Below the pieces are notes generated by a model. It worked only from the letters and a program-made list of their open reading frames with translations, did no database searches and was not told where the DNA came from. 64,000 nucleotides of DNA from Crambe crambe. Taxonomy: Eukaryota > Porifera > Demospongiae > Poecilosclerida > Crambeidae. The stretch spans positions 1,798,001 through 1,862,000 of the forward strand of contig OZ004587.1 of NCBI GenBank assembly GCA_963924555.1, written 5' to 3'. Below are positions 1 through 64,000 of the stretch, one piece after another. Position numbers and translations under genes: made by a program. Numbering within the stretch: the stretch's first letter is position 1; every line of letters starts with the position of its first letter.

Positions 1-1049
1 TTAATACATTTCTTTGTGGAACTGCTAGTAATAATTGTAGTGATGCTTTTTTGATGTTTGTTTTGTTTTGTTTGAGAAAGTATTGATGATTTCCTTATTG
101 CAATCGTTAGCTGATAACTGTCTATAATTATTTTGTTGTCTCTCAAAGAAATGAAAATGAAACCTTCCAAATACCACCAAAGGGTCTACTCTGCTGTCAA
201 TTCTCTGGCCAGCACTGCTCCCATAGCTGCAACCACAGTCCACTCCATTTACCCAAGAATGAACAATGGATGCTTCTCTAATCTCTACTGCTTTAATCTT
301 CCACTGTGGTATTTATATCTCTATGATAAAGTCTTTCTAATTACATTGTGATTAAGATGTTCCTCAATCAACACCCAATTATGATAATTATGACAAAATT
401 TGTCACCAAATTAAAAATAATTATTGGAACCAGGTTTTAATTCCGCTTCAACATCATCTCCAAAACTATAAGGTATTTAATTAGAGGGACATCCTTAACA
501 TTAAAATGATATTGGTATACAGAGGGACTGCAGTATGAACACAGCAGAGATTAGAGGGACATATACTCATTGGGATTAAGTTATTTTCACAGTGGAGATC
601 AGAGACATCCTCTTACATTAATTAATTTGCTGAATATCACAATAGTACAATTTCTTGTAAAGATTATTATTATATGCCACTTGAATGGATTATATTTTGA
701 GTTTAGATTAGAAGGACTTCCTCATTAGGATATCAAGACAATTTCTGAGTAAGGTGATAATTATGATAGTCTTTGATAATGAAGTGCTGTCCAACAGTTA
801 GTGCCAAAACTTTCAATTAACCACCATTGATAAGAAAATTAATTATTAAAATATTTTAAATATTCACAAGCAAAATATTTAGAATGAGTGGGAGGTACAA
901 AGTAAACTAAAGGAAAGGAGTGAAAAATGAAATGGCATAAATAAAAACAGTTGCATATATACAAATAAAATAAAACTGTGAAAGGTGAAGTAAAATTAGA
1001 ATAGAACATCATGGAACATTATAAAGATAAAGAGTAGGAAAGTTATTGT
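1..1049. other. 3' flank of ankyrin gene, no confident gene
   Basis: This is AT-rich DNA downstream of the ankyrin stop codon (minus strand). A 72-codon open frame on each strand at 25-351 recurs almost unchanged in the second copy, but near-identity of the whole block means this conservation says nothing about coding. I see no recognisable domain in either frame. Confidence 0.6.
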
Positions 1050-2294
1050 TTATAAAGTACGCAAGTAATCCACCACCTCACTGTGACCCTCTTCTTGGGC
1101 CAGCTGGAGTGGTGTCTGGTTGGAATTGTTCTTGATGTTTGGGGGGCAACGGGCCTGTTCAACGAGATGTTGCACTATTGCGAGATGATTGTTATATGCT
1201 GCTAAATGGAGCGGAGTGTTCTTCTGTTTGTTTTGATACGTAACGATACAATCTTTGTTTTTAGTCAGATATTGCACGACAGAGAGATGTCCAAACTGAG
1301 CTGCCAGGTGCAGAGGTGTGGATTTATCATCATCCAGAACATTGGGGTCACAGCCATGCTTCTCAATGAGGTTCTTGACAAGGTGGAGGTGACCCTTATT
1401 AGAAGCAATATGCAGTGGAGATCTTCCATTGAACCCTGGAAGATGAGGACTGCACTGCATTACAGTGATGAAGTACTCCACCACATCACTGTGACCATGA
1501 AGAGCTGCTAAATGCATTGGAGTATTGTTATAGTTATTTCTTGTAGTTGGTTTACATTTCCTATCTGCTGTGAGATATTTGACTGTTTCCAAGTGACCAT
1601 CCATTACAGCGAGATGTAGGGGGGTCTCTTGATTTGTGTCTGTAGAAGCTGGGTCACACCCACACTCCACTATCAAGTACTTGACAGTGGACAGGTGACC
1701 CTCCTGAGCAGCCATAAAGAGAGGTCCTCTACCATCCACACCATCAGGAAGGTTGGGGTCACATCCACATTCCTCAATGAGGAACTTGATGATATTGGTG
1801 TGACCCTCCAGAGCTGCAACGTGGATGGGAGGATTCTTGAACTTGTTGGGGAATGTTAAAATGTCATTTATTGACATGTGTTGCAGCATGGACTGTATCA
1901 AATGTTTGACGATTTCTAAACTACCACCTACACAGGCTATGTGTAGAGGTAAAGAACCATTTTCATTTTGGTCAAGGGGGTTGGCTTTATGCTTATCCAT
2001 TAAGTACTGGACGATAGAGAAGTGCCCTGCTCTGGCTGCACTGTGGAGAGGTGTTTCACCATGCCAGCCAGGGAGTGCATGGTTGTAGTGTAGATCCTCA
2101 GTAAGGTACTTGATCACCTCCAGCTTTCCAAATCTTGCTGCTGTATGTAGAGTTGTGTTATTACTACTATTCTTTGTTAAAGGATCGAGTCCCTTTGCTA
2201 TGAGACGTTTCACTTCTTCCAGGTTTCCTTCTTTGGCAGCATCGTGTAGGTCTGAGTTGTGCTCTGTTGTGGTTTCTACTGAGACTGTCTTTTC
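1050..2294 (-). CDS. Ankyrin-repeat exon, copy 1 (likely 3'-terminal exon of the large gene)
   Basis: The exon encodes 414 residues made of an N-terminal cap (DLHDAAKEGN) and eleven ankyrin repeats, each with a TPLHLAA-type helix start and a GH turn. No ATG begins the frame. It opens behind a strong splice acceptor (pyrimidine tract ending ACATGACAG, just above 2294), so this is an internal or terminal exon, phase 0. It ends at a stop at 1050. Upstream on the minus strand the next plausible donor in phase 0 is at 6864, which would make this array the C-terminus of the large Roc-COR/death-domain gene. Ankyrin arrays bind protein ligands through the loop tips and inner helices; those positions are where this exon differs from its duplicate at 39123-40331. 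It could instead belong to a separate small ankyrin gene whose first exon I cannot see. Confidence 0.9.
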   Translation of the reverse strand, partial: EKTVSVETTTEHNSDLHDAAKEGNLEEVKRLIAKGLDPLTKNSSNNTTLHTAARFGKLEVIKYLTEDLHYNHALPGWHGETPLHSAARAGHFSIVQYLMDKHKANPLDQNENGSLPLHIACVGGSLEIVKHLIQSMLQHMSINDILTFPNKFKNPPIHVAALEGHTNIIKFLIEECGCDPNLPDGVDGRGPLFMAAQEGHLSTVKYLIVECGCDPASTDTNQETPLHLAVMDGHLETVKYLTADRKCKPTTRNNYNNTPMHLAALHGHSDVVEYFITVMQCSPHLPGFNGRSPLHIASNKGHLHLVKNLIEKHGCDPNVLDDDKSTPLHLAAQFGHLSVVQYLTKNKDCIVTYQNKQKNTPLHLAAYNNHLAIVQHLVEQARCPPNIKNNSNQTPLQLAQEEGHSEVVDYLRTL

Positions 2295-4055
2295 CTGTCA
2301 TGTGAGAGAAGAATTCAGTGTGAACTTCAATTTCATTATGGCTTACGACTTATTATATCATACATGGGCGAGATCAAAGGGCCGCAGCAAGTCATATTGC
2401 CCCATTGTCATGTTTAATCTCCATGGAGACAAGAATGCGTGGCCACTAAGTGTCAAGGTAAAGTTACTTTACTGTAGCTAGCCTAGTCTATACTCACCTT
2501 AGCTAGCTATAGCAGGATATAAAACAAGGTACCATGGGGTTATGGATGATAACCCTCATCTTAGGGCTTATAATCCATGAAAAACAGGCACCCATGTTCT
2601 ATTACATGGAAATCTGGAAGTTTTTGAATTCATATTACAATAATGGTAAATTTTAATGATGACATCAAGTCATAATGAAGAGGTTTTATTCACATGAATA
2701 GGATCTGGAAGTTTATGGGTTGTGTCTCTATTTACAACATTGAGTTACATGAAGTACAACATTGTTTACAAGTAACAGTAATTGGAGCTTGTAATGATTG
2801 TATGTAGCTAGTGCTACACACTTCTCCTGTGCAATTAGACACAGAGATATAGCTAAAGTTAAAAAAATGGAAAAAATGGTCAGTAGGAGACTTGAACCTT
2901 CAAGTTAAACTGATTAGGGGGGGGGGGGTTCCTCATTACACAAATTTAGATATAGCATTGGATATTGTAGCCAAGGAATGCTTTATCATCTAATACCATT
3001 GTTCATGCTCCAAATAGCTAAATGTTATAGCAAAGACCCCCTCATTCCATGGCTTCTTGTTGCAAAAGGTTGAATCAATTGATTTAGTGTGTATTGGGAT
3101 AGTCGTATTTCAGAAGGCTTAATCAGACCATTGATCAATTATTCAATCAGGATGAATGTGATACAGTGATCCTGCGTCTTTTTAACCTTGTTAGAGGATG
3201 ACACCCTCTAACAGTGAACCCACCCACAATGCAACAGTAGCACAGTACTACTAGTGCTATGGAACTGCAAAGACTGATTTGCATGTATAATCAATAATCT
3301 AATATAACTAGTTCTATTAGTTCCAGACTACTTCTTGAATTAATTGTAATATAACTTCCTGATTTTCTAGTTTTTGCACCAGGCATCCAGGTAGAACCTA
3401 TTCATCGGCTGTTGTAGAGATGATCCAACAAACCTCCTCTGTATAGCTGTGTCATCTCATCCAAAAAAAATGGCTTTCTTCTTATTACACATGCAGCAGG
3501 TAAAAGAATGTAATCGAGCTTAGACCAATCAGATAACAATTACACATGATTATAGCTGACAGGCACAACATGGCTGTTATGATGTCACACATGTCACATT
3601 AAGTGATTTCAACTCTCCTGGTTTTTGTTTATTACTGTCTGTTCCAATCACTGGTCCCACATGATTATACAACTGTTCAATCAATTTTCCCAGCAAAATA
3701 ACCAGACAATGAACTTAACTCTGTTACGTACTTCCACAAATTGTACATTTGCCTGTCGTATGGGTACCAGCCAATGTTGACACAGTAATTACACATAGCT
3801 ACCTATGAGATCTCAGTGGAACAACAATGGCTGATTAAGAGATGTTTGTAGTAGTGTCTTTACACTCATGAACTTTATATACTAATTTGTCAAGGTCAAA
3901 TGTTAATTAGTTTAATTAGTGGGTGTGCTTGGAAACTATGTAGGTTATGATGAAATTCAATATCATTAACATAATCATAGTATTACCTCATGATGTTAAC
4001 CATCTAGCTGCATTGCAACCCTCATAATACTACCAGTACCTTTAGTATGGTAATA

Positions 4056-4196
4056 TGATAGTACTGGAGAAAAGGAATCTTATGTTATAAGCTGTAATTT
4101 ACTAAAGTTTACAAGCTACATACAAAATGTACGTGAGATGTCCAATACCATTTCAATAACTCAGTTTGAATCTTTCACCATAAGACAAGTATCACA
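4056..4196. mobile_element. Degraded inverted-repeat element (GATAGTACTTGAGAAAAG family)
   Basis: The left end (GATAGTACTGGAGAAAAGG) and the internal words AAAGTTTACAAGCTACATA and CAATAACTC match the intact element at 15529-15770. The right terminal repeat is decayed to ACAAGTATCAC. Confidence 0.6.
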
Positions 4197-4386
4197 GCCA
4201 TAAGGACTATTTCAAATTCATTACAGACATGAATTTATTATTAAAGCAACTGTGGAGCTTTTACTGCCAAAGATAAGACTTTTACAGGTCAAAGTGAATG
4301 CTTGGTTGATGTAACAGAATGGACAAGGAGAAAGGTCAATAGTTCTACATTCATTGTTAGTTGAAGTGAGCAAGAAAGCAAGCCAA

Positions 4387-4436
4387 AAACAAACAAATAA
4401 ACAAACAAACAAGCAAACAAACAAACAAACAAACAA
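4387..4436. repeat. CAAA simple repeat
   Basis: A run of CAAA/CAAG tetramers on the plus strand. It produces artificial open frames on the minus strand (phenylalanine/valine/cysteine/leucine repeats) that should not be annotated. Confidence 0.9.
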
Positions 4437-5003
4437 CTATGTGATTGAATTATTTCCATGATCAGCAAATGCACAGATAAGAAGAACTGATGTAACCAGA
4501 AGACTCCTGGGATAATCAGTTACTGGATATTAACCCTCAGCACATGTGCAGTACTCAGTCTGTATGTGTGTTACATCCACCACGCTGCCAGTATTGATTA
4601 GAATGTTTCAATTTCAAGCCTTGACGATGTCTAGATAATACTTTCCAGTGTTTAAATTTTATTAGAAAAAGGGAAAGAAGGGCAAGATTTCCAGCTCTGT
4701 ACCCATCTCCAGAGAGAAATTTAACACATTGATACTAAGCACTCTTAGTATGCGCTGAGGGCACTTCAGTGCTTTTCATTTTAAGAAGGTTATAGCACTA
4801 CAGTATTGGTAAGGGATCATTAATAAAAGCAGAACAAACTAGTTTTCTCTCTATGCTCTGTCAACTTTATACAAATTTGGCTTTCTTCTTGTTACAGGTA
4901 CAGCAGGTAAAAAAAAATCAACTGTTTATGTTCTAGCAGATGTAGCTACAGCTATATTCCTAACTAATAAGCATCAGTTGCCCTACATTTCAGTTCATTC
5001 ATT

Positions 5004-5603
5004 CATCTTGAATCAGAATGTTTGTGGCCAACCTCCACATGGCTAATGTTGTCATGTTAGATGGTCACATTATACTGTGTGTAGATACATAATTATGGTA
5101 CAAATATTTTTCTGTTTCTAACTCATAAGAATCAAGATGATATAATCAAACCTACAGAAACTATGATATACAACATGAAATTAAAAAATCATACAGGGTA
5201 ATGAAATCTCCGATTGCTCTCGTTTCTGTAGGTTTGTTTTCATCATCTTATGAACTACAGAAACACTTTATTTTAGAAATGGAAAAATAATTTATACCAT
5301 ATATACGTATCTACATGTGTTTATACCATATATACGTATCTACATGTGTTTATACCATATATACGTATCTACATGTGTTTATACCATATATACGTATCTA
5401 CATGTGTTTATACCATATATACGTATCTACATGTGTTTATACCATATATACGTATCTACATGTGTTTATACCATATATACGTATCTACATGTGTTTATAC
5501 CATATATACGTATCTACATGTGTTTCACACAGTACATGTGACCATCTAACACGATAATATTAGCTATGTGGAGGTTGGTCACAAACAACTCTGATTCAAG
5601 ATG
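5004..5603. mobile_element. Foldback element with about 90-bp inverted termini
   Basis: The left arm beginning CATCTTGAATCAGAATG (5004 to about 5095) is the reverse complement, with scattered mismatches and one indel, of the right arm (about 5512 to 5603), which ends CTGATTCAAGATG. A second, shorter inverted pair carrying AAACCTACAGAAAC / GTTTCTGTAGGTTTG lies inside (about 5147-5234). The centre is filled by the 29-bp tandem array. No transposase frame is present, so it is non-autonomous. Confidence 0.85.
5291..5523. repeat. Tandem array, 29-bp unit, about 8 copies
   Basis: The unit contains CCATATATACGTATCTACAT followed by GTGTTTATA and repeats about eight times essentially without variation. 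It lies inside the foldback element. There are no unique spacers, so it is not a CRISPR array. Because 29 is not a multiple of 3, all three frames read through the same peptide in rotation. Confidence 0.95.
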
Positions 5604-6833
5604 CATGGCTGGTCACTTTAAGTGGCTATATATCTGGCAGCCTGCTTGAGATACATGTAGGTATGGAGCAAATCATGTATGTACGTTTAATAAGAATTGA
5701 GCTGGATTTATTTGGCAGCAAAAAGGCAGTTGGTTGACTTCTGAGGTCATTAATGTTGATATAGTGAAATTCAATTGTTAAATACATAGCTGTGCTGGTT
5801 CAGAATACTTTTGGGGCATATACATTAGCTATATGGGTATGCATCTAACCACTTCCTTAACCCTCACTGTGTATGCGTGCAGGTACGTAAAAATCAATGC
5901 AGATACATAGGTGTATCATACAGACAAACATATACTCTACATTCAGTGAGCAAACAAGGCAAGCAAGCTGACTAACCCCTACGTAGGTCATGTCTCATTA
6001 ATTGATTGATCTAAGATCCCACATAATATACTAGGGTATGTTCGTGTAACATATTCAATCGGCAAGCGAAGCAGTTGGGCAGTGGTTGTGGCAACTACAT
6101 ACACAGGAGGCTGTATGCACCTGTATGACTAAATGCTGTAGAAAGCAATAAGCTCTAGCTGTTTGTTCTAAGTGCTAGCATGTTTCATTTGTGGGGTCAA
6201 AGGTCAAACGAACGTATGCGCATGCATATTATGAACTATTGGAGCATGCCCACTAGCTATTGATGTACCATATATACATATATCGCGAATCTCAATTAGC
6301 ATCACAAGTGTGTGGCTCGCTCGCTTCGCTCACTCGCCAATTAAACTTCCAAAAAACATAGCTGAAGTGACCAATCAAACAATTGTGAGGTAAATAAGAC
6401 ATTTTTTTTCAGGATAAATATAATACTTAATGAATTTAATAATACCTCAAGTGCATCTTTAATCGCTAAGCAATTTTTATGGGAGTTGCAAGTTACGTGA
6501 GAAGATCTCAGCTAGATCTTGTGTTGATGAATTACAGCTAGCTAGCTACGCAGTTACACTGGTTGTTGCATTTGCTATTATCTTAATCAACTGCAGAAAG
6601 TGTTTCGGGGGGGAATCAGAAATAGCTAAAGCTAGTCTCTACGAGCTGTGACCTACTGTATTCATTCAATAAGATTTCAAAGCTCTGCTGAAAGAAAAAT
6701 ATACTAAGCTACAATAGATAGCCATACTAATGTTTAGAATTCTTTGGTCATCAAGTGTTTTTCAGAGTGAAAAATTTTCTGGAATTAGTGCCTTTTAAAT
6801 GCAAAAATATTCTAATATTTAGTACCCACTGAT
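5604..6833. other. Non-coding stretch with a dispersed repeat
   Basis: No exon is supportable. About 6035-6345 is a dispersed repeat shared with 19030-19390 and 56750-57068: it opens AGGGTATGTTCGTGTAACAT, has GTGGGGTCAAAGGTCAAACG in the middle and ends in GCTCGCTTCGCTCACTCGCC. Confidence 0.6.
6035..6345. repeat. Dispersed repeat (GTGGGGTCAAAGGTCAA family), copy 1
   Basis: Three copies occur in the window (here, 19030-19390, 56750-57068), all in the same orientation, sharing the start GGGTATGTTC, the central GTGGGG(T/C)(C/T)AAAGGTCAA, an ATGCATATT-type word and the terminal GCTCGCT...CACT(C/T)GCCAAT. The copies have diverged by substitutions and indels, so the family is old. Confidence 0.8.
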
Positions 6834-6863
6834 TTAAGGTATTTCTAAACAATTATTACTTAC

Positions 6864-6901
6864 AAGTGTTTTACTGAGCATCTTCGATTCCTTCGTGCTT
6901 T
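6864..6901 (-). CDS. Small 38-bp exon near the 3' end of the large gene
   Basis: The acceptor (AAATTATACAG before 6901) lies 68 bases past the previous donor, a typical short sponge intron. The exon takes up the phase-1 codon and ends at a consensus donor (CTT then GTAAGT) in phase 0, which fits the ankyrin exon at 2294. If that donor is skipped the frame ends ten codons later at 6834, giving an alternative short C-terminus without ankyrins. The encoded peptide is short, charged and not recognisable. Confidence 0.5.
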
Positions 6902-6969
6902 CTGTATAATTTTTCAAAGAATTCAGTCAATGTGCATAAGTCAACAGCAATGTTGAATGTGAAACATAC

Positions 6970-7240
6970 CAGTTTCTGGGGATGGAGGAAGAATCTCCAC
7001 CATATGCCAATGGATCCAATGGGTCTTCCCTCCCAACCAAGCCCATTCAAACTGGGCATGTGGTCCGAAGAATCTAGATTGCTTGAATATCCCAATGTCT
7101 CCCTTGATAATGGACTTGTAGTCATCAATTGCTTGTACTTTCATCCCTGGCTTCAAGGTGGACTTGACGTACTTCCCATAGTCACCATCATTGTTGTAGT
7201 CCTCACGTTTCTTGTATGGACTCACACTCCCTTTCCCCTT
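6970..7240 (-). CDS. SH3/CPH-like beta-barrel domain exon
   Basis: The exon encodes about 90 residues. After a lysine-rich lead (KGKGSVSPYKKRED) comes a compact domain with the pattern PGMKVQAIDDY, KGDIGIF, QFEWAWLGGKTHWIHWHMVEIL. An alternation of GD(I/F)G, a hydrophobic W strand and a closing W-H-M-V-E-I strand is what SH3-like barrels of the MIB/CPH/HERC2 group look like, so I call it that tentatively. Such domains bind proteins in ubiquitin-ligase and signalling assemblies. The borders are an acceptor ending ATTCAG at 7241 and a donor GTATGT at 6969. The exon begins in phase 0 and ends in phase 1. Confidence 0.7.
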
Positions 7241-8408
7241 CTGAATAGATTATTAATAATTATGTGTAATGTAAGATGGTGCGGACACAATGATGCATCA
7301 TGACAACAATATTCTGCACACACTTAAAGATGCAATCCAAACCCTCCAGATAAAAAATCAACAACAAAAAACAACTTACTAATCATTATTATTACCACAT
7401 AAAGATTGATCGTCTACCTTGTCTACCTCTTCACATCAAAGCAAATTGAAATATGACACTGAATCAAAGATGAGCTAATTAACATTGCTCATATGTGAAT
7501 TAGGACAAAGTGCATTATGCTGGCATTATTTTGAGCATAGTAATCTATTAAAGGAAGAAGCATTATGTGGTTACTAGGCTATGCTCTATCCATGATTCCA
7601 TATAGCTAGTTTGACTAATGTTCAGTTTACAGATTTCAAACCTGACATGCTTGTCATCTCGGATTCCTATCAAGTTATGGGATATTAGCTGTACCTATAG
7701 CTTACACTATCTTACTAGCTGAGCAAGTAAGCAGAGTTTATAGTTGACATACACAATGTACATTGAAATAGTACATGGTATGCTGGTTTAGTATTTGGGT
7801 TGGTGAGCAGAGCTCCATGCCAAGGCTCTGAGTCTTCACAGACACTAGTGAAGAAAGCAATCAGTTATAAAGCCAAAGGATTTCTCCTCTGCCAATGATC
7901 TTCTCTGACTCAAGGACAGCTGAATACTTTTTATTTTCCCAAAAAATGTATAATCATCTACGTACTCAACTCTCAGTCAAAATCTGTCGGAAAAAAACTA
8001 CTGGTTCCTGATTATATTATTGGTTATAGAGAAATGTATCTGAGTCAACATAATAAGAAAAAAAGTGATTATCTTTCCCTGAAATGTTATCGCAGACATC
8101 ATGACATACTAGAAGATAAAACAGTGTGATACTTCCACTCCCTAAGATAAGTTATGCTTTATTTTTTCTGTTTTATGCTCCACCAGTATACAAGCAGTCA
8201 TGTTTTGAAATGCTCATATCTGTGAATATAAGTATATAAGTAATTATGGGTCCACATGTCACATGATATTGCAGTTCACTAACTACTTCTCTACAGTGTG
8301 ATTAAATGGACGGAGAGAGCATAATCTCCAAGAAAATAAAATACTCACCTGGAATAAATCTAACCATAAATAATTTCCCCTTAATGAATGAACTGTTCAC
8401 TATCTCAC
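7241..8408. other. Intron of the large gene
   Basis: AT-rich DNA between two phase-compatible exons. No further exon, RNA gene or clear transposon was recognised on either strand. Confidence 0.6.
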
Positions 8409-8470
8409 CTGTGAATCCTGAATTATAGGAGCAGATGAAGATGTGTCAGGATTCTCTTGAGCTGCAGGAA
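8409..8470 (-). CDS. Linker exon, 62 bp
   Basis: This short exon encodes a Pro/Ser/Thr/Gln-rich linker (VPAAQENPDTSSSAPIIQDSQ with the shared first codon). It connects the second death domain to the SH3-like exon. Acceptor TTATTTATAG and donor GTGAGA are both clean, and it converts phase 1 to phase 0 as the neighbours require. Confidence 0.6.
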
Positions 8471-8537
8471 CTATAAATAATAAGATAATGAATGTTCCAA
8501 ATGGAGCTAGTTGAAGTTACCAAAATCTTTTATGTAC

Positions 8538-8774
8538 CTTGATTCAACACTTGATGCACTTGATTCCATTCAGGATTGGCAGTATTCGTAAACCACCACT
8601 CCACAACTTTCCTCAAGGCAACTTGATTGTCTCTTCGGGAAGACACATTGATGACATCTATGGCTGAACTAGGTACACCTAGTGAAGATGCCACCACAAT
8701 CCACTTGTCAGATAACTGAATCAAAACATTAACAGCATTTGAGACTGTCAGGGGCTCTCGATACTTTTCACCAC
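8538..8774 (-). CDS. Second death-domain exon
   Basis: About 79 residues read as a death-fold helical bundle: DKWIVVASSLGVPSSAIDVI, then a Asn-containing turn, VALRKVVEWWF and PEWNQVHQVLNQ. The spaced W...LGV...I...N...AL..V..WW...W..V...L pattern is characteristic of death domains, which recruit partners by homotypic contact in apoptosis and NF-kB-type signalling. It follows the second Roc-COR unit and is preceded by GGEKYREPLTVSNAVNVL, which would form helix 1. The acceptor at 8775-8776 and the donor GTACAT at 8536-8537 agree in phase with both neighbours. Confidence 0.85.
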
Positions 8775-8841
8775 CTACATGAAGAAAATCTTTGATAATA
8801 GAGATTGAGGAAATTAAAATTTATGACTAAGAATAATTTAC

Positions 8842-10785
8842 CTAGCCATTTCAATACGTCAGAATTTGGAGAAAAAAATTCATTTCTTTCACACTCCATT
8901 AATCTATAACCACTTTCTTTAAAGAAAGAACACGTGTGCTTTTCATCTGTTTTTCTACAACTACAGTAGAACGAGATGATAGATTCAAAGTTACGGCCAT
9001 TAATGAGCTTTATCTTCTCTAGGCATTGAAGAATGATGGAAGCAATCAGGTGATAATTAGCGGGCTTTTTCTTATTGTCTGATTTCACATAAACTTCAAT
9101 ATATGGTGATATGAATGAGATGGTTACAACACAATTGAGTTCAGAGGCCCTAAATGTTGCACAATTTTTGTATAAGCACACAGGATTTCCAGACTGATCT
9201 CTAGCTATGATCCAAGACTGCTTCAAGAGACATGATATCATCATGGAAAAGAACTGATTTCCAGCAGTGGGACATTTTATTATTGCAGGAACAAGTTTCA
9301 AATCGATGGCCTTACCACATATCTTTTCTTGTTCAGCTTCATTTAAAGGTTGGAGTAGGAAAGGTATGATGTACTTGGAATCACTACCAAAAGGAGCTAG
9401 TATCATCAAATCTTTGAATAATAATAAGAAATCATTTTCAGATACAAACTCAGATCCGTTGGTGTAAAATCCAAGCAAGTGCTGGAAGTCGTTCTTCGTG
9501 ATGATCGATGACTGCCAGCCAATTGAACTTTTGCTTGAATCCATTTGCTTATGCAGAGAAGAAAGTATCTTTGAGAAAATTGAAGCTCCTGAAAAAGCAA
9601 TATTGGGTAGTATATCTTTGAAGTAAAGGATCATGTTTTGTTCTGTCAAATGTTTGAGTGCTGCTTCAACTGCTGGTCTGCTCATATTCAACTCTTTGCC
9701 TATTTTCATACAATGCTCAGAAACACTCACTACTCTCAAATTTGTGGATGTAATATATTCCCTCAATTTGAAACCAAATGTGAACCATGAAAACGGAAAT
9801 TTCTTCAAACTAGATGCTGATATTGCACGTTCAATAACACTGGAACCAATAGAATAGTCCAATTGTCGAGGAGATTTACATCCTAGACGGAATATATTAC
9901 ATTGATCTCCAAGAGTTTGCCGGAGAAAAGTAATTTTAGATTGATTCTCTGTATTGACTCTATCATAAGTGCCAATAACAAGCAAGTTAGAAATTAGATG
10001 TTCCTTTTTTAGAAAGAGATCTAACTCAATCTGTTGCAATTCTTTAGACAAATTGGTAACAAAAGCATGTAAAGTCACATTCTTGATGAACAGTTCCAGA
10101 ATTTCGTGGAGCTTGATAAAGTCAGACCCACAATCGATGACATGGAGTAACTCCATTTCCCCTTTGTTTTCGTACTGTGACATGAATTGTATGGTGTCAT
10201 TAAACGATTGTTCAGGATCAAAACTCTTTTGAATCACTTCAGATCCAGGCTTTATTTCCTGTTCAGGCTTTTGTGGCAAATTGAGTTCTGGCAGATTTAC
10301 AAGCTCGGAAGAAGTTGTCTGCTTTTCATCTGTAGGTGCATCATTTGTTATTTCGGGTGGATTTTGCGAAGACAGGGATGGTTGGGGTGATACTTCAGGT
10401 GAAGACCTTTGGGACGATAACCTGGTTGAAGATGTTTTCAGTGATGGCTTTGGTGGAGACATTGGTGTTGAGGTGGAAACTGGTAATGGTGAGTCCTCAG
10501 GCTCTATCTTAGAATCATCAGGTGACATTGTAAATGCTAATATCTCATCATGGTCATTTGCTTCCATTTTCTTTAACATGGTAACACCTCGTTCACATGC
10601 TCGAAAATAAATTTCATGTTCAACCATCGAAGTGGTTTTCAGATTTGTTGGGACATGTTCTTGAAGGGCTATGTGTTTAGCACTTGTAACTCCAGAACCA
10701 GACAGTCCGAAAAAGAGGACTGTTGCAACACTCAGATTAAGAGATCCACTCTTCAGTGCTGTGTCAAATACAGCAGCTGCTTCAT
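8842..10785 (-). CDS. Second, degenerate Roc-COR unit
   Basis: The exon encodes 648 residues. Near its start VLFFGLSGSGVTSAKHI resembles a GTPase P-loop but lacks the GK(S/T) of a functional site. A long Ser/Pro/Glu-rich linker follows (about exon residues 85-195). Then LLVIGTYDR stands where a G4 motif would be, and FPFSWFTFGFKLREYI starts a winged-helix COR-like region with SRPAVEAALKHLTEQNMILYF. The end carries a Cys cluster (YCSC...TCSF...ECERN), echoing the tail of the first unit. I infer a tandem copy of Roc-COR that has lost nucleotide binding and may serve as a dimer partner. The acceptor CTCCTACAG before 10785 and the donor GTAAAT at 8840-8841 both match in phase. Confidence 0.8.
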
Positions 10786-10884
10786 CTGTAGGAGGAAAAC
10801 AAGACAAATGAACAGTCATAGATTATTTTTTGTATATATTTTTTAAGTAAGTACATACTGTTATGCATACACTTAAAAACTCAC

Positions 10885-12762
10885 CATGAGACTTTTTAGA
10901 AGCTGTTTCACTTCTGAACCAAATCAGTTCTGACTTTTCAAGTTCATTTGATAGTCCATTACTGCACTCACATACATCTGATTCCAAAGTTAACTTCTTT
11001 ATCGAGTAGAAATGTTTAGCAGTTGATGAGCAGCTTTCATTCTTGCAGGCTAAGGTTATATCAAATTCTCTCTTTTCTAGCCAACGTGGAACTATTCGCT
11101 GGAGCTGAACATTTAATGTAGACAAAATATGATAGTAGATATCTTCACTCAAGTTAGCATTGTCATAAGAAACACAGTCGACTCGAATATGGTGGGAGAA
11201 TTCAGTTAATATCACATGCATGCAATCATTGATTATAAACTCAAACTGATTTCTGCAGGATTCAATACACTCTTTGCTGTAATTGAGAGGAATCCTCCAT
11301 CTTGTGTTGCCGTAAGTAACTCCAGCCAATGCAGTCAACAGTCTGGTGAAAACACCAGTGGCAATGTATCCAGATTCTGGAACTATGTAGAGAGGAGATA
11401 CGTCTCCATTCAACTGCTCCAATGCACTTCCATATTCCTCCTTTATGGGCAGTATTGAAGGAATGAAGTAGCAAATCTCTTTTCCTGAAAAATTCACTTT
11501 CATGCTCAGATGATGCTCTTCTAGGAATTCCATGAACCAGTGGTCGTCCAATTTAGTTGGTTTCCTGTCGAGAAGGTACCTGTAAAAACTCATTGATACA
11601 ATTCCTTTTATAGTCAGCTTGCTCCATTCAGCTTTCAGAGATCTTGGATCATAGCAAAACAGAGTTCCAAGGACTTGCAGCAAGGCTTTGGGATCTATGA
11701 CAACAAAGTTTCTCATCGTCCTTCTCTCTGACAGATGGTGCCACATGAACACACCTAGTTCATGGAAATACACCAGGGCAGCATTAGGTTCATTGACATG
11801 ACATTTGTTCTTGCCGATGGAAATGGCTTCATCCAAGGGAATAATGCCAATGTTGACATACTCAGTGTAACACATTCGTTGAAGTGCCAGTTTGAATGCT
11901 TGCCACGAGCGAGGGATTTCAGATCTTGAGTCCTTGGCACATGATGATATGGTGTTTCGAAGGGACTCGATTCCCGAATTGCTTTTTTTGTCAGGTGTTT
12001 TACCTGACTTGGTGTTGTCCACCTCATGAATGTAAGACTCGCCTTGTTCTAGTACAGTATAGAGTGACAAATCACTTCTGTACTTCTTTGCAAATTTTCC
12101 AATGGCTTCATCTAGAGCATCTTTCTTGTCTTGGAGTGAATTACCCTCAGAAAGAACTGCTTGATCTTTGCACGTCCCAACAACAACCGCTGCAGTGGAA
12201 AATCTCTGGGAATCTCGAGACTTAACTTGTGGTGGTAAGTTCTCCATTTTCTTCTCTACACTGGATGAGAAGGCTTGGACAAAAGATAAGTTGCGATACA
12301 TGATGTCTCGATTGGTGAAAGGAGATGAAGCTGGTTCCAAGAAAGATTTGCATGGTCGGATTTCTGGCTTATTGTCGAACTTTTCCAAGTCGCTCAAACG
12401 GAACACTATTCCATACATGCACTTTAGTCGTGCAAAGCAAGGCAGTAGATCTTGGAATATCGGTTGACCTCCAGTGTCCCACATTGTGAGGAAAACTTTA
12501 CTTTGACAGTCACTGGGTAGATCCAGTAATGGCTTGAAGGCACTTCCAGCAACAGCTGTCATTGATTCCCGATAGAGGAACTCAGGTTGCATGACTATTG
12601 TGGGAGTCTCATTGTCATCTATCGGTTGGTCTTTGAGATGTTTTCGGAGACTTGTTTTGCCAACTCCAGTGTGGCCTATCAGTATGACATGAATTTGGAC
12701 TTCATCTTCTACAAGATCACTATCAGAAATTTTTACCAAGCCAATCCATGTCTTTTCTGTCT
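10885..12762 (-). CDS. Roc-COR GTPase exon
   Basis: The exon encodes 626 residues. It opens (gene residue about 892) with the P-loop GHTGVGKTS, followed by the switch-II motif WDTGGQP (about 957) and the G4-type VVVGTCKD (about 1056). These are the signatures of a Ras-of-complex (Roc) GTPase. From about exon residue 290 comes a COR-type region with winged-helix features (KGIVSMSFYRYLL, HHLSMKV, CYFIPSILP), then a Cys-rich tail (CKNESC, CECSN). Roc-COR proteins (ROCO family: LRRK2, DAPK1, MFHAS1) are GTP-switched, dimeric signalling scaffolds; this one appears catalytically competent, unlike its downstream copy. The acceptor TTTTTATAG lies just above 12762 and the donor GTGAGT at 10883-10884; phases fit. 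Cytosolic location is inferred. Confidence 0.9.
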
Positions 12763-12864
12763 CTATAAAAAAAGAAAATTATAATTATCTACACCTTTAC
12801 TTTAATCAACACTGATCTATTTCTTAAGTACGAATATTAATTAGCTAACTTTCAGTTAACTTAC

Positions 12865-14496
12865 CCAGTAAGTGCTGAAGTTCATCTGTTAGAATTGAGT
12901 AGGAGGCTGGTCTTAATCGAGAGTCTTTAGATACCCATTTCTGTTCGAAAATATTCTTCAGCAAATGATTATCTGGAAGTTGAATATCGGTAGTAATATT
13001 ACCACGTGAAAATATTGAAAATATAATCTCCTTCATCCATAGCAGGTCGTCATGTGATAATGTTTCAGAAGTTGAAGATGACTGTTCACCAATGAATGAC
13101 TGATCATAGACAGGGATAAGTTTTGCTTCCATCTCAGCAGCATTTTTGTGAATGAATATATTGTCCATCACTACCTTTACCTTTTGGTTGAGGTTTTCAA
13201 ATCTGCTCATGCAACTTGAAATACTCGTCAGAAGTGATAACTGATTGACTTCCGATTCTCCATAATAATTGGAAGAGGAGGAAACTTCTTTCAAAGGCTC
13301 TAATTTCTCAACAATTACTGCTGGATATTTCTTTTGCCCTTCCTCCCCTGTTGGTGGGTAATACAATCCCTTGATTGATGGAACTTCTTTGTGATCTCGA
13401 ATCAAGACCTCAAGGTATTTGATATACCCTGCATCCACTGTGGATTCTTCAGTGAATTGATCAGGATACACGAGAGCCATACACTCTTTGCCTTGATGTT
13501 TGGCTGTTACCATCTTACTTTGTTTCTCATGTAAATGTGATTTTTTCACAGGTGAGTCTGGAGTCTCTAGTGTGACATCTGTTAGCATCTTCCAGTGCTT
13601 CAGCATCACCTCACGTTTCTCAAACTTGTAGGATTGAACGCATTTGTCCTTGATTGCTTTTAGTTTCCTTGGAAAGAGGGGTATGTTCTCTAAACGTTGC
13701 AAGCCATCACAAGGTATTTGAAGGCAAATTATTAGACTTCCTGTTTCAGCTCGATGTATTAGTACATTAGCAGGCTTTATGTCTAAAAGTTTGCTCAGAA
13801 AAAGCTTGAAATCGTTCAGTTCATTAATTTCATGTACTGGTTGATTGGAATCAATCACGAATACAACTTTGCAGTGAGTTTTGATATCTGCAGAAGAAAA
13901 GTTCTGACCGCATTCATAAATTCTGCATTTTGCATATCTTTTAAATGCTTTGACATAGTCTTGGGCTTTTTCCTTGTCTTCTGCAGTTCCAATCTTTCCT
14001 ATAATATCTTTTACAAAAAAGTTGAAATTCATGTAAGATTGATGTTTAAAAATAAGCTGCAAAAGTTGCTCTGAGTCTTTATTCTTCTCGATTTCATTCA
14101 TTGTAGCTTTATCAAAGGCAAATATGGCTGATGCTCTAAACAGCCTATTGAATTCTCTATTAGCATTTTCTCTACTCATAAAAGATTCCCAAAAGTCTTC
14201 AAATAAAGTGAGAAAATGCGATGTGATTTTATTTGTTTCGTCTCTCAACATTGCTACATAGAGATGATAATCATCGCAAGTAGGTGGCCATGTGGGTGGT
14301 TTTGTATGTGGCACAACTGAAGTTTCTTCTGATGACTTTGCACTACTGTTTCTTTCAGTGTGTGAAGGTTTATCTGGAGAGACATTAAGGGAAGAATGTT
14401 TTGTTTCAGTGACAGTGCTGCTGTCAGGCTCCTCCACAGAACTGCTTTGGTTTGAGGTAGCAAGTTGTACTTTGGAGGGTGGAGCAGATGAGGTAG
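12865..14496 (-). CDS. Helical module plus pseudokinase-like region
   Basis: The exon encodes about 544 residues. The first ~65 are Ser/Thr/Pro/Glu-rich linker. About residues 70-195 form a helical block (VAMLRDETNKITSHFLTLFE, FRASAIFAFDKATMNEI, YVKAFKRYAKCRIYECGQNF) that I recall from sponge Roc-COR proteins but cannot name. A small alpha/beta block follows (KVVFVIDSN, DFKLFLSKLLDI, SLIICLQIP). The last ~200 residues look like a degraded protein-kinase fold: DNIFIH sits where the catalytic loop asparagine would be, KLIPVYDQSF replaces DFG, and SRLRPASYSILTDELQHLL matches the RP motif and last helix of tyrosine-kinase-like domains. No VAIK lysine, HRD or DFG is visible, so it would be catalytically dead. 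Acceptor just above 14496, donor GTAAGT at 12863-12864. Confidence 0.75.
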
Positions 14497-15528
14497 CTAT
14501 AAGATCAGAGCAAACATTTAATATACTCAATTGTATTATCTATTAGACTATAGCTACGTACTATGCTGTTATAATGGAGAGTGTGAGGATTCTAAATCTC
14601 TTAGAGTCCCTCTGTGGAGAGACTCTACATATAGAATCCACCCTCATGGGCATAATAGAATCCACCCTTTATGCTATTAGAGTTTGTTTCGTATACAGGT
14701 TCAAAAAGGAAGAAAATAATGAAGTTATAGCTATAGCAATAGCTGTTAGTGTAGTTATTGATGCTAATATTCGTACGTAGAAGAACACCTGGTAAAGCTA
14801 AACCAAGCAAAACACTTGGTAGGAGGCAGATTATTATTGAAGGCAGCATAATTTTGATTTTTGTTGACAGAAACTGTTAAAGTACAGACTAACCCTACAT
14901 GGCCTTTTTATTTAGCATACTTTTTTTTTTTACTATACCAGTCAGTTCAGATCTGCATACTCAGCCCTCTTAAAAATCTCTTTAAAATATTCCATCCATA
15001 ATTGTAATGCTTCAAAAGAGTATATATAAGTTTTAATTTTCACAATTTCTTTTATTGCAATGAATCTGAAAGCTAGCATGAAGAAGTTAGTCCCTTAAGG
15101 GTGGTCAGACATATGTATGCTCATGCATGGTTGCTAAGGATATGCCAGGGTTGGCTAATTACCATTATTGTTTGTCTGTAATTAAGTCTGTAGAAGATTA
15201 GCCCTAGGGTTGGGCAATATGGGGAGTATTCAGTTCTTGGCGTATATGTACCAGCTATCTGATTGGTCAGTTACCCATGGTATTCAATGGCACTATTCAA
15301 TGCCTTCTTTATGCATGCACAGACTAGCCTAGTAACGTTTTTGGCTGACATTTCCGAAGATTATAGGCAAGCCTACAGCAGTTTATCTTAGTTGTTTGTA
15401 GGTACTACGTAGGTCTGGTAGGCTGCTAGGTACTTCATTGATAAGCATTACAGGTTCGTATTGCAGCTTCCCACGCATTTTCAGCCGCTTGGCTGGAAGC
15501 AACTGTAGAATCCACCACATAGCAATAA

Positions 15529-15770
15529 ATATGTGATAGTACTTGAGAAAAGGGGTCTTATCCTGCAAAATATTAAAAGCTGTTAAACGCTTGTAAAGTT
15601 TACAAGCTACATATAAAATGTACATGAGATGTAAAATTCAATTAAGTATAACTCAGGAACAAAATGGTGTATTAATTAGATTTAAAAACCATGTAAATCT
15701 CCATGATACCAATAACTCCGTTTTGAATTTTTGCGTGATAAGACCCCTTTTCTCAAGTACTATCACATAT
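15529..15770. mobile_element. Inverted-repeat MITE, intact, in intron
   Basis: The termini ATATGTGATAGTACTTGAGA... (15529-15561) and ...TCTCAAGTACTATCACATAT (15738-15770) are perfect inverted repeats of about 33 bp. The 176-bp interior has no coding capacity. It sits in the intron between the first death-domain exon and the helical/pseudokinase exon. Relatives lie at 4056-4196 and 58016-58240. Confidence 0.93.
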
Positions 15771-15836
15771 GTCCAATGTCATGCAATATTAATGTGTAGC
15801 AATAGGCTGTAAATAATTGTGGGTCATAAAAATTAC

Positions 15837-16115
15837 CTTTCTCGGAGCAGTACTTTTCCTGTATTTGTTTCGCTATTCCTGACTCATCAACAGAAGGATC
15901 ATTAAGAACTGTGACCACAGATTCCCAGGATACTGGAACATTCGTATTCCCACCCAACCAATAACTTGTAGTTTCCATCAAGCATCTATAAGTGGAAGAG
16001 TAATTTTCTTCGTACGTTTTAAGTTTGCTTCCTTTGATGCCTAACTGGATGCCTATTCGAAACCACTTGAACTCCACTGCAGCTAGTTCACTTAGCAGAG
16101 TCTTTTCATCAATAT
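15837..16115 (-). CDS. First death-domain exon, immediately after the 2A site
   Basis: The exon encodes 93 residues starting DIDEKTLLSELAAVEFKWFR. The pattern (FKWFRIGIQLGI, KLKTYEENY, CLMETTSYWLGG, VSWESVVTVLNDP, IAKQIQEKYC) is that of sponge death domains: a helix-1/2 W with IQLGI, a central L...W and a closing W..VV..L. The first codon is completed by the G left after the 2A proline, so this domain is the N-terminus of the released cytosolic product. Acceptor TTTTCATAG before 16115, donor GTAATT at 15835-15836, phases matching both neighbours. Confidence 0.85.
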
Positions 16116-16860
16116 CTATGAAAATAAAGATTCCGTCATTAGAATACCTGATTAACAGATCTACACTCTAGCCTCTATTGGAGCAGGGGAAGTGAACTTT
16201 GTTTTGCACTAAATAAGATGAATATGCATTAACTTTTCATACTATGTTCATTCATTTATTTCTAAGGTAAAAGCAGTATTCATTCTTCTGTCTCCAGCAA
16301 CAGATGTCATTCTGTACAGGAGTTTCAAAGCCACTCCCACTAGGAAGCTATATTATTTCTAGCACATAGCAAGCAGTGGTTATCATGCAGGCTCACTGCA
16401 TAGAGAAGTAAACCCTCTGACTTAGTCACAATAGCTGGTTATCTCTAAATTGAGATCATCACCAGCAAAATTACATTTGGTAGTGATAATTAATTAATTT
16501 TTGTTTAGCAAGTTACTATAAATTGGGAGCTATTTACAATTTTCATGTGATTGCTATGCTCACTCACTGAATTATTGCCAGTGATGAATACAGAAATGGG
16601 ATGGGGAGTACATGAAATAGCATTAAGAGTTTTAGTTGGAATATTATTACCACATAGGTGATATACAGTCTAGTACAATGCACATACGTACGTAGCATAA
16701 TGACTATCAACCATGTGTGATCATCATCGTCATGAATACTATTAACTATCATTTCCCATGGGTATGCCCACATACTGACAGTGTATATATAATTCTAACT
16801 GACACTTGATTCACATACACTTGCTTGAATACACACTGCAATCTAAAGTAACATACTCAC

Positions 16861-17178
16861 CAGGACCAGGATTAGTTTCAACATCACCACACAATAACAA
16901 TGTTAATGGCGCCAACACTTGAAGGTCAGAATAGTGGATAGTGAAAAGAGATCTTCTTCTTCTATACCACTTCCAGTCATCACGAAGAGGTATGGAAGCA
17001 TTGTTGCATGCAGTAGTGCAGCCATATTGAAGCTTGTGATTTGTGAACATGGGACACGAGCAACACGGGCCTTTATACGGATGAGGTCTAAGTGTTGCTT
17101 CAGATTCAGTTATGGCAAACTTCCACCACAACAATACCAGCAGGAAGTTCAAAGCAAACAAGTATCTTGTGATATCAC
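16861..17178 (-). CDS. Hydrophobic segment plus 2A (ribosome-skipping) exon
   Basis: The exon encodes about 106 residues. It opens with a hydrophobic stretch, LFALNFLLVLLWWKF, that would be a membrane helix or signal anchor. A Cys-rich region follows (GPCCSCPM, GCTTACNNAS, the latter with a possible N-glycosylation site), then a basic patch (KWYRRRRSLF), and it ends with LAPLTLLLCGDVETNPGP. That matches the 2A/CHYSEL consensus D-(V/I)-E-x-N-P-G-P with its usual upstream leucine-rich helix. 2A makes the ribosome skip the Gly-Pro bond, releasing the upstream peptide and continuing translation. The donor (GTGAGT, 16855-16860) falls one base after the proline codon, so the skip site coincides with the exon border. 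The exon has no usable ATG; an upstream exon must supply the start. Acceptor TTTTTATAG just above 17178. Confidence 0.9.
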
Positions 17179-18182
17179 CTATAAAAAAAGAGGTTTTATA
17201 TATTAAAATTTAAGCATAAGTATTTCGATTATACTTCTACTCAAATAATATACTTTCACTGTAGATTAAAAATGCATTATAAAGGTTTCTGATCTTACAG
17301 GCACTTTAGAGTTTTATTCTTCCCACCTCAATACTATGTAACTTCTTGACTATTATACTTACTATAAGCCATACCCTATTTCCAAATCATTGCTCAGAAA
17401 ACACAAACAGTTTTATATAGGCTAGAGTGACGGCATTTTCATTTCTCTACGTATGTATAGCTTATAAAAATGTTTTATGTGACAACCTTTATTCTTGCTG
17501 CTTTTTTAGATGATCATAAAATTTTGAGCTTGCTCTCGTTATTTATGGCTTTCATGTTGGTTTACTTGCTCCCAGTGACAATCGTTAACTTCTCTGCTTG
17601 GTTCTCTTTCTGCTTTCTCACGACTGTTGACTTGACTTTGTAGCTTCTGTACTTGCTCTCTTACGCTGCCTTTTCAGATAATCGGGTACCCTTTACTTTC
17701 ACTGATTGGTTTTATATAGTGCCCTCAGTATTTTCTCAGATGATCGTTAACTTAATTGCCTGCTGTTAGTTACTTTCTCACCAACTAACTGGCTAAGTTG
17801 TAAGTTTAAATATACTGCAGCCTCATATGAAAACGATCCCTACATTCACAGGATTGTTTTTATATGAGGCTGTAGTACATTATTATAACCAGGCCAACCA
17901 TACTTAATTAATGACAATTGTACAATGAAGATGAGATATAGCGACGTACAATGTTAGATTTTTGCTGAAAAGTTGTTCCAAACATTCAGATTTCCAAGAC
18001 TGTATGCAGTAAATCTTTAATGTCTAATGTGAATTTCTATTTTTTATTGCAAGCATATTATTATTACCTATTGAATTGCTTTTTGCGTCCTCAAGTCACA
18101 AAATCATGATATTTTTGGGAGAAAATAAATTGCAATACAACAAATGAAACCAATGCTGGACATACATTTCTAGCTTTAGTAC
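17179..18182. other. Intron of the large gene
   Basis: No exon is evident. A short inverted pair (about 17816-17876) reads CAGCCTCATATGAAAACGAT / AATCCTGTG... / TTTTTATATGAGGCTG, a small hairpin-forming sequence that is probably a minor foldback. Confidence 0.5.
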
Positions 18183-18329
18183 CTGTAGATGACATTCCTA
18201 GTTGCTTGCAGACCACACTGTGATCAGTGTCACTCCACATCTGGTCACACACAGTTCCATTGAGACATATCTTCGCATGGCCCTCAGTACCAGTTCCATT
18301 TACAGGTCTGAAATCACATTCTGTACAAC
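18183..18329 (-). CDS. Partial SRCR-domain exon
   Basis: The exon encodes 49 residues: CTECDFRPVNGTGTEGHAKI, CLNGTVCDQMWSDTDHSVVC and KQLGMSSTG. This is the first half of a scavenger-receptor cysteine-rich domain (R.VNG....G...ICLNGTVCD..W...D..VVC.QLG). The usual G-(T/V)-W core is shortened and the second half is missing or in an unseen exon. SRCR domains are extracellular ligand-binding modules. The exon is phase 1-1, so it is freely insertable, and it fits both the upstream membrane exon and the downstream 2A exon. Membership in the large gene is inferred from phase and order. Confidence 0.75.
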
Positions 18330-18779
18330 CTAAAATAATGTCATCAAAGTTTAATTGGCAACAATAATTTTGCACATAGCTAATACATAATATTATCAAT
18401 TTCAAATAACCTCCAAGAATGGACTTTTAATACTTCAGATTTAAATATAGCTATTAAATTTATAGCTTTATACAGGAAGTGATTTAATGCAACATCATAA
18501 CTACACATAGCTACTTGGTAACTATACACACCAAAATAGGATATAATCACTTATTTTCTTAGATTAGGACGGGCAAAGACTATACCCAATACTTGCTATA
18601 ATAAAGTACCTGTAACAACACATGTTCTAGCTGTAATGAATGGACCAAAGGTGTAATGGCAATCTTTGTAGAGACACTTCATTTAGGTGCTAAAAACCAC
18701 CAAGATACAAAGCTATGCTAAGTAGCTTTTTTGAAAGACTTTGCTACATAAATTGTAGAAGAGAGCTCTGATGTGCCTA

Positions 18780-18869
18780 CATTACTAACTCTAACATAGT
18801 TGACTATTACATTACTAACTCTAACATAGTTGACTATTACATTACTAACTCTAACATAGTTGACTATTA
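18780..18869. repeat. Tandem repeat, 30-bp unit, 3 copies
   Basis: The unit ATTACTAACTCTAACATAGT plus TGACTATTAC occurs three times without change. Confidence 0.95.
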
Positions 18870-19029
18870 CATTACTTGACTAGCTCAAAGGGCCAGTGGA
18901 TGTACTCAAATATATTCATATGGGAATGTACAATATTCATTTGGTAGTAGCTACTAGACTTTGTATATTATACTAGTTCTTGAATATGTTTGTATATACA
19001 TAAACACACACATTGAACTATAACTATAA

Positions 19030-19390
19030 CAATAGGGTATGTTCATATAACATATTCAATTGGTGAGCGAAGCAGTTGGTGGAAGTCATTTGTGCTTTAA
19101 CGTCCGAGGCTAAGATAGTTATATATAAAGTGGTGATGGCAGCTGCATACACTGCTTACTGCAAGCACTTAGAAAGCCAAGCACCTACAATCCACTTAGA
19201 TACCTAAGTCTAGCGCCTCTATGTAGAAAGTAATAAGCTCTAGCTGTTTGCTGCTAAGTGTCATGAGGATGTTTTATTTGTGGGGTTAAAGGTCAAACGA
19301 ATATATGCACATGCATATTAAATGTGACATGCGTATCGAAATCTCAATTTGCATGAATAGGGAGGAAGCTCGCTTCACTTGCCAATAATT
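19030..19390. repeat. Dispersed repeat (GTGGGGTCAAAGGTCAA family), copy 2
   Basis: It shares its start, centre and GCTCGCTTCACTTGCCAATA-type end with 6035-6345 and 56750-57068. Confidence 0.8.
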
Positions 19391-22032
19391 ATAACTGTGG
19401 AAAAAAGAATCACTCAGCAGGAAGCAAGGCAGGTCAACATGTTGGAAAAAAAACTTGGAGGGGGGGGGAGGGAGGTTGGATGAGGGTATCTTGATATTTA
19501 GGCTAGACTGTGGGAGACTGTGAAGTATCCAAGCTCTTAAATTAAAGCATAGTGGACATTTTTAAATTTACTTTTTCATCTTCTGTTATGGTTGTTTGGT
19601 TTGTTTTCAAATTAGCTATTATTTCAGTTATTGTCTTCATTTATGTGTTTTTTTATCATGGCATACCTATAAGTTATTATAGTTGCTACACTAAATTAAT
19701 TTGATGGCAATAATTACATGTAATTGTAGTCCTAAACACAATTAAGAACAAAATAATCACTGAGCAGGAAGCAAAGTAATTCATGACATTTGTGCATAAA
19801 TTGCACTGCATATTCTATTATACTTCAGTTATGATTTTTAAATTTATTTCAGGCTAAGTTTGAAGAGGTGGACGGGAGACTGGGAAGTGTTGAAGCTCTC
19901 AAGTTAAAGCATAGTGCACATTTTCATCTTCCGTTATGGTTGTTTTTGTTTTTTTATATAATGCTCAGAAAATTTGTTAACAAAGTACTGTTAGAGGATA
20001 ACCAGACCATGACTAAAATAATAAAAAAAGTGGTCTTCTTACTAGTGTAAGCTGAATTTCACGCCATTATATTTAAATCTGAGCATGCGCAGTCATAATT
20101 ATTAGCTATCTACCTAGCCACCTTTTTTCAATTGTAATATTTCATTAATCATTATTTTATTTTTATACCTTAAGGTTCTATTATTAATGGGTACCAAATT
20201 TAACTAATAATTATTTTAGCTGAGTTCAAAGTTCAAAACTGATATTATTCCTGCTTCAAATAAAAATAACACCTTGAATGGTTAAGGCATTGGTCTATAT
20301 AGTATCTGAAAAACTTTCTTTGTATAGCTGCTAAATTAATACCTTGAAATCACAAAAATTGAAAAATCACTAAATTTTGTACCCATAGCTTTTACTGTTA
20401 GTTCAGTATAATTATGTCTTGGTGAGCAAAGCATTCAAAAGGTATTTAAAGGAAATTCTATACCGACTTCTTTCAATGTGAATTATTGTACTTTACATAT
20501 CTCCTAGTTAGAGATCAAGCAATTCTCATCAGTTTATCAGGTAATTCAGAATGGTAGGAAATAGCTATTATTGTTATTATTATTCATAGCATGCTACACA
20601 AAGTCTCATTCCCATTCCTATACTCTCTATAATAACTACTTTGAAAAATGCAGATTTTAAGCTCTGTTTTTTTGTTGTTTTTTTTAAACTCGGAATTCTT
20701 AGCTACTTCGTAGTTGCAGATAATTATATTTGAACTAGCTACTCTACAGCTAACTTTGATGTATAAGATATCTCCACTGCATTATAGCTAGCTACTACTG
20801 CTAGTGCAAAGAATTCCTTTATAATTGATTTTAAAGGTGAAGGAGCAAAGCATCCTTTTAACCAGGCTTTTGTATGTGAGATTATAGTTGCTACACCAAA
20901 TGAATTTTGATGGCAGTAATTGTAGTCCTAAACACAGGAACAATATCACTGAGCAGGAAGCAAGGTAAGAAACTTGCTTTCATGACATTTTGTTATGGGC
21001 TAGGGGCTAGGGCATCAACTATTAAGGGAGGATGTACCACTATCCATATCTTCATTATACAACCCTCTATAAGCTTCTTTAGGTCTCAAAAGAGAGCTTT
21101 CTTTGAGAGCTTTACACCACCCCCATGGAAGATCAGTGGCTAAAAAAAAATTGTAAAATTACCACAGGCCTTTAATATTCTTATCATAGCTTCTATGGGT
21201 CTATAGCTGTGCACTTTGGGATTTCAAAGGGGGTATGGTTTCCAAAAAACAAAAAACAAAAAAAAAATTAAAAAAAATTTTTTGAGGGTGCATCCTCCAT
21301 TAAACTTCAATATATTTTGATTATTTCAAAGGCAACTGCATAACACAGAACAACTTTGCTCAGCACTGGCTATTTAAATCATTTGAACTGACAGAAATTT
21401 TTTTGCATGTTGTTATAAGATTTAATACAGATCTAAAATTATTATGTCATTAGCTACTATGATTCTATCATCAATATTCAGAGTCCTTTATTAAAACATT
21501 TCATAAGGTTCGCTTCATCATCACTGTTGCTGGCAGTTGATGTCAAGCTATGTATAGAGAAAAGAAAATGGTGCAACAGCAGCACAACTGAACTGTTAGT
21601 TCTTCAAGCAATGGATGAGAAATAGAAGATGGCATATAATATTGTTGGCTCTAGTGAGTACTAAGATGGCAATAATGAAACTCCAGAGTGCTTGTAAGAG
21701 CTCACTCCCTTGGATTCATTCACAACTAGGATATGCTCATTATGGGTTGCATATAGCTTTTGTCATTATTAGCTACTAGCTAGGGCAATGTGCAACATTA
21801 ATACTGACAGTGAGGGAGCAAGTATTCTTAAGGTACGTAGGCAGCTGCATAATTATAATAAAAAGCTGTAATGCTTACCAGAAAGTAAGCCTAGCACCTA
21901 CTATTATCCAAAAGGCTGTAGAAATTGATCAAGGCAATTACAATTGGAGCATGCAACTCTGCCCTACTATTGCATGATGCACACACATGACACTATGTAA
22001 GCTTGGGGCATTTTGGATTGTAGACCTAAGCC

Positions 22033-22196
22033 CTGTTTACATGGGGGTTCTAACCCGGATTCGACCCGGATTTGCTTCGCGTGTGAACGGTACCAACCTG
22101 GATTCCAATCCGGGTATATAGCCCAACCCATATCAATTAGGTGGATTGGAATCCGGATTGAATCTCAACCCGGGTTGGGCGCACGTGTAAATACAG
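22033..22196. mobile_element. Inverted-repeat element (CTGTTTACA termini)
   Basis: The ends CTGTTTACATGGGG and GCACGTGTAAATACAG are inverted. Inside, GGGTTCTAACCCGGATT-like words recur in both orientations (CCCGGATT, AATCCGGGT, AATCCGGATT, AACCCGGGTT), so the whole 164 bp can fold. It is GC-richer than its surroundings. Confidence 0.7.
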
Positions 22197-22620
22197 CTCT
22201 AGATACATATATTTATATCTACAATTTCAATGAGTCATGACCTGAGAGTTCTGGCATTACGCTCACGATCAAAATCTTCGTTGTAAATCTTGATCTGGGA
22301 GCAAAATATACATGTATGCTAGGCATGAGGCACTTCTTGGTGCTCACTTGCTGAATAAATTTAAAATATCTACCTAGCCACCTTTTTTAGTCATTGTTTT
22401 CATTTTATAGCTATTAGCTAAGGGTGTAATTATTCACTGTACTGCACCAATGGACTGGACGCTGAACTGAACCACTTGACTGACCTTTATTTATTTTCTG
22501 TATGCTCATTCATGGTGAACAAAGCATTCAAAGTGTATTTGAAAGTAATTCTACCAACCTCATTCATGAAATAATTAGTAATTTTGCACCCATTATATAT
22601 AAATTATAATTAATTCTCAC

Positions 22621-22841
22621 CGTTGTTTAATAAATCCTGCATTTTGAGTTTGTATAAAAAGATGACAGTTATCAACAACCACCATGCAGTCAAAATGAAA
22701 GGGATGAACCAGACATGGCGGGAAAGGACAGGGTAGCCTCTCTGCTTTGGTCTATGGCCATTGAAGCAATAATATGGCCTCAGGTACTGGACCCGTGACT
22801 TCCACAACTGCACCAGTTCAGACCTGATCATCCTCTCACAC
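22621..22841 (-). CDS. Start-codon exon with transmembrane segment
   Basis: An ATG at 22831 opens 70 codons: a basic N-terminus (MIRSELVQLWKSRVQYLRP), a Cys/His stretch, then the hydrophobic helix WFIPFILTAWWLLITVIFLY followed by KLK. This looks like a signal-anchor. The acceptor TTATCATTTTAG lies just above 22841; the donor GTGAGA at 22615-22620 leaves phase 1, which fits the SRCR exon. I infer it is the N-terminus of the large gene, so SRCR would sit in an extracellular loop between this helix and the one in the 2A exon. It could also be a separate small membrane-protein gene. Confidence 0.5.
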
Positions 22842-24166
22842 CTAAAATGATAAGCTCATCATTACCTTTCAAACAGGAATCAATTATAGCTAGTTGATTT
22901 AAAGTAGCTAAGGACTGGCACACATGCTAGGTTACCCATTGTCCTCACCGAAAATAAATAATGAGATTGCTGAGAGACAGTTAGCTATGCCGATAAATCT
23001 CATGATTCTCATCCTACTTTTTAATATTGAAGGTAAATGCTCAGCCATTCGAAGTGGAAAGCCAAAAGCAATTATTTCTCTTCTTGCATCTGAGTTACAT
23101 GTAGTTAGTTATGAATTATTATTCATAGCATGCTATACATATTGATATATAATTCATAGCATGTTACACAAAGTCTGATTCCTATTCCTATTATACTCTT
23201 AATGCAGACTGTTTTTATTGATACCTAGCTATTAAACAGAGGTACTCCTGTTATTCAGATGCTGTTGGGTATTTTCTACTGCTGATGCATAAAACAGCTA
23301 AGGAAATTTTCTAATAGCTAATGGTTACAAATCTAGTCCAGCCTTTTTATAAGCTGTATTAGCTACTACTGCTAGTATGAAGATTTCCTTTATACATTGA
23401 CCATAGGCTTCAAAGCTTTCCTTCATCTGTTTTTATTCATCAGGTACTAGCTAGCTATATAGTGTTGAGATCATATCTCGAGATTTACACAACCTGACCA
23501 TAATTAGCTATTAAAATTTTGCCAATGAAAATCTTGAGATATCAAATAGGCCTCAATAAATTATACTGGCATTTTTAAAAAACCATTATGGATCCACTGA
23601 AGGATTTTGAGCATTTTAGGTGTGTTGCAGCAGCATTTTTGGTGGAATTTGGATATCATTACACATTATAGCTAGCTAAACACGTAAACTTTGCAACATA
23701 AAGAGCATGGGAGACTGAGATAGCTAAGATATGAACATTTTAATCACTACTAAGTCACAGAGACTGTTCATCGCAAGTTTTACTAATTGAACTGTACAAC
23801 AAGTGTGATAAACTTAAACTTTGTTCAAGTGATGTTGACATTTTGAAAGCTTTTTCTTTTCTCAGTGAAAACTTCCAACTTAGCTAGCTACCTTGCAAAA
23901 GTGGCTATATTGAAACTTCCATAATGCTCCAATAGATAACCTTTTTAAAACTAATTTTGTGCTGAAGTTTGGGCATTATAGGTAGAATCCAAAGCATTAT
24001 GGGCAGTGTGCATGAGAATTAGGGAATAGTATTATGGGGAGAATTTGGAGTATAATTTATTGAGCCAGCTGCTCAATCTATATTATAGTTAGTGTAGTAT
24101 TTAGTGAGGACATGAGAGGGGAAAATTAATGATACTATTGTGATCACTTCATACTATCATACGTAC
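22842..24166. other. Intron or intergenic, no exon seen
   Basis: AT-rich sequence. Positions about 23110-23190 share a block (ATTCATAGCATGCTA, CACAAAGTCT) with 20570-20640, indicating an old dispersed repeat. Confidence 0.5.
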
Positions 24167-24400
24167 CTTTGCTTTGGAGATCGAGTGGGGCGAGCCCCGC
24201 CCTCCTAAAATGACCACAAGTACTGGCGCTACTTGAACTAGCTAGTTACGCCGAGTACTCTTAGAATAGAAACTACTACTCTAGCACTAGTTTAGGCACA
24301 ATCTATCAGCAAACTGACTCCAACACTCACGCAAATCAAACTCATAAGAGAAAAAGCTCTCTCTTATTGCCGTGATGCAATCATGAGAACTACGCATGCG
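24167..24400 (-). promoter_or_regulatory. Possible promoter and non-coding first exon of the large gene
   Basis: Just above 24400 the minus strand has TGCGCATGCGTAG, close to the NRF1 palindrome that marks many animal promoters. Downstream is a GC-richer stretch with GGGCGGGGCTCGCCCCACTC and a strong donor (CAAAG then GTACGT, 24161-24166). A short frame MSLICVSVGVSLLIDCA ends quickly. The reading as a 5' untranslated exon splicing to 22841 is inference. Confidence 0.3.
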
Positions 24401-27274
24401 CAGTTAATTTAGAATTATTCAATTTGACCACAAAAATTAAATAAATGTTCACTAACTCAATGTGTGCATAGGTGGAGTGATGAGATCTTCTCTGGTTTGA
24501 CCTTTGACCTGTGGAAGGGAGTCGAGATGATCACCATAGTGACAAAAATAATTAAGTGCAACACAACTACGAAAGTTTAGAGCAGAAACCATGTGTTGTC
24601 CAACATCATACACCTGACACTCATAGCTACGTAGCTTCTTTGTCTTTAAAGTGACACATGATGGGGAAATGAAAACACAGGTAGTAATTGCTCTCTATCA
24701 CATTATTAATGCAAACCAGAGTACAGTGCAAGCAGACATTTATACTGTACATATGGTGGACTTCTTTTCTATTCACACCACTTTGACCATGGCCTCAGAT
24801 ACCAGATTTTAAATTCATTCCATTCAGTGTATGCAGCAAAGTGGGCATGTGCTTGCTCTGGTCAAGCACAGAATCTTCTGGTGTACTAGTTTGCCTACAC
24901 AACAGTTCACTAGGAGCCATGATATGATATGACGAGTGATGATCATTTTATTAATATTTGGAGTCAGTCAAAGTACTAGGATTCTCCCCAGTTAAACTGA
25001 TCAGAGCAGGTCACATTAACTTGTGGCTATTAAAATACATTGTTTTAACCACATGAAAGAAAAATGGGCCCCATCAGAGTGGTGTTGCACTTCTCTAACA
25101 CCATCATTTAGAGAGAACCCTGCAGTTTATGATGGATGTGGGAGAGGTAGTTGTGTTACCTCACACACTCACTCACTGTCAGACAACAATTAAATAAGGA
25201 AGTGGCTCTAATGATGGTCATAATCACAATTGATAGATCTTGGTGCATACCAGGCCATCCAAAAACAAGGATGGGGGGCAGAGGCTAGACAACCATCAAC
25301 TTTGACCTTAAAATATACTGGATATGGCCAGTGGCTGAGAACCAGAGGTCAAAGGAGAGGAGGGAGGAGTCACACAAACACTATTATCAAGATTGCAGAA
25401 TGTTTGAATGCATGTAGTCGGGATTTAAAGGAGGGTGTGATAAGACAATTTTGCCAAGGAACAACCATTACATAAATAACAAGAGTAGACTAGTTAGCTG
25501 CAAAAGTGTTTCTTACCGGCAGAAAAAGGCCAGCAAACAGCTCCAACTGTGAAAAATTTGATAGAGAAATGCAGGCGATTAGCAAGTAATTGTGACATAG
25601 CTCAGCCAAGGAACAGACCTTACAGTAAGCTATGCACTATACCTTCCATTCCTACAAGTCAAACACACAAAAAAGCCTTACCACTGTGAAGACCACACCC
25701 ATCCTTCTACCCACTTTAGTTATGTCATCCAACACAGTAGGTGAGATGTCTTCCCAAGCTTACTACCTGTTGGATACTATTGAGGATCATGTGACTTGGA
25801 GGAAAGGCTTATCATTACCCAATTATAACTTGCATGCATTCTGTAGGTGACCTTCTGACATGGCACTCTTGCCACACCACTAAATAACAGTCAAGTGATC
25901 AGTGGTGTCATATCTCAGATAAAAAACTGGTTCAACCAGTTGATCCACTAAGGTCAGCATGATTGCTCCTCAAGTGGTTTGATTGTACTGCTTAATGCTC
26001 AAATAGTAAGTATTTGACTGATGACAGACTGTTACTTTATCTGTTGCATGTACACATTTCCCACTGCTGGAGCACTTTAATATGGTAAATCTCTTAGCTA
26101 TCACTATACCTGCTACAGTTTATATTGCTGTTGACTGCTGCAAAGGACGTGGCCACTACATCAGAATCACACTGCTTCAAGCACAATTACAAGAGACATA
26201 CCTAGTACCTCCGGAGCTCCCTAGACGCGGCGACCCTTACCAACCAGGCCCTTCCGATAATTTTGGTAAGGGTCGTTGTAACATCAGGAGATCTCGATCT
26301 CAATTGTTGCAAAGAAAGAGCCCGGGGACGATGACTTATTGCCCAAGTTTGACCTGTTCAAGGTAAATGTACAGCATAATAATCAGTGTAATTGTTGCCT
26401 CAACCATACACACCTTTAATAAAGCCTTAGGGTCTTAGACTTTTGATCATTGTATACTATCTTGGACCTCATGGTCCCACTCAGATGCTAGTTGATTGGC
26501 TGAAAGCACATGCATTGCTGCTCGGATTACCAAGTAACAAGCTACCTATAACCTCTGAACCCCCTTATGTATGTATGTATGTGGAGGGTGAAACACATTC
26601 AGAGGCTTTTGGTTCTTTATTGGATGCCATAACTAACCAATATCCTGTCCCATAAATTATGTATTGCATCCATTAATACATCCATTTATACTCACATCTC
26701 ACCAAATATACCTTGTCATTCATCATCTAACAAGTTAGTCTTTTATAAAGACTAGCCTGAGCTTGAGCCTGTTTATCTTTTTGTGTTGGCTTAGCTAGCT
26801 ACTCTAGCTAGCTAGAGAGCTAGTGCTAATAATGCACGTGCTCGATACGCATCACCGCGCGCTATTAATACGTACCATCATAGTCGCCTTCGGCACTGTG
26901 CCTCGGCACTCCGGTGCCGAGGCAAAAATCCATGGAAATTGAATACAGTATAATGAATTCACAACATTGTCTATTTCTCCCAATAGGCTATAGCTCCTGT
27001 CCTTCAACCATAACGAGCCACTTAGTGATCTGTCATACTTCCACTGCTTGGACCTGGTCATCAAGAAATCTGCATCTCACTCTACTTAAATAAAGGGTGG
27101 TACATGGTTGGACAAAAAGCAAAGCCATTACTATATACAATGAGCAAGAACAGGTCAAGATTTGCTTCCTATGGGTTGAATACTTTAAGGGTCTCAACCT
27201 TACATGTTATGAAGATAAGATTTGCAGTTCCCTAGGACTTACCACAAAGGTCAATATAGATTCATTGATAAGGC
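24401..27274. other. No confident gene
   Basis: Several short open frames exist (25230-25475, 25632-25850, 26082-26366, 26443-26655 on plus) with protein-like composition, such as LLDTIEDHVTWRKGLSLPNY and QMLVDWLKAHALLLGLPSNK, but I recognise no family. Intervening splice signals are inconsistent: one would-be intron is only about 22 bases. They may be relics of an unrecognised plus-strand gene. At 26888-26925 a GCCTCGGCAC / GTGCCGAGGC palindrome relates to the element at 36846-37603. Confidence 0.4.
26443..26655 (+). pseudogene. Unrecognised 70-codon open frame, possibly exonic
   Basis: The reading frame contains GPHGPTQMLVDWLKAHALLL and VEGETHSEAFGSLLDAITNQ, ending at a stop, with an AG acceptor-like site near 26429. 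The composition looks protein-like and a short frame ending PGDDDLLPKFDLFK lies upstream (26310-26360). I cannot assign a family, and the pieces do not splice cleanly. Confidence 0.25.
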
Positions 27275-27470
27275 AATAAATTACTTGTTTAACGGATTTC
27301 CCTGCCCTATTTTAGAATTGAAATAAATTTAAACTTGTATATTCTCAGTATACTGCTGTTCATCTTTGTATACTAGATCCCAGTATACAAATTTATTTCG
27401 TCCTGCCTGCCTATAAGAAAGGAGAAAAAATCTGTTAAACAAGTGATTTGTTTGGAACTGCCTAATAATG
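27275..27470. mobile_element. Inverted-repeat MITE (AAATTACTTGTTTAAC), copy 1
   Basis: Left end AAATTACTTGTTTAACGG and right end TCTGTTAAACAAGTGATTT are inverted repeats. The interior carries TATACTGCTGTTCATCTTTG and CCTGCCTGCCTATAAGAAAG, shared with the second copy at 54370-54640. Confidence 0.88.
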
Positions 27471-27659
27471 ACAGTTGCTTCTGGTTTGACTGTTAAAGGG
27501 TAGGTTGAATGAAAAAAAAATTTTTTTTAAAATATCACCAAAACCCTTTCAAGGTAGTCTATAAACTAAATATATTACAATTTTAATTCACACTACAGCA
27601 TAACACCCACAAAAAATCATTCTTTTCAGCTAGAAATCGACATTAGACATTTACTTCCT

Positions 27660-27722
27660 GTTGTGGGCGGGGCTTAACGATGACGCAGACGTAGGGATTC
27701 ATTTGGCCGCATGCTATAAATT
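27660..27722 (+). promoter_or_regulatory. Core promoter of the P2RX7-like gene
   Basis: Directly before the ATG at 27723 are GTGGGCGGGGCTTAACGATG (GC box), TGACGCAGACG (CRE-like) and GCATGCTATAAATT (TATA-like). The spacing leaves almost no 5' leader, so transcription may begin elsewhere. Confidence 0.4.
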
Positions 27723-28285
27723 ATGGCAACAGATGGTAGTCTAGGTGACCATAGTTCTGGAGAAAGCACTTTAGACTCAAGCTCTTCACTAGGAAGTAGT
27801 TCAGGTGACAGCTCTCTAGCACTTTCATATGCATTTTCTGAGTTTGAAGGTGCTGATGAGCCAGAAGGAATGCATCCATTTCTCTATGAGCCTGTTACCA
27901 GTAGTGATGATGATGAAGGGAGTGATTCAAGTGATGGTGACTCACCTAGACTTCTCAATACAGATTGGTAAGTAAACAACAGTTCAAGTGTATTGATTTT
28001 TTTTTTTGTTTCTCGATGTTGAAGGTGCACTTGATAATGCCTACAGCTATAGAATGTCTCTGCTGTAGTGAAATTACAGAAATGATGAATAAAAGATCAA
28101 CAGAAGAAGTAGGGTGTATTACTCTTCACCCGGGGTTTCAAAGTGTTTGCTTGAATACATGGGTTCTCCAAACCGCATATTATAGTTATAGACAGCAGTA
28201 TGGTGAAAATGCTATTGAAGGAGCTATTCAAGGAAACACTTTGAAACCCCGGGTGAAGAGTAATACACCCTACTTCTTCTGTTGA
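27723..28285 (+). pseudogene. P2RX7 C-terminal-like (zinc-binding) gene, broken
   Basis: Exon 1 (27723-27967) encodes a Ser/Asp/Glu-rich N-terminus and ends SPRLLNTDW, the lead into the Cys-rich domain found at the P2X7 receptor C-terminus and in many invertebrate proteins, many of them transposon-associated. The donor GTAAGT is followed by an acceptor at 28024. Exon 2 gives MPTAIECLCCSEI, GCITLHPGFQSVCLNTWVLQ and TAYYSYRQQYG, matching the CxxC-(x)-HPGF-(x)-CLN core. Splicing as seen puts exon 2 out of frame with a stop within four codons, because the CGHC segment between W and PTA is missing; that segment survives in the inverted copy. After QQYGENAIEGAIQ the sequence turns into the inverted repeat. 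I infer a dead or rearranged copy. Confidence 0.7.
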
Positions 28286-28350
28286 TCTTTTATTCATCAT
28301 TTCTGTAATTTCACTACAGCAGAGACATTCTATAGCTGTAGGTATTATCA
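28032..28350. repeat. 117-bp near-perfect inverted duplication of the P2RX7-like exon
   Basis: The left arm 28032-28149 and right arm 28234-28350 are reverse complements with a single mismatch seen by eye (ATAATGCC against ATAATACC). The spacer is 84 bp. On the minus strand the right arm reads the same protein (PTAIECLCCSEI...HPGFQS) and extends further 5' with CGHCMI, which the left arm lacks. A transcript across it would fold into a long hairpin. Confidence 0.95.
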
Positions 28351-28474
28351 TACAGTGACCACATAAAAATATCAAATCCACGAAATTTCTACCCCACGAA
28401 AATTTCCTGCTATGCTATGGATAATATTCATGGAAATTCTCTACCTGTTAACTTGTGTACATTATGACTGTTAG

Positions 28475-28695
28475 GTTCTGGGAGAGGCAGGTGTCTTGAT
28501 CACTACCCATGCCAAGAATGGAGAGATTGATGAGTTCAGCAAAGCAGTGGACAGTACAGCCAATTCAGTGTACCAACTGACAGAAGCCAGTCCTCAGGCT
28601 GCATGTGTACTTGGTGGGTATAGCCGACTCAAGTAATACTGCTACCACTTCATGACTTGTGGATCAGACACAGTTTGCCAGAGCCTAGATCACAG
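28475..28695 (+). pseudogene. Talin rod fragment (central rod), broken
   Basis: After an acceptor at 28474 the frame reads VLGEAGVLITTHAKNGEIDE and AVDSTANSVYQLTEASPQAA, typical of talin rod helices. It is followed, after a short gap with stops, by QFARA and an in-frame stop (28670-28685), where talins have QFARANQ. Talin links integrins to actin. This piece corresponds to the middle of the rod, whereas later pieces come from the C-terminal end, so much is deleted between. Confidence 0.7.
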
Positions 28696-29015
28696 GTAAA
28701 TCACATCACCCAGTACATATGTGCATGACTATAGTAGCTTCTTCTTCATCATCACCATCTTCTTCTTCTTCTTCTTCTTTAAGTTCCCTCATTTTTTGTT
28801 TACTAATCTTTACTTTTGCTCATCCTGCTTCTTATGCCACCCCTGAAGGTTTCATACTTAGTACGAAGAAAGATGTAAATGTGGACTTCATAATAATTCC
28901 TGCAAGGGTCAATCCAAATAATGGACCAGTTACAATAATTATGCGTACCTGCTATTGAATCCCTCCCCTTTAATAGGAAAAGCCTTTGTGTTTTAACAAT
29001 GTGTTTGTACTGTAG

Positions 29016-29103
29016 ATGGCTGGTGCAGCTGTGAAGAAGACCACTGAAAGCAGCTCAGCAAGCCTCTGCCAATGTAACTGATGAAGATACTACTAAGATC
29101 AAG
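29016..29103 (+). pseudogene. Talin helix exon, repeat unit B1
   Basis: Opens MAGAAVKKTTES then shifts frame and meets a stop (TGA) before the preserved donor ATCAAG-GTATGT. Best compared with the talin C-terminal helix AAGNAVKRA..NLVKAAQ. Confidence 0.65.
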
Positions 29104-30114
29104 GTATGTATGTGTACATGAAGCTATTTGAATACCTGGGATACTCTGTCGGACAAGCTTTTAAACTGAATCTCCAAAACAGGATGGAGATCAATTGGGT
29201 TCATTTGCTTTTGCATGTCCTGGGAAGGGCAGAGTCAGGCAAGGTCTATTATTGCTGAGTAGGCACTTTTTATTCACATAGAATTTCAATACATTTTATG
29301 AAGTTGCTATATTCCTTGAAGTCTGTACACTTTGAACGGACTCAAATTGGACCGTAGATAAATCTAACAGGTAGATTCATGCCTTGACTTTTCAGTTCAA
29401 CACCTTACACATGCTTCAGAACTTCAGAATAAAAGTTTCCAAAGATTTTGATGAATTTTAGTCATATTATCTCATCAGGGAGTAAATTGTCCTTGTGACT
29501 CGTTATTAGGCACACCTGTATTGAACTTCATGATTATTGCATACTCCATCATCATCTTCTATCATTTCGTTTTCTGTAGGTGTGTTGCTTCCCCTTCCTG
29601 GAGAGAGTGTCCACACCAGTGCTTTGTAGTTGGGGGCCACTTCGAAGACAGTTGGCTCCTCCATGGCTCAGTTCCTTACAACAGCTAACCAAAGTCAGTT
29701 AAATACCCTTATATCACATTATTAGATGATCTTTACTTCGAGAGAGAGAGAGAGAGAGAGCAATTAAGTCCTTTAGAAAGGAGGCTATGTATGTATGTAA
29801 ATTTGATTTGGTGTTCTGAATTCCTGTTGTAAGATTACTGCAATCCACTGTACTTACCAATCATTTCTCCTTACTCTTGAAGCATGGTGAATGTAAACAT
29901 GGCAGATTCATGTAGTTGTAACTCTGTGGACTCTATTCTGTAGTGTAGTATGAGTTGCAAGTGCAAACTAGAGTAAGAATCAGCCAACAAACTTTACAAA
30001 GTCCTGTAGTAGCATCAAGCACTTTAGTTCTGTATTATTTCAAAGTTATCAATGTTGTGATTGAGGATTGATTAGTGATTGTCTCAAGTGAGTGGATGGT
30101 TTTTGTGTGTGCAG

Positions 30115-30256
30115 GCTAAGGGTGGTTGCCAGTGCTACGAGCACCAATGGCTCAGGAGGAGAAACTGATAGTGGCTGTCAAGGCCGTGGCCTCCTCTACT
30201 GCTCAGCTGCTTGTTACCGGTCAGATGACGGCTGATGCTCGTTCAGAAAACAACAG
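30115..30256 (+). pseudogene. Talin exon C1 (QEEKLI...STAQLL)
   Basis: After GTGTGCAG the frame starts AKG-GCCAGTGC, with an extra G causing a frameshift. The second half is well kept: QEEKLIVAVKAVASSTAQLL and ADARSENNR, close to talin's EEKLISSAKQVA(A/S)STAQLLVA...KADQDSE. The donor GTATAT is intact. Confidence 0.75.
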
Positions 30257-30654
30257 GTATATACTCACACAATATCAAATGCTTATTAATTTAGAAGACC
30301 ATTTGGGGACCCTCACTAATCCGAATAGCTTGGGACCAGAGCCCATTTCTTTGGTGATTTGGATTAGTGAATGCATGCAGTTTGAATGGAGCTTTCTCAT
30401 AATAGCATTAATGTGGCTATTCAGATTTGTGAAGATTCTGATTAAAGGGATTTGTATTAGTGAGGGTCTACTGTATTAGGTCTGAAAATGAGCAGAGTCA
30501 ATCAGAAATGCAGCAAGAAAAGTGTGCAATGAATTGGTTGTTTTCCTGGAGCTTCATAAGTAGTAGATGCAGAAGATTTACTCATTGAAAAAAGGGATAG
30601 GCATAATTATTTTATTATATCTGCTATTGAATCTCCTCCCCTTTATTACTGTAG

Positions 30655-30741
30655 ATCGCTGGTGCAGCTGTGAAGAAGATCACTGAGACAGTGAAACCAG
30701 CTCAGCAAGTCTCTGTCAATGTACGTACTACTAAGATCAAG
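30655..30741 (+). pseudogene. Talin helix exon, repeat unit B2
   Basis: IAGAAVKKITETVKPAQQVS is open from the acceptor to the donor (ATCAAG-GTATGT), so this unit alone is undamaged, although its neighbours are not. Confidence 0.65.
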
Positions 30742-30939
30742 GTATGTACCATATGTGTTCATGAAACAAACCTCTCATACATAATTCCAGTTTAACTTGT
30801 GCTGATGTATAGTCCAGAGGGGACATCCCTTATCGGTGCACCTCGTAGTCTTTACCAACCAATGAGGTCTAGTAGAGTCAGCCAATTAGACTATGATTGG
30901 GAAAGAGATGTCCCCAGTACATGTCCAATGGTGCATAGA

Positions 30940-31400
30940 TAATCCACATATCCTAGAATAATACTATCCACATTCATCCAGGTGGCCATACACACACTGG
31001 TAGAGTATCTGTGGATAACTGCTGGGATACTTTGCATATCCTAGGATACTCTTGGGATACTATACATGTTCTGTGGCATATCCCCACCCTGGAATAGTTT
31101 ACTCATCCCAGGATACTCCTTGGATACTACTGGGATACTGGCCTATCCCAGTGGGATACTACACGTACGTAAACTGCAGTATGTCCTCATGTACAGTCAC
31201 CTGAGATACTCTGTCCATCCCAGGATACTATTGGGATACTACACTTACACTGCAGTATATCTCCACCACTGGCAGGATATCTACAGATACCTGGCATATT
31301 TTGCCCATCCTAGGATACTAGTGGGATACTACAAGTATATCCCCATATACCCACTGACTAAGTATCTATGGATACCTGAGATACTTCCCATCCTAGGATA
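30940..31400. repeat. GGATACT-rich degenerate repeat cluster 1
   Basis: Words such as CTGGGATACTACAC, CATCC(C/T)AGGATACT and AGTATCT(A/G)TGGATA(C/A)CT recur at irregular spacing of about 30-90 bp. The same words occur inverted at 34840-35040 and direct at 35165-35260 and 36295-36410. Confidence 0.8.
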
Positions 31401-32002
31401 ACATTGACCTGTCTGATTCAATACCGTCGGAAGTTTAAAAAATAAGGAGCAGATAAGCAAATTAACAACTAGAGCAACAAGAAAATTAGCGACTAACAAA
31501 ATGACCTACTAAAATTCACCAAAATCTTTGGAAAGATTTCAAAAGCCCTTTATTGGAGTTGGTCCTTGAGTATGATTAGAGTTAACTAGCTGCCCTTAGT
31601 ACCAAGTTTTTGAAATTTTACTTTTTTTTTTCTCTCTAATGACGACATAAGTGACATAACGAAATAAGTCAAATGGCATAACAAAAATGAATTAACAATG
31701 ACTAATAATACACCAACACCCTTTGCTAAGCTTACCTCACTTGAAAATATCTATTTTCTGACATGCAACTGTTTTTACCATGTGGTACTTCCCACCCAAA
31801 ATGAAATATTATTCATCATGCAATCTCACTATTGGGTACATACTGCCAGTGCATGGTGTACTTTAATTATGTGGATTATCAAGCATAATTATAATGTACG
31901 TAGTATGTTTCTCAGCTTGTTGATTGGACCATGCCTAGGGTATGTAATTTGCTGATTCAGGAAGTGATCGAGTGAATTAGCTGATACGTAAATACTGTAT
32001 AG
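31401..32002. other. No gene seen
   Basis: AT-rich intronic-type DNA with a T tract near 31621. An 85-codon open frame (31698-31955) has no recognisable features. Confidence 0.5.
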
Positions 32003-32411
32003 GTAGATATTTTTGAGGGATTTTAATTTCATGGTTTCGCGGTCACTTTGCATTTCACGGAATTTTTAACATTGCAATAGCCTATTAATTTTAGCACATG
32101 CGCATTAGTCATTACGGAGTACTTTGACCTCGATCTTTCCAGATGGCTCTCTATAAGTATTTCAGAACTTTGCCGCTTTCAGAACAGCAGAACTTCGCCA
32201 TCTGAAGCTTCCTACAGACGTGAAATTCCCTAACCATTGAAGGGTAACTAAAACTGGTCATCCTTCCAGCTGCTCACGATCACTACATGTGGAATTTTTT
32301 ACACTGCATGTGAGCGATATATTTCAACGCATGCAAAGCAAAATTAAAATCCTTATAATCTATCTTGGTACTGATATTCACGAAATTTTAATTCGTTGAA
32401 AATATCTACCC
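32003..32411. mobile_element. Inverted-repeat element (GGTAGATATTTT termini)
   Basis: Left end GGTAGATATTTTTGAGGGAT and right end CGTTGAAAATATCTACC are inverted over about 30 bp. An internal ACATGCGCATTAG word resembles an NRF1 half palindrome. No coding frame. Confidence 0.8.
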
Positions 32412-32671
32412 ATATGGTAGCTATGTTTTTAAAAATTACTCCATTTATGGTGGGCAGGGGTTCATTTGAAGGGGGGGTATGGCGCAAATGGTTCACCCCC
32501 TCTTGAGATTTCAGTAATATTAACTAAATGACAGTTAATACAACAAGCCTTTTATTCAATTCCCCCTTATTTTGCTCAACCTTCATTTTGCCCCTCCCCC
32601 CGGGTATAATCCTAAATGAAACCCTGGTGGGCATTATATACTGTGGGTTTTAACAATGTGTTTGACTGTAG

Positions 32672-32732
32672 ATGGTTAGTTGGTGCAGCTGTGAAGAAGG
32701 CCACTGAGATATTACAGCTCAATACTGACAAG
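32672..32732 (+). pseudogene. Talin helix exon, repeat unit B3
   Basis: Contains GAAVKKATEILQ after an ATGGTTAG start that introduces a stop; shortened relative to the other units. Confidence 0.55.
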
Positions 32733-33118
32733 GTATGCACACATCAAACAAATATCTTAAAATAGTCTATCCCCAGCCTTCAGGGTTTCATGAATTGAAT
32801 TGAGGCATGATCCCCATGTCTGTGACTCCTTCACTTTCTTACTCTATCTGTCAGACCACTTGTATGGTATCTGTGCTGTATGTAGAAAGGTTTATTAGTA
32901 TAAAGGCAAATTTATTTTCTATTGGTGACATTTGCTGCAGTAGTTGCTGACTATTCCCAAGGACATGGCAATTGCTTTAGGATCGAGATCTGATAGGCAC
33001 ATGCCACTCGTACTGCCACGGGCAAGAAAGTGTCCAGGACCCTACCTTGGACAAACTGAAGACGTCTGTTAATTAAGGTTTGTATGCATGCTTCTGATAT
33101 GATCCACTATAATGATAA

Positions 33119-33682
33119 TAAGTAAAGGAAAAAAAAAATTTAAAAATGAAAGTTGATGTAGGGATGACAAAAAACAGTGTAGCTACAAAAAAATAAAGAA
33201 ACAAGGAAAGAAATTGTGAAAAGAAAATGTATGATCCCTACATCAAGCCAAGAAATTATAGTAGCTAGCTATTATACTTTGACTATTCAGCTAATATACG
33301 TAAGTAGCTATCATAAGATGTTCCATATGAAACAATATATGGTACAACTATAGTATTATGTGATGCTACTACTAGCTAGGTGGTGGTATTCATAGAATGT
33401 ACTTGGTGCTCACATATTGATTCAACCTCACTGAAAGTACAATCTCAACCACCTGCTAAGAGTCACTGCTAATAGATTTTCATCTTTGAAAGGGACAGCC
33501 TCTCTAGGTTTGTATTATGGTAGATTGTTCATTGCTACCATTGATAGGCTTGATGTAGGGATGATAATATATCAACCATTTTCTTTTGACAATTTCTTTC
33601 CTTGTTTCTTTTTTTTTTTTTTTTTTGTGCACTGTTTTTTGTCATCCCTACATCAACTTAAAATTTTTTTCCTTTACTTATT
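33119..33682. mobile_element. Inverted-repeat element (GATGTAGGGATGACA family), complete
   Basis: Arms of about 60 bp: AAGTAAAGGAAAAAAAAA...GTTGATGTAGGGATGACA...ACAGTG on the left, and the reverse complement CACTG...TGTCATCCCTACATCAAC...CCTTTACTTA on the right. A second nested inverted pair (GATCCCTACATCAAG at 33235, GATGTAGGGATGATA near 33550) lies inside. Related fragments are at 41925 and 61600. Confidence 0.85.
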
Positions 33683-34748
33683 TTCTTTCTTTCTTTCTTT
33701 CTTTTTTTTTTTTGTAATTAATGTTATCTAACTCATAGCTACCCTGCCTACGCATATACGCCCTTGGTATACATATTTTTTTATAGAGAACTACCCAGGC
33801 TCTAAAATTTTGTGGAGGCAGTCATTAGAGCACTTTGCATCTGCACATGCGCCAAAAATCTTTTGTGACACATGATACAATACTGCTGAATCAGCACTGT
33901 GGTAGACAGCTATGTACTTCTTCTCGGACAGGTCCAGACTTGAGTGCTTCATCAAGCTTAGATAGGCTACACAGGCTATTGATAGCAACATACACAGCAT
34001 GTAATGAAGAATGCAAAATAGGATAAAGACTGGCAGCTGATCTCAAAATCCTAAGTCTGCTTTTGTATTCTGTCAAATATATAAATAGACTTAAGATCAA
34101 AGAAAGGGCAGACTTTTGTGAGGGTTTGCACTCGGCAGCGAGCCTTACTTCTATGATTCTGCATGCATACCTCTTTGCAAAAAGACCTGATGTTTTGACC
34201 ATCGACCAAAGTGGGATATGTACGTAGGCAAGAAGAGAATGTTTCTGAGAGTACTGTTAGTAGTGATAGGGTCAAAGTGCAAACCTCTCACTGTTTGATC
34301 TTAAGAACATGAAGAATGAGAAATAATGCATTTTTACTGCTCTTCTGTGATAAGTCTTTCAGCCTCCAAAATTCTTACAAATATCTTTTTTTTCCCTTAG
34401 CTAATATTTTTTCCCTTCTAAAGGCAGTGAAGAAAGGGAGTTAGATCCCCATGGATTGATGCCATGGATTGATGCTCAGTTGGAGAGATATGACTTGATC
34501 CAGTGACCTCCTGTTTCTGCACTCTCCACCCCTGCAGATCTCACATGTAGTACAAAGGTATAAAAGATATGTAAATGTGGACTCCATAATTATACATCTT
34601 TTTCCTGGTCCATCCATGCAAATGTGTATGACAATAATACCTGCTATTGAATCCCCTCCCCTTTAATAGGAAAAGCCTTTTATATAGTGGCCCTGTCCCA
34701 CTCATGTCCAAGTTTGCCATCATAATCCTCCATGTGTCTGTACTGTAG
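33683..34748. other. No confident gene between talin units
   Basis: Overlapping minus-strand open frames (33791-34275) have no recognised motif. A short plus exon-like stretch near 34440-34545 ends at a CTGCAG acceptor-like site. It probably represents talin intron sequence. Confidence 0.4.
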
Positions 34749-34830
34749 GTGGTGCAGCTGTGAAGAAGGCCACTGAGACATCAGTGAAAGCAACTCAACA
34801 AGTCTTTGCCAATGTAACTCTACTAAGATA
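34749..34830 (+). pseudogene. Talin helix exon, repeat unit B4
   Basis: GGTGCAGCTGTGAAGAAGGC is shared with the other units; the frame reads AAVKKATETSVKATQQVFAN and then decays, with the donor altered to GTATAT. Confidence 0.6.
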
Positions 34831-34839
34831 GTATATGCC

Positions 34840-35060
34840 ACAGAGTATGTGTAGTATCCCACTGGGATGGGCAAACTATCACAGGTATCCATAGATACTC
34901 TGCCAGTGGGTATATATATGGGGAGTATCCCAGTAGTATCCAAGGAGTATCCTGGAATGGGTGTCACAGAGTATGTGTAGTATCTCCTGGGATATGTGAA
35001 GTATCCCAGCAGTTATCCACAGATACTCTACTAATGTGTACACATATGACCAATTGGCCA
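34840..35060. repeat. GGATACT-rich degenerate repeat cluster 2 (inverted)
   Basis: AGTATCC(C/A) words run in the opposite orientation to the cluster at 30940-31400. Confidence 0.75.
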
Positions 35061-35339
35061 CCTGGATGCACCAATACGGGATGTCCCCTCTGGACTATAC
35101 ACCAGCACAAGTTAAACAGCTGGAAATAAGTTTGTACACATACGTATTATACCTTGCTTTGCCCATTCCAGGATACTCCTGGGATACTCATACCCACTGG
35201 CAGAATATCTATGGATACCTGCCCATCCCAGTGGGATACTACACATGCGTACTCTGCAGCACATGTATGTATCTTTAAGTTTGCTGGAGATTTGACTGAG
35301 GCCAACTGTTATTATTTTCCCTCTCCTCTGTACATGTAG

Positions 35340-35438
35340 CATGCAGATGAAGGCAGATTCTTGAAGTGGTTAAGAATATTGCTAGGGAAGAGCAAGCTCA
35401 GCTGCAACCCCAAATCAGAGGATGGACTCATCTCAGCT
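35340..35438 (+). pseudogene. Talin exon with ILEVVKNIA
   Basis: Follows a CATGTAG acceptor. ILEVVKNIAREEQAQLQ resembles talin ILEAAKSIA; the 3' part contains a frame change before the donor GTGAGT. The end SEDGLISA, readable in another frame, matches the talin GLISA segment. Confidence 0.6.
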
Positions 35439-35595
35439 GTGAGTAGATACAAGTATTGTTTATTGAATTAATTTGTTGTAGTTTGTTTGTTTTGATAGTG
35501 AAGAATGAGTTGTTATTACTAGTTGGTTGGCAGTTGTGACTATGTAAACTCTTATTATGCAATTGGTGTGATTAGGTATTGTTTTGCGTGTGCAG

Positions 35596-35749
35596 GCTAA
35601 GCTGGTTGCCAGTGTTATGTGAAGCTGCCAATGGAGTGGTGCAAGGTCAGGCTCAGGGATAGTGGCTATCAAGGCTGTTGCCTCTCCTCTACTGCTCAGC
35701 TGCTCAATGCCTATCAGGTGAAGGCTGACGGAACAACAGGAGATTACAG
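35596..35749 (+). pseudogene. Talin exon C2
   Basis: Same exon as C1: after GTGTGCAG it reads AKLVASVM then a stop (TGA). CEAANG(V), STAQLLNA and VKADG survive in shifted frames. Donor GTACAT retained. Confidence 0.68.
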
Positions 35750-36069
35750 GTACATACTCATAACACAATTTTGTATAGTATACATGCGATATGCATGAGT
35801 TGTATAAGAGGAATAATACATGTCTGATGACCCCTTACCAATTATAAAGAAAATTCTTTTTGGGGCATTTCAAGGTCTAAAAATGAGTAGAATTGATCAA
35901 AATTGCAGCAAGGAAATTATCCAGTAAATTGGCCTCATATGTTTCCAGAAACTTAATAGATTCATTCAAAGAGGTAGGCACAACCTTACTATTGAATTCC
36001 CTCTCCATTAATACAAAAGTGCAGCCCTACCCCTATCCTATGTGTTTTAACAATGTGTTTATACTGTAG

Positions 36070-36138
36070 ATGACTGATGTAGCTGTGAAGAAGACCACTA
36101 CCATCAATGTAATTGATGAAGATACTACTGAGATCAAG
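36070..36138 (+). pseudogene. Talin helix exon, repeat unit B5
   Basis: The ATGACTGATGTAGCTGTGAA start becomes M then TDVAVKKTT when read in frame. The unit has lost about 20 bases in the centre. Donor ATCAAG-GTATAT kept. Confidence 0.55.
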
Positions 36139-36496
36139 GTATATACGTATGTGTACATTAAACAAACCTCTTAAAATTCCAGCTGTTCAACTTGTGCTGA
36201 AGTATAGTCAACCTCCAACTTTCCTTAATCTAAGGGGACACCCCTCATCAAATTTATCAGTGGAGGTACTTACCCAATTACCCTTTCATACATGTGGAAT
36301 ACTTTGCTCCTTGGATACTACACAGCATGTCCCCATGTTCCCTGCTGGCAGAGTATCTATGGTTACCAGGATACTCCTGGGATACTACACATACACTGTG
36401 GTGTATTCCCACATAACCTCTGTATATGTGTTTATGATTGGGGATGGAGTTTTGACTGTCTCAATTCAAATGAGTGGATGGTTTTTGTGTGTGCAG

Positions 36497-36652
36497 GCTA
36501 AACTGGTTGCCAGTGCTAGGAGCAATCTGTGTGAAGCTGCCAATATGGAGTGGTGAACAGTATAATGGCTACCAAGACTGTGGCCTCTCCTCTACTGCTC
36601 AGCTGCTCAATGCCTGTCAGGTGAAGGCTGATGGAACAACAGGAGATTACAG
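36497..36652 (+). pseudogene. Talin exon C3
   Basis: The best start of the three copies: AKLVASARSNLCEAANMEW then a stop (TGA); STAQLL and VKADGTTGDY persist in another frame. C2 and C3 are nearly identical over their last 70 bases, including the GGAGATTACAG-GTACAT border. Confidence 0.7.
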
Positions 36653-36845
36653 GTACATACTCACAACACAATCTTGTACAGTACATATAATTATGTGACT
36701 GGTACTTGTTTGATGACCCCTTACCAATCCATAGATTTAGATTTACTTGTCATTGGAAGTTGTTGCAAAAGGGTAGGCACAACCTTGCTATTTGATCTCC
36801 TTCCCTTAAATTCAAAAAGCCTATAGTCCTGTCCCATGTGTTTGG

Positions 36846-37603
36846 CCTCGGCACCAAAGTGCCAAGGTGCAGTGCTGGAAGCGACTATGGTGGTACGTAC
36901 GTTTCACGCGCACGAGCAATGATGCACGATGATGCGTGTCACGTGCATTAATTTAGCTCTAGCTAGCTAGACATACAGTACTAAAGATAAACAGACAGGC
37001 TCAGGCTCGCAGTCACTATGCGATAACTCTAGTGCTGATGCTTCTTGGCCGTCTTTGCCAACAATCAAGCCCATTATCACATGCAGAAAACTGACTAGTG
37101 ATCGTTTGAAGTGTCAAAGAGAGAGCCATGGTGAAGGAGAATCTCAAAACTAAGACTTTTGAGGCTTCCAAACAATGAGAGAATCCAGTACACATACAAG
37201 CTATGCTTGAGAATAACCATTAAACGGCAGTTCCAAATGGTTCAACAGCAAGAATACTGTGTAAATACTAATCTTACTACAATATAAGCCATGTTGCTCA
37301 GTGCGCATTATTTGGAACTCTCCACAGAAAAAAAGCTGAGAGAAATATTTTGGCAACATTTTGTAGAAACATTTGACCCCACAAACCCCTGCATTTTTAA
37401 TTATTTATGCCCATGCAGCAAGTATTCAGCAATTCCAAACATAATCATCCTTGTAGGACTCTGGCTTCAAGCTGGTGATCCCTCAGTGTATCTTTATCGT
37501 CTCTTATATACCACTGTCACGTCATATTCACTGTAAAGCATTTAAAATTAAAATGAAATAGCTAAATTTAGAAAGTTAAAAGTTGCACTGAAGTGCCGAG
37601 GCA
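36846..37603. mobile_element. Inverted-repeat element (CCTCGGCAC termini)
   Basis: Left end CCTCGGCACCAAAGTGC and right end GCACTGAAGTGCCGAGGC are inverted. It is followed by TAGTCTTTTTAAAAGACTAA, a palindrome also present at about 26730 beside a related end. The interior holds an 81-codon frame (37291-37536) of unknown nature, VEHLL-type features absent. Confidence 0.65.
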
Positions 37604-37651
37604 TTCCTAGTCTTTTTAAAAGACTAACTTGTTAACATGTTTTTTCTGGTG

Positions 37652-37724
37652 CAGCTGTGAAGGCCACTGAGACATTAGTGAAAACCTTTGCCAATGTAAC
37701 TGACGATGATGCTACTATGACAAG
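37652..37724 (+). pseudogene. Talin helix exon, repeat unit B6
   Basis: GTGCAGCTGTGAAGGCCACT lacks one AAG relative to the other units; ends TGACAAG-GTATGC. Confidence 0.58.
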
Positions 37725-37912
37725 GTATGCACACATTAGACAAACTTCTTAAAATTAGAACTACTGACTCTAATAGTCCACCCCCAAACTTCCTTAATCA
37801 GAGGGGACATTCTCATTAAATTCATTCGATGACCCTTTACCAATCAATGAGGTCTCGGACTATGATGGAGAAGGTGACGTAACTCTAGATTCTTCCCATT
37901 TCCATGGTTCAG

Positions 37913-38035
37913 GTGAAGGGGTGTGTGATGGAGGATTTGCTGGAGGTGCAGGAAAGGATGACTAAAATGCAGTGAAAGCCAAGGAGTAGTTGTACAACAT
38001 CCAAAAGGAGAGAGTCAAGCACTAAGCCACACTCA
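37913..38035 (+). pseudogene. Talin final exon remnant
   Basis: VKGCVMEDLLEVQERMTKMQ followed by a stop; KAKE, LYNIQKERVKH are readable beyond it in other frames. This matches the talin C-terminal helix pattern (VKEKMVGG...IAAQEEML). It ends only about 35 bases before duplication copy 2. Confidence 0.6.
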
Positions 38036-38067
38036 TCCCCTCAACATTATAGATTATCTTTGTATCA

Positions 38068-39122
38068 TTAATACATTTCTTTGTGGAACTGCTAGTAATA
38101 ATTGTAGTGATGCTTTTTTGATGTTTGTTTTGTTTTGTTTGAGAAAGTATTGATGATTTCCTCATTGCAATCGTTAGCTGATAACTGTCTATAATTATTA
38201 TGTTGTCTCTCAAAGAAATGAAAATGAAACCTTCCAAATACCACCAAAGGGTCTACTCTGCTGTCAATTCTCTGGCCAGCACTGCTCCCATAGCTGCAAC
38301 CACAGTCCACTCCATTTACCCAAGAATGAACAATGGATGCTTCTCTAATCTCTACTGCTTTAATCTTCCACTGTGGTATTTATATCTCTATGATAAAGTC
38401 TTTCTAATTACATTGTGATTAAGATGTTCCTCAATCAACACCCAATTATGATAATTATGACAAAATTTGTCACCAAATTAAAAATAATTATTGGAACCAA
38501 AATGATTAGGTTTTAATTCCGCTTCAACATCATCTCCAAAACTATAAGGTATTTAATTAGAGGGACATCCTTAACATTAAAATGATATTGGTATACAGAG
38601 GGACTGCAGTATGAACACAGCAGAGATTAGAGGGACATACTCATTGGGATTAAGTTATTTTCACAGTGGAGATCAGAGACATCTTCTTACATTAATTAAT
38701 TTGCTGAATATCACAATAGTACAATTTCTTGTAAAGATTATTATTATATGCCACTTGAATGGATTATATTTTGAGTTTAGATTAGAAGGACTTCCTCATT
38801 AGGATATCAAGACAATTTCTGAGTAAGGTGATAATTATGATAGTCTTTGATAATGAAGCGCTGTCCAACAGTTAGTGCCAAAACTTTCAATTAACCACCA
38901 TTGATAAGAAAATTAATTATTAAAATATTTTAAATATTCACAAGCAAAATATTTAGAATGAGTGGGAGGTACAAAGTAAACTAAAGGAAAGGAGTGAAAA
39001 ATGAAATGGCATAAACAAAACAGTTGCATATATACAAATAAAATAAAACTGTGAAAGGTGAAGTAAAATTAGAATAGAATATCATGGAACATTATAAAGA
39101 TAAAGAGTAGGAAAGTTAATGT
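38068..39122. other. 3' flank of ankyrin copy 2
   Basis: Near-identical to 1-1049. No gene supported. Confidence 0.6.
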
Positions 39123-40331
39123 TTATGAAGTACGCAAGTAATCCACCACCTCACTGTGACCCATCGCTTGGGCCAGCTGGAGTGGTGTCTGGTTGGAATC
39201 GTTCTTGATGTTTGGGGGGCAACGGGCCTGTTCAACGAGATGTTGCACTATTGCGAGATGATTGTTATATGCTGCTAAATGGAGTGGAGTGTCTTTCCTG
39301 TTTTGATATGTAACGATACAATCTTTGTTTTTAGTTAGATGTTGCACGACAGAGAGATGTCCAAACTGAGCTGCCAGGTGCAGAGGTGTGAAATTATCAT
39401 CATCCAGAACATTGGGGTCACAGCCATGCTTCTCAATGAGGTTCTTGACGAGGTGGAGGTGACCCTTTTGTGAAGCATCATGCAGTGGAGATCTTCCATT
39501 CCACCCTGGAAGATGAGGACTGCACTGCATTACAGTGATGAAGTACTCCACCACATCACTGTGACCATAAAGAGCTGCTAAATGCATTGGAGTATTGTTC
39601 TTGTTATTTCTTGTAGTTGGTTTACATTTCCTATCTGCTGTGAGATATTTGACTGTTTCCAAGTGACCTAACTGTGCAGCGAGATGTAGGGGGGTGGCTT
39701 GATTCGTGTCTGTAGAAGCTGGGTCACACCCACACTCCACTATCAAGTACTTGACAGTAGACAGGTGACCCTCCTGAGCAGCATAAAAGAGAGGTCCTCT
39801 ACCATTCAAACCACCAGGAAGGTTGGGGTCACATCGACATTCCTCAATGAGGTACTTGATGATATTGGTGTGACCCTTCAGAGCTGCATTGTGGATGGGA
39901 AGACTCTTGCGTTTGGTGGGGAATGTTAAAATGTCATGCATTGACATGTGTATTTTCATTGACTCTATCAAATATTTGACGACTTCTAAACTGCCACCTT
40001 TACAGGCCCAGTGTAAAGGTAAATAACCGTCTCCATCCTTGCCAAGGGGGTTGGCTTTATGCTTGTCCATTAAGTACTGGATGATGGAAAGATGTCCACA
40101 TTGAGCTGCATAGTTCAAAGGAGTAGTTCCGTGCCAGCCTGGAAGTGAAGGGTCACAGTGTAGATCCTCAGTAAGGTACTTGATCACCTCCAGCTTTCCA
40201 TTGATAGCTGCTATGTGTATAGCAGTATCATCGTAACTGTCCTTTGACAAGGGATCGACTCCCTTTGCGATTAGACGTTTCACTTCTTCCAGGTTTCCTT
40301 CTTTGGCAGCATTGTGTAGGTATGTCGTTTC
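39123..40331 (-). CDS. Ankyrin-repeat exon, copy 2
   Basis: The exon encodes 402 residues: cap (YLHNAAKEGN) and eleven ankyrin repeats, paralogous to 1050-2294. It starts behind the same acceptor (CACATGACAG above 40331) in phase 0, but the lead before the cap is 12 residues shorter. Relative to copy 1 about 68 of about 387 aligned residues differ, mainly just before TPLH and at the two residues before the GH turn, e.g. LNYAAQCGH against LHSAARAGH and LHDASQKGH against LHIASNKGH. Repeat backbones and the outer helices (HLETVKYLTADRKCKP, HSDVVEYFITVMQCSP) are identical. No stop or frameshift interrupts it, so it is likely functional. Its upstream exons are uncertain; a phase-compatible coiled-coil exon is at 47503-47655. 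Confidence 0.9.
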   Translation of the reverse strand, partial: ETTYLHNAAKEGNLEEVKRLIAKGVDPLSKDSYDDTAIHIAAINGKLEVIKYLTEDLHCDPSLPGWHGTTPLNYAAQCGHLSIIQYLMDKHKANPLGKDGDGYLPLHWACKGGSLEVVKYLIESMKIHMSMHDILTFPTKRKSLPIHNAALKGHTNIIKYLIEECRCDPNLPGGLNGRGPLFYAAQEGHLSTVKYLIVECGCDPASTDTNQATPLHLAAQLGHLETVKYLTADRKCKPTTRNNKNNTPMHLAALYGHSDVVEYFITVMQCSPHLPGWNGRSPLHDASQKGHLHLVKNLIEKHGCDPNVLDDDNFTPLHLAAQFGHLSVVQHLTKNKDCIVTYQNRKDTPLHLAAYNNHLAIVQHLVEQARCPPNIKNDSNQTPLQLAQAMGHSEVVDYLRTS

Positions 40332-40726
40332 CTGTCATGTGAGAGAAGGAAATTCTCAATTCAATGTGAACCTCAATTGCATTACTCTTATTACGACTTA
40401 TGACTTAATAGAAATCTGGAAGTTTATGGATCATGTCATTCCACATTACAATAATGATAGCTACTAATGATCACATCATCCCCTCATGTGAGAAGAAAGA
40501 TCTTATTAAAGTCATAATGAAGAGGTTTAAATAGGATCTGGAAGTTTATGGATTGTGTCTCTATTCACAACATTGAGTTACATAAAGTACAACATTGTTT
40601 ACAAGTAACTGTAATTAGAGCTTGTAATGATTGTATGTAGCTAGTGAATACCAATTATTAAAGGAAACAGACAAGTAGGGATGACTGTGTGTAAGGTTCA
40701 AAAAATTTTATATGAATAACGTAAGC

Positions 40727-41330
40727 CACCTACTATCGACTGGCAGGTATTATCGATCGTTGCAGCACCTATTATCAACTACTTAGTATAGTAATAATAC
40801 GGAAAGTCTACGTAGTAAACAAACGTAAACTGAGTCTAAGACTACGGCTGCATTAAGAAATGTATGGGAAAACTTACAAGCTGTGGAGAGAAAACAGAAC
40901 TTCAACATCAAGTATTTATCAACTGCAGTATGAAAGTAAGCTCACGTTACCCATCCCCATGGCCCCGGAAGATCGCTTACAAGCTATAAAAGCTATCAAC
41001 TAACAGTTTATGATAAAAAGCTTCATTTATTTTTGTTATTTCATAGCAAAAGTATCTCTTTAAGGGCCCTGACATGTAGTGGAGCAAAACTGAAAGAAAG
41101 AATGGAACAGTGATATTATGATTTTCAATGGGTGATTGAAAATAGGTGTCAATGGCTGATTAATGATTTTTTAGTTGACGTAGTAGATTCAGCATAGCAA
41201 AATTTCTATCCAATTGTGAGGAAAATAATTCATATGATATTATAAAGGAGGAGATTATCTTTCCTATGGTTGTTGTTTGAGACTTTGATGACCATCGGTG
41301 AGGGAGATATGGTGCCAGGGGCGAGAGTTA
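40727..41330. mobile_element. Inverted-repeat element (GATTATCGAC family), decayed copy
   Basis: Shares long stretches with 45151-45951, for example GGAAAGTCTACGTAGTAAAC, AGAAAACAGAACTTCAACA, GTATTTATCAACTGCAGTAT, GAAGATCGCTTA, GGGCCCTGACATGTAGTGGA and GACTTTGATGACCATCGGTG. Its outer termini are damaged (ATTATCGACTGGCAGG on the left). Confidence 0.85.
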
Positions 41331-43278
41331 GGTTACCCCTTACTCCTCCAACAATGCCCATATTATCCAACTATTCCTACACCACTCCCCATGAGAAGAA
41401 TGCATTGCTCGATTCAACATAGCAGTAGTAGCTAACAGAACACTCCAAAGGGGAGTGAGACATGAGTGAAATTAGGAGGAGTGACTTAACTCTCTTAACG
41501 CAAGCTGCCAAGTATCCATACTTCTCTTGTTCAGCTATAAGACTAGCTACTTTGACTAATATTGTTGCACAATAATTAGTATTGAAATGGTTTCTGGCAG
41601 TAATGCAAACTAATGATTAAGTCAACAATGTAATAAAATAGTGCATCAAGGTACTGCAATAGGAGTAAAGAGTGAACTCTGTATCTCAGAAAATATAAGC
41701 TATGAGATTTCATTGGTGATTCGGTATTACTGAATACTAAGGATGAATGCTATTGGATTTCACATACATATCTAGAAAAGAGAGTAATAAAGGCCTTTAC
41801 TTTCATGGATCAGCAATATATGAAACAATTCTGCAGAAATAACTTTTCATGGTTGCATCGGAAGTGCATTTGCCCCCTCAGCAGTACAGTTAGCTACTTC
41901 TTTATCCATTTGTGTGAGCAGTGGTCATCCCTACATCTTATTATTTCACAAAAATGTTTTTCCCTTATGGAAATTTCCCCCCAAAAAGTTTTGCTCTCTC
42001 CTTTTAGTTGGTGCCCAACTACCAAACTAGCTAGCTATCATGGTAGTGCTGCTGTTTGCTATCAATGTCAGTCCAGCTCTAGCTTGAGATGGTCCCCTAC
42101 CCAAACACACAAGGTTGCTGTCTTCTTACTTTCTTTAGTCTGCTATTGAAGTGGCAAATGCAGCTGCCAAACTGAGAAAAACCATATTACTAGGGCAATG
42201 TGCAACGTTGATTTTGAGAGCGAGTCAGTGAGCCAAGTAACCTATAGGCTAGCTGATAGGCTGGCTCCATGCTTTAGGATTAACTAAGATAGCAGAGACA
42301 GAGTCATGTAAGTGGTGGTACATAGAAATTGTTAGAAAGATGTAAATGTTTACCACAAGCACTTAGCGCCTACAATCCACTTTGATAAGTCTAGAGCTAT
42401 GACAAAGACTGAAACAATCTAGCTTGATTACAATTAATTAAAGCCTGCAGGTACTAGTATTGCACGATGCATACCATACGTATGCCTTTATCTAAATTAT
42501 CTCCTATCTCTTCAAAAATGCTTGGGTTCTCAGTTAACTCATTACTTTATATAATAACTGTGGTTGGCACAAGATTAAGACTTCATTTTTGGCAGACATC
42601 AGATATAATAGTGTAGTGATAACTACAAGTATTTAATCTGACCATGACCTCAAAGTTGAGTGGCTTTAATGATAATTAGCATTGTACCCAATGTATAGTG
42701 GGAAATTTTCAAATTTTGAAAAATTTTTTTAACCACACCATCCACATGCCCGATCATCATTTATTGATAGTAGCTGCAGTATAGATTTTCAGCTGTACTC
42801 TCAGGGCTGTTAATAAAGCTGTAGCTTGTGGAAGGAGCCTAACAGAAGTAGGAATTCTTCGAAGCGAACGAGCTAGTTTATACACTTGAATAACTCTTCT
42901 CTGTAGCAAACTATACATCCCAAGGCTTCAGTGGAGAATCCCTGGCAGGCAACTGCTAGCCGGCTAGCCCCGGGCGCCAGCTACAGCTAGCTAGTTAGTG
43001 ATAAATATTCTTTGGAGGTCAGTCTACGAAAATTTCAACCAATGAAAAAATTTCCCACTAGCTATACGGTACCTGAAACATGACTCATGTGCTAGATCCC
43101 TAGGTCTCGGTGTCTAACTATTATATTCAGTGCAACTACCTGACTTATAAACTCATGAACTATCCCTAAGACAAGTAACCTTCTTCTAAAATTAATGTGC
43201 TCCTACTATAGAAATAGCACTTAATTAAATTGTGATGCCAATCCCTTTTCTTCCTGTTTCTTTGATTCTAAGTTGCAA
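41331..43278. other. No gene seen
   Basis: Repeat-rich DNA. About 41855-42010 matches, inverted, 61500-61660: GCAGTGGTCATCCCTACATC then TTTCACA(A/G)AAATGTTTTT. A 114-codon plus frame (41805-42149) runs through that repeat and is not credible as a gene. Confidence 0.5.
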
Positions 43279-43334
43279 CTGTATTTAGAAACCCGAGGGC
43301 CAAGGGCTAAGGGCCCAAGGGTTTCTAAATACAG
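43279..43334. repeat. Compact 56-bp hairpin
   Basis: CTGTATTTAGAAACCC then GAGGGCC pairs with GGGCCC, AAGGGTTTCTAAATACAG across a loop of about nine bases (AAGGGCTAA). The arms are about 23 bp with one or two mismatches. Confidence 0.85.
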
Positions 43335-43646
43335 TAGATCCTGTTGGTTGAGGTGTCTAACTATTTTTGACTATAGAGCCAATCAAAATAGTGAACGTAA
43401 TCTGTTAAATAGCTAGCATAGCAATAAATAGCTACGTTTAGCTACAGATGTGGCCTGCGAGTCTAAACTTCACTCAGGGGTGTGGCCTCACTTGCACCAC
43501 ACAGAGCAGAATGCCAGCTTGCATAGAAAGCTATGATTCAAGCTAATAATTATTGCCATTCATAAGTTGTTTTTTTTTTTGTTTTTTTTTTTGGTTTTTT
43601 TAATAACCAGTATCATTTATAAGCAAAATAATAGCTAAAGTCATCA

Positions 43647-44551
43647 GTAGCCTCGTACCCAGGCCCAATTAAAAAATAGGGCCTGGTATACACTGCGCAT
43701 GTGTGAAATTATTTAACCACAAAACCCAAGCGATTGACAAAAAATGACGATCAATAGATCACAAGTTAACTAGCTGACAACGTTCGATTGACTAGGTGAT
43801 ACTTTCTCCTCTTGATTCTCTAGCAAACTGGACATCTCCTCATCTTTATTTTATTTCTGGAAGGCTTTCAGAAATGTAGGCTCAGCCACTATGATTATAA
43901 CTACTAGGGTAATGTACAACATTTGAGTCACAGCGAGCAAGCAAGTATTCCTATAGGCTTTTGTGCTGATATTCATTCTCAACTCCTTAGAAGATTTTGC
44001 TGGTGAGTTATATGTAAGTGGCAGGCAGCTGCATACATAGAAAGCTGTAATGCTTACCTCAAAGCACTTAGATAAGCCTAGTGCCTACAATCTGCTTAGA
44101 TAAGTCTTGTACCTGCTGCCCAAAAGGCTGTAGAAATCATTCTTGCAATTGTGCATTATACACCTGCAGGGTGCTACTATTGCATCACATGTATATACAT
44201 ATGCCTGGGATATTTTGAAGTGTAGACCTAGATATCTATATATAGAACAATTTCAAAGAGTCATGACCTGAGAGTCAGCTCACTCGCTCCGCTCGCTCAC
44301 TGAAACTAAACGGGCAGGATCCTTTGTGCCCGTCATACGTAGCTAGAAGGTCTCTTGGTACGCTAAAATGCTTCTCGATACTCGCAGCAGCAAGCCATGT
44401 AGATATTGATAAACCACACCCATTCTATTACGTACTAGCCCAGGCCGTAACACGGATGGTATACTGGAATTCCAGTGTATGTGCAAGCAGTATATACCAG
44501 GCCCTATTTTTCCCCCTCCCCCCAAAAATGGGCCTGGGTACGAGGCTAATG
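43647..44551. mobile_element. Inverted-repeat element (TAGCCTCGTACCCAGGCCC family), copy 1
   Basis: Left end TAGCCTCGTACCCAGGCCCA...AATAGGGCCTGGTATA and right end TATACCAGGCCCTATTTTT...GGGCCTGGGTACGAGGCTAA form inverted termini of about 45 bp. A GCTCACTCGCTCCGCTCGCT word lies inside at about 44277. The second copy is 55932-56554. Confidence 0.88.
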
Positions 44552-45150
44552 TCATCAAATGCTCTTATTTAGTTACTAATTTTTTGCTCCGCGCCTTGTG
44601 TGGGAGAGGCACATATCCCCCACTGTGGCCTAACGGCCACGCAATCGGCTTGTCTCCACTTAGTGGAACCCTCCTTATAAAAAGGCTGCATACGAGTCTG
44701 TAGATATACAGGTGTTCTAAGTGCCAACAACTCGAATAATTCTTGGTGTCAATTTCTTGAACTCTAGACTAAGTCCAGTTGGCTAGATGAAGATTTGGCC
44801 TGAAAAAGCAATACTCCTGAATTTCAATCACTTATAAGTGTTTTTTAGATCAAAATATCAAACAGCTAACAAGTGCAATAGCTTTCACTTATAGCTAGTG
44901 ATTTCTTTGCAAATTCTCTTCACCAGGCCTTTGCACATGACTGCAGTTTATGCCAATTATCGATTGAGGCATGGGTCCTTTAGCGATTGAGTTTATTATT
45001 ATAGAGCATCTTTTTTTAAAGTAAGAAGTGCTATAGTCAAATTCTCTTTCTTTTCCATGTGTGTGCGAGAGCCTGGGGACGAGGCTATGTGTGCAAATGA
45101 CTGCCTCATTAACTTATGATTCAATCAGAAGTCAAATGTGAATTTAGCAT

Positions 45151-45951
45151 AAGTCCCCGATTATCGGCCAGCACCTATTATCGACCGTAGCAGCACCTAT
45201 TATCGACTACTTACAGTAGTATACGGAAAGTCTACTTTAGTAAACAAACGTAAATGGAATCTAAGAAAATGAAAATATATGGGAAAAACTTACAAACTCT
45301 AGAGAGAAAACAGAACTTCAACAGCATGTATTTATCAACTGCAGTATGAAAGTAAGTTATTAGCTCATATTATCCATCACCATGGCTCTGGAAGATCGCT
45401 TAAAAGGTACGAAAGCTATTGACTTAAAGTTGAAGTTGGTGCTTGTTTAGTGAGGATTGTATGGATAGATTATGACTGGATTATTTAGGAATATGAGACT
45501 GTATCCGAAAAGTATCATCTGATTCCAACAAAAAGGAGAGCTTCTGCAGCTGTTAAATTGTTAAGCAGTTTATGGTGGAAATGCTTCGTTCACTTTTTAT
45601 ATAATTTGTTATGATGATGTATAAAATAGTATAACAGTATTTTTTTAAGGGCCCTAACATGTAGTGGAGCAAAACTGAAATGAAGAATGGAACGGACGAT
45701 GATTTATATTATGATTTCCAATGGGTGGTCGAAAATAGGTGTCGGTGGTCAATCAATGATTTTTTAGTTGACGTAGTTGATTCAGCATAGCAAACTTTCT
45801 ACTCAATTGTGAGGAAAATAATTTATATGACGTTATAGAGGATGAATTGATCTTTCCTATTGTTATTTGAGACTTTGATGACGATCGGTGAGGGAGATAT
45901 TGTGCGAGGGGCAAAGTATGGTCGATAATCGGGGGCTTACACTATACATCC
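45151..45951. mobile_element. Inverted-repeat element (TAAGTCCCCGATTATCG family), intact termini
   Basis: TAAGTCCCCGATTATCGGCC on the left and GGTCGATAATCGGGGGCTTA on the right are inverted. The interior is shared with 40727-41330. No long frame is present, though ATGGCTCTGGAAGATCGCT at about 45381 could be a trace of a coding start. Confidence 0.85.
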
Positions 45952-46137
45952 AGTAAAATTAGCTACTAAATCAGATTATTAAAATTACATTTTAACTGAT
46001 CATTGTGATTTTATGCACACATGCATAGTATGGAAATCTGCAAAATGTTGATATCCCATCTCTTTACCTAGATATCTGGTCACAGAATAATTTTTGGTTA
46101 ATGATAATGTTTAAAGAAATCTGGTATCAGCGAAATG

Positions 46138-46283
46138 TGATTGGTATAGGTAATCACATGCTTTTGAGTGTAATTTGGGTATAATTGCATGAGGTACTGG
46201 CTAGGTAATTGCACGAGGTGAAGCAGAGTGTAATTTTAGACAGCAATTATACCCAGATTGCCCTATCAATCACATGGTAAATT
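46138..46283. repeat. Foldback with AGGTGAAGC-AGAGTG centre, copy 1
   Basis: GTAATTTGGGTATAATTGCA and GCAATTATACCCAGATTGC pair around GCACGAGGTGAAGCAGAGTG. It is the same layout as 48236-48375 although the arm sequences differ. Confidence 0.65.
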
Positions 46284-46687
46284 ACTTGTATCAGCCAGGC
46301 AGCTGCATGTAGGAAGCTGTTTATGTGAACCTGTAATGCTTGCCACAAAACACTTACTTCAGCCTAGCGGTGGCCTACTAGGCCAACTATCCACTTAGAT
46401 AATCCTAGCGCCTACAATTCACCCTGAAAAAAAAACTGTAGAAATCAATCAAGCTTGCCTACAATCTTCAGAAATGTCGTTACTAGGTTAGTCTGCACAT
46501 GCGCAGTAGGTAGGAGTGAAATTAAGGATTAATTTCACGTGAACTAATGAGGGTAAATGTACTAGTAAATAATTATGATTAAATTGGCAATTTCACACAA
46601 ATTTTAGACAAGCTACATTCAAAATGAATTTTCAAACCAACCAAATCTGCTTTGGATTAGAATTCTGAAAGTATACGGTCTTCATCA

Positions 46688-47395
46688 TAAAAAAGTTTCC
46701 GTTGCGTTGCCGTACAACGTCCGTAGAACGCTCAAGCGTTGTAAAAAAAACCGTGTGCGAACGCTTTATGAACGCAAAGCAGGCGTTTGCGTTGAACGGC
46801 CCAATTAAACGTACGTAGTTGGGTTCGAAATTACTAAACGTCTTTACGGTATGAAAGCACGCAGTTATTCCAGCAAAAACGTTCATCAGCAGCAGATCGA
46901 CAGCGAGATGACCTGCAGGCAGTCTCCGAGGAAGGCCTTGAGCTCTACGTAGCTAGATATCGACTTGTGCATGCTAGTGGTGGTACAATTTCTTCTGCCT
47001 TCATCGTGTCTGTAAAGTTTCATCTCACTGATAATAGAACATCATGGTGGTGTTATACTATAGCTAGCTGTAAGTGCAGAACTAGCTAGCTAGCTAGCTC
47101 TAGTGCCAACATAAGCTAGTCAGCTTAGAGAGATAGCTAGTCAGCCTAGAGAGATAGCTACGCATAGTTCTATAAGCTTTTAGGCTTAGGGTTACGTTTT
47201 ATAATAACGTTTTTTCACCTACGTACGTACATGGCTATACTTCTTACCGTTTCTTCGTGAACGTTGAACAGACGTGCAACGCTTGATGTTAAACGGTGTA
47301 GAAAATTAAACGCACGGGGGACTGTGTGAAAACGGCAACGGTCAAGGCGTGCAACGCCAGTTCTACGTGGACGGAACGGGAACTTTTTTTTGCAG
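46688..47395. mobile_element. AACG-rich inverted-repeat element
   Basis: The ends AAAAAAGTTTCCGTTGCG and GGAACGGGAACTTTTTTT are inverted, and the flanking arms are full of AACG/CGTT words (CCGTACAACGTCCGTAGAAC; CGTGCAACGCCAGTTCTACG). The arms extend about 130 bp with many mismatches. It sits between the coiled-coil exon and the ankyrin exon. Confidence 0.6.
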
Positions 47396-47502
47396 CCTAC
47401 CGTAATTATAATAATAATAAAACTTATCAGCGTGAAACTGCACCTTTTCTCCTTAAATCTTTTATTGAACACGGTAAGTATCAGTTTACTTAGTAGACTT
47501 AC

Positions 47503-47655
47503 TTGTAATCTTTGAATGATCTGTTCTTTTTCTTTCAATTTTATCTGTTGTTCTTGATTCTTCTGTTCTTCTTCTTCCAATTTTCTCTGTTGTTCTTCTT
47601 CTTCCAATTTTCTCTGTTGTTCTTGATTTTTCTGTTTTTCTTCTTCCAGTTTTTT
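47503..47655 (-). CDS. Coiled-coil exon
   Basis: Fifty-one codons of Glu/Lys/Gln-rich coiled coil with an internal repeat: KKLEEEKQKNQEQQRKLEEE, EQQRKLEEEEQKNQEQQIKL, KEKEQIIQRLQ. It is bounded by an acceptor (TTTCATTCAG above 47655) and a donor (CAA then GTAAGT, below 47503), both phase 0. Ankyrin copy 2 (start phase 0) is the next recognisable minus exon, so the two may belong to one gene with a transposon-filled intron of about 7 kb. Low-complexity composition also allows an unrelated or non-functional origin. Confidence 0.5.
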
Positions 47656-48235
47656 CTGAATGAAATGTAATTTATTTGAAGCAAGGTGATAATCATAATA
47701 GTTCATCACTCAAAGTTAGTACCACAAATTTCACTTCTGTTCCCATAATTTCAAAATCATAATCAAAAAAGAAAAAAAATTTAATAGTAGCTTGTTCCAA
47801 AAATGTAACAGTGAGTGGTGAAGCAAATAGAAGAATTATTGATAGGTTAAATAAATAATTATCTACACCTTGTCCTCTAAAATGGTGTAATGAAAAGGAA
47901 ACTGCAGCAGATACATAGATTACTTAGAAAATCCAGTGTAATATCATCCCTAGCTACATGAGTAAAAAAATTTCCTCCAGGTACTTGGGATTAAAATATA
48001 TATGGGTTTGGCTATAGAGATAAGGGGTTCCAACCTTCTAGCTAAGTATAATAGTGTCTCTGACTCTATATACTATTGCCAGCTGGATATTTTCATGCCC
48101 TTCTGTTTGAAAATAGGTGATAAACGATTAAAGGAAGTAGTGATGGCTGTGTGTAAGGTTCATGAACAAGAGAGTTAAATAACACACTATTATCGGACAT
48201 GTTAAGTTAAAGGTAAAGGATAAGGATTATCACTT

Positions 48236-48375
48236 TTGAGTAGTGTGGTTAGCATGGTATTTGTGATTAATAGCATGAATAATGCAGGGACAATAGCATG
48301 AGGTGAAGCCGAGTGCTATTTACTGCATTACAAGTGCTATTAATCCCACAGCTAACCATGCTATCACATGCTAGT
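48236..48375. repeat. Foldback with AGGTGAAGC-CGAGTG centre, copy 2
   Basis: GTTAGCATGGTATTTGTGAT, TAATAGCATGAATAATGCAG pair with CTGCATTACAAGTGCTATTA, ATCCCACAGCTAACCATGCT around GCATGAGGTGAAGCCGAGTG. Confidence 0.75.
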
Positions 48376-48442
48376 AATAGTAGCTCCAAAGTTAATAAAC
48401 AATAACTGTATCTCTGGAGGAATAATGCCATGACATAACTAG

Positions 48443-49135
48443 TTAGTTGGCGAGCGAGCGAAGCCCCACACTAATTGGTGAAAATGGAAGATTGAGATAT
48501 TTATATGTATGTACACGTACGTTAATTAAAATGCCCATGCGCTTACGCATGCGCATGAAATAGCTACTAAGCAACATTGGTCTAATAACTTTCATGCAAT
48601 CATTTTCGTTAAACTTGAAGTAGAAACGAGTATTATGGAACCCAGAGAACCAGAAAAGAAGCGAAGGAGGGCCCCAGAACACCCTGATGAGCAAAGAAGA
48701 GCGAGACTTGATGAAAGAAATAAAAGGGACAGAGCTAGAAGAAAAACAGAGTCAGAGGAACAGAGAAAAGCAAGACTAGCCAAAAGAAATGTGAGAGATA
48801 GAGCCAGGAGGAGGGCATGTACAGAGTCAGCAGGGGGAAAAAATAGCTTCTTCTTTCCTTGTCAGCTGCGCAATCACACTCCAATGTAGCCTTGCACCAG
48901 GCTCTCCAAGGCTGCAAGAGCAGAGCAAATGAGAGCCAGGAGGAAAGCAGAGTCAGCAGAACACAGAGCTGCCAGATTACAGCAAATGAGGGCTCATAAC
49001 AATGAGAGACTAGCCTCTGAGTCTGCTGAGCAGAGAGATGCTTATTATTATTATGTATTATTGTTGAGGCTATATAATCATAAGTGAGGGAGGAGTACAT
49101 TGAAATGACCACTGGCTGCTCGCTCGCCCAACTAA
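48443..49135. mobile_element. TIR element (TTAGTTGGCGAGCGAGC) with Arg-rich repeat frame
   Basis: Left end TTAGTTGGCGAGCGAGCGAA and right end GCTGCTCGCTCGCCCAACTAA are inverted. Inside, plus frame 48635-48889 encodes Arg/Glu-rich repeats of about 23 residues. Confidence 0.8.
48635..49087 (+). pseudogene. STPR-like Arg-rich repeat frame (transposon-borne, frameshifted)
   Basis: The frame opens MEPREPEKKRRRAPEHPDEQ and continues RRARLDERNKRDRARRKTES, EEQRKARLAKRNVRDRARRR. After an interruption near 48840-48910 the pattern resumes in another frame: AEQMRARRKAESAEHRAARL, QQMRAHNNERLASESAEQRD. The ~23-residue repeat (ES.EQR.ARL...R.R.RAR) resembles STPR-type repeats, which bind DNA and occur in the N-terminal parts of some invertebrate mobile-element proteins. 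The break makes it non-functional as it stands. Confidence 0.5.
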
Positions 49136-50490
49136 TGCTATACAAGCATCTCTAGTAGTGTTCTTGTAGCTAGTTACTGTTTTCTCTTAACTAATAGTTA
49201 GTGGTTGTTATTATGTGTACAAGTAACTAAGGCTACATCAATAATCATGTGACTTATTTATACGAGGGATCTGATTGGAATCAATAATAATTACAGCACA
49301 TGCGCATGGGATAAGTATGCTATTACACTTCATATTTCAGTCTACGCATGCTATTACAGATTAATTGTTGAAATGGCTCTCTCTATTAATGAATGAACCA
49401 TTTCTGAAAGTTGGCACTAGAAGATGAAGGACCAGCTGAAAAAGATGATTTTAGTGAAATTGGACGCATTTGGGTGCACTGAGAGTACTATAGTATTTTC
49501 TCTAAGTAGGGATGGCCCCATTGGATTATTTTCTTTCATACCAAAATATTTCTCTCCTACTTTCAGCAATTCCTGACTTCCTTCAGTGTGCTAAGACTAA
49601 AGTATGAAGAGCAGAAAACAAAGCAGTGTCATTTCACAGTGACTTCATAAACTGCAGCATCTAGATAATCAGTGCTCTAACAGTAAGTCTCAGTACGCTG
49701 ATCTTTAAACTAAGTCAAGTTTTAAGGATTATTGAATGTGTTTAGAATAATTGAACTCTTCTCTCTCTTCTATGAACTAACTAACTCACTGGAGTAAAGA
49801 TAGATGAAAAGAGTTTATACTAAGTTTATGGCCATCCCTTGTGCTACCACACTCTGATTATGAGTAGAAGTCTCTTATAGAACACATCTAACAATAAAGA
49901 TTGGCTGACTGTACATTTTTGAAGACCAGTGTAGTAAAAATAGTTACAAAAAAGAGCTTTGGGCTTATTAAGCTACAGATTTAATGTGCAAGAGCTACGT
50001 ACCACTCTTTAAGAAGGTAGTTGTATCCAGGCCAGAATGATTGTTATGGAGGACATGCATGGGTGCATTGTTTTTTTAATTTTATACTCGATAAGGAATG
50101 AGTAGAGCTGAAACTTACCAGATTTTCTTTATACCTTGACCTACAAAATAAATAAAAATAAAAGGTAATAACATCTCTATAGAACACATTTCTAGTATTA
50201 AGTAATCAAGGGTCCCTTGAAAGGAGGACAGACTATCTGCAATGAGTCCTTGATTCAAATTCTGCATTCTATTATAATTTTCTCTGAGGTATACATAATT
50301 TATTGTTTAAGGTGTGAAGAAATTTCATATGTTGATTAATTTATTTTTTATAAAAGACTTGATGCCTCAGCACATAGTAGATTGATTAATACCGAAGACT
50401 GAAGATCTTATTTTGCATGCATGTCATTTTACATCATCATTGATCAATGACCCGCTATAGCAAGCTAAGTTATAGTTTTTATGGTGGTTA
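49136..50490. other. No gene seen
   Basis: AT-rich intergenic DNA; I found no frame, hairpin or repeat to report except a CACATGCGCATGGGA word at about 49297. Confidence 0.5.
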
Positions 50491-50496
50491 GTTTTA

Positions 50497-53400
50497 TTGG
50501 CTCTCTTTCAGCTTTCTCATGCAGCTACTTGTGATCGACTTCGTAGCTTCTGTTCTTGCATGCAATTAAGGCTTTCTTTAATCTTTCTTGCTGGGAGTTA
50601 TTTTTTGTGTAATCACCTGTTGGGGAACATTGAACATGCTATCTGGGAACAGTTATCAGGCAGTGGTGGGATCATTCAAAGGAGTCAAAATCCAAGAGAA
50701 CTAGAGATGGATTCAGTGCATGTCTAAGATGAGGGAGGAAAAGTCTACAATCGAAGCTCAGAGATCAGTACTGAGAGGATCAAGTCAGTGAGATGATGGG
50801 AGTTGGAGTCGTGGATCTGGTTCAGATGTCGATTGAAGATCACCAGAGACAGGAAGAGGTTAATCAGCGTGAGAGAAAGGAAGAGCAGTGTCGATAAGAG
50901 CAGGAGCATGAACTTACGTAGAGTCAGACATATGGAAGGACAGTTAGAAGCTATGTGAGAATGTCATTATATATGTATAATTATAGTGATTGTGAATGGA
51001 GTGGGGGCAAAGTTCGTGACCAGCTAAAGTTGACTAAGCTAACAGAGAATGAAGACATCGAGGCATACATGAAGACATTCAAGAGGACGATGGAAGCATA
51101 TGATACTCGCTATGATGCGACAGAATCTAGTCAAGGAGGAGAGTTAGTTTGAAGGAGAAGAAGTGACGGTGTTGTGGACTCACTGTGGCATAAATTATGT
51201 CCATTGGTCAAAGTGAAGGTGGAAGTAGGATGAGGGTGTGTGCAGCAAAAGCAAAGTTGGGGACAGATGTAGATTTAGCAGAACTGAGTCAGTTACTCAG
51301 ACCCGAAAGCAGTCCACACCCAAGGGATGGAGAGTCAGAGCAGAGGAGGTGGAGAGAGAAGAGGAATCTGGAGATAAGACAATTACAGTGGAAGAGTTTG
51401 GGTGAGGAGAGCACAACTGACAGTGTGAAGGAAAGTGTGGCTGAGTAGAAAGAGACTGCCATGGAGGTACCAGGAATGACATTTGCTGAGGATGTGTCTG
51501 AGCAGAGACCTAAGAGGGGACCAAGACTCTCCAGGAGGATGAAGAGGAAAGATAGACACAATCACAGGTTAGCGAGAGCCAAGGATCGGCAGGTGAAAGG
51601 CTGTTGTTCAGATTCTCAGGATTTGAGCAAGAATAGAAGGAGATGCAAGAGACAGACAAGACACTTGAAGAAGCAAGAAGGAAATGGAGATACTGAGACA
51701 TTAGCAGAGCCAGGAAGCTACTTCTGGAAGGAAGGGATCCTCTACTGGAGATGGTCACCAGCAAAATGAGATGGAGACAGCTAAGTTGACCACCAAAGAG
51801 ATTTATTTTATATCTTGCACACATTTTACCAACTGCAGGTTACCAGGGACTGAAGAAGACAACAGAGCAGATGATGATGACAGATCCTGAACAGATTCTA
51901 CTGGCCAACACTCTACAAAGATGTAGTGGATTTTTGCTGCAGTTGCGAGGAGTGTCAGAAGAGTACCCACCAGAAAGTTCTAAGAACACCAATTATTTCA
52001 ATACCAGCAACAGGAGAATGATGAACCGTAGAGCCAGGAACCACGTAGTATGTGACTATGCAACAAGGTACCCTGAAGCCATAACACTGAGGACCATAGA
52101 TGCAGACACAATAGTAGAGGAGCTGATTGGGGAGTTTGCCAGAGTTGGGATACTGATCCTCACCGACCAAGGATCAAACTTCATGTCAACTCTATATTAT
52201 ATACTTACAGAACTTTCTCAATATTAAAGCACTTTGGGAAAGTCCTTCCCATATGGATTGGTGTAACACTAAAGAACATGCTGCACACAAAGATGGGACA
52301 AGCTGCTGCAGTATGTGCTGTTTGTATGCAGGAAGGTCCAACTGGACAGAATGAAGAAGAGGAGAGAGTCTTATCATATGTATTTCTGATGAGGGACAAG
52401 ACTTGAGAACATGACAACCCTGGTACAGAAGAATCTGTTGAAAGCACAAGCAAGATAAAAGTCATGGTATGACAAGAAACAAATTTAAAGGTTGGATTAG
52501 GTGTTAATATTGTTGCCTCCAAGCTACTAGCGTAGTGGCAAGGACCCTACTCCATCACAAAGGTCATTGGAAAGGTGAACTCTCAAGTGGAGATGAGAGG
52601 GAGGAGAAACCGAAGAGAATCTTTTCACATCAATAATTATGCTGAAGAAGTGGCACATTAGCACTGCCTATCTGGCCTGGACCAAAGAGGAAGAAGGAGA
52701 AGATGCCTGGATGGAATTTATGTCCCCTCACTTTCAGGAAGTAGCATACTTATCCAGTGGTGCAGATCCTCTTTTGGTCCAAACGACTTTTCTCTATTTA
52801 GCAGTACTTGCCTTGGCTCTGCCAACTGCAGCACTTAAGCTGGAGGAGCAATATTCATCTGCATAATGGACCTTACAAAGGGCTACTGGCAGTCAACATA
52901 AGACACCTGTTTGAGTTCGCAAAGATGGCATTTTGTTTACAGGGAGCTCCAGCAACGATCAGCTCCTAGAAGGTCTGGGGAAATTCATAAGAGCATACAT
53001 GGAATTCAGTGGAAGGTGGAAGGAGCACATTAATACCTTCAGACTACCTTCAAGAGGGTAAAGGAAGTTAGTAGGACTAACAGTCAAACTGCCCATGGAG
53101 CAATGCATGTATTTAGTATAAATTGTAGGAGAAGGAGGCAGAAAGGTATAGACCATAAGGAGGTTCCTAGCACCCAGGACGATGAAGGAGGTTCGATTCT
53201 TTCTGGGACTCTCAGGTATGATAGTATGCATCAATAGCAAACCCCCTGACTGATCAGAATGCCAAACAACATGAACTGGACACCAGAGAGTGCCATGCAT
53301 AGTGTTTGACAAGCTGCCATGCATAGTGTTTGACAAGCTGAAGGATCTGTTATGCTCTACTCCAGTTCTCCATGCACCAGAGAAAGATTTATACACAGAC

Positions 53401-53570
53401 ACCTGATAGGGGAGTTGGTGCTGTTTTGAGCCAAGTGGATGAGAGCGGAAATGACCACTCGATTGCTTATTTCAGTCGCAAGTTACTTCCCCATGAAGAA
53501 ATGATTAAGAAAGAATGTTTGGCCATAAAGTTGGCTTGGCCTTGCCGGTAGACCACTCTATATTGGTAGG
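50497..53570 (+). mobile_element. Decayed Ty3/gypsy-type retroelement, integrase before reverse transcriptase
   Basis: Four landmarks appear in order. A gag-like stretch (50700-51150; LKLTKLTENEDIEAYMKTFK). An integrase core (51870-52230; DYATRYPEAI, ILTDQGSNF). A linker ending in the motif MLKKWHISTAYLAW (52639 on). Then a reverse-transcriptase/RNase-H tract (52860-53550; MDLTKGYWQ, GAPAT, PRTMKEVRFFLGLSG, then STPVLHAPEKD and AYFSRKLLPHEE in broken frames). Stops and frameshifts occur throughout, and large parts of the polymerase are missing. No long terminal repeats were found. The integrase-then-RT order with gypsy-type motifs is that of Gmr1-like elements. No intact protein is encoded. 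Confidence 0.75.
51871..52227 (+). pseudogene. Integrase-core remnant of the retroelement
   Basis: The frame contains DYATRYPEAITLRTIDADTI and ILILTDQGSNF, the usual catalytic-core D-containing segments of Ty3/gypsy integrases. It ends at a stop before the final catalytic glutamate region, which survives only as scattered words downstream (KLLQYVLF at about 52303). Confidence 0.75.
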
Positions 53571-54350
53571 GTTGGAGGAATAGGCTCCATCGTGTTGTTG
53601 TTTTCCTTCAGTTGTTTTCAGTTGGTCTCCAAGTTATATATAAATATATATATGAGTGCATAAAGGTAGTACTAATCATTCCCTGTGTTACCTATAACAT
53701 ATCATTTATCACACTCGTCGTGGAATATGGCAAGTCATTTCACTCGTAGGCTGTATTTTCACTTGCCTTTGGCTTGTGAAAATACGGCTGCCTTACTCAT
53801 GAAATAACTCGCCATATTCCACTCTGACTCATGTTATATATCACATTCCCTCAGGCTAGAAGTGCAATTATGAATCATATCAGCACTGTACTGCAGGAAA
53901 ATCATAACTCTTTGGACTGCCAGGCTTTTTAATATCAGCCATAGATACTGTAATGAAGGAGTGCAACTATGCTATGCAGTCAAACTGCTCACGTTTTATT
54001 TTAATTTCCAACCAGAAGTGGGTGGAGTCGAATAAAAGCCAAGATGGCGAAAAGTGCAACTTGTTATCTAACAAGCGTCCCCAGCAGCTTGGTTAGGCCT
54101 TATACGAGCTTATATGCTTGGGTTAAAAAGGGATGGGCTAATGGTTTGCAAAAAGCTATATAGTAAAAAGAGGTTTTAGAGCTGGACATGCCACTGGCTA
54201 CTACTCTCTGTTTTATACTTTCTGCCTTACACTGTTCAACAGGTATATAAGCATGACAGATTCACTGTGAATTATCATGTTATAATAAGATGCAAATGAA
54301 ATCTTTGCAAATAGTGCAAAACAGAAATGTGCAACTGTCTATCTGTTGTT
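53571..54350. other. No gene seen; one foldback
   Basis: About 53690-53845 can fold: CGTGGAATATGGCAAGTCAT pairs with ATGAAATAACTCGCCATATT, and TATTTTCACTTGCC with GGCTTGTGAAAATA. The rest shows nothing coding. Confidence 0.6.
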
Positions 54351-54354
54351 AGGC

Positions 54355-54645
54355 AATTCATAATAAATTACTTGTTTAACAACAAATTTCCCTGCCCTAT
54401 TTTGAAAGAATTGAACTTGTATATCCTCAGTATACTGCTGTTTATTCTGCAATAATACTGCTGTTTATCTTTGTATACTAGAACACATGACCATACAAAC
54501 TCCATTATAGTATGATGCGTAGTATACTGAGATGCCGTGACGCATAGTATACTGAGATACCATTACAGTATGATGTATTTATAGTATGTTTATTTCATCC
54601 TGCCTGCCTATAAGAAAGGAGAAAAAAACAAGTGATTTATCTGGA
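54355..54645. mobile_element. Inverted-repeat MITE (AAATTACTTGTTTAAC), copy 2
   Basis: AAATTACTTGTTTAACAACA at the left and AAACAAGTGATTTATC at the right match 27275-27470; the interior is expanded by short repeats of GTATACTGAGAT(A/G)CC. Confidence 0.8.
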
Positions 54646-55718
54646 ACCTTATGTAGCTAAACGTATAACAGTTTCTATGTCACTTTGTGATTCACTGCCA
54701 ATTTCATCTGAACTCCCATCTGTTTCATAGTCACTTTCCTCTCTTTTAAATACATGAAGTAGATATTTATGAGTGAACTTTACTTGGCTGTCACTCGTCC
54801 CCAAAATTACAGGCACTTCACTTGACCACTCTCCAGGACCATAGTACCAATGGATGCCACAGTAAGAAGGAGAAGTGCCTTTTTTGCTGTAGGTCCTTAG
54901 CTATGTACGTACAAAAGGGTGGATACTTTTGCTCTGGTAAGTTAATTTGGTGTTGTAGATAGTGCATTTTCCCACAATTCAATCTCGGTTTGAGGTATGG
55001 TTGGTGATGTACTACTACTGGTGTGGTTGTCTCATAGTATTGATAAGTGTGCCCTATAGCATGACATGCGCAGACAATCATTTTCTGTGCTATTTGTGTC
55101 AACTGTGTCAGTGTGACTGAGGTGTTCTGCTATTGCAGGGTCTGGGCTATGGTGAAAGAAATGAGTTCCTTTTTTTTGGTTTAGCACCACAACTACTGCA
55201 AAGGAGGAGGTTTATTTCCATATAGCTAGAGTGGATAGGACACAAAAAAAACTCTCTCTGTACGTACCTTCAGATGGTACTGTAATTTTAAGGCTAACTT
55301 TATTCGTTGGCTGCTGGTTTTATGACTTTATCTGATTTAATGCTGCATGCTATAGCTACACTTGTATTCGATCGGTGATTGTAGTTGTTTTACCATTTAG
55401 GAATGTATGTACCCTCGGTCAGATTGGTGGCACTTGAGATCTAGTCGGTGGGCTGTCATCATGAATTGGACTTTTAAAGTGAGTCATGGTTAACAATTTC
55501 AAAGAAACCAACCATATCCTTTCAGGATGATGAATGGAATGAGTAGCTGCTCTCAAACGTCCAACTCTCTCAGATGTTGATATTAATCTTTTGCATTGGA
55601 AATATAATCCTCTTACCAGCGATTTGATCATGCAGTTTCTGTAACTAATAACAGTAATGCGGTTCAAACTAATTTGCTGGTTCACCTCATGCACAATGTA
55701 AACATCTACTAGCAGCAT
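54646..55718 (-). pseudogene. Unrecognised frames, probably a mobile-element protein relic
   Basis: Minus frames give VKFTHKYLLHVFKREESDYE with an acidic tail ending at a stop near 54649; CGIHWYYGPGEW; then, after a frame change, HHQPYLKPRLNCGKMHYLQH (to 55102); and farther up RITVISYRNCMIKSLVRGLY (55419-55718). They adjoin MITE copy 2. I cannot name the family; the frame changes suggest decay. Confidence 0.35.
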
Positions 55719-55931
55719 AAGCAGTGATAGCTGCTTAGCTGGGCTATGTATAATGCAAGTTCATGAAGAGCGAGTGTTCCATAGTAGCACTACTTTTAGT
55801 TAGCAAAGTATAATACAATACAGTGGGATAAGTTCCGTTCGAATAAATATTGTATATTGGCATTTGTGGTTGGCATATATTTTTCCGTAAACAATATCAA
55901 TGATGAAAACTGATCAGTAGACATATCCTCT

Positions 55932-56554
55932 TAGCCTCGTACCCAGACCCGCTTTTTTCGTGGGGCAGTGGAAAAGCGAAGGGCCTGGTATAAGTTGCAT
56001 GCGCATGCGCTCCATCCGGGATTCGTTATACTTTCGGGCACGTCTGTTACACAAATCATAATAAACATTACATCATCATAATTTTGAGAGCCGCTGAGTC
56101 AGCAGCTCTAGATAGAGATTGTTCTGTCGCTTTTGCTCTTTCTGCGCTAGATTCAACTCACCTCACTCTAAGAAACATTCTGTGCAAACTGTTTATGAAA
56201 GAAGTGATTTGTTTGTGTCACTACTAACTGGTTAGACGAGAAGAGTCGCTCTGCTATCAAAGTATCATGTCTTACCTTTGTTTTTGACCATAAGCTTGGC
56301 TTGAGAGGGATAGTGCTGTTCTTGTTGTGTCTTAGTTTATTTCACTGATGTGGATAAGGTCTGGAGCCAGATCTAGCTAGCTAGCTAGCTTTAAGCTGAT
56401 TGAATGCATGCGTGCTACATACGTTTTTATGATTACATCATTCATCATGCACGATATTATTTCGTGTTCAATAAAGCGCATGCGCATGCAACTTATACCA
56501 GGCCCTTCGCTTTTCCACCACCCCACGAATAAAGCGGGCCTGGGTATGAGGCTA
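55932..56554. mobile_element. Inverted-repeat element (TAGCCTCGTACCCAG family), copy 2
   Basis: Long arms of about 80 bp: TTAGCCTCGTACCCAGACCC...AAGCGAAGGGCCTGGTATAA...GCATGCGCATGCGC on the left, and the reverse complement GCGCATGCGCATGCAACTTA...GGGCCTGGGTATGAGGCTAA on the right. Each arm carries an NRF1-like GCGCATGCGC palindrome. Confidence 0.92.
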
Positions 56555-56749
56555 ACATCCTCTCTTCTAACTGTAAGTGCAGCAGCGTGTTTGTACATTG
56601 AAATAGTCCATGAATACCATTACGGAATATCTCTCACGGGTCATGGAAAAATTATTAGATTCGAACGGAATGTGAATCCACTGTAACTCCAGTCTAGTTT
56701 AAATGACTTATGACCTTTGACCTGCCATCTCTAGCTAGCTTAGAAACTA

Positions 56750-57068
56750 GGGTACATTCGTGTGACATACTCAATTGGTCGAGCAGAGTAATTCATGAAA
56801 CTACGAACTCACTTATCCTTCAACTTTGTAACCTCTTAAGCTATGCATGAAGTGGTGATTCCAACTATGGCAGCTGTTACCACAAGCCAAGGCTATAATC
56901 CACTTAGATAACCCTAGCCTCTATGACAAAATGCAATTAAGTTCTGTGGGTATGCTTAATTTGTGGGGCCAAAGGTCAATAACAATGTATGTGCATGCAC
57001 ATTGAATGTGACACACATATCGAAATCTCAATGTGCATGAATAGGAGCTCGCTACACTCACCAATAAT
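56750..57068. repeat. Dispersed repeat (GTGGGGCCAAAGGTCAA family), copy 3
   Basis: Opens AGGGTACATTCGTGTGACAT, centre TTGTGGGGCCAAAGGTCAAT, end GCTCGCTACACTCACCAATA; aligned with 6035-6345 and 19030-19390. Confidence 0.8.
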
Positions 57069-57186
57069 TATCAGTAGCAGGTATGGTAGTATGTATACTG
57101 AAAATAAATGCGTTTGGTATTGCCTATTATTCATAATAATTGTACTATTATGGCAGATTATTGTTATTTACCCAATGATGACACCA

Positions 57187-57218
<32 letters not shown>

Positions 57219-57219
57219 A
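57187..57219. repeat. GAT trinucleotide microsatellite
   Basis: About ten consecutive GAT units. Confidence 0.95.
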
Positions 57220-57544
57220 AATATAGAAAGACCAACAGCCAAACCAACATTAGCTACATTAAAAATAATATTATAGTTTATTATAGCAAACCAGATATAT
57301 AGAAGTATGGAATATTGGGATAAATTTAGTCTGGAGTTGTAAAGAGAGTCTCCTGACTGACCATGCAGTGCATAATTATAATAATGGAATTTTAATCTTC
57401 CTCTCTTGCTAGCTCAATGAGTTAAGGGTGTGGTAGAAACAGCATTCCTATCTTTACTATATAGTTTCACTTTGGCTGTCATTGCTACCTCTATAGCTAC
57501 AGTTATTATGAATGCATGAAGGAGGATGAGCATACTTTTCGAAC

Positions 57545-58001
57545 TACCGTATAGCAGTTATATTTCAAGGGGCGAAAGTTTCACAATTAGACCTTTTCGT
57601 CTTATTTCACGGGGAAATCATTCGCAGTTTAGAAAAAAAAACCTGGCCAGCAGTCATGTGTGTATCTTGCTAGCTGAAGCTTCAATGAGATGCAAGTCTA
57701 GGCCATCTTTCGTTTGAGACTACATTCTAGACAGGTTAAGTTTAAAACAATGCCTTAGTTAGCGAAGCGTTATATCGTGCAGCGATCCTTTTGCCGTGGC
57801 ATAGTGATGATAGATGTTCTGCCGCCTTGAAGCCAGCTCTATTTTTCTTCAGCGAGATGAGTCTATCTGTTGTAGAGTCACAGACACATGAACTAGACGC
57901 AACTCTAGTGATTAGTCTGATGATTCGTGTGGTTAAATATTCGCAGACGAAAGAGAAATCCGCGAAACTTTCGTTCCTTGAAATATACCCGCTATACGGT
58001 A
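57545..58001. mobile_element. Inverted-repeat element (TACCGTATAGC termini)
   Basis: TACCGTATAGCAGTTATATT then TCAAGGGGCGAAAGTTTC on the left pairs with GAAACTTTCGTTCCTTGAAA, TATACCCGCTATACGGTA on the right. Arms about 40 bp, interior without a gene. Confidence 0.9.
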
Positions 58002-58015
58002 TAATCATGATGTAT

Positions 58016-58240
58016 GTACTTGAGAAAAGGCTTGTAAAGTTTACAAGCTACGTACATATTGTATGTACATAATTTAAAATGTATAGTCATGTGATGTAAC
58101 ATTCAGTACAACTCTGTGATGCGAATAAAACTTAAAGGTGTAGCTATAAATTTGACTTCAAACTCCAGACTAAGAGCTTTAAAATGATAACTCAGTTTTG
58201 AATTTTTACTCCTTATCTCAAGTACTATCACATTTGTAAT
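58016..58240. mobile_element. Inverted-repeat MITE (GATAGTACTTGAGAAAAG family), copy 3
   Basis: TGTACTTGAGAAAAGGC and CTCAAGTACTATCACAT ends with shared internal AAAGTTTACAAGCTACGTA; related to 15529-15770. Confidence 0.75.
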
Positions 58241-58317
58241 TCTGTTAATTGGTTTTCTTTGTTACTATTATTATTTTGTTACTGAAGAAGAGAATAAAAC
58301 ATAATAGCCATACGTAC

Positions 58318-58677
58318 GTTGTTCAGGAATGCTTGTTGTTGTCGTTGTTGTTGTGAAGTAACGAGGGCTACTGAGAGTTGTTCTTGCTGAGTTGTTGGCT
58401 ATTACACGATATTCGTAGGTAGTGCCTGGCATGAGATCACTTAATTCCACACTAAGGAGGAAGTTGACACGGGTGATATTTCGACCACTAGTGATTTGAG
58501 CACTGTTCATGTACGTGACATTGCATGGGCACATGGACTCAAATGGTCTATACTGTACCACATAAGACTCAGGATCGTATGTTATAGATGACACAAGCCA
58601 CTGCACTCTGGAACGATTATCAAATAAATATTCACTTGGTGTGTCCACATTCATAGGCATAGCTGGATTGGAGGGAC
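58318..58677 (-). CDS. Fibronectin type III exon
   Basis: One hundred and twenty codons forming an FN3 domain: GPSNPAMPMNVDTPSEYLFD, RVQWLVSSIT, ESYVVQYRPF, VELSDLMPGTTYEYRVIANN and SARTTLSSPRYFTTTT. The strand pattern W...Y.V.YR...L..L.PGT.YEYRV.A.N is diagnostic. Acceptor CTCTACAG above 58677, donor GTACGT at 58312-58317, phase 1-1. With the Ig exon upstream it implies an extracellular or membrane receptor on the minus strand whose other exons I could not find. Confidence 0.85.
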
Positions 58678-59661
58678 CTGTAGAGTATTTAAAAAATAAG
58701 CTAACATTGTGCCACTCCAAGTATAAGCTTATAAGAGAAAAACAGGTTGCTTACTAATAATTATCAATACTGTGAGTGAGCACTCTCTATAGCTACGCAT
58801 ATAGGGATAACCAAGAAAATGAAATGCTGTCATCATGTTAGCTCAAACTTCCTCCAAAGAGGCACAATGCTATCTCTTCTTTTTATTATCGGCAGGTAGT
58901 CCAATTGTCTAGCCATGGTACATAGAAAAGCATCCTTTATAACAATGAAAAGTACTATAGTGCCAACCTCAGCACACACAATGTCTGCTGTTATACAGAG
59001 CTACATACTACATAAGAGCACATACAATGCATTGATAATACTGCATGTACATGTAAAAATACTGCTTAGAAATATGATAGTACGATACACTCTATAAAAG
59101 CAAGCATAATTATGCACATGTAGTAGTTACACAGTAATGGCTGACCTGTAAAAGCTTCCAGCAACACACACATGGACATACATGCACTAGACTAGTACAG
59201 TAGAAGCACATAATTATGTAATAGCTAAAGCACTCCAGCTAGCATTATGATAGACACAGAACTGAGTAGGTAATGGTCAAGACATACAATAGTGAGCAAA
59301 CATGTGTGCGCACATTATTATACATAGTCTTCTTTCAGGAATAAAGCCTTTATCTAAAAATCAGCTCAATTTAAAACTGATGATTGTCTAGATATTGTTA
59401 AGGCTGAAATTGAAGCACTCTAATCGCTACTGGCTGTGTAGTCGATGTAACAGATACACACACACAATAATCCTTGCGCATAGGCTGAGGGTTAACAACA
59501 TTGGCCAAATGCATTTCAATTTTAGATCAGGGTTTGTTATAAGCAACTACACTACATCTAATACATGCATACGGGCTACTTATAACATTCAAGCATATAT
59601 ATCACAATACTAGAATCATAAGCATTTAAACATTAATAAGCATGCATTATCAATTACTTAC
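58678..59661. other. Intron of the Ig/FN3 gene
   Basis: AT-rich, no exon or clear transposon seen. Confidence 0.55.
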
Positions 59662-59982
59662 CAAAGATGGTTCGAGTTTGTGAAGAATTACTAGTGATAA
59701 TATCAGGGGCTGGGGAGACATCCAGAGTCACTGTGCAGGTGTAAGTGTGGATTCCTGCTTCAGTGGCATTGATGGAAAGTACAGTAAAGATTTCAGCAGA
59801 GATGTTGGAAGAAGATCCCCCTATGGTACGCTGCCAGCTAAAAACCCTTTGAAGATTAACTGAAGTGTCTTGAACAGTAATCATAGCAGAACAGTTGAAG
59901 GAGAAACTGTTATAAGGAGCGATGTCCAGATAACGTTCAGCCACAGGATACACAGGATCCAAAGAAATGTCAATTGTTGGTT
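59662..59982 (-). CDS. Immunoglobulin-like domain exon
   Basis: About 107 codons forming one Ig-like domain: PVAERYLDIAPYNSFSFNCS (strand with first Cys), VFSWQRTIGG (core Trp), TVLSINATEAGIHTYTCTVT (the A.(E)AG.(Y)TC strand with second Cys). Phase 1-1, acceptor ATTGTATAG above 59982, donor GTAAGT at 59656-59661. Phase matches the FN3 exon, so Ig-FN3 is the likely order. Potential N-glycosylation sites: NCS, NIS, NAT, NSS. Confidence 0.85.
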
Positions 59983-60016
59983 CTATACAATTTGAGTGTT
60001 ATGTGTAATAGATCAA

Positions 60017-60608
60017 TACCGTAAATCGGGAAATTTTCGCGTAAAATATCTTCGCGTTTTTTTCGATGCGTTTATTATTCGTTTTTTTAATCACCCGCGA
60101 ATTATTTTCAACAATGAAAATTTTGCTACTAAATCCAGCTGGAGAAAAATGGCTGCAAGTGCTAGCGCAGAGTTCCAGACCACTTACTGTATTTGTGACT
60201 ACCATGTGTACTGTGACATGTGAGATGCCAGTCTCTAGAGTTTGAGGGAGCCAACAAATGACAGGTACGCGGTGGCAGTGAAGAAATCAACCACGATTGT
60301 AGGACATGTGGTCAAAAGAATATCTCGAACTAACTAACTCTGCCTCCACTTCGCAATTCGCTCGAGCAATAGCCCAAGAAGGAACAGGACAGAGATCCCT
60401 TTGGATCTGGAAGACCATCCTTCTGCTTCAAATACTTGAGAGACATGACTGCAATGCAAGCTAGCTAGCTAGTATACGCAATGTGCTTCCTACCGTATAT
60501 TTCAATGTTTTAATAATCCGTTGTAGAAAATATTTCACGTGTTTAATTTTCGTTGTTTGAGCCAACCACGAATTATTTTTAACAGCGAAATTTTCCCGAT
60601 TTACAGTA
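60017..60608. mobile_element. Inverted-repeat element (TACCGTAAATCGGGAAAATTT termini)
   Basis: TACCGTAAATCGGGAAATTT on the left pairs with AAATTTTCCCGATTTACAGTA on the right; imperfect arms continue about 100 bp (AACCACGAATTATTTTTAAC against ACCCGCGAATTATTTTCAAC). Confidence 0.85.
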
Positions 60609-60967
60609 CATAATTTAGCTACACTACAGGTTCTCCCAAACCCGCCCAACCCCTATTCCCCTTCCCTATGCATCTACCCATTCCAAAAATAAGAATAGAA
60701 TGGCTGCATAGTTGGGCACATCAAACAGCATCATTCACTATAAGTCGAACACTACTGATGGCTATAGACTTAAGTACCAGAGAGAGCGGTATCTCTCTCT
60801 ATGTAGGGATGACCCGGACAGCAGCACGCACCGCATATAGACTAATACAAAAGTGAAATTCTAGTTCCCCCACTTAATAAAAGCTACTGTGAATGATTAT
60901 CCAGCCTACTAGAGCCTACCAGACAAAGTTTTAGGACAAGGGAACATACAAGCAGGTGTATTATGAT

Positions 60968-61265
60968 ATTACTCAGCTAGCTAAGCTAGCCTAGTCTCGT
61001 ATAGCCAGACCCTTTCCCATTTTTTGCCACGAGGAGGGCACATGATGCAATTGTGCGCGAATGTTTCTAGCTTTTAGCACTTGCACACATAAAAAAGTGC
61101 TGACTAATAGACACGTGGGGTTCATCGATCACCACTGCCCCCACCCTACATTCTGCCAGAACAAAACGCCTAACGTCAGTGGGCCAGACACTTTCCCTCC
61201 TTGCGGCAAAAAACAGGAAAGGGTCTGGCTATGTGAGACTAGGCTAGCTTAACTAGCTGAGTAAT
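60968..61265. mobile_element. Inverted-repeat element (AGCCAGACCCTTTCC core)
   Basis: ATTACTCAGCTAGCTAAGCT, AGCCTAGTCTCGTATAGCCA, GACCCTTTCC is mirrored by GGAAAGGGTCTGGCTATGTG, AGACTAGGCTAGCTTAACTA, GCTGAGTAAT. Arms about 55 bp. Confidence 0.92.
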
Positions 61266-62237
61266 ACTATAATTTCAAATATCAAATAATACTTTGCTAT
61301 GCGAGCTCTAGATAATGATCATAGACTACTGTATCAACTCAGGGGTTTTAGATTCACCAATCCATCTACCAGAGACTCTATTTCAGATTCATCTGCATCA
61401 CCTCCAAGTATAGCTCAACACTAACACTTCACCTTGACTCGCTGATAAATAATCATTGGGCTGCTATGCTATTGCTCTTGTTTCATCTATCCCTGCATAG
61501 CTACACATAGAAGAATGAACTCTATACATAAAAACCATAAAAGAGAGGAAGAAAAAGACCAGAAATAAGGGAAAAAACATTTCTGTGAAATGAAAAAAAA
61601 AAAGATGTAGGGATGACCACTGCTCAAAAAAGTAAGGAAACAAGAAGGATGGAAATGGGATCAATCTTTGTTCTGTATAACAATTCCTACGTTACTGGAC
61701 TATTATCTGAAGCTACCCGACGTATATGAAACCCCCCTTCTGCAAACAATAGTGTAACTAGAGTTCCATAGTAGAATAGCTATAGAGCATAATATTAACA
61801 ATACCATTTGTGAGATATTGATTCGGGATGGTTAGATGGTTGACTATGATGTTTCTCTATACCATAACCAATAGTTGGAGAGACTATTTCAGTCAACTTA
61901 GGAGTTGAGCCAAATAAATAATAGATCAAGATCGAGTAGTCAACATACAATACAGTACAGCTAGCTAGCTGCAATGCTGAGTGCACACAGCAATACGAAT
62001 AATTTGATATCAATTACCGATCAGACACCGCGGCTACTAATTATTTCATTCTGCCAGAGAGGGAGGCTACAATTCGAGAGGCCACTAAATCAATTTAATG
62101 GGGGCGGCAATTATTATTATTAATGATTAAATTATTGTTGAATTATTATAGCTAGTTACTAGTCATCCTCTTTTTTTAAGGTCTTAGCAACTTCACAAGT
62201 CATTGATGGCTTTTGGCTTTCTAGAAAGCATGTAAAC
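61266..62237. other. No gene seen
   Basis: About 61500-61660 is an inverted partner of 41855-42010 (GATGTAGGGATGACCACTGC). 62070-62110 shares GAGAGGC(C/T)ACTAAA and GGGGCGGCA with 63490-63515. Confidence 0.5.
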
Positions 62238-62492
62238 TCATGGAACTTCCAAGCCAACGCCAAACTTTCTGTGTCCAGTTTGTACATTCAATGGAGCCAC
62301 CATGTCTGAGGAAGTAGTAAAAGGTCCTGGAAGTTCTCGAGTGTAAAGAATATGGCCTACTATGATTCCTCCCTTTCTGACGGCAACTGCATAATGGTTG
62401 TGTTCATTTTCTTCTTCCACTCCAGCAGCTAAAGTCTCTCCAATTAACAGAGTCCAGATGAACATGTGTATACACGTGATGACCACGAACAA
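62238..62492 (-). pseudogene. HIRAN-like domain fragment
   Basis: The frame reads CIHMFIWTLLIGETLAAGVE, ENEHNHYAVAVRKGGIIVGH, then TGHRKFGVGLEVP. This is the pattern (I..FIW.P..GE.L.....N..DR(Y/F)AVAV.K.G..VGH...TG.R.....GLEVPC) of a small barrel domain common in sponge and cnidarian mobile-element proteins, which I regard as HIRAN-like. The middle (normally VGHVPRxIS...LFLRRGG) is corrupted, so it is a relic. Confidence 0.5.
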
Positions 62493-62658
62493 TGCTGTCT
62501 ACCATGATTTCTCATCAATCATACTTTTACAGCTAACTAGGTAGCTGGCACATGTGCTATATGCGCGTGCATCCATGTATGGATTCATCATGTGCATGCA
62601 TTTTTTTATGGTGAAATCAAATTCTACAACAGCATACAACATGATCATGTAGATGGGG

Positions 62659-63391
62659 CTATATTTCATCATCTTCATCTTCATCATCTCCATCATTATT
62701 GAAGATGACTTCATTCTCTTCCAACTCTTCCTCATCTACTGAAATATCTGCAAATGGAACTTCTTTTTCTCCACTGCCAACTGATTGTGGTGCCAAGAGG
62801 GTATCCTGATCTCAGCTTTTACTGCTGCAGCAATTCCATCCTCTTTGATGCAGTGGATTTCATTATCTTCACTGCCATCAATGTTTACTGAAATCCCACA
62901 AGATCTAAAAGAATTCTGCTTTCTTCACTCACTCCAGGCAGAGAAGTTTGTTGGGAGTACGAACATTTCTTACTTTCGTGTATGTTTTCTGGCCATTCAG
63001 CATCCAATCCCTATGCAGAGCTTTGTAAGCAGCCTTGAATGGTTTATTCCAACTCATGTCAGCAGCCTGGATGTGACCAGTAAGACCACCAGGGATTATA
63101 GCTGTGTCCGAGTTAGTCTGCTTCCTCACCACATTCTTTATACTGTCCATAATATGACACTTGTATGCATCCCAAATAAGAAGTCGCTGTCCAAAGTTCA
63201 GTGTTCCCCAACCACGTTTCAACGAGTCTTTTATCAGTTCTTTTCATTCATTCCTGCTATATGCCACGACCACTCCAGAGACACCTACGTATTTTTCTTC
63301 CTACGATTCTATTTGTCTCCTTCTCGGAAAACTCAACCGCTTTAAACTTGAAAGCTGCATTGAACGATCGCTTTTTGGGAGCTTCAGCCAT
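62659..63391 (-). pseudogene. Pogo/Tigger-like transposase relic, internally deleted
   Basis: An ATG at 63391 starts MAEAPKKRSFNAAFKFKAVE and FSEKETNR, a Brinker-type helix-turn-helix N-terminus. The frame then breaks. At 63222-62929 the C-terminal half of a DDE domain appears: LLIWDAYKCHIMD (catalytic Asp), AIIPGGLTGHIQAADMSWNK, PFKAAYK. After stops an acidic tail VPFADISVDEEELEENEVIF, ending at 62659, completes the layout. Between the HTH and the DDE remnant several hundred residues, including the first catalytic residues, are gone. It cannot make active transposase. Confidence 0.75.
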
Positions 63392-64000
63392 AAAAAATCT
63401 AAGCTTGCAGCTATGCTAGCAGGCCACATGTTTGCACACGTCATACAGGAGGAGGCTCTTAATTCGAGTTTAGCCAAGAAGTACGTACTATTTGAGAGAG
63501 GCTACTAAACGGGGCGGCATCTGATCACGGAAATTCGGTATATGTGCATGCGCATTATCAAAATATGTGGTTTCCAATAATTAACTTAGTATATTACTTT
63601 GCCCTGTAGTGTCTCCTTTCTTTCAAGTAGAAGTATCGTTGTTGATAGAATTTGGATTGGATTTATCAAGAAATCTGCTTGCCATATTTCTGATATGGTA
63701 AACTCCCTGGTCATGAAACTTGTTCTGCACTTTGTAGTGGGCTCTAGTAGGATTAACTAACTGGAATTTGGCTAGCTACTTTGAATGAGCTAGCTAGCTA
63801 AGCCATAGCTATTAATAGCCTTGCTTTTGCTCACAGTAGTGGATCCAAGTAGGGGCATGTGCCAAGTGCGGTCAAGCAAGCACAAATTTTTGAATGCCAG
63901 CTGCATTTCCAAAGTTTTTTTCTCTTCATAAAAAGCATATAGAGCTTTTAAAACACCTTTTTCCCAATATGCCTCATGCAAATAGCATAAGCATGCAAGC
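63392..64000. other. No gene seen
   Basis: AT-rich DNA beyond the pogo-like relic; the 63-codon minus frame at 63790-63981 has no recognised motif. Confidence 0.5.

Follow-up and report, generated by a model that had tools for sequence, protein, structure and literature searches.

Why do two ankyrin exons of the sponge Crambe crambe differ at the residues expected to face a ligand, when non-coding DNA beside them is nearly identical? The exons, called here A and B, lie in one window, the whole stretch of 64,000 nucleotides that was analysed (Table 1). A sequence-only reading of the window had proposed diversifying selection or targeted conversion of a recognition surface.

Table 1. Features of the window, in window positions
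Feature	Position	Strand	Remarks
Exon A, terminal coding exon	1050..2294	-	single open frame, 414 codons + stop; Pfam Ank_2 4.7e-83
Exon A span with hypervariable positions 2, 3, 5, 10, 13, 14 of 11 repeats	1089..2168	-	anchors, pN by position, site tests
Exon A repeat positions 2-14, repeats 1-4	2130-2168, 2028-2066, 1926-1964, 1806-1844	-	
Exon A repeat positions 2-14, repeats 5-8	1701-1739, 1599-1637, 1497-1535, 1395-1433	-	
Exon A repeat positions 2-14, repeats 9-11	1293-1331, 1191-1229, 1089-1127	-	
3' flank of exon A	1..1049	.	0.67% different from 38068-39122
CPH/Cul7 open frame	6944..7249	-	domain about 6986-7207; between Roc gene and exon A
Candidate 3' exons of A-type Roc gene	8408..8778	-	segment, then short linker with phase-0 donor
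Roc GTPase ORF	10823..12778	-	upstream of exon A, same strand; PF08477 6e-10
N-terminal ORF of Roc gene	12845..14539	-	no recognised family
3' flank of exon B	38068..39122	.	alignment to 1..1049
Exon B, paralogue of exon A	39123..40331	-	single open frame, 402 codons + stop; Ank_2 1e-81
Candidate upstream exon of B-type gene, coiled coil	47503..47655	-	51 codons, phase 0 at both ends, donor CAA|GTAAGT

The pair of exons and their flanks

Exon A encodes an N-terminal cap followed by 11 ankyrin repeats, and its structure model has a pLDDT of 94.6. The 3' splice site is ACAG|GAA with the first codon in phase 0, the acceptor being judged by eye. Exon B has the same acceptor and phase and 12 codons fewer (11 at the 5' end and 1 internal). 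Both exons consist of tandem helix-turn-helix repeats with TPLH and GH motifs and encode ankyrin repeat proteins.

The alignment of the two proteins showed 73 differences in 403 aligned residues, close to the earlier count by eye of about 68 in 387; the exon coordinates given earlier were right and the residue pairs quoted then are present. The differences concentrate at presumed binding-face positions, as had been claimed: they number 35 among the 65 residues at repeat positions 2, 3, 5, 10, 13 and 14 and 37 among the 337 at other places (Fisher p = 1.7e-13). Selection cannot be read from this pair alone, however. Out of 266 synonymous sites 44 differ, and the divergence is higher at silent than at non-silent sites (dS 0.187, dN 0.113, overall dN/dS 0.60), an outcome that the sequence-only reading had itself named as counting against selection. 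Four-fold sites differ unevenly along the exon, with 13/41 in the N-terminal third, 2/55 in the middle and 5/59 in the C-terminal third, compared with 5/891 in the flank.

The near-identity of the flanks holds for the 3' side, where 7 of 1046 aligned bases differ and 3 gaps total 12 bases. It does not hold for the 5' introns, which share one BLAST match of 147 bases at 90%, with extra short pieces in alignments. The intron of exon A resembles those of loci L010-L013, and that of exon B resembles those of L015 and L018-L020. The 3' flank, in contrast, is common to both exons; four further places in the same cluster (cluster I) match the flank of exon A over its full length at 93-98%. Because the silent sites of the exons diverge as well and the two 5' introns are of different lineages, the contrast between exon and flank is ruled out as a measure of selection. 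The near-identical 3' flank reflects recombination.

Selection and recombination across the repertoire

About 90 ankyrin exons of the A/B type are present in the genome, nearly all of them within four clusters, and all data are from this one genome. The position and codon analyses were carried out with 45 exons from clusters I-III (8 + 21 + 16). In cluster I, 8 of 12 loci were used; L017-L019 were left out as longer, repeat-number variants and L020 as truncated. In cluster II, 21 of 28 loci were used, the partial or extended L042-L048 being left out, and in cluster III all 16 were used. Cluster IV, with 23 places on C9, lies outside these analyses. The exons of clusters II and III are 56-64% identical to exon A. 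Repeat-number variants have exon frames of 476-657 codons (L017, L018 and L046-L048).

Non-synonymous change in the 45 exons concentrates at ankyrin positions 2, 3, 5, 10, 13 and 14, which map to the loop and the inner helix of the structure model of exon A. Position 10 has the highest pN in clusters I and III and the second highest in cluster II. The helix-B positions 18, 21, 25 and 26 are solvent-exposed in ankyrin repeats; their pN is low (0.03-0.10). Position 33 is also low (0.07-0.12), and neither 26 nor 33 is strongly variable.

With a fixed-class codon model ('all' trees), omega was 2.3-3.3 at the six DARPin positions, 4.1-7.3 at position 10 and 0.3-0.5 elsewhere. A check with 11 local trees for clusters II/III gave 2.45/1.73 at the six positions, 3.48/3.48 at position 10 and 0.42/0.25 for the rest. 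Cluster I was left out of the common-scale check, where limited optimisation gave an implausible rest-omega of 1.78. Runs on trees built without the variable codons were also left out, being stuck at starting values, unstable or with a negative likelihood ratio. The site tests placed 11 of 36 selected sites in cluster II and 12 of 39 in cluster III outside the named positions. The earlier proposal of diversifying selection on a recognition surface is thus supported for the family, with omega above 1 at the named positions in 45 exons, although the exon/flank contrast from which it was drawn does not show it. The paralogues share a constant scaffold and selection is concentrated on the presumed ligand face, as that face is assigned from helix positions in the model and from the literature.

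The same positions could be variable by neutral drift if they were structurally the least important ones, with only the scaffold conserved. Their place in the loop and inner helix fits such a relaxed constraint, and for the six DARPin positions pair counting gives a pN/pS of no more than 0.88, 1.01 and 1.41 in clusters I, II and III, near 1 in the first two. Drift, however, cannot give the omega values above 1 of the class model, and even the pair-counted ratio at position 10 exceeds 1 in all three clusters (2.39, 1.44 and 2.24). The low pN of the exposed helix-B positions also argues against relaxed constraint, which we consider very unlikely.

Recombination inflates omega, and local trees merely reduce this bias. 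It could be supposed that a breakpoint within the exon and a recently homogenised 3' flank produced the A-B contrast, and that wrong trees raised omega above 1. The different origins of the 5' introns beside a shared 3' flank, the peak of A-B silent divergence in the N-terminal third and a significant PHI test are all in accordance with this. Such an artefact accounts for the flank contrast. It does not account for the recurrence of the same position register in clusters II and III, a register followed by non-synonymous change and not by silent change at the same residues. Moreover, in the more similar part of the A-B alignment (from residue index 140 onwards), 21 of 32 differences still fall in the 48 hypervariable columns of 275. 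We regard recombination as an unlikely source of the whole pattern.

Recombination itself is evident, and the exons are mosaics. Copies with near-identical 3' flanks have exons mixed with sequence of other paralogues, and the identical tracts between copies are about 130 to 360 bp long. In cluster II the recombination signal vanishes when only third positions outside the variable codons are used (224/1000). Exon and flank distances in this cluster are correlated (Mantel rho 0.38-0.66), and therefore the decoupling of exon from flank is partial. A difference below 5% in both flanks is seen in a single pair. Among 206 variable-position differences in six pairs of cluster I, only 92 are such that both states recur in other copies; therefore mutation contributes too. 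The mosaic tracts across the exon support the conversion part of the earlier proposal, but nothing indicates that conversion is aimed at the variable codons in particular.

Another way to generate the pattern would be an active mutator or retro-element system that alters the variable codons alone. Non-synonymous codon differences with two or three bases changed are indeed commoner at the variable positions (about 52/43/42% in clusters I/II/III) than elsewhere (25/28/28%), and four-fold silent change in cluster II is higher at variable codons than in the rest (0.180 versus 0.106). This silent excess is, however, absent in cluster I (0.120 versus 0.124) and reversed in cluster III (0.030 versus 0.093), and in the cluster-II pairs with recent flanks most silent and non-silent states are common to other copies rather than private. 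Targeted hypermutation is extremely improbable.

Upstream modules near the two exons

The two exons appear to be served by different 5' modules. For exon A, the candidate is a Roc-GTPase gene that lies upstream on the same strand. Four other ankyrin exons of cluster I have a relative of the Roc ORF about 10-12 kb upstream, matching at 94-95% (in one case in separate pieces of 90-94%), and each of these four copies has at least one in-frame stop within the matched stretches. Ankyrin repeats fused to a Roc-like GTPase were found in ORFs P0003, P0009 and P0042, of which only P0042 passed the Roc cut-off. The neighbouring Roc gene has the Roc GTPase domain of ROCO proteins; COR had no Pfam match in its Roc ORF, and PF16095 is annotated for many homologues.

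The segment that begins the candidate 3' exons has a Death-domain match below the cut-off (E 0.069). The short linker after it ends in the phase-0 donor at 8408. Exon A has the same strand and is 6 kb away, but the CPH exon between them ends in phase 1. The CPH frame was recognised by PF11515 (1.1e-17) and by the PARC CPH structure 2juf (1.4e-20) and is conserved in L010 and L015. Its likely end is the donor CTG|GTATGT (6969) in phase 1, which does not match the phase-0 acceptor of exon A, so that it was ruled out as the direct upstream exon. A conserved block at about 2735-2830, upstream of exon A, was likewise rejected as an upstream exon, being by eye out of the ankyrin frame at its likely donor.

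For exon B, the candidate is the coiled-coil exon, which may be spliced to it. The in-frame phase-0 GTAAGT donor is present in three of three copies read, and besides B, three of six other genome copies precede an ankyrin exon of cluster I by 6-7 kb. Among the matches listed in genome-wide searches, no NACHT match fell inside the four ankyrin clusters (best 103 of 232 candidates) and no Death match fell in the arrays (best 150 of 965 candidates).

The arrays could instead hold alternative terminal exons or cassettes, similar to Dscam, served by fewer 5' genes than one per exon. Exon A and L013 share a strand and are separated by 5.5 kb, and the sole nearby Roc among the matches listed is upstream of both. 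In cluster I, the acceptor is ACAG or ATAG in the 12 aligned loci, in phase 0 by eye, and neighbours in cluster IV have a median spacing of 11 kb. On the other hand, the medians of 23 kb in cluster II and 24 kb in cluster III leave space for full genes, and coiled-coil exons are near some B-type copies. The cassette arrangement seems highly improbable to us.

Proposed explanation and known systems

A sponge rejects foreign tissue and has dense symbionts to manage; which receptors could provide sufficient diversity is a long-standing question. The many ankyrin exons, with omega above 1 on their presumed ligand face, are a concrete candidate for this diversity. In Aplysina aerophoba, two genes with ankyrin repeats are reported to respond to microbial patterns with strong up-regulation (PMC6208332).

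We consider it probable that the arrays are a germline ankyrin recognition repertoire in which ectopic gene conversion reshuffles the exons and selection diversifies their ligand face. Exons A and B are two members of about 90 arrayed exons, each encoding a stiff scaffold of about 11 repeats whose buried residues and outer helices are kept by purifying selection. In each repeat, six positions along the inner helix and at the tips of the loops, 66 in a whole protein, would be under positive diversifying selection, giving a different surface on each analysed copy. New surfaces would arise by gene duplication, short-tract gene conversion and crossing-over in or around the exon, partly uncoupling exon from flanks, and point mutations at the variable codons would then be retained by selection. 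One type of recognition exon would be combined with different 5' modules, the Roc-GTPase gene in the A type and the coiled-coil exon in the B type. Such a repertoire probably serves to recognise diverse ligands inside cells, in immunity or in telling self from non-self. The repertoire, the position pattern, omega above 1 and the mosaic exons are seen in the data; expression, splicing to the 5' modules, binding of ligands by the concave side, the intracellular site and the immune role are inferred. Tentatively, the system may even be a germline DARPin-like combinatorial repertoire of the sponge, with about 90 exons of 66 ligand-face codons each, reshuffled by conversion and placed on two or more modules inside the cell (Roc-GTPase/CPH, coiled coil) for immune or allogeneic recognition. 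It would then be an ankyrin-scaffold animal counterpart of plant NLR leucine-rich repeats or lamprey VLRs.

Hypervariable leucine-rich repeats of plant NLRs are found in gene clusters and have a diversified solenoid surface. The sponge exons share both features and differ in being ankyrin rather than leucine-rich repeats. NLRs are also known from sponges (Yuen et al. 2014, as cited in PMC4986451). Unlike in plant and sponge NLRs, Roc is the nucleotide-binding part near some copies; for others no such part was found. The Roc GTPase ORF upstream of A-type exons recalls the ROCO (Roc-COR) proteins; Pfam gave no COR match in the ORF of the window, and a CPH/Cul7 frame lies nearby.

In DARPin libraries, positions 2, 3, 5, 13 and 14, and also 33, are randomised and position 10 is fixed. 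The sponge exons similarly have a constant ankyrin scaffold with variation at 2, 3, 5, 13 and 14. In contrast, they are natural, position 10, in inner helix A, is among the two most variable in every cluster and 33 is low, so that the position set is not that of DARPins. They would provide natural evidence that evolution varies nearly the same surface as the engineers, plus the position that the engineers keep fixed. The randomised DARPin positions are described as lying on the concave surface (PMC8229355).

No paper on hypervariable ankyrin arrays in sponges was found by title or start of abstract in the open-access literature. The closest known case is the ankyrin repeats of fungal NLR-like (STAND) proteins, such as Pa_3_8560 of Podospora anserina. 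According to the account of these proteins, the positively selected and variable sites lie, with one exception, on the concave face, in its inner helices and beta-hairpin loops, repeat-number variants occur, and recombination between repeats and loci is suspected (PMC4986451). An ankyrin recognition domain, variation concentrated on one face and repeat-number variants are common to both systems. The sponge arrays differ in belonging to an animal genome and in having no NACHT among the matches listed. As described for the fungi, variation is among near-identical repeats within one gene (more than 85% identical within the protein). In the sponge it is between paralogues at fixed positions, and the repeats are dissimilar, with about 32-40% identity when exon A is compared with normal-length copies in shifted register.

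The exon pair and its flanks

The two paralogous terminal ankyrin exons, A and B, are each read as one uninterrupted open frame on the minus strand. Alignment of their proteins shows 73 differences in 403 residues, and their 3' non-coding flanks differ at 7 of 1046 aligned bases, with 3 gaps. By register, 35/65 residues differ at positions 2, 3, 5, 10, 13 and 14 of the repeat versus 37/337 elsewhere (p = 1.7e-13). These counts bear out the residue-difference register and the near-identical 3' flank described in the sequence-only reading. The same reading took the contrast between exon and flank as a sign of diversifying selection or targeted conversion of a recognition surface. For the pair alone selection was not borne out, as silent divergence exceeds non-silent divergence (dS 0.187, dN 0.113, ratio 0.60). 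The pair by itself shows no selection because the silent exon sites, too, have diverged far beyond the flank. Four-fold differences were 13/41 in the N-terminal third, 2/55 in the middle and 5/59 in the C-terminal third. The silent divergence of the last two thirds together (7/114) is above that of the flank (5/891; p = 1e-4), so the exon must have had a different history from its flank. The 5' intron of A matches those of the ankyrin loci L010-L013, and the 5' intron of B matches L015 and L018-L020. By these matches A and B belong to different lineages, which have hardly anything in common beyond the exon and the 3' flank. The common 3' flank reached both through crossover or conversion.

Variation and selection across the ankyrin clusters

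The window's contig is C10 of a 143 Mb assembly, in which the ankyrin exon query gave at least 124 matches. By mitochondrial COI the organism is probably a demosponge: of the records with a name, a Demospongiae cluster is nearest at 87%, ahead of cnidarians at 82-85%, and records without a name score higher still at 89-90%. At least 90 places had a query span of at least 325 residues and at least 50% identity (hand count). All ankyrin-exon counts are lower bounds, with 101 of 1546 candidates scored. The exons analysed were 8 of cluster I, 21 of cluster II and 16 of cluster III. L020, with a 3' flank 98% identical to the window's and an ankyrin frame of just 158 codons, is apparently an internal deletion copy. 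Long open exon frames occur in L017 (505 codons), L018 (476), L046 (537), L047 (657) and L048 (651). They apparently come from internal repeat duplication, a sign of unequal crossing-over within the exon. At cluster-II loci (e.g. L021), the opposite strand carries, roughly 1.2-1.5 kb upstream of the ankyrin exon, a block that is 96-99% conserved in 13 aligned copies. By eye this block looks like a K/E-rich coiled coil, and it is perhaps a transposon or a divergent gene.

Features and ankyrin clusters (window positions unless a contig is named; G000 is the same genome)
Feature	Location	Strand	Remark
Exon A	1050-2294	-	
Upstream block	2735-2830		~80-90 nt
Phase-0 donor	8408		between Roc and A
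Exon B	39123-40331	-	
Candidate coiled-coil exon	47503-47655		upstream of B; phase-0 end at GTAAGT
ORFs resembling, by eye, gag and RNase H pieces of LTR retrotransposon	~50900-53550	+	strong GC skew in surrounding stretch
Fibronectin III-like frame and weak, below-cut-off Ig-like frame	58271-58750 and 59654-59998	-	perhaps a separate adhesion-type gene
L020	G000:C10:2153000-2162900		
Cluster I	C10 1.36-2.22 Mb		at least 10 ankyrin places
Cluster II	C10 0.15-1.25 Mb		at least 36 ankyrin places
Cluster III	C10 4.1-4.5 Mb		at least 16 ankyrin places
Cluster IV	C9 0.30-0.57 Mb		at least 23 ankyrin places
Outside clusters I-IV			at least 5 ankyrin places

Per-position pN with repeats registered on TPLH
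Position	Cluster I	Cluster II	Cluster III
10	0.43	0.32	0.35
13	0.38	0.25	0.30
14	0.37	0.28	0.27
3	0.28	0.34	0.19
5	0.29	0.16	0.27
2	0.18	0.20	0.13

At the remaining scored positions, pN was 0 to about 0.12 in clusters I-III. When the register was rotated per repeat, the observed value was reached in 0/2000 for each of five sets. Designed ankyrin repeat proteins (DARPins) are randomised at positions 2, 3, 5, 13, 14 and 33. These six were picked ahead of the test and position 10 was added once the alignment was seen; position 33 is low in variation, though it is one of the six. The variation involves all 11 repeats, the last one least in clusters II and III. Any two analysed copies within cluster I, II or III differ at no fewer than 24, 20 or 18 of the 66 hypervariable columns, respectively.

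A codon model was fitted with position classes fixed beforehand and four local trees per cluster. The omega values for clusters I, II and III were 3.25, 2.53 and 2.34 at the DARPin six, 7.28, 4.26 and 4.12 at position 10, and 0.51, 0.43 and 0.33 at the remaining positions. Omega = 1 was rejected for both the DARPin six and position 10 in all three clusters (p <= 4e-16). A coarse fit with 11 local trees for clusters II and III gave 2.45 and 1.73 at the DARPin six, 3.48 and 3.48 at position 10, and 0.42 and 0.25 at the rest. Our own FUBAR-like site-wise grid test (four trees, posterior > 0.9) yielded 9/403, 36/404 and 39/400 sites in clusters I, II and III; the six hypervariable positions account for 9/9, 25/36 and 27/39 of them. 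The cruder method of pair counting gave pN/pS of 0.88, 1.01 and 1.41 at the DARPin six and 2.39, 1.44 and 2.24 at position 10. Same-residue four-fold differences at variable codons versus others were 0.120 v 0.124 (I), 0.180 v 0.106 (II) and 0.030 v 0.093 (III). The lack of a consistent rise at variable codons argues against a local mutator.

Recombination and neighbouring modules

With all exon sites, the PHI test rejected a single tree in clusters I, II and III (0/1000). With third positions outside variable codons only, the signal was kept in I and III and lost in II (224/1000). In cluster II, 11 of 210 pairs, which overlap one another, have 3' flanks less than 5% apart. Even so, the exons of these pairs are nearly as different as those of the other pairs: 7.7% of four-fold sites and 42% of variable residues, versus 10.8% and 46%. 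L021-L039 is the only cluster-II pair with both flanks below 5% (0.6%, 4.4%), and 42% of its variable residues differ. The decoupling of exon and flank is partial, because their distances still correlate in cluster II (Mantel rho 0.38-0.66). Within the 11 close pairs, both states were present in other copies for 172/237 silent and 213/294 variable-position differences, which is what copying of tracts from one paralogue to another would produce. The proportion of such variable differences was lower in cluster I (92/206, six pairs). The clearest tracts were 360 identical nt in L033-L039, with 3' flanks 22% and 5' flanks 6.5% apart, and 237 nt in L032-L038, with 43% and 6.0%. Neither length was reached in 2000 simulations.

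The ankyrin-exon acceptor is common to 12 aligned cluster-I loci and is phase 0 by eye. The donor and frame of the coiled-coil exon are kept in 3/3 copies read. Six further genome copies, apart from the one at B, each have a cluster-I ankyrin exon downstream: for three of them it is 6-7 kb away and on the same strand, and for the rest it is 14-33 kb away. A Roc GTPase ORF stands 8.5 kb upstream of A. Four other cluster-I exons have a relative roughly 10-12 kb upstream, in each case with in-frame stops within the matched stretches that reflect introns or decay. A CPH/Cul7 domain (PF11515, 1.1e-17; also matching the PARC structure 2juf) lies between Roc and A. The candidate CPH exon ends in phase 1, and the donor between Roc and A is a candidate for splicing to A. 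Copies of both the A and the B lineage carry the upstream block almost unchanged, with a shorter form in L020. In most aligned cluster-I loci a GTAA-like site follows, and by eye the block is out of frame with the ankyrin exon. Is it a regulatory element or a non-coding exon?

There are contig ORFs that carry ankyrin repeats fused to a Roc-like GTPase. Among the matches listed, no NACHT or Death domain falls in the four ankyrin clusters, though many exist genome-wide. Frames with Roc, Death and NACHT domains form additional large clusters on C1, C8, C9, C18 and C21. The genome holds very large intracellular receptor-like families.

Proposed function and known parallels

The best-supported explanation is that the ankyrin arrays are a repertoire of recognition domains whose putative binding face is under positive selection. 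Duplication and ectopic conversion, together with this selection, would have diversified them. By analogy, the ligands may be microbial or allogeneic.

In the open-access literature (titles and abstract starts), no paper on hypervariable ankyrin arrays in sponges was found. Plant NLR LRRs and lamprey VLRs follow the same logic of a constant solenoid, a selected ligand face and recombination. Two reports lend the proposed ligands indirect support: the same face is positively selected in fungal NLR-like ankyrin repeats (PMC4986451), and ankyrin-repeat genes of another sponge, Aplysina aerophoba, are induced by microbial patterns (PMC6208332). As far as the fungal account goes, constant solenoid, selected ligand face and recombination are all shared; however, the variation here is between paralogues at fixed repeats, not among near-identical internal repeats. 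What is new is that the host is an animal, that an ankyrin scaffold occurs in large gene arrays, that the variation is between paralogues, and that Roc/CPH or coiled-coil modules are neighbours.
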